From: Halobellus inordinatus
Lineage (GTDB): Archaea > Halobacteriota > Halobacteria > Halobacteriales > Haloferacaceae
Direction: 5' to 3'
DNA: 64,000 nt
Assembly: GCF_024464655.1 (NCBI RefSeq)
Contig: NZ_JANHAV010000001.1
Coordinates: 682,001 to 746,000 of the forward strand
The position numbers and the translations under genes are program-made. Below, one piece after another: positions 1 to 64,000 of the stretch (positions within the stretch are counted from its first letter, which is position 1; the number at the start of each line of letters is the position of its first letter). The notes under the pieces were generated by a model. That model searched no databases. It was not told the origin of the DNA and saw only the letters and a list, made by a program, of their open reading frames with translations.

Positions 1-1568
1 TCTCGTGGATTGACGAGGAGACCCAATTAGATTCACCGAACGAGAAACAACGTCAGTTCATTCAGCGGTACGCAGAGCGATTTGCAGTACTTCAAGGCCC
101 ACCGGGTACTGGGAAGACGGTCACCCTCTCCTATGGTCTGCTAGCTCGCGCCTTCGCTAGGCTCGACGACAATGAAGACTTCCGCGGACTCGTCGTTGCC
201 CCCTCCAATCGCGCAACGAACGCCCTTTTAGAGAAAACGGACGCGTTACTCCAGCAATGGAGGGCGAGTGGCCCACGGACGGACGACGACCCTCTAGATG
301 ATCTACAACTCGTCCGGGCAGTTAGCCGCGACGTTGATGTCCGTGAAGACCGCTACGACGAATCCCGGTTCGTAAACTACCATACGGACGAGGAAGCAAT
401 TTCGGAAATCAAGCGGGACCTGACGAGTGGGCAGAGCAGTCTCGATGCGTTCGGTGCTGGTGGAAGTACGAACTCAGGGATTCTGGTGTGCTCAACTCCT
501 TCGGGAGGTTACAAGCTTGTTGAGAAGATCTATGACGACGGGACTGAACCCCACTTCGAATTATTAGCTGCTGACGAAGCGTCGATGATGCCGGTCCCAG
601 ATCTGTTAGTCCCGGGGGCCTCAACAACAAAGGGTGCACAGATCCTGATATCGGGCGATCACCGGCAGATGCCCCCGGTTCAACAGCACGACTGGGACCG
701 GGAGGACAGGCGGATTGTTGAGGAGATCGCGCCGTTCCTGTCCACGATGGACTTTTTCCGGCTCTTCAGCGAAGATGACAACTTCAGCGGTGGTGAGAAT
801 CTGGAACTCGTGGATGTCCCAACTGGACAATTCGTCCCTATTGACCGTCTCGAAATTACGTACCGGTGTCATACTGTTGTCGCCGAGTTCCTCCGCCGAC
901 TCATCTACAGCGACGATGGCATCCGGTACCGCTCTGGGCTCAATCATCAGCTAGATGTCAAAGGGTCGCACCGGCCGGGAGTTCGCCGTGCAATGCACCC
1001 ACGTTATCCCCTGGTGTTAATCGTCCATGACGAGCAGGAGAGCCAACAGTCAAACCCATTCGAGGCGGGTATCATTAGCAAACTCGTGGACGCCGCTGCA
1101 GACAAAGAATCGAAAGGTGTCGTGACGCCTCACAATGCACAGCGCGGCCGTCTCCGAACCAAACTCCGAGGGCGTGTCGATGATGACTCGGTAGACACGG
1201 TGGAGCGGTTCCAAGGTGGGGAGCGTGATCTCATCATCGTGTCAGCAACCGTTTCTGATCCGGACTATATCAGGCGTGAAGCAGAGTTCATTTTGAGTCC
1301 TGAACGCCTGAATGTGGCGATGAGTCGGATGAAAAAGAAGCTCGTACTGGTTGTCCCTCGTAGTCTGATTAATGTCATTCCCTCAGATAAAGAACAGTAC
1401 AAGAGCGCGCGGAAGTGGAAGCGGATGTACGAAATCATCACTGAGGAAGCGAACAAAGAACCGTGGTCAGGGACGGTAAGCGAGATGATTGGCGAAGTGC
1501 CTGAGCGGTCAAGTGACGCAAGTTTAAATATATACACGGTAGCTAATTTAGCAACAGATGACGGATAG
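1..1568 (+). CDS. SF1 (UPF1/DNA2-like) helicase, 5' truncated by window edge
   Basis: The reading frame is open from base 3, so the gene starts before the window; the GTG at 486 is an internal codon. Motifs run in SF1B order: Walker A GPPGTGKT at about 96-119, a Walker B-like ADEAS at about 571-585, GDHRQMPP at about 655-678, EITYRCH, VERFQGGERD near 1200, and RLNVAMSRMKKK near 1310. This is the DNA2/UPF1 AAA_12 layout, so an ATP-driven 5'-3' nucleic-acid helicase is expected; any N-terminal nuclease or OB domain lies outside the window. The stop overlaps the start of the following methyltransferase by 11 bp, indicating one transcript. A role in defence or repair is inferred from the neighbours. 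Confidence 0.85.
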   Translation, partial: SWIDEETQLDSPNEKQRQFIQRYAERFAVLQGPPGTGKTVTLSYGLLARAFARLDDNEDFRGLVVAPSNRATNALLEKTDALLQQWRASGPRTDDDPLDDLQLVRAVSRDVDVREDRYDESRFVNYHTDEEAISEIKRDLTSGQSSLDAFGAGGSTNSGILVCSTPSGGYKLVEKIYDDGTEPHFELLAADEASMMPVPDLLVPGASTTKGAQILISGDHRQMPPVQQHDWDREDRRIVEEIAPFLSTMDFFRLFSEDDNFSGGENLELVDVPTGQFVPIDRLEITYRCHTVVAEFLRRLIYSDDGIRYRSGLNHQLDVKGSHRPGVRRAMHPRYPLVLIVHDEQESQQSNPFEAGIISKLVDAAADKESKGVVTPHNAQRGRLRTKLRGRVDDDSVDTVERFQGGERDLIIVSATVSDPDYIRREAEFILSPERLNVAMSRMKKKLVLVVPRSLINVIPSDKEQYKSARKWKRMYEIITEEANKEPWSGTVSEMIGEVPERSSDASLNIYTVANLATDDG

Positions 1569-2241
1569 CGAAGAGAACGATGATCTAATCCTCTCTGCTT
1601 ACAGAGCCGATAGTAGCGAACTCTTCCCCCGTATTCTCGATCTACATATTGAGGACGGCGCGCGCATCGCGGATGTTACACACGGCACAGGTGTCTTCTG
1701 GCAAGACATTGACCTCGAAAGCCGTGGTATGGAGCTGGTCACGTCCGATATCACACCGAAGACGGACGACCTTTCCATGATTGGCGATTGCTGCGCACTC
1801 CCCATTCAAGACAATAGTCTCGATTGTATGATCCTTGACCCACCATACGCTGAAGGGTACTATCGAAGGAACCGGGAACACATGGCTGGGAATGGGTCTC
1901 ACAAGTCGTTCCGCGACACATATTCGGGAGGTCGAGCGTATGACGGCAGTGGGAAATACCACCAAGCAGTTCTTCAAACCTACTTTGAGGGGGGGCATGA
2001 AGCAAAGCGGGTGCTGAAACCGGATGGAACGCTGATTATCAAAATAATGGACGAGGTCTCGTCGAATAAGCAGGAACTTGCGCACATTCAAGTAACAAAC
2101 TACTACGAAAGAGAATTGGATTTCTACACTCGTGACCTATTCGTTCAGATTCGGAAAGAGAAACCAACTGTCGTTGGGATGAACAAGCAAGTCCACGCTC
2201 GGAAGAATCACTCCTATTTCCTGGTATACGATATGCCGTAA
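1558..2241 (+). CDS. Small SAM-dependent DNA amino-methyltransferase
   Basis: A 227-residue protein. Residues near 38-47 (DVTHGTGVFW) resemble the SAM-binding motif I, and DPPY at 94-97 is the catalytic motif IV of N6-adenine or N4-cytosine methyltransferases. Motif I precedes IV with little between, so no large target-recognition domain is present. The C-terminus (ARKNHSYFLVY) resembles the closing strand of such enzymes. It overlaps the upstream helicase gene by 11 bp, so the two are probably co-translated. It could be a phage-type orphan methyltransferase or part of a helicase-methyltransferase defence module; the target base cannot be read from the sequence. Confidence 0.75.
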   Translation: MTDSEENDDLILSAYRADSSELFPRILDLHIEDGARIADVTHGTGVFWQDIDLESRGMELVTSDITPKTDDLSMIGDCCALPIQDNSLDCMILDPPYAEGYYRRNREHMAGNGSHKSFRDTYSGGRAYDGSGKYHQAVLQTYFEGGHEAKRVLKPDGTLIIKIMDEVSSNKQELAHIQVTNYYERELDFYTRDLFVQIRKEKPTVVGMNKQVHARKNHSYFLVYDMP

Positions 2242-2367
2242 CCGTTTAACGCGGAACACAGTCTCTACGATAGAACGGACATGGGTGAAAATACACTAGT
2301 TCTTGGCATAGTGGAATCCACGGTATTCTAGGTACAAGTCACACCTTGATAGTGATGCTGACCTATT

Positions 2368-2700
2368 TTACTCTATATTGGCGACGTGTTCTTCGGGAGC
2401 ATGATCCTCGATATAATTATCGAGTAAATTCCGCAGGTTCACAATGCTCTCCCAATCCATCATGATCTCCGACTCCAACCGATAGCCAACAGCGTTTGCC
2501 ATTCCCTCGTCTTCTATCTCGATGTCAGTATCTTTTGAACTCCAAAAAGCCATCTGAACGATGTTTTGATCATCATCGTCCATTCGAAGGAGCGTCCCAC
2601 GTGCAAATACACGTTGGAAATTTGGCTCATAGGATGTTAGAACTGGTGAATCCTCATCCGCAACGTGAATGTCCGTTCCGCTATGGTTCTCTTCTGACAT
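2368..2700 (-). CDS. Hypothetical small acidic protein (DUF3467-like pattern)
   Basis: About 110 residues. The middle (RGTLLRMDDDDQNIVQMAFW) and the end (LESEIMMDWESIVNLRNLLD) follow the pattern of DUF3467-type proteins: a beta sheet, then a helix with a regular leucine pattern. The family match is by eye and tentative. I chose the ATG at 2700; a GTG at 2706 would directly abut the stop of the upstream gene. The gene lies just behind the winged-helix gene on the same strand and is probably co-transcribed with it. Confidence 0.5.
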   Translation of the reverse strand: MSEENHSGTDIHVADEDSPVLTSYEPNFQRVFARGTLLRMDDDDQNIVQMAFWSSKDTDIEIEDEGMANAVGYRLESEIMMDWESIVNLRNLLDNYIEDHAPEEHVANIE

Positions 2701-2706
2701 AGTCAC

Positions 2707-3417
2707 TTAGTAGGCCAGACTCGTCGTGTCTTGTCGATTCCAGTCGTTGTCTTTGTCCCAGCTGTCCTCCGATTGTTCACTCTCGAACGAGCCAGAGCTA
2801 CTGACATCTACCCAGGCATCTGCGACGAGGATGTCGGCTTTGCTGGCTGCACCAGATGCTGGGGTTGCCTGTGTCGTCCCTTTGGAGGATGTGACATCTA
2901 AGTCATTGTCTCGTATTCGTGATTGGGCGGGGGCCGCAATCGACACGCCCTCTGGCGTTAACTGGATCGTCTCCTCGGTGAGCTCGATCCATCCAAACTC
3001 CGCCAATTCGTCGATGACCTCATCGTAGTGTTCGAGGACCTCTGAATGCTTCTCTACGTCCAAGGGTTCTGTGGGGCTCCCCTGGATATTTGCATGGGTA
3101 TAGAGGTAGATGATGAGTTGCATGTCTTTCTGGTCACGGATGTCATGCAAGTTTTCCCCTAGCTGCTGTGGGACTACCCCGTCCTCGTCAATGGTGATTT
3201 TGGGACCAATCCGCCCGAGGGTTTCCAGCAATTGGACGTATTTCTGGGTAGTGGCCCACGAAAGGTCGGTTTTTTCCGCGAGCTCGTTGATAGAGATGGG
3301 GTCCCTCCGGGGGTAATTCAATGTCCAGGCCAGACGTTCTAGTGCTTCGGAGGGGTTTGTCCGACTCATTCTCATTACAATGAGAGGGGAGCGCAGGTCA
3401 TAAATCTTGTCCATCAT
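2707..3417 (-). CDS. Winged-helix DNA-binding protein
   Basis: About 236 residues. A helix-turn-helix of MarR/ArsR type is visible near residues 35-70 (SINELAEKTDLSWATTQKYV), followed by a wing and a second helical domain around LEHYDEVIDELAEFGWIELT. The C-terminal 80 residues are low complexity, rich in Ser, Thr and Asp. The start at 3417 is preferred because a TATA element at 3449-3456 predicts minus-strand transcription from about 3426; ATGs at 3375 and 3369 are alternatives. It is divergent from the gene at 3480 and shares that TATA element, so autoregulation or control of the neighbour is plausible. Target unknown. Confidence 0.6.
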   Translation of the reverse strand: MMDKIYDLRSPLIVMRMSRTNPSEALERLAWTLNYPRRDPISINELAEKTDLSWATTQKYVQLLETLGRIGPKITIDEDGVVPQQLGENLHDIRDQKDMQLIIYLYTHANIQGSPTEPLDVEKHSEVLEHYDEVIDELAEFGWIELTEETIQLTPEGVSIAAPAQSRIRDNDLDVTSSKGTTQATPASGAASKADILVADAWVDVSSSGSFESEQSEDSWDKDNDWNRQDTTSLAY

Positions 3418-3448
3418 CTCAGAACTCCAAATACATGGGAACACGTGT

Positions 3449-3456
3449 TTTAAATA
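3449..3456. promoter_or_regulatory. Shared bidirectional TATA box
   Basis: TTTAAATA is nearly palindromic and centred at about 3452.5. It lies 28 bp upstream of the GTG at 3480 on the plus strand and about 26 bp upstream of position 3426 on the minus strand, so one AT-rich element can serve both divergent genes. Haloarchaeal TATA boxes sit 25-30 bp before the transcription start. Confidence 0.5.
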
Positions 3457-3479
3457 AGCAGTAACCATACGACTGAGGT

Positions 3480-4157
3480 GTGACGTGGGATGAGGAATCG
3501 GTTCTACAGGCTGCCGATACAGTGGGGTATGGAGGGGCCCTCTGGATTCTATATCTAGCCGAAGAGTCTGATGTGGGGATTGGAAAAACATCGAACTTTC
3601 ACAGTGAGAAGGGGAGCGTGCGTTCATATGCGAAGTCAGAAGATTTAGACGATCCAGGCATTTCCGTTGTCAAAGATGGATTCCAGAATCTTTGTCGAAA
3701 GCCAGTAACGGACGCCAGTGGCAGAACCGACGTAATCAATAACGACGACAAAAATGCCGATCTACTCCGCTTGAGCAGACTAGGTATGACGCTGATGAAG
3801 ACGGTGAATAGTGATGACAGGGTCCGAACTGCCCTCAAGGAATCAATAGGAATTGAAACAGGGGGCCTCCCAGATCCTTGGTGGCCTGGAGATGGGCCAC
3901 GAGAAAATTATTCCGTCTATCTATACACTCATGCTGACCACTCGGTCCGAGAAGAGGAGGAAGTGGATATTAACGCATATGCTCGCTTTGAGTGTGCCTG
4001 TTGCGGAGAGGATGTTATAAACGAATTTCAATTAACTCTAGAAAATGGCGAGATCATCAATGAATGGGGCCGAAAGGTAACTACCCAATGTGAAGGGTGT
4101 GACACAGAGTTCGAACACTCTGTAGCCAACCCCCATCAAAAGCCGACGCCATTATAA
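3480..4157 (+). CDS. Hypothetical protein with C-terminal zinc-binding cysteines
   Basis: A 225-residue protein. The C-terminal third carries two CxxC pairs (CACCGEDV and QCEGCDTEF) about 50 residues apart, enough for one zinc site. The N-terminal region (WDEESVLQAADTVGYGGALW) looks like a winged-helix start, and RLSRLGMTLMKTV would fit the end of such a domain. The start is GTG at 3480, placed by the TATA box 28 bp upstream, consistent with a leaderless mRNA. It is divergent from the winged-helix gene at 2707-3417. The family was not recognised. Confidence 0.55.
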   Translation: MTWDEESVLQAADTVGYGGALWILYLAEESDVGIGKTSNFHSEKGSVRSYAKSEDLDDPGISVVKDGFQNLCRKPVTDASGRTDVINNDDKNADLLRLSRLGMTLMKTVNSDDRVRTALKESIGIETGGLPDPWWPGDGPRENYSVYLYTHADHSVREEEEVDINAYARFECACCGEDVINEFQLTLENGEIINEWGRKVTTQCEGCDTEFEHSVANPHQKPTPL

Positions 4158-4304
4158 TATATTTGCGGAGGTGTGGGGATGTCAAATAGGCCATGGTGAC
4201 CTCATTCTCACCTAAATGCGGGATATGGGAACAACGTCAAGTCCAGTTATTCAAATCTACCTGATCTGCTCATCACTACACTCAGACGCCGATAAGAGCC
4301 GCTG

Positions 4305-5486
4305 TCAGTTGTGATTGAACCCTGAGTTGGGGTCGTCGTCGGCATTCCGGAACTCGTCCTCGAAGCGTTCGCGTTCTTCACTGTCGTTCGGTTGGTCGTA
4401 GTGGAGCTTCTGAACGCGTGGCGATACGTCACACCGCTGGTCGATCCCGTCCGCCGAGACGCCTCTGTTCTTCTGGTCGGTAATGTATCCAGTTCGGATG
4501 TGATGTGGGGCTCGACTACTGGGACATTTGTAGGCGGAGTTGTTCTTCTGGGCTGCTTCGCAGTCCTCGGGATCCCGGTCGTGAGGACAGTCTAATCCGA
4601 CCATGCACGGTCGAGTCCATTTGTAAGCGATCTTCTGTAATGTCGATGGGCTCATTCTCCCGTCACCTTTCGTGAGTAACGGTTCCCTCCCTTCTTCGTC
4701 CGTTACGGGAGGTCGCTGATCCTTGAGATAGTCCTGGATAATCTCTGGAACATCCCCGTAGAGAGTGATCTCTCGTTCGCTGCTCTCGTCGTTCTTGAGC
4801 GGTGTCGTCTCATCGGTTTCGTACTGGAGAACCCGCTCCTCATAGTCGAAATCAGGAACATCACGGCCAATCAATCCGGCTTTCCTCGGACCAGACTGAC
4901 ACATCAACTCCATCGAGACATGCTCTATATCGGCGTACTCATATTTCCGAAGGAAGTCCAGCGCCGCTTTCGCAATCTCAGGATCAAGCTTCTTCTCGTC
5001 GACACCCTCGCCGCCGGCATAGTCTATTTCAGGGATTTCGACACACTTCTCGAAGCGAACCGGAGCCATCCTATGTTCGATCAGATATTGAATGAACTCG
5101 CGGAAGAGGTACATATCATCCCTAAGCGTGGTGTCCGCCAACGGTTTGTCCCGAGACAGAGACTCGTACTTCCGCCATTTATTGTATCGCTCAACATCCT
5201 CGCTCGTGAGGTTGTCAGTCGAGTCGATATCTATCTCGTCTTCGAGGTATGTCTGGAGATAGTTCAGTTTCCGCCTGTACTGGCCTGTTGAACTCACCTC
5301 TTCCAGTTTCTTCTCCCGGAACTCATTCAAGACCTCATCCATCGGGCGCGACTTGCGTGAGAGCTCAGGAAATGAGTCCGCCATCTGATCAACGACAGTA
5401 GCGGCTATCTGTTCCAGAAAGTCCTCTGTTGGATCCTCAGAGAGGCGTTCTTTGATGAACTCTACGTCGTCGCGCCGGTCGGTCAT
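4305..5486 (-). CDS. Tyrosine recombinase / phage-type integrase with cysteine-rich insert
   Basis: About 393 residues. The N-terminal half contains a SAM-like core-binding domain. Catalytic residues of the tyrosine recombinase fold are visible: Arg about 201 in QSGPRKAG, His about 328 and Arg about 331 in APHHIRTG, and the nucleophile Tyr about 363 in KLHYDQP. Between the box I Arg and box II lies an insert with Cys at about 294, 300, 309 and 321, which may bind zinc. The ATG at 5486 is supported by a TATA-like element near 5513 on the minus strand, making the message leaderless. Such integrases move plasmids, viruses or islands; no attachment site could be defined. Confidence 0.85.
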   Translation of the reverse strand: MTDRRDDVEFIKERLSEDPTEDFLEQIAATVVDQMADSFPELSRKSRPMDEVLNEFREKKLEEVSSTGQYRRKLNYLQTYLEDEIDIDSTDNLTSEDVERYNKWRKYESLSRDKPLADTTLRDDMYLFREFIQYLIEHRMAPVRFEKCVEIPEIDYAGGEGVDEKKLDPEIAKAALDFLRKYEYADIEHVSMELMCQSGPRKAGLIGRDVPDFDYEERVLQYETDETTPLKNDESSEREITLYGDVPEIIQDYLKDQRPPVTDEEGREPLLTKGDGRMSPSTLQKIAYKWTRPCMVGLDCPHDRDPEDCEAAQKNNSAYKCPSSRAPHHIRTGYITDQKNRGVSADGIDQRCDVSPRVQKLHYDQPNDSEERERFEDEFRNADDDPNSGFNHN

Positions 5487-5908
5487 CACCTACGCAAAAT
5501 AACCACCCATTTAATGCACTTAGCCTTCGGCAGGTAATACAAGCAATATTTGCTACTAACTGGGGTGGTTCTCCTCTGTATTTCAACGTAGATTTACTCT
5601 CAATCGTAACGCTGTCTGGCGATTCCAAAGGATCCATTGACTGATGGCGCTACCGGAGGTGGTCAAGCGTAGAAATTTGCTACCAACAGGGCCATTATAA
5701 ACGAAGTACGGCAGTTTCGGTGTGAGAATACTCGTCCAACATCGGTGCTGTATTTCGATTACCCACGATGCATCGCGCGGTGAGTAGAGCAATACTTGGC
5801 CAACCAGTATCTCGTTGATCAGTCGCCTTAGGCGCTAATCAATCAACCTACGTTGAGAGACAATACACAACGAAATTAATACCTCATCAGTCTCCATTAG
5901 CTGGAGGC
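5487..5908. other. Intergenic region with direct repeats near the integrase
   Basis: No ORF is supportable here. Two near-identical copies of ATTTGCTACYAAC occur at 5548-5560 and 5675-5687, 127 bp apart, each followed by a G-run. A TATA-like ATTATAAAC lies at about 5694-5702 on the plus strand with no obvious gene behind it. The repeats could be arm-type sites for the neighbouring recombinase or regulator sites. Confidence 0.35.
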
Positions 5909-6421
5909 TCACTCCTCCTGGTAGAATTCCACAGCCTTCTCCGAGAGTTCTTCTAACCGTTTCGAGAATTCTTCATCCCACTCTGTCCCGAATGCTCGGT
6001 CGTACAACTTCGGCACCCGTAGCAACCCCATCCACATCATTCGTTCCTGGATCTGCCACCGATTGAGCTGCTCTACATCCTCTCCTAGGACATCAGCGTC
6101 ACTACTATTGTCGAGAACAAGAGCAAGTAGATTGATATCAGCAACCACCGCAACTTTCGCAAAGTCCGCCAGTCCAGCGCCTACATCCCGCGATAGATTC
6201 GAGTAACCGACTGTCTCTGGGTCCAGCTCTTGTTCCCCTTTCCGTACATCAACTAGATACTGGAGGGAACGCCCGCTAAGGAAGCCTTGATGACTTGCAG
6301 CTGTGCCCGCTGGAGGAATTTCATCTGCATCATCATCAAGTTCGGCGAGCGGATAACCGCATTGTCCGCAGTAGTGGTGCTCATCCTTGACTTGATCTCC
6401 ACAATTCGGACAATAGGCCAT
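5909..6421 (-). CDS. Zinc-ribbon protein of unknown function
   Basis: About 170 residues. It opens with a zinc ribbon (CPNCGDQVKDEHHYCGQCG, two CxxC pairs at residues 4-22), followed by a helical domain with a hydrophobic stretch (VAVVADINLLALVL) and an acidic helical tail. Ribbons of this kind at the very N-terminus are common in archaeal proteins that bind nucleic acid or protein partners. I chose the ATG at 6421 because the ribbon starts three residues later and the upstream extension has a different composition. No family was recognised beyond the ribbon. Confidence 0.6.
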   Translation of the reverse strand: MAYCPNCGDQVKDEHHYCGQCGYPLAELDDDADEIPPAGTAASHQGFLSGRSLQYLVDVRKGEQELDPETVGYSNLSRDVGAGLADFAKVAVVADINLLALVLDNSSDADVLGEDVEQLNRWQIQERMMWMGLLRVPKLYDRAFGTEWDEEFSKRLEELSEKAVEFYQEE

Positions 6422-6936
6422 ACGGTAACAAACACCATCCCTCATCTTAGTGATTATCTGCTCCACGGCTGTCAGCGATAACTGCGAGCCTCTCAAGCAG
6501 ATTCGAAACAGGGTGCTATTCGCATCCTGAAAAATTTCATATAGTTTTCTCCGACGTATGCGGTGTGTTATTGGAAATCGGGTTGTAGTGGCCTCTACTG
6601 GTATTTTGATGCGGGATGCCTGAATAGCATTCATAACAGGTTGATTGCCAACGAATAGGCGTTTGTGCGTATGAATGCGATAGTTGCTACCGAGAGGGCG
6701 AGAACCTGGCTTCTAGCACCTGGTCCAGAGGGGTTTTCTTGTGAGTTAGAATCAGCCGTTCAGTCGCACCATGGAACTAGTCTCGTGTTTGGACCAACGC
6801 GAGATTGAAGACTTCCTAAAATCCCTTGAACTCGTACATTCCGGAGCCCTGATTCTCCGGAATCAGAAATTAAGATCGGATCAATTGCCTGGTGATTCTT
6901 TATACCAGTCAAGGGCAATAACCCTATGCGGTTCGT
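6422..6936. other. Intergenic region upstream of transposase, with long inverted repeat
   Basis: No convincing gene. The main structure is a perfect inverted repeat: ATTCCGGAG at 6838-6846 and CTCCGGAAT at 6855-6863, with an 8-bp spacer. A TATA-like TTTATA near 6899-6904 precedes the transposase start by about 35 bp. The left end of the insertion element should lie here, but no terminal repeat matching the right side (8940-9060) was recognised. Confidence 0.4.
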
Positions 6937-8937
6937 ATGCCAGATGGCCAGCCCGCTAAACACAGCGATCAATACACACCGATCATCGGGAACGGAAACG
7001 GAGAATACAGCACCCGGGCCACCTATCGAAATCTTCCAGAAAAAGATGGATATGGATCGGTCGCTGTCCGAGGAACCGGCCTCAAACTCAACCACCCCGT
7101 CGCGGACATCGAGACGCTACACAGAACCGCCCATCTCGCTGCACAGTTCCACGAACACAACCGAGATCAATGGGAGACACAGTCACCGTACCCGAACGAC
7201 GGGTCGATACTGTACGATTTAACCATTCTCGACGTTGCCGACGCAGCACTTGACGAAGAGACTCTGGACCCGTCAGCACTTGACGTGCTCGAACCGCGGT
7301 TCAAAACTCTCTTTCTCAAAGCCGCGCGACACCCACGAAATAACCAGGCGTTCTACGAACATCTGAAAGCCTCACCACCCATTCTCTCCGCACTCGGATA
7401 CAGCGATGCAATGGATCTGCCGAGCTACAGCACGTTCCAGCGAGTGGCCCAAAGCAGGCTGCCGAACGAACTTGACGAACTAGAACGAGGCAAAGAAGCC
7501 TTCGAGGCAGCCCGGACGCGCGCAGTCTACGCGGCATTTCGCAACGGAGTGCAACCACCAAACACCGTCCGCGAAGCGTATGGATTCGATGCTCGCGCCC
7601 CTCCATTCTCCGAGCGATCCGTACGCTGGGACGATGAGCAGTATGCGCTACGGAACTGGATTCAATTCCTGGCAAACGAAACTCTAGACCCACTCACGTT
7701 CGCTCGTGAGGAGCCGCAATTCGACATCTTGCACTTTCTCGGATTGCTCGCTACATCGGCATTAACCGGCAGTGGGCTTCAGACCGCCGCGAAAGTTTCT
7801 TTCTGGGATCATCACCCAGCCGACGTCCCCAAAGGAACCGGTCTGCCGAAATACATTAGCAATCGCGTTCCGTCTACACAGCGAACCATCCCCCGGACGA
7901 ACACTTCAGACGAGACCCCCACAATAGAAGCGCAGTTCGATGCGGTTCACGAGAATACTCTTGCTCTCGCAGCGCGACTCGGCTTCTTCACCGATCCTGT
8001 CTCACTAGCTGTTGACCTGTACCGCATTGAGTGGACGGGTTCTGACGATGCGCCAACCATCGACCGACCACACAAATCAGAGAATGACGTCCGTACGCAG
8101 TGGACGTACGCCGTTATCGGCATTCTCGATACGGAGGCACGCTTCACTCTCGGGACCCGATGGCTGAAACACAAGAGCGAATACCCACACGTCATCAAGC
8201 AGATGCTTCCCGGCGAACCCCTCCACTTCGATGTTAAAGCGATCTACGCTGACAGTGAAATGGTCCCAGGTGAGCTGATTACCGCATTCCGAGCGATTGC
8301 CGGGTCAGATTGGATTATTAAATCACCGGACCACTCCGTGATAAAGAGTCTAAAAGCGCTCACGCCAAGCGGGTACACTGGGCACGTCCTCGGCGTTCCG
8401 TGGAATTGCTCCCCAAAGCCGAACGCGGTCGCATACCCCTACGGAAGTACGCAACCGTCACCACTCCAGTTCACTGTCCATGAACTACAAAAAGACGACC
8501 CGAAGCCGGCAACTACGCATCAAACCACACTAACAGACGAATCAGAAGCCAACGAAGCCGAAGATCCATTGGTCCCAACGCTCACAGAGAAATTCGATGA
8601 CCCAGAAACTCTCGACGGGATCAGGAATCAATCAACGCATACCGCATACTTGACTGACCGCACTATTCCAGAACGATCTGCCGGCGGAATCCACTTCAAC
8701 TACTACCAACGCTGGGCAATCGAAGAAGCAATTAACCAGATCTCCAACCACTTTATGCCGGTCATCGAAAGCAGCAATCCGAAACTCCGACTGTACGGGA
8801 TAAACATCGCCATCCTCCTACAGAACTGGCACACGCTCATCAATCGCGCCGCCTCACCTGAACTCGGACTTCGTCTCTCAGTCACTCACCCAGAGCTGCT
8901 GAAAGCCGTCCAGCACGTCGCCTTCGGCCACAGATAA
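6937..8937 (+). mobile_element. DDE transposase of the IS4 superfamily
   Basis: A 666-residue protein with the Y-(2)-R-(3)-E signature of IS4-superfamily transposases at residues 589-596 (YYQRWAIE). The other acidic catalytic residues are probably Asp 360 (VDLYRIEW) and Asp 439 (IYADSEM). The region following the Glu (NPKLRLYGINIAILLQNWH) is typical of the helix closing the active site. Length and frame are intact, so the gene may be active. It is longer than most IS4-type transposases, with about 350 residues before the catalytic core. The element's ends and target duplication could not be defined, so only the coding part is given. Confidence 0.75.
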
Positions 8938-9065
8938 TCACATTCCAAACCGCCACTTCTGCGATATTGAGTACGGTTCCACTCTCGCCTCAGTGATTCA
9001 ATTCTCGTGTTCAGGACCATCGAGAGTAACTGAAATACTAAATGAGTCTCCTATATTTTTCCTCT

Positions 9066-9776
9066 ATGGATACACATGTTGGTGTGGATTGGGCAAGCGG
9101 GTCATGGGTCGTTGTTGAGGCAACCTCAGAGACGACTACTGTCGGTACCGAACCATCGCTGCTGAACGTCTGGCACGAATATGGAAATCGGGCGAATGAG
9201 ATCCTCGTGGACATTCCAGTTCATCTGCAAAGTGAGGGAAACCGTGAGTGTGACCGGGAAGCCAAGGACTTCCTCGGTTCTCGCGGCAGTACTGTCTTCT
9301 GGACACCGAACAGCGACGCGGTGACAGCTGAGGACTACGATAAGGCCGTAGAGAGGAATACTCGCGGATTAGGAAGCCACAGCTGGGGACTCATCCCACG
9401 TATCCAGGAAGTGAACGCTCTACTGAATGAATTCGAAACTGCACGTGAGACAGTCTACGAGAGCCATCCAGAAGTCTGCTTCAAAGCGTACCAAGGCGAC
9501 GATCTCCCCTCGAAGAAAAGCGACGCTGGCTTCGAAGCCCGGAAAGAGTGTCTCATCGAGAATGGCGGCGACTCCTTCCAGCCGGTGATCAACCTTGTTG
9601 ACGAGCGACTAGCAAACAGCCAATGGCACCACCGAATCCAGTCAGGCCGCGTCGACGACGTCCTCGACGCCGCCATCCTCGCCCTAACAGCACGCGAATC
9701 TACAGGCAACTACTCAACCCTCCCAGATGATGCCGATCCCACCTGCGACCCCTCCATTGTCTATCCGAGTACCTGA
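9066..9776 (+). CDS. DUF429 family protein (RNase H-fold predicted nuclease)
   Basis: About 236 residues. It opens with HVGVDWASGSWVVV, the first strand and turn of the RNase H-like fold seen in DUF429 proteins, with the first catalytic-type Asp in GVDWA. Later motifs include EILVDIPVHL, the SHSWGLIPRI stretch, ESHPEVCFKA and the C-terminal DDVLDAAILALTAR, which supplies further acidic residues. The family is annotated as predicted nuclease; its biological role is not settled. I chose the ATG at 9066 because the fold begins immediately; the ATG at 9042 would add eight residues unlike the family. It stands between the transposase and a uracil-DNA-glycosylase-like gene. Confidence 0.75.
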   Translation: MDTHVGVDWASGSWVVVEATSETTTVGTEPSLLNVWHEYGNRANEILVDIPVHLQSEGNRECDREAKDFLGSRGSTVFWTPNSDAVTAEDYDKAVERNTRGLGSHSWGLIPRIQEVNALLNEFETARETVYESHPEVCFKAYQGDDLPSKKSDAGFEARKECLIENGGDSFQPVINLVDERLANSQWHHRIQSGRVDDVLDAAILALTARESTGNYSTLPDDADPTCDPSIVYPST

Positions 9777-9878
9777 CCCCTTCACAAAGAAGCGCGCCGT
9801 TTTCAAAGAAACTCGTTCCTCTACCTACCCACCTTCGCTTAAACAACTAAGTTAGGTGTCGCTCAAGAACACTACATC

Positions 9879-10673
9879 ATGAATGCGGAGTTCGTTGAGC
9901 AAATCGAACACCCTGAATCCAGATATCTCCAAGAGGCTCAGCAAAGCGCCTATGGCAGTGTCCGTGAGCGCTTGCAAGAGCATCACATGACCGATGTTCC
10001 CGAACAGGTTCTCGAAAAACTCACCTACACTTACTACCACGACTGGGAGCAGAACGACCCATCATACGTCTTCTTACTTGCTGACCCTGGTGTCCCGGGA
10101 GAGCACGTCGTCTTCGAGGCAAACGCTTACGCAGATCTCGACACCGACGACTATCGAAAAAAGGTCCACGTTGACCAGCGATTCGGTGCTCGATGGTTGG
10201 CGAAGAAACGCTACACGGACTTCACTTCAGAATTCATCCAGCGATGCCAAGAGCACGGATTAATCAATATGGAAGAATCGTGGTGGCAGTATCTGCTCTC
10301 TGGGTCCTTCTTCGATGATTTCTATATGACGGACGTAGTGAAATACCGAGAAAATAGTCCCTCCAAAGCAGCCCTGGATGCCTCAGTCCGCCTCGGACTG
10401 ATCCGCGAATTGGAATACATTGACCCCGACTTGATCTTCACCTTCGGAAGCCGAGCCTGGAACGCCATCCGGACACATCTCCAAGCAGAGCCAGTCAGCG
10501 ATATTGACGATCCATCCTCAATCACCGAAGTCCACGGGAAGCCCCACCGAGCAACACGAGAACACGACGTCGCAATCCTTCCCTGCGGGCATATGAGCCC
10601 CCAGTTCCGCGGCGCACAAATCAGCCACGAGGAATACATGAACCGTATCGCATCCGGTATCAGGAAAAGTTAG
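9879..10673 (+). CDS. Uracil-DNA glycosylase superfamily protein
   Basis: A 264-residue protein. FLLADPGVPG near residues 66-75 matches the motif 1 region of the superfamily, FYMTDVVKYR the second strand, DPDLIFTFGSRAWNAI the helix-strand unit before the active site, and CGHMSPQFRG the His-Ser-Pro motif 2 region near residue 235. The arrangement is closest to family 4/5-like members, although iron-sulfur cysteines are not evident. Expected activity is removal of uracil or damaged bases from DNA; a defence variant acting on modified phage DNA is an alternative given the context. It is monocistronic, with a TTAAAC promoter-like element about 35 bp upstream. Confidence 0.65.
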   Translation: MNAEFVEQIEHPESRYLQEAQQSAYGSVRERLQEHHMTDVPEQVLEKLTYTYYHDWEQNDPSYVFLLADPGVPGEHVVFEANAYADLDTDDYRKKVHVDQRFGARWLAKKRYTDFTSEFIQRCQEHGLINMEESWWQYLLSGSFFDDFYMTDVVKYRENSPSKAALDASVRLGLIRELEYIDPDLIFTFGSRAWNAIRTHLQAEPVSDIDDPSSITEVHGKPHRATREHDVAILPCGHMSPQFRGAQISHEEYMNRIASGIRKS

Positions 10674-10677
10674 ACAG

Positions 10678-10953
10678 CTACCACTCATTCTTCGATTTCG
10701 CTTCTCGCCACTGTTCTTTCTGATTGGCAGACGCAGCACATTCAACAATTACAGGTTCTCCTTCCCCAGGCACTAACCGGAGTTCTCCACCCTGGATAAC
10801 GACATCGACTACATCGGTTTCGACAGGATCAATACCTAATCGGAGAAGATCGGGACCAGTAAGGTGAATACCGCACCCAAGAGGAGTGCCATCACGATGT
10901 CGTGTAATCCGTGCCGACCGAACAACTTCCGCTTCAGTTCCATCGTCAGACAT
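10678..10953 (-). CDS. AbrB/SpoVT-like swapped-hairpin DNA-binding protein
   Basis: A 91-residue acidic protein. The segment VRSARITRHRDGTPLGCGIH, followed by LTGPDLLRLGIDPVETDVVD and VVIQGGELRLVP, follows the AbrB-type beta hairpin layout (strand, turn, short helix, strands). Such proteins are transcriptional regulators or antitoxins. No toxin partner is visible: the next minus-strand gene upstream is a 247-residue unknown, too large for a typical toxin. It converges with the uracil-DNA-glycosylase-like gene, with only a few bases between the stops. Confidence 0.55.
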   Translation of the reverse strand: MSDDGTEAEVVRSARITRHRDGTPLGCGIHLTGPDLLRLGIDPVETDVVDVVIQGGELRLVPGEGEPVIVECAASANQKEQWREAKSKNEW

Positions 10954-11023
10954 TCAACCCCTCATTCGAGGGATACTGACAACAATTAACCGATAGAGAG
11001 GATTGCTAGGCTGTTCAAACGTC

Positions 11024-11767
11024 CTATTCAGAGGCATGGCCAGGCCACGTGTGGCCAGGTCGTTGCGTGTCACGCTCGTTTCGGTGCTGGAATTCCGCCT
11101 GTCGGAGGTCTTGTCGCTCCAGATCTTTTTCGAAAAACTCAGCCGCACTGAGGTTCTCCTTGATGCTTCTCGATAGCCGCCGCATTGTTCGCTTATCCAG
11201 CTCAACGGATTCAGCGAGCTGTTTGAAATCCTTTGTCTCCGAAATTCGCTGAGCATCCGTCTTCTGCAGATGTGCGAAGCGATTGTAGTTGACGATGACC
11301 CGGATGACTGTTAACGCCACTTTCTCGATCCGTTTGTTCTGTCCAAAGTCGTCGAGATTCAACAAGAGCATCGCGCGTACTGCCTCATCTCGCTGGAACT
11401 GAGTGACATCAAGCCGGGAGCAGTATGCTTGTGTGATGCGTTTCTTGTCGAGCCGAGCAAGTCGCGCGCTCAGCGTCCCATCTGACGGATGCCGTCCTTC
11501 GTTGTGTTCAGCGAGACGGTCTGCCGGTGTTCGGAACCGAGAAAACTTAGAGTGGCTGTATCGCTCTGACGCATTCCCAATAGAGGTCTCTCCGACAGGT
11601 TCGTACCCGACAGCATAGGATTCCACATCGACCCCCCATGCCGGCGGCAGCTCTCCGTCCCCTTCGTCCTCGTGTATGGGCCCTGCGCGATAATCTAACC
11701 GGGCACCCGTAGTGATCTCCCGGATAGCATCGTCAATAGTAGCAGTTTCCCACACCGATTGACTCAT
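11024..11767 (-). CDS. Conserved-looking haloarchaeal protein of unknown function
   Basis: A 247-residue protein whose family I do not recognise. The N-terminal half includes PAWGVDVESYAVGYEPVGET, with conserved-looking Gly and Trp. The C-terminal half is helical and basic, with a helix-turn-helix-like stretch (DFKQLAESVELDKRTMRRLS) around residue 180-200, suggesting nucleic-acid binding. It is divergent from the candidate structured RNA that begins about 130 bp away. No catalytic motif is visible. Confidence 0.5.
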   Translation of the reverse strand: MSQSVWETATIDDAIREITTGARLDYRAGPIHEDEGDGELPPAWGVDVESYAVGYEPVGETSIGNASERYSHSKFSRFRTPADRLAEHNEGRHPSDGTLSARLARLDKKRITQAYCSRLDVTQFQRDEAVRAMLLLNLDDFGQNKRIEKVALTVIRVIVNYNRFAHLQKTDAQRISETKDFKQLAESVELDKRTMRRLSRSIKENLSAAEFFEKDLERQDLRQAEFQHRNERDTQRPGHTWPGHASE

Positions 11768-11869
11768 CCATTAACCCTGTACCGGAAGCGGTCTTTAATG
11801 CAGTGCTGCTGAACAGTCCGGAGATCAACAGGATCCAGAATCAGAGGAGGGGTGCCTGCTTAATTTTGG

Positions 11870-11877
11870 TTTAAGTA
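11870..11877 (+). promoter_or_regulatory. TATA box of the candidate structured RNA
   Basis: TTTAAGTA preceded by the T-rich AATTTTGG. A transcript would start about 26 bp downstream, near 11899-11902, just before the first hairpins and about 450 bp before the next start codon. Confidence 0.5.
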
Positions 11878-11899
11878 TGGTCCTGCGACAATACTGTTA

Positions 11900-12350
11900 T
11901 TGAGGGGTTCCCGGCTGAGGTGGCTCGGAGAGCCAGCGAGGGTATACCGATTTTCCGGCCTCTATTCGAGGCCTTCCCCGATACCCTCTACCTGCCTTAT
12001 GGCAGGTCATGAAGATTGGCTCGACTTCGTCAGCTAAGGGTTACCTTTGGCGCTCGCCCGCGAAGGATTACACGAAGGGGCTTCGGGCCCTTTGACCCTA
12101 CGTGGAGCGACGTCAGGAGATGACTCCATGGATTGCCAAGGGTATTCAACGTTCTGAGCAGCAGCCTTGCTTCGGTTACCACCCCGCCGAAGTGAACTTG
12201 AGCTCAGAGCATCGTCACGGAGCGTAGCGTGTAGCTTGCCGGTCCGGTATTCCCCTCACCCGACGGCGAGATAGCGATTCTCAGAGACCGTTCGTACGAC
12301 TGAGCACACTTCGGCAGGTTCAGATCCATCCTACGGACCAGAGGATTCTA
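11900..12350 (+). ncRNA. Candidate large structured RNA (about 450 nt), family unknown
   Basis: No reading frame is credible here, yet perfect complementary segments follow one another. TGGCTC/GAGCCA forms 11921-11935 with a 3-nt loop. GAGGGTAT 11938-11945 pairs with ATACCCTC 11981-11988, enclosing GGCCTC/GAGGCC at 11957-11973. ACCTGCC/GGCAGGT forms 11990-12007 around loop TTAT. AGGGT 12037-12041 pairs with ACCCT 12095-12099, enclosing CCTT/AAGG and AAGGGGC/GCCCTTT hairpins. GTCA/TGAC forms 12112-12124. TCTGAGC 12153-12159 pairs with GCTCAGA 12202-12208, enclosing CTTCGG/CCGAAG (12170-12192). A TATA box lies at 11870. I did not find the conserved core of RNase P RNA or the SRP helix 8 motif. 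It could be a free RNA or a very long structured leader of the gene at 12354. Confidence 0.6.
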
Positions 12351-12353
12351 CCA

Positions 12354-12746
12354 ATGAACACGAAAACCACCAGCGACCAGCATCAGCGTCCAGTTGTGTC
12401 GTCCCACGCAGCAGACGAGTACGGCAACCGGTTCGACAACGGAGACATCCCCCTCGCAACAGCGTGGGAACGCGGTGTACGAGTCGAAGCACCGGACAAA
12501 GATTACCACGAGGCTCGACTCCACCCGCTGATGGACCTCCTGATGACCTGCAAGAACGGCGTCATCACCACCGTGATGTACGCCAGTAAGACACGGGTTT
12601 ACGCTCCAGGAAAAGTCCGGTGTCAGGGGTGTGGTCATCCCCACGAACCGCTTCGAACAAACGAGACCTGTCCGTGGTGTGGTTCGACCGCCGAGGCAGG
12701 CCGGAGCACCGGAGCGATCAGCATCACTCGAAAGGGAGGTGACTGA
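12354..12746 (+). CDS. Small zinc-ribbon protein with DUF4258-like core
   Basis: A 130-residue protein. The first part (SHAADEYGNRFDNG, then LATAWERGVRVEAP and LLMTCKNGVITTVMY) has the His-x(n)-R and strand pattern of small proteins such as DUF4258, sometimes seen in mobile elements. The C-terminus has a zinc ribbon with two CxxC pairs (CQGCGHPHE and CPWCGST). The family assignment is tentative. It directly follows the candidate structured RNA, which could be its leader, and precedes the next gene by one base after its stop. Confidence 0.5.
   Translation: MNTKTTSDQHQRPVVSSHAADEYGNRFDNGDIPLATAWERGVRVEAPDKDYHEARLHPLMDLLMTCKNGVITTVMYASKTRVYAPGKVRCQGCGHPHEPLRTNETCPWCGSTAEAGRSTGAISITRKGGD
12735..12742 (+). 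promoter_or_regulatory. Strong Shine-Dalgarno sequence
   Basis: GGAGGTGA, a near-perfect complement of the haloarchaeal 16S 3' end, lies 5 nt before the ATG at 12748 and overlaps the end of the previous gene. It fixes the start of the downstream gene and is unusually strong for this window, where most starts are leaderless or overlap-coupled. Confidence 0.7.
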
Positions 12747-12747
12747 G

Positions 12748-13062
12748 ATGGCGCAAAAGCAGGGACTCGCTGATCTCGCAGATCTCTCAGGGTCAGGAGA
12801 CAATGTCCTGGTCAACGCTCAGGTCACTTGTGAGCAAGACCTGAACAGCCATCGGCCCTACCAGAAAGGGCTCCTCTGGGACAAGTCGATGAACTACGGA
12901 GACATCCGGGCCTTCGTTGTCTACGACCCTGACGTTCGACTGGAACCTGGAAAGGTCTACATCCTGAACGGCAAAGACCACTACTACGACCCCCGAGACG
13001 AAGTCCAGCTCATGCTCCACGATGGAGCCTATGTGAAGGAGCTCTACGACACCAACTCGTGA
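12748..13062 (+). CDS. Small OB-fold-like protein
   Basis: A 104-residue protein. Alternating strands (NVLVNAQVTCEQDL, IRAFVVYDPDVRLEPGKVYI, EVQLMLHDGAYVKEL) and the conserved-looking DPDVRLEPGKVYILNG are compatible with an OB fold of the RPA/single-strand-binding type; this is a fold guess. The start is fixed by the Shine-Dalgarno at 12735-12742. It forms a two-gene operon with the zinc-ribbon gene upstream, and both follow the candidate structured RNA. Confidence 0.5.
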   Translation: MAQKQGLADLADLSGSGDNVLVNAQVTCEQDLNSHRPYQKGLLWDKSMNYGDIRAFVVYDPDVRLEPGKVYILNGKDHYYDPRDEVQLMLHDGAYVKELYDTNS

Positions 13063-13200
13063 GCCCCCGACCCTATTTTTTATCCACCTCTGGTGTGCTC
13101 AGTCGTCGATTGGATTTGCGGGTTTCATTATTGCCCTACATTGAGAGTCCTATTACGGGGTCTCTGGATTTATGTGATGACTCTCCAATACAGATGATAG

Positions 13201-14130
13201 ATGCCAGGATTCCACAAGCACAAGGGCGCAGACTCCTATTATTTCGTCCCGAAGCGACACGGTGACTTCCACACCTACCAACTGGAACCCGAAGCACGAG
13301 ACATGGTTCTTGCGACCGGGAACGAAGATGGAGATATCGTCTCGTGGGATATTTTCTACACGTTGAACGATCTCGGCCTCCTCTACTTCAAGAACAGCGA
13401 TGCCGACCCCCGGGACACGGCACCAGACCCATCGGCTGTCGATTTCGATATAGTGAGCGAACTTTCAGTTGAGAAGCGATGTGCGTTCGTAGAACGCGTA
13501 CTAACCCATTACGAGCTCCACGAAGTGGATTCAAACGCATTCCATCGAGTCGTCGTTTCCCTCAGTGAAGCATCCTCCAACCAACTGGATTCCGTCCTTG
13601 ACAAAATCCTCGATCACACCCCTGGTTCCGCCGAATGCATTACTCCGCTAATGTTCTTTGTTGAAGAAGATCTGCCCGACGAGTTCGATTCCGTTGCATT
13701 AGCGGTCGTTCTTCACTACGCGTACGTTGTTGTACGCCAAGACGACAATGCATCAACTATCGTCGATCTCTACGACGGTGAATCTTTCTGCGAGACTGAA
13801 GACTACATCTATTATCTCGTTAGTGCTGATCTCTGGGATACTGAAGACGACGTTCACCGCCTCGATATCACGCTCCCAGAGACCTACCAAGAAGGGTTCA
13901 AAATTGGTGAGGTAGATGAAGATGCTTTCCTGTCCCTCTGCGAGAGTGTACTTTCAGCCTCACTGCGTGTGGTTCTGGGAGAAAAAGAGTCTCGTATCGG
14001 TCGAACTGTGATTGAAGGATTATCCGAGGTTGACGATACGTCCCTATTCGTTGCGCCCAAGGAGAGCGTTAGTGGCACTGATGAGGATATTCTTTCGGAG
14101 ATAGTAGCTTCATTCGACGAATCGATGTGA
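13201..14130 (+). CDS. Hypothetical protein, 309 residues
   Basis: An acidic protein of unrecognised family. It starts with MPGFHKHKGADSYYFVPKRH, suggesting a short structured N-terminal domain. A middle region with regular leucines (CAFVERVLTHYELHEVDSNA and HRVVVSLSEASS) is probably helical, and the rest is mixed. No catalytic motif, membrane segment or cysteine cluster was seen. It stands alone between the OB-like gene and a recombinase gene. Confidence 0.5.
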   Translation: MPGFHKHKGADSYYFVPKRHGDFHTYQLEPEARDMVLATGNEDGDIVSWDIFYTLNDLGLLYFKNSDADPRDTAPDPSAVDFDIVSELSVEKRCAFVERVLTHYELHEVDSNAFHRVVVSLSEASSNQLDSVLDKILDHTPGSAECITPLMFFVEEDLPDEFDSVALAVVLHYAYVVVRQDDNASTIVDLYDGESFCETEDYIYYLVSADLWDTEDDVHRLDITLPETYQEGFKIGEVDEDAFLSLCESVLSASLRVVLGEKESRIGRTVIEGLSEVDDTSLFVAPKESVSGTDEDILSEIVASFDESM

Positions 14131-14237
14131 GTAGTGCTTCAGGATTATCCCTTGTCCGTGGACTCTGATTTACCCAAGAATATCTAGAACATCGCTTCTA
14201 GGAACTGCATCAGTCTCCAGATCCCAGGCTGATTAAT

Positions 14238-14271
14238 GAACTTTGGAGTCTACTTGTGGACTCCAAAGTTC
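14238..14271. repeat. Perfect 13-bp inverted repeat upstream of recombinase
   Basis: GAACTTTGGAGTC at 14238-14250 and GACTCCAAAGTTC at 14259-14271 are perfect reverse complements separated by 8 bp. A TATA-like TTTATAAA follows at 14294-14301 and the recombinase start at 14316. It may be an operator, a terminator-like hairpin of the preceding gene, or a recombination site for the enzyme encoded next to it. Confidence 0.6.
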
Positions 14272-14315
14272 AAGTGGTTGTGGGACAGTGCTGTTTATAA
14301 AGAGGGTTTGTCAGA

Positions 14316-14933
14316 ATGAGTGAGTACGCAAATTCCCAAGTTCGGGCGAAAGTGTGGGTGACGCCCGACCAAGTCGAATCGCTGCGGTCGGCATGTTATG
14401 CGGTTGGTGCAGACTATCTGCAACAGCGAAATGAAGCGATTGTCACGACGATGTACGATACTGGGCTTCGAGTAGGTGAACTCGTCCAGATTGATGTCGA
14501 ACTACTCCGGAACAACAACTCGGAACTCTACCTCCCCACGGAACTGCAGAAGGACTACCCGAACCAAAACTCGCCACCGCCGGTGACCCTCGAACTCGCC
14601 GCCGATACGACACGGCTGCTCTCAGCGTATCTCACCAACCGATGGAAAGACACGCCAGCCCTCTTCCCATCAAGATCTTCGGAGCGCATCAGCGAACAAG
14701 GCGTGAGGAACATGCTTCACAAGATCGCTGAGGAGGCTGGGATTCGACCCTACAAACTTGATGGAAGTAGAGGAGATCCAAGCGACGTCACACCTCACGC
14801 GCTACGGCACGGCGTTGCTTATCGAATGATGAACGAAGAAGACGGAAACACGTTGTACGATGTCCGCAATCGACTCCGTCATCGCAGTATTCAGACGACT
14901 GAACGTGTCTACGACCATCTACTCAAAGTCTAA
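14316..14933 (+). CDS. Catalytic-core-only tyrosine recombinase
   Basis: A 205-residue protein with all catalytic positions of the tyrosine recombinase fold: Arg 52 (TGLRVGE), His 161 and Arg 164 (HALRHG), His 189 (LRHRS) and the nucleophile Tyr 199 (ERVYDHLL). The N-terminal core-binding domain found in full-length integrases is almost absent; only about 20 residues precede the catalytic domain. It may be a natural small recombinase or a truncated remnant with an intact active site. A perfect 13-bp inverted repeat sits 45 bp upstream. The TATA at 14294 predicts transcription starting slightly after the chosen ATG, so the exact start is uncertain. Confidence 0.8.
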   Translation: MSEYANSQVRAKVWVTPDQVESLRSACYAVGADYLQQRNEAIVTTMYDTGLRVGELVQIDVELLRNNNSELYLPTELQKDYPNQNSPPPVTLELAADTTRLLSAYLTNRWKDTPALFPSRSSERISEQGVRNMLHKIAEEAGIRPYKLDGSRGDPSDVTPHALRHGVAYRMMNEEDGNTLYDVRNRLRHRSIQTTERVYDHLLKV

Positions 14934-15034
14934 GCCTTGTCGTTTCGGCCGACAAAGGCAACTGAAATTCGTGGCAAGACTATTCCTATCGTTTCAGCCG
15001 AAGAATAATCACAGTAAGAGTCCACGGTCGAGAT

Positions 15035-16117
15035 ATGACTGACTACCCCTCTGAGTCATCACTGCTCGTGAATGCGACTCAACAGCAGTTAGCCAAGGGT
15101 GACTTCGACGCTGGGGTCGCTATCGTTCCCACACAGCACGAAGAAGCCACGGGTGGCTACGATGTCGAATTCAGTACAGCGTCCCGCCTCGAACTCCAGT
15201 ACAAGGCTGTCTACAGCGAAATCGATGATCGCACCTTCGATCCCGGACACCCGCAAAGAGCAGTAAAATTCCCGTTCAACGGCCAACAGGCCAAGACACT
15301 ACTCGGCCGTACTCCACTTCCTGGACTCGCATTCTATGCACTCCCAGTCGTCACTGACCTTTCCGGGCTCGGGGACGTCTTAGGCTCGACCGTGTTCGTC
15401 GACGTCGAAGCCCTCGCCACACTCCCAAAGCGTCAACAGAACTTACACGAGTACACTGCGTTCTGGGTGCCGACAAACGGGCCCTCCCCTACGTTCTCAG
15501 CGGTCTACCTCAAAGACAAGACCCAGCCGCGCTACTCGCAACCTGGAGCGTACCACCGTATCGAGCCCCGGTTCCTCTATACGTGGCCGGAGATCAAAGC
15601 TCTCACACGCGCAACTATCGCTGGAGTCTCGCTCCGAACGCATAGTCGTCCAGACCCTGCGCAGGGGTATCAGCAACTGCTTGGCTATGAGAGTCAATTA
15701 CTGGAATTCCGTTTTCCTGACGAGTTGATCGATAGGCGACCTTCGTTTGAGGCTGATGACTGGGATACCTTCGAAGCGGTCGTTAGCGAGGTCGAAGAGC
15801 GAAGTCGGGAAGTGCGTCACACGATTACCCAAGAACGTCCGACATGGGACTCCCTCACCTCGACTCAATACGAGGTGCTGCAATCTCACGAGTACCTGCT
15901 TGACCCTGACCAAGTGGACGCGAATCGACGCGCTTCCATCCGCGCGGCACTACTGACGTACCCTGACCACGAGGACGTAGAAGACCACGAAGAGCCGTCA
16001 CCCGTGATCGACTACACTGGTCTGGATCCACGACAGGGTTCACGCTACCGGCAGTACCGGTACTTAGCATGGGGCGACGAAGCTGACTCTCTCCCCGTTC
16101 AAATTGGATTCCCATAG
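15035..16117 (+). CDS. Predicted PD-(D/E)XK-type (QxK) nuclease
   Basis: A 360-residue protein. The N-terminal region has Asp 43 in GGYDVEF and then LELQYKA (Glu 53, Gln 55, Lys 57), the D...E/QxK arrangement of restriction-like endonucleases such as DUF4365. A helical start (NATQQQLAKGDFDAGVAIV) precedes it, as in that group. The remainder (about residues 100-360) is unfamiliar and may bind DNA or a partner. It lies upstream of, and convergent with, another PD-(D/E)XK gene. Function in defence is inferred. Confidence 0.55.
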   Translation: MTDYPSESSLLVNATQQQLAKGDFDAGVAIVPTQHEEATGGYDVEFSTASRLELQYKAVYSEIDDRTFDPGHPQRAVKFPFNGQQAKTLLGRTPLPGLAFYALPVVTDLSGLGDVLGSTVFVDVEALATLPKRQQNLHEYTAFWVPTNGPSPTFSAVYLKDKTQPRYSQPGAYHRIEPRFLYTWPEIKALTRATIAGVSLRTHSRPDPAQGYQQLLGYESQLLEFRFPDELIDRRPSFEADDWDTFEAVVSEVEERSREVRHTITQERPTWDSLTSTQYEVLQSHEYLLDPDQVDANRRASIRAALLTYPDHEDVEDHEEPSPVIDYTGLDPRQGSRYRQYRYLAWGDEADSLPVQIGFP

Positions 16118-16158
16118 GACCCACTGTCACAACAACGACTGATCGAATCACTCACGGC

Positions 16159-17508
16159 TCACACCGTCACGTCTTCCGCCACTGTCGTTTCATACAGGCG
16201 GTCAATAATTCCGACCAGCTCAGAGTTTTCGAGGGCTATCTCCCGGACAGCTTCTGCTAAAGCTTCGACGTACGCGTCGAAGAAGTCCGCGTGGGCATCG
16301 ACGTTGATGTCGTACTCAGCACGGAGGAGATTCGACTTGTTCCCCGTAATCGTGAAATTTGTCTCTTCAATCGCCTCCGCGATCTCCGTATTAGCGTCAC
16401 TGAATCGCGCTGCGAAGTTATTGTAGAAGCTATCGTGGCCTGACGGTGCATTTCGAAGAGAGACGATCAAGGTGTGATCGCGGACTGCCTCCGTCCGATG
16501 CCGGTCAAGCCGGTGAACCAGCCCAACCCTCGCATTCGGTTTGGTCGCATCTGAAACTGGGCGATTCTCATCTAGCTTCGTCCACCACTCCCGAGGGAAC
16601 AGCCACGACCAATCTGACTTCCCCTGACGGAACGTCCACTGCCGACGGTCACCCGACTCCATCTGCACCCGAACCGCAGCGTACTCCTCCGGCGCATCTG
16701 CATCCTCAATAAGTTCAGCCCCCGCTAGTGTCTGCGATAGCCGCCTTCCCCACGTCGCTTCGAACTCCGACCATTCCTCCTCAAACGCCGCCTCCAACTC
16801 TGAGATCACACCGTAGTTCTCGACGTACAATTCCACCTTCTCTTGCTGATTCTCTTGATAATCCGTCATAGTGAGTTCACTCCGAATCGTGTCGACAAAG
16901 TCTCTCAACTGCGCCGTGGTTCGCGCCGGGTACTCATCGTAGCTCTCAATCAAGAACGACTGTAGCTCTGCCGCCAGCCACTCCCACGAGATATGCACAA
17001 ATTCTTCAGCGGCTGGGGATGACGCGGATTCCGGGGCCAAGAACACGTAGTGCTGGCCGTCGGATGGGACCTCGGACTTGTCAAGCCCGATTCCGTCGAA
17101 CGAATCGACGCCGACGTACCGTTCTGTCTGGTCCTGCCCTTCTGACGCGTGGACTTTCAATTCCAAGCAGATGAACCACTCATCGGATGCCCACAGAACG
17201 ACATCGGGAATCCCGTCCGACGTGGATACCTCTTGAGCTATCTGGATGTCGTCGATGTCGAATCGAGAAAATGCGTACTTCAGATCGTCCCGATCAGACA
17301 ACGCCGCCAAAACGTGTTCTAACACGGCGTGTTCGAGACCATGCGGCGCGCCTGGCATCAGGAAATGAACAAGAAACTGCTGCCAGTCACGCTCCTGCGT
17401 GCTTCGGCCAAGCACCTGCAGCGTAGTTGGCGGGGGTTCCTCCGCCTCCGGAAGCGCAGCAAGTTGCTGCCGTATCATCGCTAATTCTGCCTCGATACTT
17501 CGAGTCAT
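16159..17508 (-). CDS. PD-(D/E)XK nuclease superfamily protein (PDDEXK_4-like)
   Basis: A 449-residue protein. The active site is clear: Asp 102 (GIPDVVLW), then Glu 116 and Lys 118 in CLELKVHASE, followed by EGQDQTERY, the Glu/Gln element typical of the PDDEXK_4 group. The C-terminal region contains the tandem aromatic patch seen in this family (WSWLFPREWW). Such proteins are often found in defence islands and near mobile elements, and DNA cleavage is expected. It is the third gene of a minus-strand run behind the HRAMP operon and the HNH gene, with gaps of 180 and 111 bp, so it may be expressed separately. Confidence 0.75.
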   Translation of the reverse strand: MTRSIEAELAMIRQQLAALPEAEEPPPTTLQVLGRSTQERDWQQFLVHFLMPGAPHGLEHAVLEHVLAALSDRDDLKYAFSRFDIDDIQIAQEVSTSDGIPDVVLWASDEWFICLELKVHASEGQDQTERYVGVDSFDGIGLDKSEVPSDGQHYVFLAPESASSPAAEEFVHISWEWLAAELQSFLIESYDEYPARTTAQLRDFVDTIRSELTMTDYQENQQEKVELYVENYGVISELEAAFEEEWSEFEATWGRRLSQTLAGAELIEDADAPEEYAAVRVQMESGDRRQWTFRQGKSDWSWLFPREWWTKLDENRPVSDATKPNARVGLVHRLDRHRTEAVRDHTLIVSLRNAPSGHDSFYNNFAARFSDANTEIAEAIEETNFTITGNKSNLLRAEYDINVDAHADFFDAYVEALAEAVREIALENSELVGIIDRLYETTVAEDVTV

Positions 17509-17619
17509 ACGCTACAGTCACCCACCGTGAAAATCAAAGTGACGCCACCATCACCTCTATCGCGCATCTAGGACAATCCACTGCGACCGATACCGAATCA
17601 TTACCCGCCAATTCGTCAG

Positions 17620-18675
17620 TTAGAGCGCTGAATTAGCCTCTTGCAACGAATCGATTGCTTGCTGCAGATGCCTCCGCAACTCATCACTGAGGCCATCGTC
17701 GTCTGCTGATCGCCCGTTCCGCAGGTCACCATCATGCACGCCCGACTCATCTGTGTTCGACTCAGGCGTTCCCCAAGTTTCAATCCGCCCGAGAGATCCA
17801 TCCTCTTGATCGGCGACATCGTCGAGCCGTTGCTGCTGGTCTGACTCGTTCTTCGTGGCCTGCGTATCCCGCTTTGGTCGAGAATCGTCAGTCGGTCGCC
17901 CGCCCCGACTGAACGCGTCGAGCGGAAAGTCATACGCGTACGCTCGCTTCACCTTGTTGAACGTCGAGCGGCGCGAGATTCCGAGAACTTCCATCACAGC
18001 ACGCCGATCACACCCGCGGTCGAGTGCGCGTCGGACCTGCTCGTCCTCCATCCGCTGCAACAGTAGTTGCTGATCGTCGGGGATGTGTCCACGAGCGGAA
18101 TTCTCGATTTGGTCGACGAGCCCCCACTCACCGGTCTCGACATCCTTATCGACGATCTGTCGGTCACGCGACTCAACACGGTTATCCAGACCCATGAGCA
18201 CCCAGAGTCGCTCCCGGACCGCCGACACCGACAAGTCCGCCGTCATCCCAGATGCGATGTCACCGGTCCGCGTCGGTCCATGTGTCGCTAAGTACTGTAA
18301 CACCTCAACGTCCTGCGGGAGGAGGACGCTCCGATCCGCTTCCGTAATCGTCACCGGCGAGTCACCCGGCGTCGCCTGCTGATGCAGCCAACTGTGGCAC
18401 GGCCGACACAGCAACGTCAAGTTCTCCATATCGTGCTCGCCCATCTCGTCAGGGTTGCGTTCGATGTGGTGGACATGCAGCGTCGCCAGTCCGCCCTCTT
18501 CCGGACCCCGCCGGCCACACGACTGACATCGATGCTTGTACTCCGCCAAGACATCCTGACGCGTGTCCGGATCAACTGTCTCATGACACTCACAGTGCCC
18601 CGGCCGATCAGCCCCACTACTGTCCGTTCGTTCACTGCTCGATTCACCATGTCGTCGTGGCTCAGTCTCTGCCAT
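17620..18675 (-). CDS. HNH endonuclease with winged-helix and coiled C-terminal parts
   Basis: A 351-residue protein. The HNH zinc-type nuclease lies at residues 40-97: Cys 50, Cys 53, His 69-His 70, Asn 85, and Cys 90, Cys 93, His 94 (CRPCH). Residues about 120-170 form a winged helix (LPQDVEVLQYLATHGPTRTG), and a second helix-turn-helix follows near 220-245 (RRAVMEVLGISRRSTFNKVK). The hydrophilic tail ends in a helix. The ATG at 18675 has a TTAATTAA element about 20 bp upstream. It follows the HRAMP operon on the same strand, and HNH nucleases are one kind of accessory nuclease such systems could use. Confidence 0.8.
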   Translation of the reverse strand: MAETEPRRHGESSSERTDSSGADRPGHCECHETVDPDTRQDVLAEYKHRCQSCGRRGPEEGGLATLHVHHIERNPDEMGEHDMENLTLLCRPCHSWLHQQATPGDSPVTITEADRSVLLPQDVEVLQYLATHGPTRTGDIASGMTADLSVSAVRERLWVLMGLDNRVESRDRQIVDKDVETGEWGLVDQIENSARGHIPDDQQLLLQRMEDEQVRRALDRGCDRRAVMEVLGISRRSTFNKVKRAYAYDFPLDAFSRGGRPTDDSRPKRDTQATKNESDQQQRLDDVADQEDGSLGRIETWGTPESNTDESGVHDGDLRNGRSADDDGLSDELRRHLQQAIDSLQEANSAL

Positions 18676-18855
18676 GCGTCGTACTCACGTTGATTAATTA
18701 CTCGTCGTCGATCCAGGTGTGGAGTGGTGTATCGCTTCAATCCGCAGTTTTTCAGGTAACTTTGCTACCGGAACCAAGGTCAACCCAGTTCCCGCGAAGA
18801 TCTGAGCCTCCTCAGCAGCCCTCCCGATCTTGGGACGAGATAAGTCGGAGTCACG

Positions 18856-19518
18856 TCACACCTCTCTGGTCGGGGTAAGCGACTTCACTTGGAACTCCGA
18901 CTTGCTACAGTACCGTTCAGCGACGCGACCAAGCTCTCGCGTTCGAAGCACGTCCGCAACATTGTGCTGTACTAACTCCGCGAACCAGCCGTTCCCGAAC
19001 GCGGCAACGGCAGCATCACTCCCATCGAACGGATCTAAGTAACGGTACTCACCATCGCACAACAGGTTGTATGCGCTGCCCAGATCTTGCCTGTCGTCGC
19101 CGTCCACGGTCGTATTGAATCTATTACTGACCAGCGGCATCACGTCCGCGTACGGGATGTCCACGAACGGCCACGGCAGGTCAAGTTTCGCGTACCGTGT
19201 GCGGAGGAACGGGACGTCGAACCCGCCGTTCCATCGTTCTCCGTTGTACGCGACTAGTAACACGTCCGAGCCGCTGAGTCGCTCCTCAATGAACCCCGTC
19301 ACGGCCGCGAGCAACTCCTGCTCGGACGTGTGTGTCGAGACGTCCACGTGCACCGGAACCTGCTCCTGCACCGACGCTTGGACGTTTCGCGCCGGGCGAT
19401 TCTGAGTCTGCAGGAACACCTGTACGCCCATCGGCACCGCGAACCCGGCCACCGTCACTTCGTCCTCAACGCCGAACCCAGTCGTCTCGATATCGAACGC
19501 CACCTGCTCCAACACCAC
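18856..19518 (-). CDS. DnaQ-like 3'-5' exonuclease (RNase H fold) of the RAMP operon
   Basis: About 220 residues. Exo I is AFDIETTGFG with Asp 9 and Glu 11; exo II is AYNGERWNGGFDVPFL; the last acidic residue is probably the Asp in HNVADVLRTREL. This is the DEDD exonuclease layout. The start is GTG at 19518, overlapping the stop of the upstream RAMP-like gene by one base (TAGTG), so translation is coupled. It is the last gene of the HRAMP-like operon and a good candidate for the nuclease that replaces missing CRISPR effector nucleases. Confidence 0.8.
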   Translation of the reverse strand: MVLEQVAFDIETTGFGVEDEVTVAGFAVPMGVQVFLQTQNRPARNVQASVQEQVPVHVDVSTHTSEQELLAAVTGFIEERLSGSDVLLVAYNGERWNGGFDVPFLRTRYAKLDLPWPFVDIPYADVMPLVSNRFNTTVDGDDRQDLGSAYNLLCDGEYRYLDPFDGSDAAVAAFGNGWFAELVQHNVADVLRTRELGRVAERYCSKSEFQVKSLTPTREV

Positions 19519-20489
19519 TACGCCTCACCCCCTGCTCGCGCAGCGCGTCGCTCCGGCACACGCTCCTCGCCCGGCGGGCGGACACGGAACTCACCGAACC
19601 CGAACCGGGAATGCGTCCCGACCCGCAGCACGCCATTCCGCGCCGTCTCCACGGGCTCATCACCAGCATACGCGACGACCTGCCCGTGGTCCACCGCCCT
19701 CACCGCGTACGACTCCGACCCATCAACGAGCCGCGTCTCCCGGCGACGCAACCCGCCCGTCGAACCAGGAGGATTCCCGTCCATGTCGACACGCCACCAC
19801 CACGGGATGTCTTGAGCTTCGCCACTCGGATGCTCAGTATCAAGGACGTACGGCGTCACGAGTTCGAGCTGACACGCCTCACCGTCCTCCTGCACTGCCT
19901 CCAGCCGGGAGAAATCCAACGCATCCAAGTCCACGAGTTGCGTGTCGACGAGCGACAACTCGCCAAACCCGTAGTTCCGCGCACCGCCGACCTGCAGTTC
20001 GTCAAGCACATCCTCATCAACCGGGACCACACCATCGTCACCTGGCCCAGTGTGCAGGTAGCACTGGACGTACCACGACACCGACCGCTTCGACTTATGC
20101 GTGTGCGACGGCCGTCCGAACCAACACGTCGACGCGAACGCCACTCGATCACCATGCATCTGAATGTCGAACACGTTATGCACATCTCGCGGCCGTGAAT
20201 CCAGCAACCACCGCTGCGCCGCATCCCGATACACGAACAAGTCCGCATACCTCTCGACCTCAGGCAGCGACTGCCCGAGCTTCCCCGCATACCCGTCCTG
20301 CGACGCTTCGTCCGGGTACTCACCGTACTCACCGGGCACGAACACACCGTGACTCACCTGGAGCGCCCGGCGCGTCTCCGCATCAACACGACGCGCCAAC
20401 GCGTTGAACAACGCGTTCCCAGTGACGAAATACGGGTACCCCAAGTACTGCTCGTCGAGTTCGAACAGCACCTGCTGGATTCGCGTCAC
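19518..20489 (-). CDS. RAMP-superfamily protein, diverged Cas5-like candidate (HRAMP)
   Basis: A 323-residue protein with two glycine-rich RAMP-type loops: VGGARNYGFGE at residues 167-177 and VGTHSRFGFGEF at about 290-301. These are hallmarks of the ferredoxin-like folds of Cas5/Cas6/Cas7 proteins. No Cas6 catalytic histidine near the N-terminus could be defined. The start is GTG at 20489; an in-frame stop lies five codons upstream. I label it Cas5-like by elimination, because the gene at 21446 looks more Cas7-like; the labels could be exchanged. Expected role: part of an RNA-binding ribonucleoprotein. Confidence 0.65.
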   Translation of the reverse strand: MTRIQQVLFELDEQYLGYPYFVTGNALFNALARRVDAETRRALQVSHGVFVPGEYGEYPDEASQDGYAGKLGQSLPEVERYADLFVYRDAAQRWLLDSRPRDVHNVFDIQMHGDRVAFASTCWFGRPSHTHKSKRSVSWYVQCYLHTGPGDDGVVPVDEDVLDELQVGGARNYGFGELSLVDTQLVDLDALDFSRLEAVQEDGEACQLELVTPYVLDTEHPSGEAQDIPWWWRVDMDGNPPGSTGGLRRRETRLVDGSESYAVRAVDHGQVVAYAGDEPVETARNGVLRVGTHSRFGFGEFRVRPPGEERVPERRAARAGGEA

Positions 20490-20546
20490 GCCACCACCCC
20501 CTCATTTCCACTGCGGGCAGGACACGCATCTCGGCCCGCACAATAG

Positions 20547-21449
20547 TCACGCGCCACGCGACTCACCTCCAGTCGCGCCGCCAGTCCCATCACTGGCCGC
20601 TGGTCCGAGCGCGGCCACGTACTCCTCAATGTACTGCAGCGCCACCGACCACGACCGCACGCGTCGCAACTGCGCATCCAACACCCGCCACCGCCGCTCC
20701 CGATTCACATCGAACGGGAGTTCCGGAAGGCGCGCCCACACATCCCCGAACGACCGCGCCGGCACAGCACCAATCCGCGCAGCCGGCCGCCCATCCGGAT
20801 CACTCGTCACGTGCAGATCGAATCCCGACACCGACAGCACCGTCCGATGCGGAATAACGTCGGCGTCGTCGCCGCGACTCACCGCGAGGAACAGGTCATC
20901 AAACGCTGCCCCAGCCCGGTAATTGTCCAGCAACGCAGCCGTCAGCAGCGTGTGGTACTTCAGCGAAGTGTACGGGTAATACGGCGACTCCGAGAACAAC
21001 GCCGGCACCGCCGCATCAAGCCACGCCGCGTGCAGCTCCTCCGGATCCTTGATGCTGATCACGTCGTACAGCGCCAAGCCGATGTCCTCCACCGGCTCAA
21101 TCGGCTCCCCGCTGTTCCCAGTCAGCAGCGACACGCGCAGCCACGACTTGTGATTATCCACCGTCTGCTCCGGCGACCCTCGCGGCCGACTCAACACCGC
21201 CGCATCCCCATCCGCACCCAACGGCACATCCTGATTCACCGGCAGTCCACGAAACGTCTCCGCAGCGTCCTCGTGCGACCGCATCCGCGCCTTATGCACA
21301 TCATGCCGATACACCGCAACCATCGGGTCCACGCAACCCTCGCCGCCCAGCGACTCCGACGATGCTTCACCAGCGCCGTCCTCTTTCGCAACGGAGGGGC
21401 GGATCGACTCCGACGGCGGCTGCAGCGACTCGTCACCTGGGTCGGTCAC
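20547..21449 (-). CDS. Uncharacterised conserved protein of the HRAMP operon
   Basis: A 300-residue protein. The first 45 residues are low complexity. The rest includes DNHKSWLRVSLLTGNSGEP, ISIKDPEELHAAWLDAAVPA and YYPYTSLKYHTLLTAALLDN, with no catalytic motif. The GTG start at 21449 overlaps the stop of the upstream Cas7-like gene by 4 bp (GTGA), so it is translationally coupled. The HRAMP description includes an uncharacterised conserved protein alongside Cas5 and Cas7 homologues; this gene fills that position. A large- or small-subunit role is possible but unsupported. Confidence 0.6.
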   Translation of the reverse strand: MTDPGDESLQPPSESIRPSVAKEDGAGEASSESLGGEGCVDPMVAVYRHDVHKARMRSHEDAAETFRGLPVNQDVPLGADGDAAVLSRPRGSPEQTVDNHKSWLRVSLLTGNSGEPIEPVEDIGLALYDVISIKDPEELHAAWLDAAVPALFSESPYYPYTSLKYHTLLTAALLDNYRAGAAFDDLFLAVSRGDDADVIPHRTVLSVSGFDLHVTSDPDGRPAARIGAVPARSFGDVWARLPELPFDVNRERRWRVLDAQLRRVRSWSVALQYIEEYVAALGPAASDGTGGATGGESRGA

Positions 21450-22387
21450 ACCGACTCACCCCCGTTGACCGGATCCGGCGCTTCAAGATCGCTGTCCCGC
21501 TCAGCGAGCCGCGCCTGCAACGCCCGCACAAACTTCGGCCGACACTCCGACGCCCACACCTCGTCTTTCCGCTCCATCTCACTCGTCGCATCCTGCGCCC
21601 TATTGAACACGCGCTTCACCTCCGACTCGGAGTATAACGGGTTGACCACCCACGCGTCCGCGATCCCCGCCCCGAAGTTCCGCGCCCCACCGATCTGGAA
21701 CGCGAACTCATCACTATGCGCATCCAAGAACGACACCGCTTCCAGCAGGAGCCCGACGAACTCCGGCTTCACCTCCCGAAGCGTGAGTTTCCACGTCCCC
21801 TCAACATTCCCCAGCAGATCACGGTCCGACTGGCGAAGCGTCTGCCCACCATCCGCTTCGTTCCGCGACCGGAGCTGATTACTCACCCGCCGGTAATGCG
21901 CCTCCGCATCACCATCCAGCACGTCCACATGCGTCCGAATCGGCGAGAACGACACCGGCCGCCGCAACAACTTCCCCGGCTGATCACCGAACCCACCGAA
22001 CAGGTCATACACCACGCACCCGGCATCGTGCTCCTCAGTACAGCTACCCTTCTCGTGATACCCCGAATCGAGATCACGCTCGTACACGTCCCCACGCCGG
22101 TAATTCCCATCCGACTCTCCCGGATGACACGCCGTCGCACCAGCAATCTGCAGCACCTCCTCGCAGCCGTGCCGCAGCCACCCCGACAGCGTGAACGGTG
22201 AAATCTGTCCCTCAATCTGATTCATCGGATCCTCCGGCTCGTACCGATCCGCCGACGCATGATGCCGATCCGTCACCACACCAGCGCCCGGCGCTAACAA
22301 GTCGATCTCCAGGGCCACGAATACGTCCGGGAACAACAGATCATCCTCCGCAACCGGCAGATCAGCAAACTCGAAGCCGTCTACCAT
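21446..22387 (-). CDS. RAMP-superfamily protein, diverged Cas7-like candidate (HRAMP)
   Basis: A 313-residue protein. It begins with a strand (DVFVALEIDLLAPG) and ISPFTLSGWLRHGCEEV, the pattern of Cas7/Csm3/Csf2-type proteins in which a domain entry is followed by a glycine and a recognition helix. DLFGGFGDQPGKLLRR follows, and the glycine-rich loop QIGGARNFGAGIADAW lies at residues 231-246. Cys 75, 87, 116 and 124 could form a zinc site. As a backbone subunit it would bind guide RNA. It follows the zinc-finger gene by 2 bp. Confidence 0.65.
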   Translation of the reverse strand: MVDGFEFADLPVAEDDLLFPDVFVALEIDLLAPGAGVVTDRHHASADRYEPEDPMNQIEGQISPFTLSGWLRHGCEEVLQIAGATACHPGESDGNYRRGDVYERDLDSGYHEKGSCTEEHDAGCVVYDLFGGFGDQPGKLLRRPVSFSPIRTHVDVLDGDAEAHYRRVSNQLRSRNEADGGQTLRQSDRDLLGNVEGTWKLTLREVKPEFVGLLLEAVSFLDAHSDEFAFQIGGARNFGAGIADAWVVNPLYSESEVKRVFNRAQDATSEMERKDEVWASECRPKFVRALQARLAERDSDLEAPDPVNGGESV

Positions 22388-22389
22388 CG

Positions 22390-22836
22390 TTACGCCACCT
22401 CCGCCCGGCGAAGCACCGCCCGACGCTCCAACGCCGACTCAGCAACCGGGCACTCAGTCACATCTTCGACCGTCACGCTCGGCACACCAACCGCCGCCGT
22501 CGTCTCACGCGGTGACACACCCTCAATTACAGGGTCAAGCAGCACCGGCCATTCGTTCTGATATGCCTGATCGACACATCGCCCAACACGACCCGACAAA
22601 ACCGCTTCACAAACGCCCAGCGTCACCATCGACTCAAGGGACAGCGGATGGTCAACACAGCGCACCTGCCCGGCCACCCACACCGAATGCGGACACGGCC
22701 GGAACACGTACGCAACCACCCGCTCACCCGCCCGCAAACGCTCCCCACAGACCTGACAATTTCTGTATATTTGTTTTATGTCTTCAAACAGCTGTACACC
22801 GTCAATCACTTGTCGCAGTGTTTCTGACTTCGTCAT
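22390..22836 (-). CDS. Zinc-finger protein, first gene of HRAMP operon
   Basis: A 148-residue protein. Cys 27 and Cys 30 (CQVCGERL), Cys 48, Cys 60 and His 63 suggest a zinc finger, reminiscent of the Csf1-type zinc fingers of type IV CRISPR complexes, though this is only a layout resemblance. The start is taken as ATG at 22836; a TTG at 22854 is unlikely. The upstream leader contains a perfect inverted repeat and lies behind tandem operators at 22926-22982. Confidence 0.55.
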   Translation of the reverse strand: MTKSETLRQVIDGVQLFEDIKQIYRNCQVCGERLRAGERVVAYVFRPCPHSVWVAGQVRCVDHPLSLESMVTLGVCEAVLSGRVGRCVDQAYQNEWPVLLDPVIEGVSPRETTAAVGVPSVTVEDVTECPVAESALERRAVLRRAEVA

Positions 22837-22863
22837 GGGTTCTCGGGCAGCCAATGAGAACCC
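22837..22863. repeat. Inverted repeat abutting the zinc-finger gene start
   Basis: GGGTTCTC at 22837-22844 and GAGAACCC at 22856-22863 are perfect complements, immediately followed by ACCCG/CGGGT and CGGGTG/CACCCG pairs up to about 22885. The leader of the operon could fold and affect translation of the first gene. Confidence 0.5.
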
Positions 22864-22925
22864 GGTTCGGGTGCTCCAACACCCGGACGTTCTTCAAGTA
22901 GAACGCCTGTCTCACACCGGGCCTC

Positions 22926-22982
22926 TACCATTAGTCGTATGTCTAATGGTATAAACTTTACCACTAGTCGAGCGTCTAGTGG
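22926..22982. promoter_or_regulatory. Two tandem palindromic operators flanking a TATA box
   Basis: Site 1 is ACCATTAG-8 bp-CTAATGGT (22927-22950). Site 2 is CCACTAG-8 bp-CTAGTGG (22961-22982). Their spacers are also related (TCGTATGT and TCGAGCGT), and their centres are 33 bp apart, about three helical turns. TATAAAC (22950-22956) lies between them, readable for the plus-strand winged-helix gene, and TAAAGTTTATAC reads as a minus-strand TATA for the HRAMP operon. A third half-site-like TACCAGTAG lies at about 22992-23000. A dimeric repressor, probably the adjacent winged-helix protein, is expected to bind both. Confidence 0.7.
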
Positions 22983-23006
22983 CGGCGTGCGTTTACCAGT
23001 AGTTCT

Positions 23007-23282
23007 ATGGCCATCCATAGAGAAATCCGGCCCATGGCGGACCGGGACCGGGATGAATCGTCTGGAAGATATACTACTGAATACTCTGATGAGGAATTTG
23101 TCGAAGCTATCGAAGAGTCCGGAGGGACTGCTTCTACTACGGAAGTAGCTGATCTAATTGGCTGTGATCGGCGTACAGCCTACCTTCGACTAAAGGAACT
23201 GGAAGAAGCGAACCGAATCTCTAGTCGGAAGGTAGGGAATTCACTCCTATGGCTTGTATCAGAGGACAATGCGACGGTTTGA
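23007..23282 (+). CDS. Winged-helix regulator, divergent from HRAMP operon
   Basis: About 91 residues (64-82 if a later ATG is used; ATG 23034 is the main alternative). A winged-helix core lies in STTEVADLIGCDRRTAYLRL, with a wing at NRISSRKVGNSLLW. Small proteins of this kind are typical autoregulators in haloarchaeal mobile regions. It is divergently transcribed from the HRAMP operon with two palindromic operators between them, which suggests repression of both. It overlaps the next gene by 14 bp. Confidence 0.7.
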   Translation: MAIHREIRPMADRDRDESSGRYTTEYSDEEFVEAIEESGGTASTTEVADLIGCDRRTAYLRLKELEEANRISSRKVGNSLLWLVSEDNATV

Positions 23283-23499
23283 GAGAGGAGATCGCGTCCG
23301 CATCGACATTCCCGATGAAACAGATCCAGATCACGACCGACTACATGGACTGCAAGGAACGGTCGTCGAAGTCATCCAGGATGACGCGGGGCATGAGACC
23401 GGTGATCCGAGAGACTCCCACATATTCTCTGTAGAAACCGAGGATGGTGACGTCGTTGACCTTCGTTGGCGTGACCTTCGTCCCGCCCCTGATCAGTGA
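23269..23499 (+). CDS. Small SH3/KOW-like acidic protein
   Basis: About 76 residues beginning MRRFERGDRVRIDIPDE. The pattern FxxGDRVRI, GLQGTVVEVI and DLRWRDLRP is a short SH3-like barrel as in KOW or nitrile-hydratase-beta-like small proteins. It overlaps the winged-helix gene by 14 bp and lies just before the Type I restriction genes. Small barrel proteins of this sort could modulate the neighbouring enzyme; this is speculation. Confidence 0.55.
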   Translation: MRRFERGDRVRIDIPDETDPDHDRLHGLQGTVVEVIQDDAGHETGDPRDSHIFSVETEDGDVVDLRWRDLRPAPDQ

Positions 23500-23568
23500 A
23501 TTATCCAGTCGCCGTCCGACGAACTCTCCGCACCACTTAAGAATCCCCAATGAACACTCTTTCCGTAG

Positions 23569-26295
23569 ATGGTAGAGAACTTTAGCGAGAAGGCTGATTT
23601 CATTTGGTCTATTGCAGACCTTCTCCGAGGGGACTACAAGCAATCCGAGTACCAGAAAGTCATCCTGCCGCTGACGGTACTTCGTCGCCTCGACTGCGTG
23701 ACCCAGCGTAACAAGGAAGATGTGCTGGAGCGCTACGAACAACTTCAGGAGCAGGGCATCGAAAACGTCGCACCTGCGCTGAAGAAGGCGTCTGGTGAGA
23801 AAGTGTACAACACTAGCGAGTACACCTTCGAATCACTCTGTAATGACCCAGACCAGATTGCGAGTAACCTCCAGTACTACATCAATGCCTACGACGAGGA
23901 AACGCGGGAGATTTTCGACAAGTTCGATTTCGACCACCAGATTCAGCGTCTCGATGAGGCCGACCTCCTGTACCAAGTCATAGAGGAGTTCAAGGAGATC
24001 GATCTTCACCCAGACGAGGTCCCCAACGAGGAGATGGGGTACATCTACGAAGAGCTCATCCGGAAGTTCAACGAACTCAGTAACGAGACCGCCGGGGAGC
24101 ACTTCACGCCCCGCGAGGTCATCGAACTGATGGTGAACCTCATCTTCGACGAGGACGACGAAGTGTTGACCGAAGAAGGGGCGGTTCGGACGGTGTATGA
24201 CCCCGCCTGTGGGACCGGCGGAATGCTTAGCGTGGCGGAGGACCACGTCCGGAGCTTCAACGAGGAAGCGAAGCTCCACGTCTTCGGCCAAGAACTCAAC
24301 CCGGAGAGTTACGCTGTTTGCAACTCGGACATGCTGATCAAAGGCCAGGAACCCGAAAACATCGCATACGGTAACTCTTTCACTAACGACGGGTTCCCAG
24401 ATCGGCAATTCGACTATATGTTATCGAATCCGCCGTTCGGTGTCTCTTGGAAGAAGGTCAAGGATCAGATCGAGAAGGAGCACGAAGAGCAGGGGTTCGC
24501 TGGTCGGTTCGGAGCGGGCACGCCACGGGTCAACGACGGCGCGTTCCTCTTCCTCCAGCATATGATCAGCAAGATGAAGCCCCCGGAGGAGGGCGGTTCG
24601 CGGATTGCAATCGTCTTCAACGGGTCACCGCTGTTCAACGGAGGCCCGAATAGCGGTGAATCAGCCATCCGTCGATGGATTATCGAGAACGATTGGCTGG
24701 AGGGCATCGTCGGTCTGCCGGAGAACCTATTCTACAATACCGGCATCCGGACGTACATCTGGGTTCTTTCGAATAACAAGCCGGAACACCGCGAGGGCAA
24801 AGTCCAGCTCATCGATGCAGGGGACTTGTACGAGGAGATGGACGAAAGTCTGGGCGATAAGCGTCACAGGCTCACTGAGGAACATATCAAAGAGATCACG
24901 CGTATCTTCGGCGACCTCGAAGCCAATGGGCGGTCGAAAGTCGTTGATGGCGAAGAGTTCGGATACCGCCGCATTGTCATCGATCAACCGCTTCGACTCC
25001 GGTTCGAGGTCAGTGAAGAGCGTATCGGGGATTTGGATGACGAACGGGCCTTCTCGAATCGTGACGAGGACGTCCAAAAGCGCATCAAGGATTCGCTCTC
25101 AGAGATGGAGAAGGACAGGGTCTGGATGGACCGTGAGTCGTTCCTGAATGACGTTGAGCTCCAGTTGAATATGGCAGGCCTTGATGTCCGGGATAGCGTG
25201 TACAACGCCATTGAGCGTGCCATGGGCGAGCGAGACCCGGATGCCGAGATTTGTCGTGATGGGAACGGAGATCCTGAGTACGATAGTGACCTCCGGGAAA
25301 AAGAACGAGTTCCATTGGGGGTCGATCCTCGTGACTACTTCGAGGAGGAGGTTGCACCGTACTTAGAAAACGCTTGGATTAACGAGAGTAGCAAGTACCA
25401 CGATGACAAAGATGGTGAATTGGGAGTCGTCGGTTACGAAATTAACTTTGATCGATTCTTTTTCGAGTATAACGAATCAGGCGGTCTCCAAGAGGTTGAT
25501 GCTCAGTTAGACCTAGTTGGATCGGATGTAATCAAGGGCATCGAAGACCTACTCTCAGGTGAAAATCGGGTCCATCAGCCAGTCACAAAAGGGCTTGAAG
25601 ACGATGTAGAAATGAAAGAGTCCGGCGTCGGCTGGATTGGGGAAGTCCCTGAACACTGGGATGTTGTCAGAACCCGCTTTGTTGCTAGGCTAGAATCAGG
25701 TCACACGCCAGACCGGTCTAATGATGAATATTGGGAAGACACGGACATTCCCTGGGTGACGACCTCTGACATCAAACCATTCCGAAAGGGGAAAAAGATC
25801 TATCTCCATGATACTGAGAACAAAATCAGCCAATTGGGTCTAGAGAACTCCGGAGCACGCCTTCTCCCAGAAGGAACAGTCTTTCTCTCCCGAACTGCTT
25901 CTGTTGGATTCTCTGGGATTATGGGCCAAGAAATGGCGACGTCACAGGACTTTGCCAACTGGGTATGTGGCGACGATATCGTCCCAGAATATCTTCTCTA
26001 TGTCTTCCGTTCTATGGATTCAGAGTTTGAACGACTCACTCAGGGATCTACACACCAGACGATCTATATGCCAGATATCCGGTCGTTCAAGACACCACTG
26101 CCACCTGTTGAGGAACAGCGGGAAATTGTTGAGCACATCCAAGCAGAGACAGAAAAACTCTGGGAACTCATTGAGAAGACCGAAGAGACGTTAGATCTGC
26201 TCGAAGAGAAACGGAAAGCGCTAATCAACGCTGCAGTAACGGGTCAAATTAATGTCACCGAAGACCAAGATGACGAATTAGAGACTACCACATGA
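23569..26295 (+). CDS. hsdM: Type I restriction-modification M subunit fused to a half S subunit
   Basis: A 908-residue fusion. Residues 1-480 form the HsdM part: N-terminal helical domain, motif I DPACGTGGML near 211-220, and catalytic NPPFG near 287-291. A linker domain follows (about 480-680). From about residue 682 (MKESGVGWIGEVPEHW) to the end is one HsdS-type target-recognition domain (IPWVTTSDIKPF, LLPEGTVFLSRTASVG) and one conserved coiled helix with PLPPVEEQREIV. Canonical HsdS has two recognition domains, so only half a specificity subunit is present and two fusions would have to pair. ACTTAAG at about 23536-23542 predicts leaderless transcription. It is followed by HsdR with a 4-bp overlap. 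Confidence 0.9.
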   Translation: MVENFSEKADFIWSIADLLRGDYKQSEYQKVILPLTVLRRLDCVTQRNKEDVLERYEQLQEQGIENVAPALKKASGEKVYNTSEYTFESLCNDPDQIASNLQYYINAYDEETREIFDKFDFDHQIQRLDEADLLYQVIEEFKEIDLHPDEVPNEEMGYIYEELIRKFNELSNETAGEHFTPREVIELMVNLIFDEDDEVLTEEGAVRTVYDPACGTGGMLSVAEDHVRSFNEEAKLHVFGQELNPESYAVCNSDMLIKGQEPENIAYGNSFTNDGFPDRQFDYMLSNPPFGVSWKKVKDQIEKEHEEQGFAGRFGAGTPRVNDGAFLFLQHMISKMKPPEEGGSRIAIVFNGSPLFNGGPNSGESAIRRWIIENDWLEGIVGLPENLFYNTGIRTYIWVLSNNKPEHREGKVQLIDAGDLYEEMDESLGDKRHRLTEEHIKEITRIFGDLEANGRSKVVDGEEFGYRRIVIDQPLRLRFEVSEERIGDLDDERAFSNRDEDVQKRIKDSLSEMEKDRVWMDRESFLNDVELQLNMAGLDVRDSVYNAIERAMGERDPDAEICRDGNGDPEYDSDLREKERVPLGVDPRDYFEEEVAPYLENAWINESSKYHDDKDGELGVVGYEINFDRFFFEYNESGGLQEVDAQLDLVGSDVIKGIEDLLSGENRVHQPVTKGLEDDVEMKESGVGWIGEVPEHWDVVRTRFVARLESGHTPDRSNDEYWEDTDIPWVTTSDIKPFRKGKKIYLHDTENKISQLGLENSGARLLPEGTVFLSRTASVGFSGIMGQEMATSQDFANWVCGDDIVPEYLLYVFRSMDSEFERLTQGSTHQTIYMPDIRSFKTPLPPVEEQREIVEHIQAETEKLWELIEKTEETLDLLEEKRKALINAAVTGQINVTEDQDDELETTT

Positions 26296-29261
26296 GTAAA
26301 ATACACGACGAGGAGAGCTTTGAGGACTTCATCGCATCCCACCTCGTGGAACATGGTGGGTACGAGCACTTGCCGTCCGAAGAGTTCGACCGGGAACAAG
26401 GGATCTTTCCCGACGTCGTCGTGTCCTTCGTCAAGGAAACGCAACCGGAGAAGTGGGAGAAGCTGGAAACCGCGTACAAAGGCAATGCGCGGAAGCGGTT
26501 CCTACAAGATCTCACGAGTGCGATGGAGGGCCGTGGTACACTCGAAGTGCTCCGGCACGGACTTCGGACCACTGGAACGACCATTAACCTCGCGGCCTTC
26601 AAGCCGAACACCGGACTGAATCCTGAAGTCCAGAAACGGTACGAAGCGAACCGTCTGGGCGTTACTCAACAGTTCTACTACTCGACGACTGACCCGAAGA
26701 AGAGCATCGACCTCGCGTTGAGTGTCAACGGAATCCCGGTGGCCACCGCGGAATTGAAGAACAAGTTTACCGACCAGAGCATCATCGATGCGAAGAGCCA
26801 GTACAAGTCTGACCGTGATCCCGGTGAACCTGCGCTAAAGTTCAAGCGAGGGACGCTGGTGCATTTCGCTGTTGACCAAGACGAGGTAGAGTACACGACC
26901 CAGTTAGACGGCGACGATACGCACTTCCTGCCGTTCAACAAGGGCCACGACGGCGGAGCCGGGAATCCCCCACGGGAGGACAGTCACCGGACGGCCTACC
27001 TTTGGGAAGAGGTCTGGGAGAAGGACAGCTGGATGGAGCTCCTCCAGCGATTCATTCACATCGACACTGAAGAGATCCGGAAGGGCGGCGTGAAGGTAGA
27101 CGAAGAGGAGACCATCATCTTCCCGCGGTACCACCAGCTAGAGTGCGTCCGGCAACTCGTGGACGCGTCACAGGAGAATGGCGCTGGAGAAGACTATCTG
27201 ATTCAGCACTCGACCGGTAGCGGGAAGAGTAAGTCCATCGCGTGGCTCGTCCACCGGCTCGTTTCACTCCATAACGACGCCGACGAAGCGGTCTTTGACG
27301 GCGTCGTCGTTGTCACGGACCGCACCGTACTCGACGAGCAGCTTCGGAACACCATCTACGAGCTGGACCACAAGACCGGCGTCGTTCACGCAATCAAGGG
27401 TGAACAGGGATCAAAGTCCCAGGAACTGGCGGAGGCCATCGAAGCGGGCAAGCCGGTCATCATCACCACATTGCAAACGTTCCCCCACGTCATTGAACAC
27501 GCAAAACGACTCCCCGAACGGGACTACGCCGTCGTCGTGGATGAGGCGCACAGTAGCCAGTCCGGTGAGATGGCCCACGAGATGAAGCAGATCCTCTCTG
27601 GCATCGACATCGACGAAGACGACGATGCCGAGGATCTCATCGTGAAGAGCGCGGAGACGCGGGGAAACCAGGAGAATCTCAGCTTCTTCGCGTTCACCGC
27701 GACACCGAAGGGCAAGACGCTGGAGGCATTCGGAACCGTCCCCGAGGATGGCGATAAGCCAGAGCCGTTCCACGTCTACTCGATGCGCCAGGCCATCGAA
27801 GAAGGGTTCATCCTCGACGTCCTGCAGAACTACACGACGTACGAGACGTTCTACAACATTGCGAAGGTCATCGAGGAAGACCCGCAGGTCCCCCAGAAGA
27901 AGGCAGTGAAGGCGGTCTCGAAGTTCCTGAAGCTACACCCCCACAACATCTCACAGAAGGTCGAAATCATTGTCGAGCATTTCCGCGAACACACGCAGCA
28001 CAAGATCGGCGGGAAGGCGAAGGCGATGGTCGTGACGTCCTCACGTGTCCACGCTGTGCGATACAAGAAGGCAATTGACGAGTACATCGAGAAGAACGGA
28101 TACGATCTGAACGCACTCGTCGCCTTCAGTGGTACCGTCGAGGATGACGGCTTCGAGTACACCGAGAAGGGGATGAACGACGGAATCAAGGAATCAGAGC
28201 TCCCCAACAAGTTCGACACTCCGGAGTATCAGGTTCTCGTCGTCGCCGACAAGTACCAGACTGGGTTCGATCAGCCGCTTCTACACACGATGTACGTGGA
28301 CAAGAAGCTCTCCGGGATTCAAGCGGTGCAGACGTTGTCCCGGTTGAATCGTACGCATCCAGGGAAGGAAGATACGTTCGTCCTCGATTTTGAAAACGAC
28401 CGCGACGACATCTATAACGCATTTCAGCCCTACTACGAGAAGACTACCATCGACGAAACGACTGACCCACAGCACATCTACCAATTAGAGTCAGAGCTGA
28501 ACGCCTTCCAGATATACACCCAGCAAGAGGTAGATCAGTTTGCAGAGGCGTTCTTTAGCCCGGAAAACAAGGGAACCGAGCAAGCACACGCGAAGCTGAG
28601 CAGCCACATTCAGCCTGCCCGCGACCGATTCATGGTCGCCGACGAGGAGACACAAAACGAGTTCCGTTCGAAACTCCGTTCGTTCCTTCGACTCTACAAG
28701 TTTCAATCGCAAGTCGTCAGCTACGCTGATACCACGTTAGAGAAGCTGTACACCTTCGGTCGTTTCCTATACAAGGAGCTTCCGCGGGATTCCAGTGAGT
28801 CCCGGGTAGAGTTCAACGATGAGCTTGCACTCCAGTACTACCGACTAGAAAAGTCGGATGAGGGTAGTATTGAACTCGGCTCAAGCGGCGGTGAAGGAGT
28901 ATCTGTACCGACGGAGACCGGTACGGGTAGTCAGGAGGATGAGGAGGTCGAACTTTCGACTATCGTGGAGAAGATCAATGAGGAGCTGGGTACGGACTTT
29001 ACCGAAGCGGATCAGCTCTTCCTTGATCAGATTAAAGAAGATGCACTTGAGGACGATCACCTCCGTCGGTCCGCACAGGTGAACAGCAGAGAGAACTTCG
29101 CACTTGAGTTCGATGACGCATTGACCGAGATGTTTATCGACCGGATGGATCAGAACCAGGAGTTGTTCGCTAAGTTCATGGATAACGAGGAAGTACAAGA
29201 GGCGATCACCAAGCATCTCCGGCGCGAAGTCTACAAGGAGAGCCAGACTGCGAGTAGTTGA
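26292..29261 (+). CDS. hsdR: Type I restriction endonuclease R subunit
   Basis: A 989-residue protein. The nuclease active site is Asp 140 (SIDLALSV), Glu 154 and Lys 156 (TAELKNKF) in the N-terminal domain. The translocase motor has Walker A STGSGKSKSI near residues 304-313, DEAH near 416-419 and motif III FTATPKGK, then the second RecA domain with DKYQTGFDQP and QTLSRLNRTH. The C-terminal helical domain contacts the M/S subunits. ATP-driven translocation and cleavage of unmodified DNA is the known role. ATGA overlaps the M-S fusion gene, so all needed subunits come from two genes. Confidence 0.95.
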   Translation: MSKIHDEESFEDFIASHLVEHGGYEHLPSEEFDREQGIFPDVVVSFVKETQPEKWEKLETAYKGNARKRFLQDLTSAMEGRGTLEVLRHGLRTTGTTINLAAFKPNTGLNPEVQKRYEANRLGVTQQFYYSTTDPKKSIDLALSVNGIPVATAELKNKFTDQSIIDAKSQYKSDRDPGEPALKFKRGTLVHFAVDQDEVEYTTQLDGDDTHFLPFNKGHDGGAGNPPREDSHRTAYLWEEVWEKDSWMELLQRFIHIDTEEIRKGGVKVDEEETIIFPRYHQLECVRQLVDASQENGAGEDYLIQHSTGSGKSKSIAWLVHRLVSLHNDADEAVFDGVVVVTDRTVLDEQLRNTIYELDHKTGVVHAIKGEQGSKSQELAEAIEAGKPVIITTLQTFPHVIEHAKRLPERDYAVVVDEAHSSQSGEMAHEMKQILSGIDIDEDDDAEDLIVKSAETRGNQENLSFFAFTATPKGKTLEAFGTVPEDGDKPEPFHVYSMRQAIEEGFILDVLQNYTTYETFYNIAKVIEEDPQVPQKKAVKAVSKFLKLHPHNISQKVEIIVEHFREHTQHKIGGKAKAMVVTSSRVHAVRYKKAIDEYIEKNGYDLNALVAFSGTVEDDGFEYTEKGMNDGIKESELPNKFDTPEYQVLVVADKYQTGFDQPLLHTMYVDKKLSGIQAVQTLSRLNRTHPGKEDTFVLDFENDRDDIYNAFQPYYEKTTIDETTDPQHIYQLESELNAFQIYTQQEVDQFAEAFFSPENKGTEQAHAKLSSHIQPARDRFMVADEETQNEFRSKLRSFLRLYKFQSQVVSYADTTLEKLYTFGRFLYKELPRDSSESRVEFNDELALQYYRLEKSDEGSIELGSSGGEGVSVPTETGTGSQEDEEVELSTIVEKINEELGTDFTEADQLFLDQIKEDALEDDHLRRSAQVNSRENFALEFDDALTEMFIDRMDQNQELFAKFMDNEEVQEAITKHLRREVYKESQTASS

Positions 29262-29381
29262 ACAGATTATGGGCGGTTTCCAGTCACCTCAGTTGATTAC
29301 TCTGTTCTGGTAAGATCGGTCTGAAATGGAGTATAACTACGTACCGGTTACTCTTTTTAGGCTACTCTGTCAGGATAGGAT

Positions 29382-32300
29382 ATGTTCGATTCTCAGGGCG
29401 AGTCGTATTACCGTGCTCAGTTTCTTGTTGATCGGTTCAAGGAGCGGGAAGAGCCGTCGTGGGAAGCGCTGAAGGAATCTGCTGAGCAAACGACTCGGGT
29501 CGTCCGGAGTACTGTCGAGAATCTGGTTGAAGAGCGAGAGCGGATTGGGGATCAGGAACTGAAGACGCTGTATCACTTGTGTCAGAACAGCAGTGATGGG
29601 CGGTCGGCTGAGGACAAGCGGGAGCTTGTTCGTCAACTTGGCTTGTCTGATGGCAAGACTGAGCAGATTGTCGATGATATTGATGCGTCTGTTGGAAGCG
29701 TTGGCCAGAGTATGACGAATCCCCCGATACATGTGGGTGGAAAAGATGACGAGTTTCCCGAGTTGGAACGGGATTTGCATGAGTGCTTTGCTCGGATTGT
29801 TGAGGACTATGAGGCTGAATCGGAGTTAGTCGATGCGGTGCGTGAGATCTTGACGATTGACTTTTATGGGGTTCAGTCCGGCCGCATCTCGCCGATATTC
29901 CATTACTTGGCTCCTGATCTTTTCCCAGTTATCAACGGGCGGTCTTGTGACGGAATGGAGTTGATGACCGGTGAGCAGGTGAGTCAGGAACTGAGTGATT
30001 ACTTGGATGAGCGTGAGAGGTTCCTTGAGGTTCGAGAAGAGTTCTCGTTCGAGAGCCATTTCCGTGAGTTAGATTACTTCCTTCACTGGGTACAATCGAC
30101 CGATAACGTATGGTCTGAGGTGCTCAGGGAAGGGGTTTCTCGGAACGCGTGGCAGGTACAACCTGGGACGAACCAGCATTCGTATCCAGAAAAGCTCTGG
30201 CCGATCTGGATAGAACGGAATGTGATTTCGGTGGGGTGGGATATTGGACCACTGAGCCAGGTCTCTACTGATGAGTTGAATTCGCAGAGCAAAACGCTCG
30301 TAGAGCGGATGTCTCCTGGGGATATCGTGGTCGCCAAAGGAGGTCATCATGACCTGTTGGGGCTCGGTGTCGTGACGCCTGATGGGTACGAGTACGTGGG
30401 TGGTACGGATCGTGAGATCGCGTTCTCTAATGAAGGTGAATCAGACACGCATCCATGTATCAGACACGTTGAGTGGATCTTTACGCGAAGCGTTTCTGAC
30501 GCAGTGGATATCCAGGATTGGGGAGTTTCAAAGCAGTTCGACAACCGGACAGTCGTGGCGTACGATTGTTTTGAGGAACTTCGAGGACTTCTGGCGAGGA
30601 ATCTTCCAGCGGAAACACTCTCTCCACTGCAGCGTCTTGAGGATACTAGTGTAGATTTTGCTACGCGGAGTTTCTTCATCTTGCAAACGGGGAGTGACGA
30701 GTGGGAGGATGAGCCTGCTGAGCAGTATCATTTCAAAATGGGGATCCCTGGTTCGCGGAAGCTGGGGGATGCTGAGACTGCCCGTGTGTTATACTTGGAA
30801 GATGGAGACATCTATGCGAGGGCACGGATTGTTGGGATTCACGAGGAAGAGCGTGGTGATGAGACGCACTGCTTCGCGGATGTTGAGGAGTACGAGGAGT
30901 TGGATTCGGTTGATGTGAATTCAGTGCGTGGGGAGTTTGAGAGCTCTATTTCTCTCCAGCATCCGATTATTGAGATCACGGGCCGTGATTATCGGACGGT
31001 TGTGGAGTCGGGGATGTCCACGCGGTACTTCTGGGTGAACGCAGAAGCTACTGACTGGCAACAGGACGGGGGTGAGGCGTTCTATCCGGTTACGGGTTCA
31101 TCTGGTGGGAAACGTCGGAATCAGGAGGCGTATCAAAAGGCGCAGCCGGGTGATGAGGTGCTGGTATATCAGATATCGCCCGAAAAACGTGTTGTTGGCC
31201 GAGCCCATGTGGCTCGTGGATTACACGAGGAATCTGTAGAAGAGAGTGAGGAGCCGGTAGATGGGATTACCCTTCGTTGGGAGGAATCTGTGGAGGGGGT
31301 GAGTTGGGGCGAAATAGAGTCGGACCCGGAATTGGAAGCTAGTAGACTCGTCGAGTCGGACAACAGTTTCGTTGTTACTGAACTTACGGAGCGGGAGTAC
31401 GATAGGATTCTGGAGTTGACTCGTAAAACGACGTTCGGTGATTTCGCTGACGAGCTTGAGGTACCGAATGAAGAGATCACTGTGGATCGGAAGAATTTGT
31501 ACTTCCCAGACGGGGCGGATGATGAGCAAGGGGAGTGGGGCCGAATCCAGTCCCGGATAGAGCGAGCGCTTGCGAATGGGAATCACGTGTTGCTGTTTGG
31601 CCCGCCGGGAACGGGGAAGACCAAGCTTGCCAGGCAGGTGTGTGAAGACACAGTCGGGGACGATTATGAGCTTGTGACGGCGTCAGCTGATTGGTCTACG
31701 TTCGATACCGTTGGTGGATATCAGACGACGTCGCAGAATACGCTTGAATTCGAACCGGGGATTGTGCTGGATCGGTTCCAGGACGATACTGATGGATCGC
31801 CGACGAACGAGTGGCTCATCATTGACGAACTTAATCGGGCTGATATCGACAAAGCGTTTGGTTCGCTGTTTTCTGCATTAACTGGTGAGAGTGTCACGTT
31901 ACCGTTTGACGGGCCGAATGAGGAACCGATTCAGATCCTCGATGCGTCGCAGACGGACGTGGAGGTAGATTTGAATCGGTTCTATATCCCGGAGGATTGG
32001 CAGATGATTGCGACGATGAACACGCTTGACAAGACTTCGTTGTATGAGATGAGTTATGCGTTTATGCGGCGATGGGCGTTCATTCCAGTCGGGATCCCTG
32101 AGCTTCCTGAGCGGGCGGATGAGGATGATTCCGAGTTAGAAGACTTGGTTGAGGAGTATGTGAAGGTGTGGGCGACTGATAGGAGCGTCCCTGAAGCTGA
32201 ACAACATTACGAGCCGGTGGGTCGGATTTGGCGGGCCGTGAACGAGGAGCGGTCAATTGGGCCTGCGATTGTGGAGGATATCTATGAGTACGTTGCAGCG

Positions 32301-32498
32301 GCACCAACTCGTGAGGACGCAGATTACGTGTCACCGCTGATTATGTACGTGTTCCCGCAGTTGGAGGGGCTACGTCGGAACGAGTTAGAAGGCCTGATCG
32401 AGCAGCTTGACTCGATTGTGGATGATGGGTCTGGAGAGTTGTGGACGGTTGCGCGAGACTTTTTCCAAGTGGATCTGCAGCCGAGTGACGAGGAGTGA
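29382..32498 (+). CDS. mcrB: McrB-type AAA+ GTPase with multiple N-terminal reader modules
   Basis: A 1038-residue protein. The C-terminal AAA+ motor has Walker A GPPGTGKTKLA near residues 739-749, Walker B WLIIDELNRAD near 810-820 and a sensor region (MIATMNTLDKTSLYEM). It is the McrB motor, which uses GTP in the characterised enzyme. Upstream are an N-terminal helical domain, an EVE/PUA-like segment around WPIWIERNVISVGWDI (near residue 270), a second strand-rich module (FFILQTGSDEWEDEP, near 430), and an EVE domain (YFWVNAEATDWQQDGG, near 547-562). EVE domains bind modified bases, so recognition of modified DNA is expected. It pairs with McrC 6 bp downstream. Confidence 0.9.
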   Translation: MFDSQGESYYRAQFLVDRFKEREEPSWEALKESAEQTTRVVRSTVENLVEERERIGDQELKTLYHLCQNSSDGRSAEDKRELVRQLGLSDGKTEQIVDDIDASVGSVGQSMTNPPIHVGGKDDEFPELERDLHECFARIVEDYEAESELVDAVREILTIDFYGVQSGRISPIFHYLAPDLFPVINGRSCDGMELMTGEQVSQELSDYLDERERFLEVREEFSFESHFRELDYFLHWVQSTDNVWSEVLREGVSRNAWQVQPGTNQHSYPEKLWPIWIERNVISVGWDIGPLSQVSTDELNSQSKTLVERMSPGDIVVAKGGHHDLLGLGVVTPDGYEYVGGTDREIAFSNEGESDTHPCIRHVEWIFTRSVSDAVDIQDWGVSKQFDNRTVVAYDCFEELRGLLARNLPAETLSPLQRLEDTSVDFATRSFFILQTGSDEWEDEPAEQYHFKMGIPGSRKLGDAETARVLYLEDGDIYARARIVGIHEEERGDETHCFADVEEYEELDSVDVNSVRGEFESSISLQHPIIEITGRDYRTVVESGMSTRYFWVNAEATDWQQDGGEAFYPVTGSSGGKRRNQEAYQKAQPGDEVLVYQISPEKRVVGRAHVARGLHEESVEESEEPVDGITLRWEESVEGVSWGEIESDPELEASRLVESDNSFVVTELTEREYDRILELTRKTTFGDFADELEVPNEEITVDRKNLYFPDGADDEQGEWGRIQSRIERALANGNHVLLFGPPGTGKTKLARQVCEDTVGDDYELVTASADWSTFDTVGGYQTTSQNTLEFEPGIVLDRFQDDTDGSPTNEWLIIDELNRADIDKAFGSLFSALTGESVTLPFDGPNEEPIQILDASQTDVEVDLNRFYIPEDWQMIATMNTLDKTSLYEMSYAFMRRWAFIPVGIPELPERADEDDSELEDLVEEYVKVWATDRSVPEAEQHYEPVGRIWRAVNEERSIGPAIVEDIYEYVAAAPTREDADYVSPLIMYVFPQLEGLRRNELEGLIEQLDSIVDDGSGELWTVARDFFQVDLQPSDEE

Positions 32499-32504
32499 TT
32501 TAGG

Positions 32505-33896
32505 ATGGCGAAGACGAGCGAGGATGCGTTACTCGATGCGGTTGCGGATGATTTCCACACGTACCTTCGGAAGGGGGTTCGGTTTGACCGAGTAATCGGT
32601 TCAGCGCATTCGGATCTTGAGATAGACGATATCGAAACTCTGCTTCGGATTCACTTCGTGTTGACGGAAGCTGAAACAGATGATGAGGATGTCGGCGTGT
32701 TGGACTTTATGCGGGAATTGGAAGCACGTATCCGCCGGATGAAGACGACGACCTCGCCAGAGGCATACGAGTATCATGGCGAGGTGCGCGGGCGGATCGA
32801 TTGGCAAGGGACAGTGAAGACTCGTGCAAGGGCGGGGCGACTTAGTGAGCCGATCTTCGTGTGTAACCAATCAGAGGAACATTACAATATCGATGAGAAT
32901 CTCGTGTTGAAGCGGTTGCTAACCGTTATTCACGAGATTGTGACGGAAGATCTGGAGTACGCGGTAGACAACCCAGATGGCTATGGATGGCTCGGTCCGT
33001 GGGTTAACTCAGACAGCGAGATCGCCGTAGAGGCTGAGTCTGCAGTAGAGATGCTTGACCGTATCTATGAAGAGAATATCTATCTACAGCGCATCAACGT
33101 CGAGGAGACAGATATCACGGACCGGACTATTGAATCGGTGAAGCGATCTCGGTCAAGATTCTATCAGGAGGCTGCTATTCTACTGGACAGGTATCGGCAG
33201 TTGGTGAATCAAGAACTGGATAGCGATAAGGCACGCGAGATTCTGAATCACACGATCATTGCGCCAGAGAAGACAGAGGTTCTGTTCGAATTGTACTGGG
33301 TATTCCGCGTGTTAGACGCCTATGAGGGAGTACAGTATCGTATATTGACTGACAGTAGGGAAAGCCCGTCGACAATCGCTACTTGGGAACAAGACGGATT
33401 CCGGTTTAGGTTGTCGCACGATTCAACGGGAGAGAAACTCACGTTCAATGAGTCAGTAGGAGATGAGGAGCTCGACCAGGATGGGTATTTGTTCCGAATG
33501 AATGAGGTTCTGGCTCGGTGGCAATCTTTGTCTGAGCAGATGCTGGATCGGAGTGGGAGCGGTTCGCTGTGGGGTGGCCGTCCAGACATCGTTTTGGAAC
33601 GGTACCAGGCAGAGGAATCGGGTGATTGGGTACTGGATCAGGTGTTTATTGGAGAGGTGAAATACACTCAGAGTCTCGATTATGCTGCGACTGGGCTACG
33701 TGAATTACTGGAATATATGGCGTTTGTGAGACGTGCTGCAACGGATGAGTACGTCGAAGCCCCAGAGAATATTCTTGATTCGGTTGACGTCAAAGGCCTG
33801 TTGTTCGTGGACGATTTGGGTCGAGAGATACCATCGAACCCCGAGGAGAAGATCGAGATCGTACAGTACCCTGAATCGCCAGATCAGGTCTTTTAG
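32505..33896 (+). CDS. mcrC: McrC-type PD-(D/E)XK nuclease subunit
   Basis: A 463-residue protein. The N-terminal part contacts the McrB ring in the known complex. The C-terminal nuclease has Asp 361 (GRPDIVLE) and Glu 384/Lys 386 (GEVKYT), the expected D...ExK triad. It follows McrB by 6 bp and has comparable codon use. Together they should restrict modified DNA. The end overlaps the end of the convergent exonuclease gene by 4 bp. Confidence 0.9.
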   Translation: MAKTSEDALLDAVADDFHTYLRKGVRFDRVIGSAHSDLEIDDIETLLRIHFVLTEAETDDEDVGVLDFMRELEARIRRMKTTTSPEAYEYHGEVRGRIDWQGTVKTRARAGRLSEPIFVCNQSEEHYNIDENLVLKRLLTVIHEIVTEDLEYAVDNPDGYGWLGPWVNSDSEIAVEAESAVEMLDRIYEENIYLQRINVEETDITDRTIESVKRSRSRFYQEAAILLDRYRQLVNQELDSDKAREILNHTIIAPEKTEVLFELYWVFRVLDAYEGVQYRILTDSRESPSTIATWEQDGFRFRLSHDSTGEKLTFNESVGDEELDQDGYLFRMNEVLARWQSLSEQMLDRSGSGSLWGGRPDIVLERYQAEESGDWVLDQVFIGEVKYTQSLDYAATGLRELLEYMAFVRRAATDEYVEAPENILDSVDVKGLLFVDDLGREIPSNPEEKIEIVQYPESPDQVF

Positions 33897-34630
33897 GTGA
33901 TTTCAGCTGCTGTCCGGCGATACGTTTCGTCGAGGGTCGGGCCGCCGAGTGTAGTATAAAGATCTACGAGGTCGGCAACGTCGCTCGTGCAGTAATCGGT
34001 GAGGAGTTGGGTGAGTTCGCGGTGGACACTGGTAGATTCGATGCCAGCCTCGACGTTGTCGACGTACCGTTCACCTAGAACCTGGCCGATGTGTTTTCCT
34101 TGGACAGCAGATCCGTCAATCTGCGAGAGGTATGTCTCTGGGAAGTCATAATCGTCGTACCAGACACTATCGTTGTTTATCTCCGTGATTTTGTATGCTT
34201 TCCAGTCGGGGAGGATGTGCTGGTCATCCCACAGTTCCTCAGAGTACTCGTCTGCTGCTGCGAGGGCGACATCGACGTGATTCTCAAATAGCCTCTCCGT
34301 GCGGCCTCGGTAATTGTGATCGGTAGCGGCGTCTATTTCTCTGGCCCAGTTGAGTAGATGCTTACCGTCGAACCAAGTACCATTGTAGGTGAGTAGTCGC
34401 TCGACGTTCTGCTTGTCGCACCACTCGAACATTCGTTGGTAGAGGTCGATGGTATGGGCGTCATCCCAGTTCCCACGACGGAACAGAACCTCGGTTTCAG
34501 GGCTTTCTTCCAGATTATCAGCGTACGCGAGACTGACAGCAAACCATTCGTAGTACTGCGTGCCGTTCGAGTTCTCGGGTGGTTCTTCGAATGGGCTCGC
34601 AGTTTCGATGTCAAGTACGAGCGTCCCCAT
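33893..34630 (-). CDS. DEDD-family 3'-5' exonuclease (RNase H fold)
   Basis: A 245-residue protein. Exo I is VLDIETASPF (Asp 7, Glu 9), exo II YNGTWFDGKHLL, and exo III around YCTSDVADLVDLY near residue 220, where Tyr and Asp are four apart, suggesting the DEDDy type. It belongs with predicted RNase H-like exonucleases such as YprB. It starts one base after the stop of the GHKL-ATPase/metallopeptidase-like gene, forming a tight two-gene operon. Together they could be a two-component defence module. Confidence 0.75.
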   Translation of the reverse strand: MGTLVLDIETASPFEEPPENSNGTQYYEWFAVSLAYADNLEESPETEVLFRRGNWDDAHTIDLYQRMFEWCDKQNVERLLTYNGTWFDGKHLLNWAREIDAATDHNYRGRTERLFENHVDVALAAADEYSEELWDDQHILPDWKAYKITEINNDSVWYDDYDFPETYLSQIDGSAVQGKHIGQVLGERYVDNVEAGIESTSVHRELTQLLTDYCTSDVADLVDLYTTLGGPTLDETYRRTAAEIT

Positions 34631-34631
34631 A

Positions 34632-36020
34632 TTACGAGATCGCCTCCACGCCGACTTGCCCGAGTAAGTCTGTTAGTACGTTCTCGAATTCTCGTGTCTG
34701 GTCGGGGAACGGAGTTCTGGTGTGTGCGAGTTCGTGAAGAAAGACGCCGATGAACTCTGCTTGATCGGCTAAGACATCGCGGTGTACGATGATTCGTTGT
34801 TCACCGGGCTGGTGAAGGCCGCGAGTCTGGTCATCGTCAGTTGCGCGGAATTGGCTCGCTATGCGGTAGTCGTAGTTCTGCGGGCGTCCAACTATCTGGA
34901 GAACGTCCTCTCGTGAATCCCACGTAGCCTGCTCTTCTGAAGTGAGTGAGGACTCCTCAACCCAGTCGAACTCGAAACTGTCGTTGTATTCGTTCTCGTA
35001 GACGGTGACGTCTCGGATTTGGTTTCCATCTACGTCAGCAGTATCCGAGAGTTCATCTCGAATCCGATCTGGGACCGTCACAACGGAGTGCCCATCGTCT
35101 TTGGCGTGATCGAGTAGGTCCCGATGCTTCTGCTGTTCATCGACGGTCGTGACGACTACCTCTTGTCTGGCGTTCAGAATCCGGACCGCGTGCAATTGGA
35201 TTGGTTTCCATCCGAGCTCATCGTGCGTTTCACCGTCGGTAAACCGTTGTAGGTCATCAACGAGGCGTCTAGCGACGGCCTCAGAATCACACGCCTGTAG
35301 TATCTTTTTCACGCGAGACGTGTACGCGGTTCGACCGACGTTAGATCGCTCACGGTTCAGCGCGTCACGGATTTTCTTCGTAGTGTTCGTGATGTCGTAC
35401 GAGAACAGGAAGTTCGGCTCTTCAGCAACTTTGAGGCCGGTAACGTACACTCCCGCGTCCTCCCCCTCTTGGACCTGGTAGACATCACCGAATCCAGTGG
35501 ATTCTAGGATTTCGAGGTCTGAGTACCGGATAAAGTTCGATTTTGCGTCCTCGATTGCCGTCTGAGAAATCCCATCAAGAACGACGTCTGTTCCCTCGAT
35601 ATCTACCTGAGGCGGTTCAATATTCACGTGGAGAGTGGAGATCTCCTCGAAGCCGTGCTTCGGAGCTTCTTCGATTGTAAACGTATTGTATGAGGAGTGA
35701 ATGGTGACTTCGATTCCATGCCGATGGAATGTCGCAAGAGCGTCTTTCAACCCGACACCAAACTTTCCGATGACAGTATCGGGGTTGGCCAGTTTTTCGT
35801 CGTCTTCTGATTGCGTGAGATGCTCATAACGCAGACCACGGCCGTAGTCCCGGATGTGCCAACGACCCTCTTCGTCCTGTAACACCTCGGGATCAGATCC
35901 GCCAGTGAGTGCCTGTTCGTCGAGGGCGTTCGCTAGAATTTCACGGGTAGCATCGGCTGGTCCCCATGCCTCAAGTACTTCCTCCATATTCAAATCGAAC
36001 TTTCCAGTTTGAGTCGCCAT
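34632..36020 (-). CDS. GHKL ATPase fused to an HExxH metallopeptidase-like domain
   Basis: About 462 residues. The N-terminal GHKL fold has the N-box REILANALDEQ (Glu 27, Asn 31), the G1 box RDYGRGL (58-62) and the G2 box GKFGVGLKDAL (85-95), as in Hsp90/MORC/histidine-kinase-type ATPases. The C-terminus has HELAH at 429-433 with an acidic FEN near 445-447, resembling zinc-peptidase ligands. The central domain is unrecognised. I chose ATG 36020; the longer frame upstream has no homology-like content. GHKL proteins of MORC type occur in bacterial defence loci; peptidase activity here is inferred. It shares an operon with the DEDD exonuclease. Confidence 0.7.
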   Translation of the reverse strand: MATQTGKFDLNMEEVLEAWGPADATREILANALDEQALTGGSDPEVLQDEEGRWHIRDYGRGLRYEHLTQSEDDEKLANPDTVIGKFGVGLKDALATFHRHGIEVTIHSSYNTFTIEEAPKHGFEEISTLHVNIEPPQVDIEGTDVVLDGISQTAIEDAKSNFIRYSDLEILESTGFGDVYQVQEGEDAGVYVTGLKVAEEPNFLFSYDITNTTKKIRDALNRERSNVGRTAYTSRVKKILQACDSEAVARRLVDDLQRFTDGETHDELGWKPIQLHAVRILNARQEVVVTTVDEQQKHRDLLDHAKDDGHSVVTVPDRIRDELSDTADVDGNQIRDVTVYENEYNDSFEFDWVEESSLTSEEQATWDSREDVLQIVGRPQNYDYRIASQFRATDDDQTRGLHQPGEQRIIVHRDVLADQAEFIGVFLHELAHTRTPFPDQTREFENVLTDLLGQVGVEAIS

Positions 36021-36115
36021 GGTGGCGCATATCAAGCAACCGGAATAAGCGTTCCCACGAGTTCGAATGCTCACCAGTTGAGTTGCTCCGTGTGGAAATC
36101 CAAGGAGTAGAAGAG

Positions 36116-37330
36116 ATGGAATGTGTAGGTGCCATAGATTCAAACAAACCCGGTGTGAAACACTCGGGTAAGATGGATGAATCGGCTGTGTTTGGACACG
36201 TCGTTGATGAGCTGGATGCCCGGGGGTATCAGCCGCTTGTGCATGTGCCCGGTTCACACGAGGAGACGTATGCGGATGTGTTGAATCGATGTGAATCGCA
36301 TCAGATCACGATTGGGGGGCGGTATCCGGATGTGTTGGGGTTCACGAATGCTGATCGCGTGTTTGCGGTTGAGGTGAAGGGGTCGAGTGGGTTGCTTCGG
36401 GGGATCGGGCAGGCGCTTACGTACCAGCAGGGGGCACATGTGTCGTATTTGGCGGCAGCGGAGGAGGCTGTTGGGCAGCATACTGAGTTGCTGCGGTCGA
36501 AAGGGGTCGGTGTGATCGGCGCGACGGAGAGTGGAGTATCGGAGTGGTCGAGTCCACCGACATCTGAATCGCACGAACAAGTTGTCGATATTGAGGGACA
36601 GTTGTCTGTTCGGCTGCGGCGGAGTGATGTTAGTGGGGATATTGCCAGCCTATCGCTCGCCCAACCCCTGAACTACCTGGCACCTGTAGTTGCTATCGAT
36701 CAGCACGGGCCCTTGGCTGGCGATGAGCTTGTCGATGTACTTGCGGATGAGTACGGGTTCGGTGCAGGTGATAGTGCACGTCAGAGTACACTATCTCTGG
36801 GGTTGCTCCGGCGTGACGACCGGTATACGCTTACTGATCAGGGAGAACTTGCGGCAACGGTGCTTCGCGGGTACGGGGTTTCGACGCTATCAAAGCTTGA
36901 CATAGTGAAGAGTGAGGTTGGACGATCAACCGTGGTTGAGGAGCACCAGCCGCTTGCGATTCTCCTGCAGAACTGTTATGAGCGGCATCCTGAGTTCCGG
37001 TTGTTGTTGGATGCGTTACGGAAGGAGGGGCCGACGATTCACTTCCCAGATTTACTCCGCCGATTGGTTCATGAATATCCCAATGTGTTTCTCAATACTT
37101 TCTGCACCAGGTCAGGCCGAACGCGAGCCCGCGAGTTAATAGAGGCTGGTCAGGTCTCCCGGATCTACGAGGAGGAAGCCGTCTGGAAGGACATCATTCG
37201 AACGAACGTGCTGTTCAATTTCGTGCAGCAACTCAAACACATCGGGATTCTCGCGCCAGAGACCCGAAGTCATAGCGGGAAGATCAGCGAGTACGATACT
37301 GATGCGAAACCATGGATTCTCCGTGGTTAA
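36116..37330 (+). CDS. Mrr-like PD-(D/E)XK nuclease with helical C-terminal domain
   Basis: About 404 residues. The nuclease domain has Asp 72 (RYPDVLGF) and Glu 86/Lys 88 (AVEVKGS), followed by GIGQALTYQQG, a helix typical of this fold. The rest includes winged-helix-like segments (STLSLGLLRRDDRYTLTDQG) and a C-terminal helical stretch (VLFNFVQQLKHIGILAP). AAGGAG at 36102-36107 sits 8 bp before the ATG at 36116; ATG 36173 is the alternative. It is divergent from the GHKL gene, sharing a 95-bp promoter region. A stand-alone nuclease acting on foreign DNA is likely. Confidence 0.7.
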   Translation: MECVGAIDSNKPGVKHSGKMDESAVFGHVVDELDARGYQPLVHVPGSHEETYADVLNRCESHQITIGGRYPDVLGFTNADRVFAVEVKGSSGLLRGIGQALTYQQGAHVSYLAAAEEAVGQHTELLRSKGVGVIGATESGVSEWSSPPTSESHEQVVDIEGQLSVRLRRSDVSGDIASLSLAQPLNYLAPVVAIDQHGPLAGDELVDVLADEYGFGAGDSARQSTLSLGLLRRDDRYTLTDQGELAATVLRGYGVSTLSKLDIVKSEVGRSTVVEEHQPLAILLQNCYERHPEFRLLLDALRKEGPTIHFPDLLRRLVHEYPNVFLNTFCTRSGRTRARELIEAGQVSRIYEEEAVWKDIIRTNVLFNFVQQLKHIGILAPETRSHSGKISEYDTDAKPWILRG

Positions 37331-37380
37331 TTGCTTGAGGATCAGAGATGGGGGTGACTCGTTAAAGAGAGATAGATGGT

Positions 37381-38028
37381 CTACACCGGGTACTGCACCT
37401 TTGCGCGAACCAGAAAATGATGGACCTTGACCACATTTGCCGGATCAGTGTACTGAATCCGGTTTAGAATCCGAACGTGAAGTGAATCACTGCTCTCATC
37501 AGAAATCTCATCGTAAGCATCAAGGAACGCCTCCTCACCTATGCTCTGGAGTGCGTGCAGATCAGCCGCCAACTCTTCAACACGGGCAGCTACTGCCATC
37601 AAAACAATGAACACCAGCGATATTCCTGCCAGCATGGCCACCGGCTTCGCAGGAACTCCAAACGGGATCAGAAGCGAATAACCGAGACTCTGCAGAAAGT
37701 AGTAGATGCCAATTGCCCCGTTGAGCACCATACCCCAGAACAAACCCCGGAACACGGGCAAGCGGTTCAGATGACCTTGTTCGTGCCGATAGACGAGCTC
37801 GGCTGCCTCGTCGGACAGGTTCTCCATGCGCTGCTTGTTTAGTATTATCGTACCAACCGGCGTGGCCTGGCCGAACGTGGCAGAATCACTTTCGAACCAG
37901 TAAACTTCGTCCTCATTATCGTAGCCGTTGAAATTGTCGACGTTCTCAACTGGCGCATGGTAAAAACGAGCAAAGGCTCTGGTGAGCCAATCCCGAACCC
38001 TGTCTGAACTACGTTCCACAGCCTTCAT
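37381..38028 (-). CDS. M48-like membrane zinc metallopeptidase
   Basis: A 215-residue protein. HEQGH at residues 82-86 is the HExxH zinc motif, and EELAAD near 161-166 supplies the third ligand region, as in M48/HtpX-type peptidases. Two hydrophobic stretches (about 93-127 and 130-158) are membrane segments, placing the active site at the membrane. I chose ATG 38028; the upstream TTG is unlikely. Its neighbours are defence nucleases, so it may be an accessory effector or unrelated housekeeping. Confidence 0.7.
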   Translation of the reverse strand: MKAVERSSDRVRDWLTRAFARFYHAPVENVDNFNGYDNEDEVYWFESDSATFGQATPVGTIILNKQRMENLSDEAAELVYRHEQGHLNRLPVFRGLFWGMVLNGAIGIYYFLQSLGYSLLIPFGVPAKPVAMLAGISLVFIVLMAVAARVEELAADLHALQSIGEEAFLDAYDEISDESSDSLHVRILNRIQYTDPANVVKVHHFLVRAKVQYPV

Positions 38029-38323
38029 ACCGTGGTTTTCGACAAACAGACACAAGTAATCATTGGTGGTTTATTAATGAGAAGGACACACTAAACCGCC
38101 TTCCGTTGGAATCCTAAGCCACTAACAGGACTAACTCAACCGGTTATTCGTTACCCCGTGTATGATTACTGCAGTCCTACGACGAACGAATCATTAGTTG
38201 CTGTGTTGGGTGAGGCAGTAGGGGAGGCCGGTGACTTCGACGGCTTCGACGTCGGGGGCTTTGATGGCGGCTTGGCCTTTGTCGTATTGTTGGAGGTCTT
38301 CCACCGTCGTACTGCAGGAGGAA
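38029..38323. other. Intergenic region, no feature resolved
   Basis: Nothing convincing is seen here beyond an ATTAATAA element at about 38072-38079 that may act as the promoter of the M48-like gene. The open plus-strand frames near 38.2-39.1 kb are shadows of the helicase gene. Confidence 0.4.
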
Positions 38324-41056
38324 TTAGGAGTAGAAGACGACGGGGCGGCGGTCGCCGCTGTGTTCGTCGTCGGGGAGGTGTTCGGCGAGGTCGTCGCGGG
38401 TGTCGTCGCCGAGGAGTTGGTTGAGGACGTCGATGGCCGAGGCGCGGAGGAGGGGTTTGTTGTCGTTGCCGCAGTTTTCGTCGAAGGTGCAGGCGGGGCA
38501 GCCGTTGGGTTGGCCGCAGTGGCAGTCGCGGAGTTGGTCGCGGGCGCGTTCGGCGAGGGCTTCGAAGTTCTCGTAGATGGCGCGTGCGAAGCCGAGGCCA
38601 CCGTCGACGCCGTCGTAGATGAACCAGCCGGAGGCGGTACGACCGGTGAGTTCTTGGGTGCGTTGTTCGAGGGCGTGGGTGGCGGCTTCGAAGGAGTCGC
38701 CGATAGAGTCGGTGATATCATCGTATTCCGGATGGCTGTAGTGGGTGTCCATCACGAGGGTTGCGAGGCCGCCGAGGTCGTTTTTGTCGACGCGGAGTTC
38801 GAGTGGGGCGGTTTGGATGGTGGCGTGTTCGGCGGCGTGGAGCCCAGCGATGTATCCGAGGTGGGCGATGCCGGTGTTTTCGGGATCAACGCCGGTTTCG
38901 ATGCCGTAATCCTGGTATTTGCGGGAGAGGGCGGTTTCGACGTCTTCGGGGACTTCGACCCAACAGAGCTGCGTGTCCATCAGGATCGGCGGAGTTTCGG
39001 TCGGGATTGCCTGTTGTTTCGGGTCGCTGTTACCGATGTAGAGCTGGTCGTAGGAGTGGTGGTGGACGAGCACGGTGCCGCGGCCGAAGTGGAGCATGAA
39101 CCCGTTGACCTCGCGGGATTCTTCTGATTCGGCGTCAAGGACGTTGACTTTGTTGCGGGTGCGCGTGTAGTACTCGCAGTTGACTGGTTTGAGTTCGATG
39201 ATGGGTTGCGGACGGTCTTCATCTAGGTTGACGACTTCGAACTGTTGGCCGTTCTGAAGGCGAACTGCGCCTTCATGATAGTCGCGGTAGGCGCGGTTCT
39301 GCTCGATTGGTTCTAGGTCAAGATCGTCGGGAAGACCCCATTTGTCGCGGTCAACGTTGTCTGCGAGTTGGAGACGGTAGTCCGTGCCGGTAGTCCCGTA
39401 CAGGTTGACGCGTGTCTGTGGGCGGCTCGGGCCAGAGTAGTGGACTGCGGCGTCGAGGTAGCCGTCGACGAAGCCGGCTTCGCGCCACATCTTGACCGCA
39501 GCACGAAGTCGGTCTTCATCGGCGAATGTCCCGATATCTGATTCGTCGAGGGCAATTTCGTCGGCCGCGGCGAGGACGTGGGTTGCGAAGACGGAATTGT
39601 TCGAGGTGTCGACAACGGCGTCTTCGACGTCGTTTTCGAGGAGGTATTCAGGATGGGTGAGGATGTACTGGTCGAGTGTGCGGTGATCGCCGACGAGGAC
39701 AGCGAGGCTGCGGCTCGCTTCGCGGCCGGCGCGACCGATGCGTTGCCAGAAGGATTGTCGCTGCCCTGGGTAGCCCATGAGGACGGTCGCGTCGAGGCTG
39801 CCGATGTCGATTCCGAGTTCGAGTGCGGAGGTCGTGGCGAGGCCGGTGAGGACACCGTTTTTGAACTGGTGTTCACGGGAGTGACGGGTTCGGCGACCGA
39901 GCCCAGCATTATACGCTTCTCTCCCGACGGTGGTCGAACGGTCGTATTCGCGGGGATTGTTCTGACGGTGCTCATTTGCCCGCTGGATGCTGAGTTCAGT
40001 GAGTTTGCGACTTTCGCAGAACAGTAACGTGCGAATGTCGTGCGAGGTCAGGTGGTTGAAGACTTTCGGCGCTTCGACGCTGGCTGGGACGCGTTCGGCG
40101 ACGAACTCCTCATCATCCTCCTCCATATCAGTCCCGTCGTCGATGTCGATATCGAACGATTCCTCTTCGGGCGTGGAGTCTCGGGTTTTGTCTCGCGGCG
40201 GGGGATTCCAAAGGATGACGTCGCGGGGGCCGTGCGGTGAGCCGTCATCGTCAATGACGGTCACGGGAGCGTTGATGAGCTCCTCGGAGTGATCGCGGGG
40301 GTTCCCGATTGTGGCGGAGGTGAGGACGTATTGCGGATCGCCGCCCCAGTAGTCGGCGACCCGCTGCAGACGACGGAGGATCCATGCGACGTGCATGCCT
40401 TCGATGCCGGTGTAGGTATGGGACTCGTCGATGGCGATGAGATTGAGGGCGCTGTAGAAGCGGCTCCACTTGTCGTGGTGTTCGAGGTAGAGGTTGAGCC
40501 CGGCGAAGTTCGTGAGGATGACGTCCGCTTGTTCTCGGATTTCTCGCCGCCCGTCCTGCGTGTCGCCGTCGTAGATCTCGACGCGGATGTCTAACCCGAG
40601 TTGGTCGTAGAGATCGTCGAGGGCTTCCTGCTGGTCTTTGGTAAGCGCCTTCATCGGGTACACGCACAGCGCGGTTGAGGCGTCGTTCTGTTCGGACGCT
40701 CTAGTTCCATCAGGGTTGAGGACGCCGGCGTCGAGGAGGTTCCGAGCGATTTGCAGGCCGTAGATGTGGGTTTTTCCGCTGGACGTCGAGGTCGTGACGG
40801 CGACGTTGTTGCCTGTTTCCAGTGCGTTGAGGGCGTCGGCCTGGTGGCTGAACAGGTTGTGCGGGTACGGCTCGGCGAGTTCCGGGCGGAGTACCTCTGC
40901 TGTCGGGACTGTGTTCGCAGGTTCAGCGGGTAGCTCGATAGTTTCGATGTACTCTGAATCCGGTGTGAGGCTGACGCGCGGGAACGTGTCGATGATGGTG
41001 TCCGCGTTAACGTCGGTGCTTGCGTTCGTGTCGGTGGTGGTGGTGTTGTCGCTCAT
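38324..41056 (-). CDS. DEAD/DEAH-box helicase with C-terminal DUF1998 (MrfA-like)
   Basis: A 910-residue protein. Motif I is TSSGKT near residues 91-96, Walker B AIDESH near 208-213, motif III TSATIGNP near 246-253, and QRIGRAGREA near 438-447 (motif VI). The C-terminus has a cysteine cluster (Cys 845, 847, 853, 856, 862) within a DUF1998-like domain, as in MrfA/YprA helicases that repair DNA crosslinks with the exonuclease MrfB. It is the last gene of the Argonaute operon, 2 bp after the stop of the exonuclease gene. Expected role: 3'-5' DNA unwinding that supplies single strands to the Argonaute or the exonuclease. Confidence 0.85.
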   Translation of the reverse strand: MSDNTTTTDTNASTDVNADTIIDTFPRVSLTPDSEYIETIELPAEPANTVPTAEVLRPELAEPYPHNLFSHQADALNALETGNNVAVTTSTSSGKTHIYGLQIARNLLDAGVLNPDGTRASEQNDASTALCVYPMKALTKDQQEALDDLYDQLGLDIRVEIYDGDTQDGRREIREQADVILTNFAGLNLYLEHHDKWSRFYSALNLIAIDESHTYTGIEGMHVAWILRRLQRVADYWGGDPQYVLTSATIGNPRDHSEELINAPVTVIDDDGSPHGPRDVILWNPPPRDKTRDSTPEEESFDIDIDDGTDMEEDDEEFVAERVPASVEAPKVFNHLTSHDIRTLLFCESRKLTELSIQRANEHRQNNPREYDRSTTVGREAYNAGLGRRTRHSREHQFKNGVLTGLATTSALELGIDIGSLDATVLMGYPGQRQSFWQRIGRAGREASRSLAVLVGDHRTLDQYILTHPEYLLENDVEDAVVDTSNNSVFATHVLAAADEIALDESDIGTFADEDRLRAAVKMWREAGFVDGYLDAAVHYSGPSRPQTRVNLYGTTGTDYRLQLADNVDRDKWGLPDDLDLEPIEQNRAYRDYHEGAVRLQNGQQFEVVNLDEDRPQPIIELKPVNCEYYTRTRNKVNVLDAESEESREVNGFMLHFGRGTVLVHHHSYDQLYIGNSDPKQQAIPTETPPILMDTQLCWVEVPEDVETALSRKYQDYGIETGVDPENTGIAHLGYIAGLHAAEHATIQTAPLELRVDKNDLGGLATLVMDTHYSHPEYDDITDSIGDSFEAATHALEQRTQELTGRTASGWFIYDGVDGGLGFARAIYENFEALAERARDQLRDCHCGQPNGCPACTFDENCGNDNKPLLRASAIDVLNQLLGDDTRDDLAEHLPDDEHSGDRRPVVFYS

Positions 41057-41058
41057 GG

Positions 41059-42606
41059 TTAGAAGTCAGTGAGGCCGGCTTGTTGTCCGGTTGCGCCGCC
41101 GGTGCCGCTATCGGTCATGTCCCGACGGGTGGCATTCGTGATTGCCTGGTAGACGTGCCAGAGCGCCCGGCAGTCATCCTCACAGTACGTCTTGTGGCGT
41201 TCCCAATCCAGTTCAGCTACTGGGGAGTCCGGGTTCCGCATAAATTCCTGGTATGCAGCCGCGGTTTGTGCCCCAGTCAGTCCGGTTCCGGCAGAATCGT
41301 AGCCGAGCGCGCGAGCGACATGGTCGAGTTTGTTCGTTCGACCGGGGAGGAGGGCGTTCCCGTCGCGGACGGCCCATTTGTACAGGTCGTAAGTCCAGAC
41401 GTCCTCCCATGCATCGACGTATTCGGGAAGGTGCTGTTCGAGGAACTGCGAGATATGTGGGTAGTCAAACTTGTACCCGTTCCACGTGAGCACGGTCCTG
41501 TCCTGGTGGTTGGCGATGAACCACGTTATGAACGCTTCGAGGACTGGCTTTGGATCCTTCGGGTGTTGCTTCTCGATGAACGCTTGATGCGTGTCGGTCG
41601 CCGGGTCGTAGACGCCGAGCTGCCAGATGATGGTTGGAGAAAGCCCGTCGGTTTCGATGTCGAGGCAGAGCGGCGGGCGGTCGTCGCGGGTCTTGACTGG
41701 CGTCTTGTTCGTGAGGACGATTGGTTCGCCTGAGTGGATGACGTCGGCGTGGGCGTGGATCTTCTCGGCTGTTGTCTGCCCGATTCCGGGGAGGTCGGTG
41801 AGAGTGCTGATTGCGAGGTTCTGGACATCGCTGGTTGTTTGACAGCCCTGTTTGCGGAGTCGCTGGGCCGTAGACTGTCCAACGCCGTTTAACGCTCTGA
41901 GGCCGAACTGGTCAGCATCGACAGCTTCTGCTGCGATGGTTCCGCGGGGCGTGCAGGTGTATTGGGCGAACATGGCACCGCTGTGCTCTGTTGCACCGAG
42001 TCCAGAGATGGGGACGTGGACTGACGAGTGGTTGTGTGGTAGCTCCCACTCGTGGTAGTACTCTGCTGGTTGACCGCCTGCGAGGACGGTGACTGGTTCG
42101 GGCAGGGTAGCGCTGATTGCCGCCAACTGATCGGCGTGTGGGAGGGTCGTGGAGAGGGTTGTTGTATCCCAATCGACAGTGAGTTTGGGGGCGAAGAGGA
42201 ACGTCGCCGCCTCGGAGCCTGTCTGCCGCTCACCTGATGCCAATTGCGTTTGGAGTTGAGGGAGGACGTCCCCGCTTTGGACGGCGAGAATATCTATCGT
42301 CCCGGGTGGTGGGGCGGCGTCGGGGGATTCGTGAACACCGGCGTCGGGGGAGTACCGGAAGTGGTGGACGCGGTTCCCGCCACGACCGAGTTGTGGGTGC
42401 AAGACGGGGATGTCGGGGGCGGCGTCACGGGCGGTGGCCTCTGCAGTCGGGGTTCGGGCTCCGGGGATCGTGATGAGCCCTGGATTGAAGTACTGGATGG
42501 CGTCCCGGACCGCGGGTTGTGATACGCGGTCGAGCGTTGATGCAGGGAGTGTCAACAACTCCAAGGGAGTATCGCCGTCCGTTGTCCAGTCAGAATCTCC
42601 TGTCAT
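41059..42606 (-). CDS. HhH-containing DEDDy exonuclease (MrfB/YprB-like)
   Basis: A 515-residue protein. The N-terminal about 230 residues are unrecognised. Two helix-hairpin-helix motifs follow (LNGVGQSTAQRL near 239-250; LPGIGQTTAEKI near 272-283), typical of double-strand DNA binding. The exonuclease has LDIETDG near 315-321, TWNGYKFDYP near 374-383 and YCEDDC with Tyr 474 and Asp 478, the DEDDy type. YprB/MrfB proteins partner with an MrfA-like helicase, and here the two genes are adjacent (2-bp gap). The Argonaute gene ends 9 bp upstream. Confidence 0.85.
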   Translation of the reverse strand: MTGDSDWTTDGDTPLELLTLPASTLDRVSQPAVRDAIQYFNPGLITIPGARTPTAEATARDAAPDIPVLHPQLGRGGNRVHHFRYSPDAGVHESPDAAPPPGTIDILAVQSGDVLPQLQTQLASGERQTGSEAATFLFAPKLTVDWDTTTLSTTLPHADQLAAISATLPEPVTVLAGGQPAEYYHEWELPHNHSSVHVPISGLGATEHSGAMFAQYTCTPRGTIAAEAVDADQFGLRALNGVGQSTAQRLRKQGCQTTSDVQNLAISTLTDLPGIGQTTAEKIHAHADVIHSGEPIVLTNKTPVKTRDDRPPLCLDIETDGLSPTIIWQLGVYDPATDTHQAFIEKQHPKDPKPVLEAFITWFIANHQDRTVLTWNGYKFDYPHISQFLEQHLPEYVDAWEDVWTYDLYKWAVRDGNALLPGRTNKLDHVARALGYDSAGTGLTGAQTAAAYQEFMRNPDSPVAELDWERHKTYCEDDCRALWHVYQAITNATRRDMTDSGTGGATGQQAGLTDF

Positions 42607-42615
42607 GGGTGTCTG

Positions 42616-45225
42616 TTAGATAAACCCGATCTTGTCTCGGAGTTTGTTCGTTGGTGGGAGGTGTTGGCGAGCGGCAGCGGCGCTTGCCAGGTCTGCGTAC
42701 ATCGTGGTGATTGGAAGGCGGGCAGTGGCGTTGGACGCGCCGATGTGCGCTTGTGACAGGAGGTAGGTTTGTGCGGCTAACGTCTCGATGGGAGTATCGC
42801 CGTGGACGCGTTCGACGGTGATGGGTTGGGGAAGTCCGGTGCTTTCTCTGCTGGCGAGGGTTTCGGGTTCGCCGAAGGTGGCGACGATGGCTTTGGGAAG
42901 GTCCTCGTAGATGGCTGCGGTCGCTTTCTGCGGCGTGTCGAAGTGAGCGCCGCTGTATTTCAGGACGCGGGCTGGGGCTTGTTTCCGGATTTCGACGACG
43001 TCGTACTTGACGTCCAGGTCGGAGAGGAATTGCTCGACGTCGCTGAGGTCTTCGTTGGCGAAGCCATCCCGGTGAATCGTGATGTGGTTCGGGTACCGGT
43101 CGTACCGAGTTCGGAAGCCCATCACCGCCTGCTTGACGATCTCTTTGAGTTCCTTCGGTGGGATTTTCTCCCCGGACTGCGGTCGGGATGACGTATAGCC
43201 GAGAACGGCCCCGTCAGCGTGAATCGCGGTGGTTGCGGCTGCGAGATGGATGTGATTCCCGTCGGCTGATTCGTCGTACTGATGGGTCACGTCGATACCG
43301 AGGTGGAGTTCAGAGTCCCCTGGCAACGCCCGCTCGATAGTGAACGGAATCCCGCCTGCAGCCGCAACCAATCCGAGGGCGATGTTGATGATCGTGAACC
43401 GTTCGTCGAGCGTCGCTTCGTGTGCGAACTGGCTGTTGAGGTCCTTCGTGGCGAGGACCTTCTTCACCTCGTCGTAGACACGTTCGGGATCTGCCGTGTC
43501 GAAGTACCCAGTGTTCTTCGGCGGGAGCGTGCAGAAGACGGCGTCGTAGTCGTGGTCGTCCGGGATTTCAGCGGCGAGCTCCATGCCGAGTTGGTCGGCT
43601 GACATCGTCGCGTCGAAGGTGACCTCTTCGACGCTGTCTGGCGGGGCTCCGATTTGTTCGAGTTTGCTTTGGAGCGTGGACCAGCCCCGTTGGATCCGGT
43701 CGTCCCGTTTTTCCATCCGAATGTGGCACACACGGAAGGGATCCGGTGCTTCGTACACTCCGAGGCGGGTGACGTCACTCGGGTGCGTCCCGGTCTGCCC
43801 GTCACTGAACTGGAGAACGTCTGCTTCCGGATCGAAAAGCCCCTGAACGGAGATGTTCTCATCCCCGAGCAGCGGGTCCGATCCGAACTCAACGGTGTGG
43901 CCGTCGAACTGAAGTGGGCCGAGTTCTTCGACGAAGCTCTCTGCGTTCGAGATGCACTGCTGAGCGGACAGGCGCGTATTGAGCCGTTGTTTCTCTGCGA
44001 AGTCCGGTGCGAATCGAGCGAGGTTCTCAGGATGGCCTTGGAGCGCGAGGAGCTCTGGTGGGAACGCCATCTCGGTCCCGTCGCCACGCTGGCGAACTGT
44101 CCAGATGACTTCCCGGTCCGCGTCCTCAATCTCGTTAACTTTCGCTGGATCGACCCAGGGTTCCTCTCGGTGATACTGAACGAGGCTCTTGTTGCCCTCG
44201 ATGTGGAGCTTGTCGGTGACGGTTTCTGGGCCGACGCCGATGACATACAGCCCCCTGTCTCGGTAGGAGGGTGTCACCCGGAGTCCGGGATGAATCTCGT
44301 CGTCGTCGAGTTGGTCGAGCGTCCGGTCTGAGAGGATCCGGTGGCGGTAATCGACGTGCAGGTAGGCGGCACGCGTGGGGAGCACCTCGACGGTGAGGTT
44401 GTACCGCTCGTGGAGCCGGAATCCTTCTTTCTCGATTACCGGGTCAATCTCCAGGATTTTATCGATGCCGTGGATGTCGTACTGGTCGCGTTTCGCGTCC
44501 TTCAGGACTTCACCGAGCATTTCACCCAGGATCTCCCGGTCATCCTCGTCCGCGTAGACGACCGGTCGGGTGCCGACCTCGTTGATTTCGAAGCGGGGAA
44601 GATCTACGCGTTCGTGCGCGAGTTTTACTAGGGACACGAGCTTGAACGCGCTGCCGACGACGACCGGTGTCACATCGAGTTGTTGCCGGACTTTGCGACG
44701 GGCCTTGTACGTCGCCCGGAGCGTGTTCTGCCCCGAGGGTCGGAATCCTCGCTTCGGAACGAGTTCGTACTCGTAGACGTCGTAGTCCGGCAGATCATCT
44801 GTGGCACGGAACGTCGTGAGACCGTGGTCTCCACTGTTGGCGGACGTGTCAGGGGTTTCGGCGAGCCCGTCTTCGAGGGCTTCCTCGGTAGTCGGGGGGC
44901 CCTCCATTTCGAGGAGTTTGGCATCGCTCTGGACGGTGAGGTTCTGATATTCCGTCCCGTCGTTTCCTTCGTCGATATCGTACTCGACAGCGGTGATGAG
45001 GTAAGTGGCTCCTCTGTCGTAGTCTTCGTCGTAGATCTCCGCTGGTGCGGAGTTCTTCCACATCGTGATGGTTCGGTCGTCACCGCCGCCATCTGTGAAT
45101 TTCAAGTTGCGGCGTGGGTACTGACCCTCGTTGTCGAAGACTGTGTCGAGCGTGAATCGAACGGCGTAGGTGTCTCCGACCGGTACGTCGTTGAGTGAGT
45201 TTTCGTCGAGGTTGATTGGTTTCAT
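42616..45225 (-). CDS. ago: Long prokaryotic Argonaute, NgAgo type, catalytic tetrad intact
   Basis: An 869-residue protein. The PIWI domain has Asp 645 (LGIDVTH), Glu 686 (QSGEKI), Asp 720 (HRDGF) and Asp 845 (MYADLA), a complete DEDD tetrad. MID-like residues include VYDEVKK and Gln near 599. Residues about 15-105 form an N-terminal OB-like domain (TMWKNSAP, TYLITAVEYD), as in Natronobacterium gregoryi Ago, which it also resembles across PIWI by recall. The start is ATG 45225, fixed by an ATGA overlap with the upstream DUF2797 gene; ORF-level position 45252 is rejected. Expected role: DNA-guided cleavage of DNA. Confidence 0.9.
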   Translation of the reverse strand: MKPINLDENSLNDVPVGDTYAVRFTLDTVFDNEGQYPRRNLKFTDGGGDDRTITMWKNSAPAEIYDEDYDRGATYLITAVEYDIDEGNDGTEYQNLTVQSDAKLLEMEGPPTTEEALEDGLAETPDTSANSGDHGLTTFRATDDLPDYDVYEYELVPKRGFRPSGQNTLRATYKARRKVRQQLDVTPVVVGSAFKLVSLVKLAHERVDLPRFEINEVGTRPVVYADEDDREILGEMLGEVLKDAKRDQYDIHGIDKILEIDPVIEKEGFRLHERYNLTVEVLPTRAAYLHVDYRHRILSDRTLDQLDDDEIHPGLRVTPSYRDRGLYVIGVGPETVTDKLHIEGNKSLVQYHREEPWVDPAKVNEIEDADREVIWTVRQRGDGTEMAFPPELLALQGHPENLARFAPDFAEKQRLNTRLSAQQCISNAESFVEELGPLQFDGHTVEFGSDPLLGDENISVQGLFDPEADVLQFSDGQTGTHPSDVTRLGVYEAPDPFRVCHIRMEKRDDRIQRGWSTLQSKLEQIGAPPDSVEEVTFDATMSADQLGMELAAEIPDDHDYDAVFCTLPPKNTGYFDTADPERVYDEVKKVLATKDLNSQFAHEATLDERFTIINIALGLVAAAGGIPFTIERALPGDSELHLGIDVTHQYDESADGNHIHLAAATTAIHADGAVLGYTSSRPQSGEKIPPKELKEIVKQAVMGFRTRYDRYPNHITIHRDGFANEDLSDVEQFLSDLDVKYDVVEIRKQAPARVLKYSGAHFDTPQKATAAIYEDLPKAIVATFGEPETLASRESTGLPQPITVERVHGDTPIETLAAQTYLLSQAHIGASNATARLPITTMYADLASAAAARQHLPPTNKLRDKIGFI

Positions 45226-46088
45226 TGTGCGGCCTCCGTTGCTGGGAGACATTCGGCAGGCGCTTCGACCGTGACCTGTTTCCCTTTCAGATGGTCGAAG
45301 TTCACGACAGCGTCCTCGGTCGCTAAGATCTGACCTCGGACTCCGAGAACCTCTGACTGTATCCCCTCGTCAAGGGTGAGCTCTGGAAGGGTGCTGACGG
45401 TCGCATCGTCCCCGGCGAAGTGAACCGGGAGTGAAACAATCCGGTCTTCGATGGTTGTCTCGTCACTGGGGAGTGTCGAGAACGGTTCCAGAGGTCCTGT
45501 TAGGACGTCCCGGCACGAATCAACGGCTTCCATGAGCGCGTTTTTGGGCTGGTCCAGCGCCTCGTACCACTCCTTCGTCGATTCGGTCGACACGACAGCC
45601 TCCAACGCGTCCTCAACGATCCCGGCGACACGACGATTCGGTGTCCGAGCGACGATCATGCCGTGAGTCGCGCCCTGTTCCGCCCAACGACTCACAGCGC
45701 GATCTGCTTGCGTGATTCCAGCCTTCACGCTGTCTTTGGCGACGAGGTAGACGACGAAGTTGTGCGCGCAGGACCGCCGTTTGAACGACGGGAACGGGCA
45801 GTCCTGATACTCGCATGACGTTCCGGGCGTGAAAACGCACTGCTGGAAGGGCGGCTTCGACTGGCACTCTTGACACGGGGAGTCGTCCGCTCGGTCCCCA
45901 CAGTGCTGGCACCGGAATCCGGGATGGACGTCGACGCGGATCTCTTCTCCGACGAGACCTGCGAGGTCAACCGGACCGTTCGTGTCTGCGAGGTACAGCC
46001 GTGGTTTCCCCCGAGACCAGGAGACCATCGTCGGGTGACCACTCACGGTCGCCCGAGAGTCCAGGTCGGCCAGTTGCTGAGCCGTCAT
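45222..46088 (-). CDS. DUF2797 family zinc protein
   Basis: A 288-residue protein. Cysteines cluster between residues 59 and 107 (CQHCGDR, PCQECQS, CEYQDCPF), giving two probable zinc sites. The following NFVVYLVAKDSVKAGITQ and VARTPNRRVAGIVEDALEAV resemble a GIY-YIG-like core. DUF2797 proteins are widespread in archaea and their role is unsettled. It overlaps its neighbours by 4 bp on both sides (ATGA with the 239-residue gene; ATGA with Argonaute), so it is translationally coupled to Argonaute and probably a functional partner. Confidence 0.75.
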   Translation of the reverse strand: MTAQQLADLDSRATVSGHPTMVSWSRGKPRLYLADTNGPVDLAGLVGEEIRVDVHPGFRCQHCGDRADDSPCQECQSKPPFQQCVFTPGTSCEYQDCPFPSFKRRSCAHNFVVYLVAKDSVKAGITQADRAVSRWAEQGATHGMIVARTPNRRVAGIVEDALEAVVSTESTKEWYEALDQPKNALMEAVDSCRDVLTGPLEPFSTLPSDETTIEDRIVSLPVHFAGDDATVSTLPELTLDEGIQSEVLGVRGQILATEDAVVNFDHLKGKQVTVEAPAECLPATEAAQ

Positions 46089-46804
46089 TTGTACCCCCCG
46101 AGAGTACCCTGAAAGTCAGTCGGGCTCCGGTACGGATCGATGATCTCATCGGTCAGATACCGCATCGCCTCTGCCTGAATCGCCATCTCGATTTCACGGC
46201 CATAGAGCGTGATGCGACCGGTGTCGTCGAACCCGACTTCGACCTCGATGTTCCTGTTCGGGAGATCAACACGAACCTGTTCGAATGTGTCCCCGAAGTA
46301 TTGCTCCCACCAGTCCGTGTCTCTCAGGTCACCCCGGTCTTGAGCCGACACGTAGTCCGGTCGTTCGCGTTTGTTCGGACTGACATCGACACGCTGGACG
46401 CGGCTGGATTCCTCGATGACCTTCCGAAGATCCTCTTCTTCGAACTCTATTGTCTCGAATTTCACGTCCTCGTCGAGAACCGCTGCGAGTGTCGTGAGAA
46501 TCTCCTGTTCGACCTCCTTCGTTGCCTTTGCGATGGCAACGTAGCCGTTCTGGAGAAAGATGACCGCGTACCGTTGGGCGCGTTTCGTTTGTTCGGTGCC
46601 TTCGAGCGTAGTTAGGTCGTAGTGCGTCTCACGACCGTATTCCGCCCAGCAGATGCCGTCTGTTCCCACTTTGAACGTCTGTGGAAGCATTCCGCTGCGA
46701 AGGTCGGCGTCCGAGTTGAATGCCGAGGTGGCCTCAATTCCGGCTTCGATTGCTTCCGTGTCGATGCTCTCGTCCCGTAGTTCCACGATCTTGTAGCTAG
46801 CCAT
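46085..46804 (-). CDS. Unknown protein of the Argonaute operon
   Basis: A 239-residue acidic protein of unrecognised family. The C-terminal half is strand-rich (QVRVDLPNRNIEVEVGFDDT, ITLYGREIEMAIQAEAM), and the middle has helices (QEILTTLAAVLDEDV). No catalytic motif is visible. It overlaps the AAA-winged-helix gene by 8 bp and DUF2797 by 4 bp, so tight co-expression is certain from layout. It may be the least understood part of the Argonaute system. Confidence 0.6.
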   Translation of the reverse strand: MASYKIVELRDESIDTEAIEAGIEATSAFNSDADLRSGMLPQTFKVGTDGICWAEYGRETHYDLTTLEGTEQTKRAQRYAVIFLQNGYVAIAKATKEVEQEILTTLAAVLDEDVKFETIEFEEEDLRKVIEESSRVQRVDVSPNKRERPDYVSAQDRGDLRDTDWWEQYFGDTFEQVRVDLPNRNIEVEVGFDDTGRITLYGREIEMAIQAEAMRYLTDEIIDPYRSPTDFQGTLGGYK

Positions 46805-47927
46805 CGAACTCGGCCTCCTGGTTGATTCGTCGTTGGATGAACGGTTCCAGGGTCTCGGTCACCCGATAGAACGCGCGGCGACCTTCTCGGTCACGTTCTA
46901 CAAATCCCCCGTCGCTGAGTTCCCTGAGGTGATAGGAGATGGTCGATTTGTCACGGTGGAGTTCCTCGACTAACGTACTCGGTTGGACACCGCGATCATT
47001 TGGGAGCTGGAGGATCTGTTTCAACACGGTGAGCTTCGACTCCGAGAGGTCCTGGACGCGTTCGGTCGCATCAGCCAAGTGGAGTCGGTCGGCAGCCGAA
47101 TTCGTGGCTGCTACGTCCCCTGGCTCCAGTTCTTTCCGGAAGGCCTCTTGGAGTGACTCCAACGCGAGGACGTGAATTAAGCGCGGGTTCCCCTCGCTTA
47201 GCTCATGGATGCGGCCCACAGTTTCCGAAGGGAGTGTAAACTCGTTCTCGGAGAGCACCTCGAAAATGATGCGCAGCGTCTCGTCGGTGTCTTTGCGAGG
47301 GAACGCATCGAGGTAGAGTTCTTTCGAGGGCGGGAGGGAGTCTTGGACTCGTCCTCGGTTGACACCCCACCGTTCGGGCGTCCAAGTCGTTACGAATAGG
47401 CCGCTGTCCACAGCTTGTTGGAGCTCGCTGAGTGAGGTTTCGATTCGTTTGTCCAACCCACAGTCATCGATACAGACGATTGGGGATTCGAGTTCGGTCA
47501 ATTCGTGAGCGAACTTATCGAGAAGGAATCCTTCGTCGGCCTTCTTTCCGAGATCCCGCGCGTCAATGAACTTCGTATCGATGTCCTCGGAGAGTTCCGT
47601 GAGAAACGATACGACGGTGTGGAGTAATTGGGTCTTCCCGATTCCTGACGGCCCGAGTACAGGGGTATGATAGACATCCTGTTGCTGAGTTACGAAGCCC
47701 GCGTATTCACCGACCTCGTCAAGTGCGTCTTCGTGATTGACTGCTTTTTCAGGGTGATTTTGGAAGTATTCTGTGAGCCGTTCGCGGCTAGCTCGTTCTG
47801 GTTGGAACCCGTGATCCGACAACCAGACTTCGTAGCTTCCGACGTGCCCCTGTTGTCCGCGTTCGAAGGCTTCTCGGAAGCGGTTTTTCTTGTCTTCGTC
47901 TTCGTTACCCGGTTCCATCGGTTCCAA
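46797..47927 (-). CDS. AAA+ ATPase with C-terminal winged helix
   Basis: A 376-residue protein. Walker A GPSGIGKT lies at 92-99 and Walker B IVCIDDCG at 150-157. The C-terminal winged helix (STLVEELHRDKSTISYHLRE) is of ArsR/TrmB type. The layout resembles Cdc6/Orc-like and STAND-type ATPases but lacks clear initiator signatures. It is the first gene of the Argonaute operon, so it may regulate both divergent operons or sense DNA structure. A TTTTAATA element on the minus strand (47957-47964) predicts transcription from about 47934. Confidence 0.75.
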   Translation of the reverse strand: MEPMEPGNEDEDKKNRFREAFERGQQGHVGSYEVWLSDHGFQPERASRERLTEYFQNHPEKAVNHEDALDEVGEYAGFVTQQQDVYHTPVLGPSGIGKTQLLHTVVSFLTELSEDIDTKFIDARDLGKKADEGFLLDKFAHELTELESPIVCIDDCGLDKRIETSLSELQQAVDSGLFVTTWTPERWGVNRGRVQDSLPPSKELYLDAFPRKDTDETLRIIFEVLSENEFTLPSETVGRIHELSEGNPRLIHVLALESLQEAFRKELEPGDVAATNSAADRLHLADATERVQDLSESKLTVLKQILQLPNDRGVQPSTLVEELHRDKSTISYHLRELSDGGFVERDREGRRAFYRVTETLEPFIQRRINQEAEFDG

Positions 47928-47956
47928 CTCCTCAAACTATCCAAGTTACCCAAAAC

Positions 47957-47979
47957 TATTAAAACCTATTGCTTTTATT
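47957..47979. promoter_or_regulatory. Divergent promoter pair between Argonaute and Mre11 operons
   Basis: TATTAAAA (47957-47964) reads as TTTTAATA on the minus strand and serves the AAA gene. TTTTATT (47973-47979) lies about 24 bp before the Mre11 ATG and serves the plus strand. Both boxes sit in a 72-bp gap, so the two operons are likely co-controlled. Confidence 0.55.
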
Positions 47980-47999
47980 GACTATCTGTGTTAGCCACC

Positions 48000-49508
48000 A
48001 TGTTGACGCTTACTCACATCGCAGATACGCACCTCGGCCACCGACAGTACGGGTTGAAACAACGAGAAGACGACATGGTGTCGACGACGCGTACTGCCTT
48101 CCGAGAGATGGTCGAGGAGCACGACACGGACGCGGTCCTGTTACCTGGAGACCTGTTCCACTCGCGGGATCTCCGACCGAAGGTCCTCGACCAAGCGGAA
48201 CGAGAACTGAGCCGACTACCGGACGACGTACCGGTGCTGGTGTCCCGAGGAAACCACGACGAGAACTTGACGCCACGCGAGGTGACGTGGCTGAATTACC
48301 TGCATCGGCGCGGCCACATCGTGTTTCTGAAAGCAGACCTGGAGGCCGATCCGGAAACTGCTCGATTCGACCCATACGACCCGAGTGACCCCGGAGATTG
48401 CGCTGGGTTCTACGATATCGAGGTAGAGGAGTGTGACGGACCAGTTCGAGTGTTCGGACTCCAGTGGCGAGGCGCGAGAACAGGGCAGGCGTTGCAACAG
48501 GTGGCAAACGGTATTGAAGCGGCGAATGCCGAGCACGGTGAACCGGCGGCGACCGTATTGCTGGCGCATTTCGGAATGGAGGATGAGGTCCCAACGCTCG
48601 GCGGGACGATGACGCACGCAGAACTCCGAGATGTGAAAGAGCACGTGGATTACCTGGCGCTCGGGCACATTCACAAGCGGTACGAGGCTGCTGACTGGAT
48701 CTATAATCCTGGCTCCCCAGAGGCGCACAACACGCGCGAGGGTCGCCACGACTGGGAGCACGGTTACTGTTCAATTGCCCTGTCTCCCAACGGAGACGAG
48801 GGTGAAAACACAGTCGAGTACGAGGTTGACCACCACTCGACGAAGCGACGGCCGTACTACCAGGTTGAGTTCGATGTGACGCCGTACGACTCGCCGGGCG
48901 AGCTCGAAACCGGATTCCAGGAGCATGTCCGGGGGGAGCAATCGAAGATTGACGAGTACTGCCGGAAGGAGGAGTTCACGGCGAATGGTGACCCCAGAGC
49001 ACCGATCATCGATCTTCGGTTCACCGGGACGTTACAGTTCAGTCGCGGGGATTTCCGAACAGATGAGCTCGCGGAATGGCTGAAAGATGAGTGCGATGCC
49101 CTGTACGTGCAGGTGAACACGGGGATCCGGACGGCGGACGTTCAGCAACTGATCTCCGAGATCGACGAGGAGGAGGTCTTCCAAGATGGACGGTTGAACA
49201 AGGATGCGTTGGAACACCGGGTGTTCGAGACGATAGCGAAGGAATCGATCTACGATGACCACGCGGAAGACGTCGCCGACGTCCTGGGGAACGCACACCA
49301 AATGGCGCAGGCCGAGGAGGCAGTCGAAGATATCCGCGATTCGGTGAGCTCCGCACGGCAGGAACTGTTCCCTGAGTTGACGGACAACATCGTGCTTGAC
49401 ATCGATGAGGACCCCTTCTCGGACACGGATCCCGATAGGGAGACTGAGTTAGGAGATGAAGAACCCAGTCGAGAGGTCAGCGATGAAGCGGAGGTGGTGC
49501 AGCAATGA
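48000..49508 (+). CDS. mre11: Mre11-type nuclease
   Basis: A 502-residue protein. Metal-binding phosphodiesterase motifs are clear: IADTHLGH (Asp 9, His 11), PGDLFHS (Asp 51), RGNHDE (Asn 85, His 86, Asp 87), LLAHFGM and ALGHIHKRY. This is the Mre11/SbcD calcineurin-like fold, an endo- and exonuclease acting on DNA ends with Rad50. I chose ATG 48000, with the GTG at 47988 as an unlikely alternative. It overlaps rad50 by 4 bp (ATGA). As an accessory-island copy it may be dedicated to defence, since haloarchaea also carry chromosomal copies. Confidence 0.9.
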   Translation: MLTLTHIADTHLGHRQYGLKQREDDMVSTTRTAFREMVEEHDTDAVLLPGDLFHSRDLRPKVLDQAERELSRLPDDVPVLVSRGNHDENLTPREVTWLNYLHRRGHIVFLKADLEADPETARFDPYDPSDPGDCAGFYDIEVEECDGPVRVFGLQWRGARTGQALQQVANGIEAANAEHGEPAATVLLAHFGMEDEVPTLGGTMTHAELRDVKEHVDYLALGHIHKRYEAADWIYNPGSPEAHNTREGRHDWEHGYCSIALSPNGDEGENTVEYEVDHHSTKRRPYYQVEFDVTPYDSPGELETGFQEHVRGEQSKIDEYCRKEEFTANGDPRAPIIDLRFTGTLQFSRGDFRTDELAEWLKDECDALYVQVNTGIRTADVQQLISEIDEEEVFQDGRLNKDALEHRVFETIAKESIYDDHAEDVADVLGNAHQMAQAEEAVEDIRDSVSSARQELFPELTDNIVLDIDEDPFSDTDPDRETELGDEEPSREVSDEAEVVQQ

Positions 49509-52216
49509 AGATTACTGAGGTAGCGTTAGAGGATATCAAGTCGTACGAGGGGCGGACAGTCGTGCCGATTGAAGGCGGTGTGACCGCAATCCTCGGTGAG
49601 AACGGCGCGGGGAAATCGACGATCCAGGAAGCGATTGGGTTCGCGCTGTTCGACTCGCTGCCGTTCAACAACAAGGACTTCGTGCGGGAGGGCGCGAGCT
49701 CCGGGACTGTCGAAGTCACCTTCGTGCAGGAGACGGCAAAGGGACAGCAGCGCTTCCGCGTGACGCGGTCGGCTGGTCGATCAAACTACGGCGTGCACCG
49801 GTACGATTCCGAGGGTGACGAGTGGATCGACCAGGACATCGATTCCAAATCCCAACTCATCAAATGGTTGTGCGCCCGGTTCGATGTTGAGGACAAAGAG
49901 GAGTTGCAGAGCTTGTGGGAGTCGTGTATTGGCGTTCCACAGACGCGGTTCCTCTCTGACTTTGCGGACAATCCGAAGCCTCGGAAGGAGAAGTTCGATG
50001 CGCTGCTGAATCTGGATGCGTACGAAGAGTCCTGGGATCGGCTCAAGGACATTCCGGCTGCGATTGAGCAGGAGGAACAGAAGCTCCGTGAGGAGATTGC
50101 AGGGCTCACGAGTACCGTACAGGATCTGCCTGACAAGCGGGCGAAAGCGGAATTGCTGGCCGACGAGGTCGCATCAATCGAAGCCGAGATTGAGCGTAAG
50201 ACCGACGATCTGATTGAGAAAGAAACGGAACACGAAGAGTTAGAAGCCGTCCAGGATGAAATCGACAGCCTCGAACAGGAGGTGCGGTCACAGGAGCAGG
50301 AGATCGAGGCTACCGAGCGAGAGCTAGAAACTGCAGAGAAGGAACTTCGCGCCGCTCAGAAAGCACAGGAGAAATGTGAGGAGAACCGTGAGGGGTATCG
50401 CCAGCACGAGGAAGCGAGTGAGCGGCTGGACGAGCTGGAGGAACGAGAGAACGAGCGGGACACGCTTGCTGAGCGGAAAGACGAGCAGAAACAGGAGGTC
50501 TCGTCGGTCGAATTCGAGGTAAACCAGCTTGAAGATGACTTAGAGACGCTGCAGTCGGCGCAGGAAACGCTGGAGGAGCGCGAGGACGAGAAACAGCGGT
50601 ACGAAGAACTCGACGAGAAGATCAACTCGCTACAGCAGCGTGAGGGCGAAGTCAAGGAACTACAGGAACGAATCGACGATCTCGCCGGAGATATCAGCGA
50701 GAAGCAAGAGAAGGTGGAGTCGCTCGAAGCGAAAGTTGAGGCCATCGAGGAAGAGTGGGAGGCAACGACGCGTCCGGGAGAACTTGACGAGAAGATTAAC
50801 GAGCGGAAGGCGCGCCGGCAGCAACTGAAGAACGAACGGGAACGGCTCGAAGAGCAGTTGGAGCGGCTGCGAGATACGGATGTGGATGCGCCGTGTCCGA
50901 CGTGTGACCGACCACTGAAGGAGGAACACCGGTCGGACGCAATCGACCAGCGCGAAGAACGAATCGAAGACATCGACACAGAACGTAAGGAGCTCAGCGA
51001 GGAGCTCTCCGATCTACGCGACCGTCGGGAGGAGGCCCGAAACGTCAAGCAACGTGCCGATAAGCTCCCGGTTCACCGTGAGAAGATCGAATCGTTGGAA
51101 GGAGAGATCGAGGCTCTCCAGTCAGAGAAGTCGGAGACGGAGAAGACCCTAGAGGAACTCGAAGAGGAACTGGCGGAACTGCCAGAACTCGAAGCAGAAC
51201 GGGATGAGCTGCAGGAAGCGTATGACGAGTACGAGACTGCGGAGTTCCGAGTGCAGGAGCACGCGGACGTCCCTGACGAATTAGAGGAGAAACGGGCAGA
51301 GCTTGATGCTGCCAACTCGAAGTTGGAGGATATCAACGACGAGTTGGCGGAATACGAAGGGCTGGACGAGAAACTGGCCGAAGTCAAGGAGACACTGGAG
51401 AAGACCGAGTCGGCGTATCAGACGTACATCAAGCATGAGCAACAGGCCTCCCAGGTAGAGGAACGGCAACAGGCCGTCAACGAGACGGAAGAGGAACTGG
51501 CCGAACTCGAAGATGCCCTTGAGGAGACGAAAGCCGAACTCGAAGAGACGAAAGCAGCGTTCGACGAGGAGCGGCTTCAGGCGCTTGAGTCGGACATCGA
51601 GGACATCAAAGGCGAGATAGAGCGAGCGAAAGGCTCGCTCGAAGAAAAGAGGGAAAATCTCAGCGAGACGCGCGAGGAAATCCAGCGCTTAGAGACGGCG
51701 TTGGAGGAGCGGCAAGAGAAGCTCCAACAGTTGAAGGAGCTGAAAGCCGATCACCAGTTCGCGGAATGGGTCCGGGAGAATGTTCGGGAGGCAGGGCCGA
51801 AGATGCGAGAGATCATCACCGACCGGATCGGGGCGCGGGCGAACGAGTTGTTCCGGACGATCCGCGGTGCCTCCGCAGAAACGCTTGAGTGGACGAGTGA
51901 TTACGAGATCGTCGTCCACGACGCGGACGTGAAGAAGTCGTTCTCGACGCTAAGTGGTGGTGAGAAGATGGCGGCTGCACTGGCGGTGCGGCTTGCCATC
52001 CTCGAACAGCTGGCGTCGGTCGGCGTCGCGTTCCTTGACGAGCCGACGGCGAACCTCGACCGGCAGAAGAAACGGAATTTGGTCTCGCAGCTGAAGCAAC
52101 TGGATAGCTTCGAGCAGCTCACCGTGATCAGTCACGACGAGACGTTCGATTCGATGACGGACTACACGATCTCCGTGACGAAAGACCGGCAGACGTCGGA
52201 GGTGACGGTGAATTAA
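49505..52216 (+). CDS. rad50: Rad50-type SMC ATPase
   Basis: A 903-residue protein. Walker A is GENGAGKST (31-39). A long coiled coil runs from about 160 to 760, interrupted by the zinc hook CPTC at Cys 464 and Cys 467. The signature LSGGEKMAAA and Walker B VAFLDEPTANLD lie near 813-850. It pairs with Mre11 for ATP-driven DNA-end tethering and processing. The stop overlaps the NurA start by one base (TAATG). Confidence 0.95.
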   Translation: MKITEVALEDIKSYEGRTVVPIEGGVTAILGENGAGKSTIQEAIGFALFDSLPFNNKDFVREGASSGTVEVTFVQETAKGQQRFRVTRSAGRSNYGVHRYDSEGDEWIDQDIDSKSQLIKWLCARFDVEDKEELQSLWESCIGVPQTRFLSDFADNPKPRKEKFDALLNLDAYEESWDRLKDIPAAIEQEEQKLREEIAGLTSTVQDLPDKRAKAELLADEVASIEAEIERKTDDLIEKETEHEELEAVQDEIDSLEQEVRSQEQEIEATERELETAEKELRAAQKAQEKCEENREGYRQHEEASERLDELEERENERDTLAERKDEQKQEVSSVEFEVNQLEDDLETLQSAQETLEEREDEKQRYEELDEKINSLQQREGEVKELQERIDDLAGDISEKQEKVESLEAKVEAIEEEWEATTRPGELDEKINERKARRQQLKNERERLEEQLERLRDTDVDAPCPTCDRPLKEEHRSDAIDQREERIEDIDTERKELSEELSDLRDRREEARNVKQRADKLPVHREKIESLEGEIEALQSEKSETEKTLEELEEELAELPELEAERDELQEAYDEYETAEFRVQEHADVPDELEEKRAELDAANSKLEDINDELAEYEGLDEKLAEVKETLEKTESAYQTYIKHEQQASQVEERQQAVNETEEELAELEDALEETKAELEETKAAFDEERLQALESDIEDIKGEIERAKGSLEEKRENLSETREEIQRLETALEERQEKLQQLKELKADHQFAEWVRENVREAGPKMREIITDRIGARANELFRTIRGASAETLEWTSDYEIVVHDADVKKSFSTLSGGEKMAAALAVRLAILEQLASVGVAFLDEPTANLDRQKKRNLVSQLKQLDSFEQLTVISHDETFDSMTDYTISVTKDRQTSEVTVN

Positions 52217-53481
52217 TGCCAATTGACAAGCGGGGGGTCGCCAGCGAGTTAGAAGCCAACGTCGAGACGATTGAAGCGTATCTAGAAGACGACTCCGGAA
52301 TCGTCGAACGATACCAGAATGCATTCGAGCGGCTCCCGGACGAGTGGACGAGCCGTGAGATTCGAACGGCGTTACAGGACACGTCGTATCCCGGCGCGTA
52401 CCCAACGGATGGGTTCGATGATGCTGGTCGCATCATCGTTCCATATCCGGAGAGTGACGGCTGGGAAAACCATGAGGAGGTCAACGAGTGGGCGCGCGAC
52501 ATCGTCCGAGATGTGCCCGTAATGGCTGTCGACGGGTCACAGCTCCCGCCGACCACGCAGTTCAACGTCCCGGTCGCGTACGTGCAATCGGCGTGGGCGG
52601 TGAATCATCACCACGCGGAAGGCCGACTTGACCGAGGCGTCGAAGGACGGCTACTGACGCCTGACGAGGTGACACAAGAATCGGAGGACGGCGATTACCG
52701 GTTCGTCGATTCGCAGCTTGTCGGTCATCATCGCTACGAACACGAGGGGCAACTCCTGATCGAGAAGTTGTCGGATCTGGCCGCTGCTCGTGATGCGGGC
52801 GACATCGAACGCACGCCGGTCGTGTTCTACGACGGGCCGTTGATCGCGTCGTTTGCGAACCCGCTAAAACCCGAAACCCGAGAACGATACCTCTCGACGT
52901 TGAGTCGAGTAATTGCGGCGAGTCAGCACCACGAAATTCCACTGGTGGGATACGTTGCTGGGTCGAGCGCAACGGAACTGGTGAAAATGACGCGACTCCT
53001 GTGGCGCGAGGAGTTCGAAGATGATCGCGTCATTCCGGACGCGCACGTGCTGACAGAGTTGATGAGTCCGTGGGGAGACATCACGCTCCCGTTCATCTCG
53101 AAACGTGACGGGAGTATTGACGCCTTACAGGCAACATACGAGGGAGAGACGTACGAGTTCCGCGACGATATCCTGTTCACGTACCTGAATGTGCCGCCAG
53201 GCGCTGGGCTTGACCGTATCGAGTTCCCCGGGTGGCTCTGCCGCAGCGACGGTCCTGACGGATATGAGTCGATGTTCGAGTACACCGTCGAGATCGTCCG
53301 AGCGGAGGCCGGTATCGGGCGTGGCTATCCGGAAATCCTCCAGCAGGTGGATAGCGATGCGGTACTGGATCATCAGGATCGGCAACAGTTCCAGCGGGTC
53401 GTGCAGCGCTGGGCCGAATCGAACGACGTCCCGTTAGAATGGAACGCCAAAGCACTTAGCAAGGAACTCCGCCGCCGATGA
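52216..53481 (+). CDS. nurA: NurA-domain 5'-3' nuclease
   Basis: A 421-residue protein. Motif I is MAVDGSQL with Asp 106 and the second acidic element is FYDGPLI with Asp 206; the C-terminal YPEILQQVDSDAVL completes the NurA pattern. NurA works with HerA to resect DNA ends for Mre11-Rad50 in archaea. It overlaps rad50 by one base. The protein has about 100 residues before motif I, longer than minimal NurA. Confidence 0.9.
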   Translation: MPIDKRGVASELEANVETIEAYLEDDSGIVERYQNAFERLPDEWTSREIRTALQDTSYPGAYPTDGFDDAGRIIVPYPESDGWENHEEVNEWARDIVRDVPVMAVDGSQLPPTTQFNVPVAYVQSAWAVNHHHAEGRLDRGVEGRLLTPDEVTQESEDGDYRFVDSQLVGHHRYEHEGQLLIEKLSDLAAARDAGDIERTPVVFYDGPLIASFANPLKPETRERYLSTLSRVIAASQHHEIPLVGYVAGSSATELVKMTRLLWREEFEDDRVIPDAHVLTELMSPWGDITLPFISKRDGSIDALQATYEGETYEFRDDILFTYLNVPPGAGLDRIEFPGWLCRSDGPDGYESMFEYTVEIVRAEAGIGRGYPEILQQVDSDAVLDHQDRQQFQRVVQRWAESNDVPLEWNAKALSKELRRR

Positions 53482-53554
53482 TGAACGCTTTCGCCACGGC
53501 GACGACTGAAGCACCGCTCACTCGACTACTCCGAAGCACCACCGAGGTAAACCT

Positions 53555-54220
53555 ATGACAGAATCAGCAACAGAACTCGACACCCCGGATCTCGACTCAT
53601 GTGTCCGGATTGGGAGCATCGTTTCCTCGAACAGCCATCTCGACTACGTTGTCGAGATCTTCAAAGAGCGAGACTGTGACCGCCCGCCAGAGCTCCACGA
53701 GCGGGAGTTCGGGCAACCCGTCTTCATCAAGAAAGTCATCGACGGCACGGAGCACGCGGTTATGGGCGTGATCTACGACACGAAGCTCGTCGACCCTGAC
53801 CAAGGCCGCACTGGCCCGCGGCTAGCCCAAGACGACCAAGCACAGTTCACGCCCGGATACATCGAGGAACGAACGACACTCGCCGGCGTGGCGCTCCTCG
53901 GTACGGCGGTCGTGACCGATGATCGGACGATTGCGGATCCAACGCATCGGATGCCGCGATGGACGCTAGAGGTAGACGACACGGTCTACCACTGTCCGGA
54001 TGAGGTGACCGTCTCCTTCCACACTGTCGACGGACAGATCCAGCTGGCTTACCTCGACCGACTCATCGACATCGCGGGTGACCTCGGTGCTGAAGTCATC
54101 GTCGCACTGATCGACCGGCTCCGACGGATGCTCCCTGAGGACGACCCGAACCAGCGGGTACTGGACGTAGTGGAGCAAAACATCGAGTGGCAGGCGCACG
54201 AGCGTCGGGGGGTTGTCTGA
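53555..54220 (+). CDS. HAS-barrel-like accessory protein
   Basis: A 221-residue protein. SCVRIGSIVSSNSHLDYVVE and VMGVIYDTKLVD resemble the HAS barrel that precedes HerA motors, here as a separate protein. The C-terminus is helical (LDRLIDIAGDLGAEVIVALI). It shares TGATG with herA, so both are coupled. The role may be as a HerA adaptor or ring-assembly factor. Confidence 0.6.
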   Translation: MTESATELDTPDLDSCVRIGSIVSSNSHLDYVVEIFKERDCDRPPELHEREFGQPVFIKKVIDGTEHAVMGVIYDTKLVDPDQGRTGPRLAQDDQAQFTPGYIEERTTLAGVALLGTAVVTDDRTIADPTHRMPRWTLEVDDTVYHCPDEVTVSFHTVDGQIQLAYLDRLIDIAGDLGAEVIVALIDRLRRMLPEDDPNQRVLDVVEQNIEWQAHERRGVV

Positions 54221-55863
54221 TGTCCGGGAAGCAATCGGTCGTCGGAACCGTCGCCGGACCTGGAGAAGACCCGAATGAGTTCGTCTTCGTCACCCCTGCG
54301 GACAAGTCAATCAAGACGGGGGAGTTCATCACCTACACTGTCTCCGTCGATGGAGAGAACCGGTCTGTGTTTGCCCGCGTGACGAACCGCGAATTGATTC
54401 GCGGACTTCCCGACGGTTTCCTCGCAGATCCGGAAGTTGGTCCAGATACCGTCGCAGCAACGCTCGGAGTACCGACCGACGACACCGAATTGTACCGGCT
54501 GACGGCGACGGTCATCGGGTACTACGACACCGATATGACCACGTTCGCCAATCCGCGACAGCTCCCGTCTCCGGGAACGCCGTTGTCGATTGCGCCGGAT
54601 CAGCAGCTGGAAACAGTCCTACCGAACCTCGGGTGCGAGACGGACAGCGCAGACGTGACGGAGCTGGACGGAACTGCACACCTGGGGTGGTTATTGAATC
54701 GGCCGTCCGAAGCGACGAATATCCACATTCCAATCAAGGAATTCGCCTCAACGCACCTAGCGATCCTCGCATCCACCGGCAGCGGGAAATCGTACACAGC
54801 GTCCGTACTCATCGAGGAGATGATGCGGCCCGGTTCCCGCGCGTCTCTCCTCGTGTTCGACCCGCATGGCGAGTACGACAGCCTCGCGGACATACAGGGA
54901 CACGACGCATTCCAAGGAGAGGATGGGTACGACCCGGACGTCGTGTACTACGATCCCGAGCGGCTTCGCGTTCGCATTTCCGAATTGGACATTGGCGACG
55001 TTATGGCCGTCTTGGACAATCCGAGCAATCGGATGCAAGAGCGACTGTCGACGGCATGGCGTGCGATGCAGCGGCGCGAAAGCCGAACGTGGGGCGTCGA
55101 TGAACTCATCAATGAAATGGAAGCGAGATACGGGGATGACGACGCGAGTGTCGGGGCCTTAGAGTGGCGTCTCCGCCGGTCGATAGAGCGGAACGATCTG
55201 TTCCACCCTGAGGACAACGTCCCGCTGGACGAAATCGTGGATCCTGGTCAGTGTACCGTCCTGCAGATGGATACGCTGGATCGATGGAACCAGCAACTCA
55301 TCACGACTGTCCTGTTGCGACGGATGTATCGAGAACGACTCGATGCCGTGCGAGACAGGGACTCTGAAATCGGTCACCCGATCTTTGCGCTGTTCGAAGA
55401 AGGGCATCGGTTCGCACCGGCTTCCGGTGACGCACCGTCACTCGATATTATGCGCACAATCACATCCGAGGGCCGTAAGTTCGGGTTCGGACTGGGCATC
55501 ATCAGTCAACGTCCTTCAAAGATCGACCAGGACGTGCTGTCGCAATGTGGCACCCAGATCTCGATGCAAATCAAGAACCCGAACGACCAAGACGCGATCA
55601 AGAATTCTGTCGAGGCTGCAGGTGAAGATGTACTCCGTGAGTTACCCGGCCTGACGCCCGGACAAGCGGTGGTTTCTGGTGATGCGATGAACACGCCAGC
55701 GCTGATTCAAGTTCGGCGTCGGCGTACGGAGCACGGGGCAGAGAGTCCGGATGTCATTGAGGCTTGGCGTGAGGCGTACGATCAGCGCCAGCGGGAACCA
55801 GCTCAATCGGAGTCCGCAGACTTCGGTGAAGGAGATTCAACGGGGGTCCAGAGCCTTGATTAA
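54220..55863 (+). CDS. herA: HerA-type hexameric DNA translocase
   Basis: A 547-residue protein. A HAS-like barrel forms the first 140 residues. Walker A is ASTGSGKS (Lys 190), followed by LLVFDPHGEYD; Walker B is IFALFEEGHRF (Glu 393-Glu 394); the sensor and arginine-finger region follows around IISQRPSKID. HerA pumps DNA and, with NurA, resects ends. I chose ATG 54220, which overlaps the previous stop by one base; the frame extends upstream to 54187 without better content. Confidence 0.95.
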   Translation: MSGKQSVVGTVAGPGEDPNEFVFVTPADKSIKTGEFITYTVSVDGENRSVFARVTNRELIRGLPDGFLADPEVGPDTVAATLGVPTDDTELYRLTATVIGYYDTDMTTFANPRQLPSPGTPLSIAPDQQLETVLPNLGCETDSADVTELDGTAHLGWLLNRPSEATNIHIPIKEFASTHLAILASTGSGKSYTASVLIEEMMRPGSRASLLVFDPHGEYDSLADIQGHDAFQGEDGYDPDVVYYDPERLRVRISELDIGDVMAVLDNPSNRMQERLSTAWRAMQRRESRTWGVDELINEMEARYGDDDASVGALEWRLRRSIERNDLFHPEDNVPLDEIVDPGQCTVLQMDTLDRWNQQLITTVLLRRMYRERLDAVRDRDSEIGHPIFALFEEGHRFAPASGDAPSLDIMRTITSEGRKFGFGLGIISQRPSKIDQDVLSQCGTQISMQIKNPNDQDAIKNSVEAAGEDVLRELPGLTPGQAVVSGDAMNTPALIQVRRRRTEHGAESPDVIEAWREAYDQRQREPAQSESADFGEGDSTGVQSLD

Positions 55864-55956
55864 GCGAGGGCAGCGGTTCGAGACGGTCGTTGTGGAGCGT
55901 GACTACCGTCTTGACTCCGCGGGAATTCCACTAATCGGGTAAACGAAGGCAGAACT

Positions 55957-58248
55957 ATGGATGAGATAACAGCGAACATTTCGTTTGACAAGTTCGCGGA
56001 CATGCCGGAATTCTACGGTTCCGGTGAGGCGGGGTATCGGTTGGTGATGGTGAAAAAGCGTGAGGACTTTCTCGACCTGTTCGAGGGGGCCCGCCACGTA
56101 GATGCGGTGACGTACGCTGAGACGCCGGAACTGATGGTCCGGATGCTGACCGAGTATGACATCGATTCACTCGATGTGCTGGTCGGGAATGCTAACGACT
56201 ACGCCAATCAGGTCAACGATGTCTCAACCGCGCGGTCGCTCGTTCAGCTCCGGCAGGACGACCGGCTGACTGTTCGACTGAAGAACCGAAAGATCGTCCA
56301 CTCGAAAATGTACCGTATCGTCATGCCGGACGATACGGTGAAGCTCGTTCATGGGTCCGCGAACCTATCCGTTAACTCGTGGGAGTACCACACGAACCAG
56401 ATCTCGGTCATCACTACCGAAGTCGGGACGGAGCTCGATGAGGAGTTTGCAGCGTTTATCGACGAGTACCGAGAACGATACAGCAGCCAGACGCTTCTTG
56501 AAGGGCTGGTCGAAGCCATCGAAGACGCAGACACTCCCGAAGAGCGCGAAAACCGCATCGAGTACTGGGTCGGATCTGGAGATTTAGACGTAAGCGATAC
56601 GGCCGCGCTCAACCAAGATGCGACGGAGGATCTGAAGGAGATCGCAGATCGAGTAACGGCAGCAGTCGATGACCCTGAGGAAGCGGATGAATCAGTTGCA
56701 TTCATCGATGAGCCGGAGAAAGCCGACCAGACGGTCGTCAAACCAGATGGGTCAGGTGACGACGATGACACCGATCCGAACGAACCTTCGGGAACAGAGG
56801 GTGATAGCGAGGAATCACCGGATGTGGGGCTTGTCGAATCAGACAACGAAACGGCCCTCACCGAGACGTTAGACCGGCCCCGAGTTCGGACGCCAGAGAA
56901 GAAAATTCGAATGGGGACTAGTAAAGTAGACAGGGATGTCGCCGACGAGTTCAGCTCTACTCTCCGTTCCCGCGGCGCGACTGTCGAGGATCACAGTATC
57001 ACAGCTCCGCTGAGCGCCTACAACAACCAAGTTCGGGAATCAACAGAGATCCCCACCATGTCCGTCGTCCCCGAAGCCGAACAGGTCATCATCGGCGATG
57101 ATGAGGACCTGATTTTAGTCGCTACGGATCCACCGACTCCCGAGGTTCTGGACCATTGCCTCGATACCATTGAGTCCTACGTCGAGACCGTCAAAAACCA
57201 CGGGTACACCCAGACACCGACCGCCGTAATGGCTCAGATGTACGAAGCGTTCCTCTACGGCTTCTGGGCCCCGTTCGCCAACCAGTACGCTGAGGCACTC
57301 TCGTCCCCGTCGCGGACCCTCGACAACGTCCTACAGCACCTGTACATCGAAGGGAACAGCGACGCCGGAAAGGATAAACTCACGGAATACATCCTCCGCC
57401 TGGTTTCGGACAACACAGTCATTTCTGGAGTTGATGCAGACGACGTGGGTGTTGATGAGATTCGCGGAGTTCGGGAGTGGGACACCTGTTTCCCGTATGC
57501 GATCATCGACGCGGAGAAAGGCAAGATCGAAGGGTGGAGCCCAATCCGAAACTACTGGGGTGATTGGACGCCGACCAGTGTCGATCAGCCGTGTCTGATT
57601 TTCACGACTAACGATTCGCTTCCGAAATCGGAGTTCCGGAACCGAATGAAGATCCTCAGTATGGACGTGTCGTTCCCTTCGAATCCAGAAGACCCTGGGT
57701 TCCATGAGGCGCAAGACGATCTCGCAGAAGTGTTAGAGCGAGAAAACCCGATATTCAGCTACGTGGCTCGCCGGATGCTAGCAGAGCAGCCGTGGACCGA
57801 AGGCAATGGCACCGTGGAAGACGTCCGCCAGATCTTCTGTGACTTCTACGAGGAGGCTGGCCGAGAACCACCGGAGTATTTCCCTGCTAATGAGCCAGCG
57901 GAACAGATGTACGATACAGGGCGGCTCAAATGGCAGCGCGACATCCAGGGAGGCCGTGTCGAGTTCGAATCGGAACCCGATGGGATGAACGCTGACTTTG
58001 ACCGCGAGGATTGGGAAGTCTACGACTACGAGAAACGACTGGACAAGCGGTTCATGTCCGATAAATCTGGGACGAGTGTCTACATCGGTGCACCGAAGGA
58101 ATTTGCCGAGTGGGTCGGCTACTCGGTAGACGAACTACTCAACGGACCCGCAGAAAATGGTGAGACTACCGACCAGCCGGCGGAATCTGACGCAACTCCT
58201 GAAGAAACAGACTCGCCTGGATTCTTCCGACGGCTACTCGGCAGCTGA
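55957..58248 (+). CDS. PLD-like (HKD) nuclease fused to a P-loop ATPase-like domain
   Basis: A 763-residue protein. The N-terminus has one phospholipase-D-type motif: His 115, Lys 117 (IVHSKMY) and GSANLS at 133-138. Residues about 190-310 are an acidic linker. The C-terminal half has a degenerate P-loop GNSDAGKD (467-474), a Walker-B-like CFPYAIIDAE and a sensor-like LIFTTNDS near 548, resembling D5/SF3 or AAA-type motors. It lies 93 bp behind herA and is probably the last gene of that operon. Nuclease activity is inferred. A single HKD suggests dimerisation for catalysis. Confidence 0.65.
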   Translation: MDEITANISFDKFADMPEFYGSGEAGYRLVMVKKREDFLDLFEGARHVDAVTYAETPELMVRMLTEYDIDSLDVLVGNANDYANQVNDVSTARSLVQLRQDDRLTVRLKNRKIVHSKMYRIVMPDDTVKLVHGSANLSVNSWEYHTNQISVITTEVGTELDEEFAAFIDEYRERYSSQTLLEGLVEAIEDADTPEERENRIEYWVGSGDLDVSDTAALNQDATEDLKEIADRVTAAVDDPEEADESVAFIDEPEKADQTVVKPDGSGDDDDTDPNEPSGTEGDSEESPDVGLVESDNETALTETLDRPRVRTPEKKIRMGTSKVDRDVADEFSSTLRSRGATVEDHSITAPLSAYNNQVRESTEIPTMSVVPEAEQVIIGDDEDLILVATDPPTPEVLDHCLDTIESYVETVKNHGYTQTPTAVMAQMYEAFLYGFWAPFANQYAEALSSPSRTLDNVLQHLYIEGNSDAGKDKLTEYILRLVSDNTVISGVDADDVGVDEIRGVREWDTCFPYAIIDAEKGKIEGWSPIRNYWGDWTPTSVDQPCLIFTTNDSLPKSEFRNRMKILSMDVSFPSNPEDPGFHEAQDDLAEVLERENPIFSYVARRMLAEQPWTEGNGTVEDVRQIFCDFYEEAGREPPEYFPANEPAEQMYDTGRLKWQRDIQGGRVEFESEPDGMNADFDREDWEVYDYEKRLDKRFMSDKSGTSVYIGAPKEFAEWVGYSVDELLNGPAENGETTDQPAESDATPEETDSPGFFRRLLGS

Positions 58249-58597
58249 CCCACGGCCCACACTTCACCACTATGAGCAGGAGGGCTGAATGTGCCTAACA
58301 TACTCTTTCACTCCGGTAAACAAGCCGCGTCGGTTACCCAATAGCAGTATGTCGCCAGTCCACCAGGGTGAGTGAGTTGAATGGCGACGAATTTCCCTTG
58401 CTGAAAACACGTGACGCTCAACACCTGAATAGCATCAAATATCTTATTAGAGGTGGTGGCGGGGTATGTCCAGAATTATTCGGGGCCTGCAGACGCCTTC
58501 AAGCGGTATCTCTCGATAGCCTCTCGGGGGGTGTCCAGAAAACTCATAACTTAGTTGTTAGAACATATTGGTTCTGAATCAACTGCGTTATGCAGTA
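58249..58597. other. Convergent intergenic region holding a paired repeat
   Basis: No gene. Two related repeats (58461-58477 and 58526-58543) lie exactly 65 bp apart, and the same pair recurs at 61958-62040. Nothing else is resolved in this gap. Confidence 0.5.
58461..58543. repeat. Paired repeat, copy A (65-bp period)
   Basis: GGGGTATGTCCAGAATT (58461-58477) and GGGGGGTGTCCAGAAAAC (58526-58543), with TGTCCAGAA cores at 58467 and 58532. The intervening 47 bp differ from copy B. The repeat core is shared with copy B at both positions. Confidence 0.7.
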
Positions 58598-59356
58598 CTA
58601 CGGAACTTCATCGACGACATCACGGAGGTCATCTGGGCTGGACCAGGCGAAGCATCGGTCGTGGAGTTCGAAGAGACGGAATTCGTTCAGGTGAACCCAG
58701 CTGTATGAGACAGGTGCCTGTTCGCCGTCCTCTCGATCCTCTAATCGGTCGATGACGTCGGGTATCGTGAGGCTGATGTCGTTCTTGTTGGCTGTAGTAA
58801 TGAGTGAGTCCAGCTCTTCTTCGGTAGCCGCTTCGTCGAGATCGTCGTTGAAGTAGATTGTCGCGGCAGCCGCGATGACGTCTGCTTCCGTGGCGAGATT
58901 CTGTTCGGACATCCACGCGTAGTCTCGCGGCAGCACGTACGATTTGTCGAAGTATGGTGTCGTGCTGATCTTCCCGAGTTCGGTAACTTCGCCCCCGGCA
59001 TCCTGTTCATACACAGCGACGATAGTATCGGCATGCGCGGCGAGGAGAGTGAATCGGATGCGGAAGACGGGGAGTCGGTCGATATCTAACTCGGGGAGAT
59101 CGGCCATCAGGAACGGGTATGTGCCGAGGCGCTTGTCGAGTTCGTTCTGGACGATGCGGAGTCGTCGAAGGTATGGGTCGCGGTAGCTGCCGAGGATGAA
59201 GTACGAGTCTTCGGGCGTGTGGAGGTGCGGGAGTTCTCGGTTGGCGAACCCCAGTATTTCCGACGTTTCGTGAGGTTCTAATTCGAGACCCTGGAGCGCG
59301 TCGTTCACGCTCTCCATGATCTCTGTTGCATTCGGGGGCGGGCCGGGGTCAGCCAT
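58598..59356 (-). CDS. Hypothetical protein with TIR-like/nucleotide-binding pattern
   Basis: A 252-residue protein. FILGSYRDPYLRRLRIVQNE, PFLMADLPEL and HADTIVAVYEQDAGGEVTEL follow the strand-helix rhythm of TIR or nucleoside-deoxyribosyltransferase-like folds, with a Glu in GGEVTELG where a catalytic Glu sits in such enzymes. This is a fold guess. The C-terminal part is helical. I chose ATG 59356, placed by a TATTTATT minus-strand TATA (59378-59385) that makes the message leaderless. It is divergent from a winged-helix gene. Confidence 0.5.
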   Translation of the reverse strand: MADPGPPPNATEIMESVNDALQGLELEPHETSEILGFANRELPHLHTPEDSYFILGSYRDPYLRRLRIVQNELDKRLGTYPFLMADLPELDIDRLPVFRIRFTLLAAHADTIVAVYEQDAGGEVTELGKISTTPYFDKSYVLPRDYAWMSEQNLATEADVIAAAATIYFNDDLDEAATEEELDSLITTANKNDISLTIPDVIDRLEDREDGEQAPVSYSWVHLNEFRLFELHDRCFAWSSPDDLRDVVDEVP

Positions 59357-59377
59357 ACTGGTGCTCCTTGGAGACGG

Positions 59378-59396
59378 AATAAATAGGTTGCTAACC
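59378..59396. promoter_or_regulatory. TATA box and palindrome in divergent promoter
   Basis: On the minus strand TATTTATT (59385-59378) is followed about 24 bp later by the ATG at 59356. GGTTGCTAACC (59386-59396) is a perfect 4-bp-arm palindrome directly upstream of the TATA, in the BRE position, and is a likely operator for the winged-helix protein encoded at 59477. The plus-strand gene has AAAGTATTATT at 59436-59446. Confidence 0.55.
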
Positions 59397-59476
59397 AATA
59401 TGGCTAATACGCTGATTGACCACACCAGTTGACCCAAAGTATTATTCGCGTCGCCGAGGTACTCTCAAGTGAGACT

Positions 59477-60592
59477 ATGAGTGATGCGTCTGCCGCGGAG
59501 GGTGGCGGCCCGTTCGAAGAACAGCGGCAGATCTACGACCTCCTCTCCCAAGAGACGCGGCACTTGATTCTGCAGTTCATCCTTGGCCACCCAGAGCATC
59601 TCCCCTCACTCGACGAGTTGGCGTACATGATGCCGAAGAACAAGGCCGCAATCCGGGATCAGCTGGAGGTTCTCAGTGACAACGATATCATCGACTGTTA
59701 TCGGTACCCGCCGAATGAGGACGCGCGTGATCTTCCCAGTCAGTTCTACGGCCTGACTGAACACGGTGTGGAAATCCTCTACGAGTACAATTACCTCCGT
59801 GGGCTCCCCGTAGCGCGTGCCCTCTACGACAACACGCGCCTATCAGAGAAAGCCCAACGGCACCGTGATGCGCCGCGTCCAGAACTTCCAGACACAGTCA
59901 GAGACGCACTCACGATTGACGAGGATGACGACACAGATTTCGACCGCTTGGAGCGGTATATCCAAGAACGAAAGGGGAACACACACAGCGTCGACGATCA
60001 GGTAAACGTGGCAAAAGCGTTCTACAACGCAGGGATCGGTCCCGAGCAAGAGGGACTCAAGCGAACAGAACTGCTGGACTCGCTTGATGTCGACATCGAG
60101 TACCAACCGCGAACAGTACTGAATCACCTTGTCGATGCTGGCGTGCTTGCCCAGACCGCGCCGCCCGGACCGGATGTCTTTGCGATTAGCGAGCGGCTTG
60201 ACGACATCGTGAATGGGCAGGTGACTGAGGAAGCAGAAGCAAACCTGGATGCGTTGATCGCGCATATCGACGACGAACTGCAGGTCACAGCGCTTTCTGA
60301 AGACGCTGCAGAGCGGGACGGCCCGCAGACCCGGGTGTCAGCACCGTCTGTCGCCGTCGCTGACGGCGCTGGTCGAACAATTCGAAGTATCCTGGCTACG
60401 GAGTTCGGTATCGAGCCAGAACAGGTCATCGACTATCTTCGGTCCGGTGACCCAGTGGAGCGACTCAATACGGCTGTCGAAGCGATTGAGTCCTCTGAGG
60501 AAGTCACGAAATCGGAAGACTACGGGCAGATCGTATTCGTTCGACCGGCGTATCGGTACCGGTTGACCGAACAGGCGATAAATCTCGTATAA
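59477..60592 (+). CDS. Winged-helix transcriptional regulator
   Basis: A 371-residue protein. The N-terminal winged helix is clear (LSQETRHLILQFILGHPEHL, DELAYMMPKNKAAIRDQLEV, then QFYGLTEHG). A second winged-helix-like segment occurs around KRTELLDSLDVDIEYQPRTV. The C-terminal half may bind a ligand or partner. I chose ATG 59477, about 8 nt after the predicted transcription start. It is divergent from the TIR-like gene and probably controls it via the palindrome at 59386-59396. Confidence 0.65.
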   Translation: MSDASAAEGGGPFEEQRQIYDLLSQETRHLILQFILGHPEHLPSLDELAYMMPKNKAAIRDQLEVLSDNDIIDCYRYPPNEDARDLPSQFYGLTEHGVEILYEYNYLRGLPVARALYDNTRLSEKAQRHRDAPRPELPDTVRDALTIDEDDDTDFDRLERYIQERKGNTHSVDDQVNVAKAFYNAGIGPEQEGLKRTELLDSLDVDIEYQPRTVLNHLVDAGVLAQTAPPGPDVFAISERLDDIVNGQVTEEAEANLDALIAHIDDELQVTALSEDAAERDGPQTRVSAPSVAVADGAGRTIRSILATEFGIEPEQVIDYLRSGDPVERLNTAVEAIESSEEVTKSEDYGQIVFVRPAYRYRLTEQAINLV

Positions 60593-60638
60593 GGGGATTC
60601 GTTTCTGTTAGTCCACGTGTGCTGACCGGTGACGAGCC

Positions 60639-61100
60639 TTAGAGACCGGAGTGGGGATCTATGCCGGCGCAGTCTTCGCAGAGGACGCCTGGTTCGCCTT
60701 TGTCTGGATGCCCGATCCAAGTGTTGCCGATTGATTTTCCACATTCACGGCATTCTTCAGGCGGCTCAGGGTGTCGGTAGGCGTCAATGAGCTCGTAGAT
60801 CCAGATCGCTTGCGCGACCTTATGCTTGCCTTGAAGGGCGTACGATTTCAATTCTGCTGGGTTATCGAATTCTTCAGATTCACCTTCCAGTTCTACCCTG
60901 GTCGGGGTGCTTACGAGGTGGTGTTGTACGAACGCGATGGCTTCTTTCTTGGAGAGGTGTTCGCTGGCAGCAAGTGCGTCGATCAGTTCGTATGCTTGAG
61001 GGCGTAGTTGGTCCTCAAACACGTCCTGTGGCGTTTTGCCGTGTCCGTAGCGGGTTGAGTTTGTCTCGATTCTTGCTTTGATTTCTTCGTCTGTTGGCAT
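60639..61100 (-). CDS. Hypothetical zinc-finger protein
   Basis: A 153-residue protein. The C-terminus has ECRECGKSIG and LCEDCAGIDP, a four-cysteine zinc site. The central part is helical (YELIDALAASEHLSKKEAIA) and includes HKVAQAIWIYELIDAYRHPE. I chose ATG 61100; the longer frame upstream looks unlike coding sequence. It is divergent from the gene at 61251. The family was not recognised. Confidence 0.55.
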   Translation of the reverse strand: MPTDEEIKARIETNSTRYGHGKTPQDVFEDQLRPQAYELIDALAASEHLSKKEAIAFVQHHLVSTPTRVELEGESEEFDNPAELKSYALQGKHKVAQAIWIYELIDAYRHPEPPEECRECGKSIGNTWIGHPDKGEPGVLCEDCAGIDPHSGL

Positions 61101-61215
61101 GGTCTGGGTGTGCGGTGGTTGGTTGCGGCGCGGTGCATTCGTGAGGTCGACAGAGAGCGGAATAGTAAATTCGAGAACACTGTAATCGGAACCCGATGAC
61201 GATCCCCGGGAATTC

Positions 61216-61223
61216 TTTATAAT
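61216..61223 (+). promoter_or_regulatory. TATA box of the gene at 61251
   Basis: TTTATAAT is about 31 bp upstream of the ATG at 61251, predicting a transcript start near 61246 and a leader of about 5 nt. Confidence 0.6.
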
Positions 61224-61250
61224 CAACTGAGACCGTGTTCGGAATGAGTT

Positions 61251-61838
61251 ATGACTGGACCGGATCGACAACGCGGGATCTTGACCACAGACGACCGTGA
61301 TTACCTCGCTGGGCGAAAGAACCTACAAAGTGATAGCGCGCGGAATGCCAGGAAACGGATCCGAGACAGGGTCAGAAACGGCCTCTACGATTTTGAGTAC
61401 CTCGCAGCAGAGCTCGAAGAACGAGACGTAACCCAACTCGTCACGGAATCAGGAGAAACAAACACGCAAGCATTCGACGCCGCAGAAAACGCTATCGCGT
61501 TTATCTACCGGATGTGCGCGTACGCACCGGACTCACCAGGGTATTCCACTAATGACCGGTTTCGAGATGTCCTCCAGAATGGAATCGAGAAGGGGCTTGA
61601 TGACCGGCACGAAGTGCTTGACTTCAACCTCGATCTTCACTGCGGGTTGCCACGAGAAGCGCGTAATCGCTTACTGAGGAAAGCATATCAGGGTGAAGAT
61701 ATGACGTTGGCAGAGCTCCGTGAACTGCTCGAAAACGACTATCTCGACGATTCCTATATCTTTAGACCACTTGGCGAAGATGGGCTGCCAAAAGATGTGG
61801 AGCCACAAGATGTCCTCTCACACGACGACTTTCGTTGA
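61251..61838 (+). CDS. Hypothetical haloarchaeal protein (RHH-like start)
   Basis: A 195-residue protein starting ATG at 61251. GILTTDDRDYLAGRKNLQSD and ARNARKRIRDRVRNGLYDFE are conserved-looking in haloarchaeal proteins of unknown role; the Arg-rich helix could bind DNA. The C-terminal half is helical. A TATA box at 61216 supports the start. It is divergent from the zinc-finger gene, with about 150 bp between. Confidence 0.5.
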   Translation: MTGPDRQRGILTTDDRDYLAGRKNLQSDSARNARKRIRDRVRNGLYDFEYLAAELEERDVTQLVTESGETNTQAFDAAENAIAFIYRMCAYAPDSPGYSTNDRFRDVLQNGIEKGLDDRHEVLDFNLDLHCGLPREARNRLLRKAYQGEDMTLAELRELLENDYLDDSYIFRPLGEDGLPKDVEPQDVLSHDDFR

Positions 61839-61957
61839 TTGCTCGTAGAGAATCAAAACAAGGTTAGATGAGCCAGATAGGCTTTAGACGGACAGTTAGC
61901 TCTTGCCGGAGTGAGAAATTAGCATCTATTTGATGGATCGTCATCGTCGGTCAGCAC

Positions 61958-62040
61958 GGGGTGTGTCCAGAATTTTCCAGTCAGTACAGGCCATATTGGA
62001 CAGGATTTCTCACTGTCAACACGGGGGGTGTCCAGAAAAC
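61958..62040. repeat. Paired repeat, copy B (65-bp period)
   Basis: GGGGTGTGTCCAGAATT (61958-61974) and GGGGGGTGTCCAGAAAAC (62023-62040). The TGTCCAGAA cores are at 61964 and 62029, again exactly 65 bp apart. The 47 bp between them have no similarity to copy A. The two copies bracket the 58598-61838 genes. Confidence 0.7.
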
Positions 62041-62242
62041 ATATCAAGAATATGAGTGCGACAGGGTTGCTGTTCCGATGACTGCGGCCGAGGATGATGT
62101 CCGGACGTGCGTGAGTGATTCGTTGCTCTCTCGTAGATGTTCGGTGAGTCATAGCCATATCAAGCGATTCTGAAGAATCCATGTCGCTGTTTACTTTCTA
62201 CCCCCCGGGCTGGTGGGCTCTGAGACCGTTTTGCCCGATATA

Positions 62243-62280
62243 GTCGTGCTGTGAGTCGGGCGGTCGTACTGTGAGTCCGG
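62243..62280. repeat. Tandem direct repeat, 20-bp period
   Basis: GTCGTGCTGTGAGTCGGG (62243-62260) and GTCGTACTGTGAGTCCGG (62263-62280), 16 of 18 identical. They precede the inverted repeat and promoter of the gene at 62369 and may be regulator binding sites. Confidence 0.5.
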
Positions 62281-62288
62281 ATTCCGGG

Positions 62289-62312
62289 TTCTAACGGCCT
62301 GTAGCGTTAGAA
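62289..62312. repeat. Inverted repeat upstream of promoter
   Basis: TTCTAACG (62289-62296) and CGTTAGAA (62305-62312) are perfect complements with an 8-bp spacer, about 25 bp upstream of the TATA box. Its geometry matches the operators at 22926-22982. Confidence 0.55.
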
Positions 62313-62368
62313 ATCTCGGGTTCTCAGGGCTAACCCTTTAATACAACCAGGTCATGTCAAGGTGTGCA

Positions 62369-62683
62369 ATGCAGCGCGTCATCGACCGAAAACTGTACGA
62401 CACGGACCGAGCCGAACAAATTGCCCAGTATGCCCCAAACACGGATCGAGGTGATCTCTACTACCTCGTCGAAACGCTATACGAGACCTCGGACGGGGAG
62501 TACTTCCTCCACTGCGAGGGCGGTGCGGCAACCCAATACGCCAAGCCGTGTAGCGGAGGCGGCACGACGGGCAGTGCGGAGATCGAACCGCTCGATGAGG
62601 AAGCAGCGCTAGACTGGTGCGAAGAACGCGGCATTGACGGTGAGACCGTCGTCGAGGAATTCGGTTACTTGATCGAAACGTAG
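62369..62683 (+). CDS. Small haloarchaeal protein of unknown function
   Basis: A 104-residue protein beginning MQRVIDRKLYDTDRAEQIAQ, with DLYYLVETLYETSDGEYFLH and LDEEAALDWCEERGIDGETV. This resembles a family common on haloarchaeal plasmids whose function I do not know. ATG 62369 is chosen because a TATA box TTTAATA (62337-62343) is centred 29 bp upstream; ATG 62354 is the alternative. It precedes a methyltransferase gene by 74 bp. Confidence 0.6.
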   Translation: MQRVIDRKLYDTDRAEQIAQYAPNTDRGDLYYLVETLYETSDGEYFLHCEGGAATQYAKPCSGGGTTGSAEIEPLDEEAALDWCEERGIDGETVVEEFGYLIET

Positions 62684-62757
62684 TTCCAGCGACTGCCTCG
62701 GAAACCACTCCTCTCTGAGTGGCTGGCGTACTGCGGATCGTGCCCGCAGCGAGGAAT

Positions 62758-64000
62758 ATGAGGGACCTAGAAGAAATCAAGCGACTCCACCGTCGCGGAA
62801 CGAGTGATAACGCTCGTCCGTATCCTCAGACCCCTGTCCCGTCTCCGGCGATGGGTGGTGGGGGAGACCGCTCACCGGTTACCCCAGTAGGATTGGACGC
62901 ACGGCGGCATGAACAGGTAGACGCCGTCATCCAGAAGTTGACAGGTGATCGGCACGAGATTCCAGCACCGTTCTCGAAGCGAGAGCTGTACCAGACCGCT
63001 GCAGACGTAGGAATCGAGGTGTGGAAACCCGCAGTAAAGAACCGAGTCACCGAGCGTGTACTCGACCGACTCAGCTACGAGTGGGACTCAGCCTCTCAAA
63101 CATTCGCGCCCGTCGTCACGGATGAACTCATCAAGGACATTCAACGGGCAGCAGGCACCATCACTCCAGCATTCAATACGAAATTGTCCGAGTCGCTCCA
63201 CAAGCAACTCCAGGAGTGGTGCGAGCTGCACGGAATCGGGTCGATAGAAACAGTGGAGGTACAGAGAACTGTTGCGCGACACGCCGTCCTGAATGTTCTC
63301 CTAAAAGCGACGATGTACGAATGGTACCGGTTTCACGGCATCGTTCCACCACTCTCCAATTCGGTACAACAGGCGTTTCACAACGCACGGAAGCAGACAG
63401 GAGACAGAGCATTCAATCAGTTCATTCTTGACCACGTCACAGAACTGGCTGATGAGGACCTCCTGAAATCTACGTTGGCTCACCGGGATCGATTGCTCTT
63501 CTCACCCCAGCCAACGGAAGATATTGGGAAGCTCTACGCGGAGCTAACACCGAGCGAGTATCGACAGTCACTCGGGCAGTTTCGGACACCGCCGGAAATT
63601 GCAGTGACGATGAAGTCCTGGGCTAACCGCGATGTCGACCACCTTCTCGACCCTGGAATGGGAGCCGGCGTACTATCCAGCGCGTTTCACCCGCGCTGGA
63701 GTCTAAACACTGACCCCACGCACGTCGACGGGATCGAACGTAGCCCCCTCGCTCGGGTCATGGGCGCGACAGCACTCACTTTGGGTGGACAGCTGAATAC
63801 GCCGCGAACACACGACTTCCTCAATCTTGATCCAGACGAACTACAACACGATATTGGCGGGATCGTATGTAACCCCCCATACACGAGCGGGGATGCGCTC
63901 CCGAAAGAGTACAAAGAACAGATCAACGCCGACATGGAGCAATCGACAGGAATCGACGTCAGTGCGCGATCACCACTCTACACGTATTTCATGTACCATA
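62758..64000 (+). CDS. N6-adenine-type DNA methyltransferase, 3' truncated by window edge
   Basis: The frame runs from ATG 62758 to the window end without a stop, at least 414 residues. The first 280 residues are helical and unrecognised. Then come LGQFRTPPEIA near residue 272-282, SAM motif I LLDPGMGAGVLSSAF near 297-311, and the catalytic motif NPPYTS near 374-379, the order of gamma-type amino-methyltransferases. A GTG at 62719 is an alternative start after an in-frame stop. It may belong to a restriction, BREX-like or Type IIG system whose partner lies beyond the window. Confidence 0.8.
   Translation, partial: MRDLEEIKRLHRRGTSDNARPYPQTPVPSPAMGGGGDRSPVTPVGLDARRHEQVDAVIQKLTGDRHEIPAPFSKRELYQTAADVGIEVWKPAVKNRVTERVLDRLSYEWDSASQTFAPVVTDELIKDIQRAAGTITPAFNTKLSESLHKQLQEWCELHGIGSIETVEVQRTVARHAVLNVLLKATMYEWYRFHGIVPPLSNSVQQAFHNARKQTGDRAFNQFILDHVTELADEDLLKSTLAHRDRLLFSPQPTEDIGKLYAELTPSEYRQSLGQFRTPPEIAVTMKSWANRDVDHLLDPGMGAGVLSSAFHPRWSLNTDPTHVDGIERSPLARVMGATALTLGGQLNTPRTHDFLNLDPDELQHDIGGIVCNPPYTSGDALPKEYKEQINADMEQSTGIDVSARSPLYTYFMYH

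Follow-up and report, generated by a model that had tools for sequence, protein, structure and literature searches.

In a 64,000-nucleotide stretch of the Halobellus inordinatus genome (hereafter the window), we found that an operon encoding an NgAgo-type Argonaute lies divergent from an operon encoding an accessory Mre11-Rad50 together with NurA and HerA, and that pairings of this sort recur, with exchangeable parts, among haloarchaea. We see about an even chance that the locus is a defence module in which the Argonaute and a DUF2797 protein act with a dedicated end-processing machine that would supply guides, degrade cut DNA, or both. The literature that we searched holds no description of an Argonaute paired with Mre11-Rad50-NurA-HerA, nor of any system with the whole gene set; an earlier sequence-only reading of this DNA had likewise known of none.

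Gene content of the locus

The block comprises 12 intact open reading frames (38324-58248) on an 837-kb contig, arranged as two divergent operons. The minus-strand operon runs AAA-wHTH, Unk239, DUF2797, Argonaute, MrfB, MrfA, and the plus-strand operon runs Mre11, Rad50, NurA, HAS-like, HerA, PLD-ATPase. The sequence-only reading had called the same two six-gene operons; all 12 frames proved open where it placed them, and its domain assignments hold.

38324-41056, minus strand: MrfA/YprA-like superfamily 2 helicase with an MZB zinc-binding domain (Pfam DEAD 1.4e-21, Helicase_C, MZB 5e-15)
41059-42606, minus strand: MrfB/YprB-like HhH and RNase_H_2 (DnaQ-fold) exonuclease (Pfam RNase_H_2 1.5e-27, HHH_5)
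42616-45252, minus strand: NgAgo-type long-A Argonaute (Pfam Piwi 6.6e-16; PADLOC pAgo 1154 bits); likely start 45225 (M10)
45222-46088, minus strand: DUF2797 protein (Pfam 4e-26)
46085-46804, minus strand: Unk239, a 239-aa protein (no Pfam match at E ≤ 10)
46797-47927, minus strand: AAA ATPase with a C-terminal winged helix (Walker A GPSGIGKT, Walker B IVCIDD; MarR/ArsR-type wHTH); likely start ATG at 47918
47928-47999, no strand: divergent intergenic region, putative two-way promoter, with conserved core CAAAACTATTAAAAC
47988-49508, plus strand: accessory Mre11 (Metallophos 1.2e-11; best PDB match Mre11 1ii7); conserved ATG at 48000
49505-52216, plus strand: accessory Rad50 (NCBIfam NF003034 235 bits versus Rad50_Halo 164)
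52216-53481, plus strand: NurA nuclease (Pfam NurA 3.3e-24)
53555-54220, plus strand: HAS-barrel-like protein between nurA and herA, kept in nearly all NurA-HerA cores
54187-55863, plus strand: HerA hexameric translocase (DUF87 1e-35; STGSGKS)
55957-58248, plus strand: AgaP-family PLD nuclease with a C-terminal P-loop ATPase domain (PLDc_2; HSK115, GSAN133)

Mre11, Rad50, NurA and HerA are encoded in one operon and carry active-site motifs in all four proteins, those of NurA judged by family profile only. The motifs of Mre11 (DxH, GDxxH, GNHD, GHxH) and Rad50 (Walker A, CPTC zinc hook, LSGGE, DEP) are intact, and HerA matches the NCBIfam helicase_HerA model at 4e-49, under the model cut-off. 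From these features the four proteins form a putative end-resection complex. The gene between nurA and herA stands where the sequence-only reading put a HAS-barrel-like protein; the label itself is one of resemblance only, as Pfam returned nothing even at E ≤ 10. In the minus-strand operon, the MrfA-like helicase (GKT at 94, DESH) is 92-94% identical between the window and other copies of the block. The third motif of the MrfB-like exonuclease is Y-x3-D (DEDDy-like); B. subtilis MrfB is given as DEDDh (PMC11194089).

The gap between the operons, put at 72 bp by the sequence-only reading, has that length (47928-47999) with a TTG start of the wHTH protein and the conserved Mre11 ATG at 48000, and measures 81 bp from the conserved wHTH ATG at 47918. 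It is conserved at ~72-81 bp and contains a 15-base core (CAAAACTATTAAAAC) that was identical in the seven loci aligned; it may act as a promoter in both directions. Overlaps of 1-8 bp, proposed for both operons, do not run throughout: there are gaps of 2 bp (MrfA/MrfB), 9 bp (MrfB/Argonaute), 73 bp (NurA/HAS) and 93 bp (HerA/PLD).

The block lies in a defence island, with a fused type I HsdM-HsdS, an HsdR-like gene and an EVE-AAA_5 (McrB-like) gene upstream (window positions 23569-33896). EVE/McrB-like proteins also flank cores that have no Argonaute (L121), as does an McrB-like AAA protein in L115. An additional reading frame at 486-1568 of the window resembles the helicase portions of DpdJ and MkoA, two defence proteins.

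The Argonaute and its DUF2797 neighbor

The catalytic DEDD tetrad of the window Argonaute is intact in the alignment (D654, E695, D729, D854), and the protein falls in a fully supported clade of 15 that includes L151 and L154, so that its description as an NgAgo-type Argonaute with intact DEDD stands. It is 40% identical to L151, which we take, from its N-terminal sequence, to be NgAgo of N. gregoryi; G269 is presumably the N. gregoryi genome. DUF2797 lies directly upstream of the L151 Argonaute, as in the window, and adjoins every member of the clade on an intact contig as a constant upstream neighbor. The NgAgo literature that we searched does not mention it. What sets L151 apart from the window is that its Argonaute is not adjacent to a resection core and that NgAgo has been studied alone; in G269, a NurA-HerA core with an AgaP-like PLD protein lies ~26 kb from the Argonaute.

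DUF2797 has eight invariant cysteines in the alignment and a pattern (VYLV...VKVGIT...R...E) that we compared with the GIY-YIG fold, although its predicted model had a pLDDT of only 33. Predicted models of both DUF2797 and Unk239 were too poor for a fold search. Several Argonaute genes of other loci are damaged: a Mutator-type transposase reading frame interrupts one (L088:8221-12470), another is frameshifted (L087) and a third has a stop (L072). The catalytic tetrad is lost in the haloarchaeal Piwi proteins L158, L160, L168, L169 and L170, four of the five being near AddA-like genes.

An accessory Mre11-Rad50

The sequence-only reading had raised the possibility that the window's Mre11-Rad50 is the only copy in the genome and thus housekeeping. 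A separate housekeeping pair is present elsewhere (G000:C11:369614-373828), scoring 640 and 1339 bits with the haloarchaeal equivalog models. The window proteins fail the NCBIfam haloarchaeal equivalog cut-offs, Mre11 with about 47-50 bits against 550 and Rad50 with about 160-164 bits against 1000, and the window Rad50 is nearer a Pyrococcus-type model than haloarchaeal Rad50. These scores and the separate true pair rule out a housekeeping repair operon. NurA of the window core type is patchily distributed: 26 of the family's 170 genomes carry it, as do 36 of the order's 392.

Conservation and mobility of the block

Contrary to the possibility that the operons are rarely adjacent in relatives, the whole block occurs across three haloarchaeal families, in no fewer than six genomes: the window (Haloferacaceae), Halopiger djelfimassiliensis, Natrinema hispanicum, G390, G256 and G294. 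The Argonaute is 92-96% identical among these carriers, and one further fragment carries the Argonaute side alone. The PLD gene is the least fixed member; its orientation is reversed in H. djelfimassiliensis, the roughly 2.4 kb next to herA showed no such gene in G256 and G294, and its position in N. hispanicum lies beyond the stretch read. A relative, L067, has the block without Argonaute and DUF2797, with Mre11 and Unk239 frameshifted. In another locus, a 1645-aa protein with no Pfam match (L066:4713-9647) is divergent from mre11 where the Argonaute operon would be.

The resection half of the block has been exchanged. DNA identity between N. hispanicum and the window is 85-94% from mrfA to mre11 and 68-79% from rad50 on, and from rad50 onward N. 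hispanicum is nearer to the core of G269 than to that of the window, marking a crossover at mre11/rad50. In a tree of Rad50-NurA-HAS-HerA, Argonaute-linked cores occur in at least three places, and near-identical Argonaute operons sit beside at least three distinct core lineages. The identity drop and the core tree together show that the resection half was swapped while the partnership was kept. The block is a horizontally moving haloarchaeal module whose two operons travel together.

Pairing of Argonautes with end-processing genes

We labelled the neighborhoods of about 105 loci with profiles built in this analysis and found several further architectures. In two loci (L079, L084), the core belongs to a single same-strand run that also includes, between Mre11 and an Unk239 about 40% identical to that of the window, a very divergent Piwi protein (Pfam 1.9e-5, under the family cut-off; residues D, E, D, Q). 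An APAP-type Argonaute lies directly upstream of the same core in L132 (with PLD) and L072 (with MrfAB beyond; the Argonaute is stop-broken). Relatives of the window Argonaute with DUF2797 are joined to a very different Mre11-Rad50-NurA-HerA in L086, L087, L147, L148 and L157, where the sequence read stops inside Rad50 or shortly after it in L147 and L157, and where the identity of the NurA family (f28), weak by profile-profile comparison, is settled by a Pfam match in one member (L157). Argonautes also occur with Mre11-Rad50 and a superfamily 1 helicase (L090, L135), with Mre11-Rad50 and PLD (L092), and with MrfAB (L095, L096, L153, L159). Many others, mostly of the f8-Ago-PLD arrangement, are found with an AddA-like UvrD-PDDEXK protein, a separate PDDEXK nuclease and a UvrD-like protein. 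Of the architectures that join unrelated Argonautes to Mre11-Rad50, three include NurA-HerA as well.

Two side features of these loci are of note. An AAA_14-DUF4143 ATPase lies divergent beside most APAP-type Argonautes (L098:6704-8377 and about 24 other loci, family f8), and the literature searched does not describe it as partnering an Argonaute. An AddAB-like run of Ago-PLD-(UvrD-like)-(PDDEXK)-(UvrD+PDDEXK) occurs at L098:11378-19924 and in about 15 relatives from several haloarchaeal families.

Overall, 49 of 60 Argonaute loci had Mre11/Rad50, an AddA-like protein or MrfAB within 10 kb, and 11 had no such machine. Linkage was 44/55 once the five loci found solely through NurA were removed, 39/55 if MrfAB alone was not counted, and 19/24 when Argonautes were clustered at 70% identity. 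The Piwi search of the order missed the window Argonaute, so the numbers of Argonautes that it gave are lower bounds. Type I restriction-modification loci of the same order, treated alike, had Mre11-Rad50, AddA-like or MrfAB genes in 0 of 20 cases (Fisher p about 1e-10 for loci and 3e-8 for clusters), the control being small and of one kind and related loci not being independent. On the Argonaute tree, partner labels require 15 changes, so pairings were gained or lost many times.

An Argonaute lies within ~10 kb of only a minority of the NurA-HerA cores, so the core must also have a role outside this pairing. This counts against a joint module, as do the 11 Argonaute loci with no such machine, the N. 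pellirubrum APAP, which works unlinked to one, and the L067 relative, albeit with its frameshifts. Several cores are accompanied by other defence genes (GmrSD, OLD, Eco57I, McrB-like), placed close by or divergent from mre11, and some carry an AgaP-like PLD protein without an Argonaute (L071, L073, L074). The core serves as a reusable module that has the Argonaute among its partners. On such grounds, Mre11-Rad50-NurA-HAS-HerA might be an independent defence or repair cassette that merely shares defence islands with Argonautes. We consider this clearly unlikely given the absence of the machine from the restriction-modification loci, the single same-strand runs of Argonaute with Mre11-Rad50-NurA-HerA in other architectures, and the survival of the pairing through recombination.

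The joint system proposed by the sequence-only reading therefore survives in part. Adjacency in several genomes, an accessory Mre11-Rad50 and a recurrent pairing, in several cases within one same-strand run, speak for it, but a fixed, obligate 12-gene set does not hold. Argonaute-free cores and the swapping of Argonaute partners (AddA-like helicase-nucleases, MrfAB, or AgaP alone) indicate a modular pairing instead.

Comparison with known systems

The nearest known system is APAP of N. pellirubrum, in which AgaP and Ago jointly restrict plasmid and virus (PMC11442185). Both loci have a haloarchaeal long-A Argonaute with DEDD and an AgaP-family PLD protein; that of the window is co-linear throughout with N. 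pellirubrum AgaP (29% identity in the N-terminal PLD domain). However, the Argonautes are just 25% identical and belong to different clades, and the window adds DUF2797, Unk239, AAA-wHTH, MrfAB and Mre11-Rad50-NurA-HAS-HerA. In APAP, ago and agaP are adjacent in one operon, whereas the window PLD gene (55957-58248, plus strand) is the last gene of one operon and the Argonaute gene (42616-45252, minus strand) belongs to the other. The spacing from HxK to GSxN is 52 residues in N. pellirubrum (~50 expected), while in the window these motifs are at 115 and 133, 18 apart. APAP, which has been studied experimentally, works without a linked resection machine.

AgaP is toxic on its own (PMC11442185), Mre11-Rad50 and HerA-NurA serve in recombination repair, and PLD and a resection machine occur together at many APAP-type loci. 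The resection set could hence serve self-protection, repairing host breaks made by the Argonaute or the toxic PLD nuclease. This is very unlikely in our estimation: the set is also found at Argonaute loci without a nearby PLD gene (L086, L090, L134), and a housekeeping Mre11-Rad50 is already in the genome.

Thermophilic archaea have a herA-mre11-rad50-nurA repair operon with the same four enzymes. The window set differs from it as an accessory second copy with the order mre11-rad50-nurA-HAS-herA, an extra HAS-like gene and a patchy distribution; the herA-mre11-rad50-nurA linkage is also described in PMC2288612. The MrfAB (YprAB) repair pair shares the MZB-domain helicase and RNase_H_2 exonuclease with the window, where the pair is embedded in an Argonaute operon; a survey of YprA does not mention Argonaute (PMC12458937). 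Ryazansky et al. (2018) reported that pAgo operons can contain nucleases and UvrD-type helicases, and do not mention Mre11, Rad50 or HerA (PMC6299218).

With PADLOC, the pAgo was the sole strong match and the rest were partial, so the locus was not assigned to a known defence system. DISARM, Druantia and Dpd were rejected, as full-length DrmAB, DruE and Dpd-type matches were absent and helicase-domain matches were partial. A viral origin was also set aside, no relative of DUF2797 or the window NurA having been found in IMG/VR.

End resection has been tied to Argonaute guides before (SeAgo, LrAgo, CbAgo, TtAgo; PMC10269773). RecBCD processing of breaks is one source of the small DNAs of SeAgo and LrAgo, and AddAB co-precipitates with TtAgo (PMC10269773). 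In those cases a housekeeping machine of the host aids in trans, whereas the window encodes a dedicated accessory machine beside the Argonaute.

Proposed function

For the module that we propose, we infer the following biochemical steps, together with their order, direction of flow, guide type and target. A dedicated machine would be used instead of reliance on that of the host. The accessory Mre11-Rad50 would capture free or blocked ends, whether viral, from collapsed plasmid or virus forks, or made by restriction or by the Argonaute. HerA-NurA and the MrfA-MrfB helicase-exonuclease would then unwind and shred the strands, and the resulting single-stranded pieces may become guides of the Argonaute, in the way that bacterial pAgos are loaded with RecBCD products. 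The guided Argonaute would cut further copies of the same DNA, feeding new ends into the loop, and the AgaP-like PLD nuclease and exonucleases would complete the destruction.

It is also conceivable that the Argonaute comes first, using guides of another origin, and that the resection set destroys the cut DNA without supplying guides. This predicts the same gene linkage, and it accords with MrfAB and NurA-HerA being classic helicase-nuclease degraders and with AgaP being essential for plasmid restriction in APAP (PMC11442185). We regard it as somewhat unlikely; clades with an inactive Piwi protein (L158, L160, L169, L170) still have AddA-like machines nearby, an observation compatible with guide supply or recruitment and with cutting alike.

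The source of guides for prokaryotic Argonautes in their own hosts is an open question, and the evidence to date concerns mostly foreign Argonautes in E. coli, on which the RecBCD of that host acts. In haloarchaeal loci, evolution has repeatedly placed a candidate guide machine beside an Argonaute, and with different machines, which opens the question to testing in tractable haloarchaea. More tentatively, and with less than even confidence, we suggest that a swappable dedicated guide-maker (Mre11-Rad50-NurA-HerA or AddA-like) plays the part of Dicer for DNA-guided haloarchaeal Argonautes, and that NgAgo-type proteins have been tested alone without it. NgAgo is much debated, and the pairing may bear on the conflicting results obtained when it was used alone. 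Most haloarchaea surveyed pair their Argonautes with an end-processing set, suggesting a source of guides or a way of destroying invading DNA.
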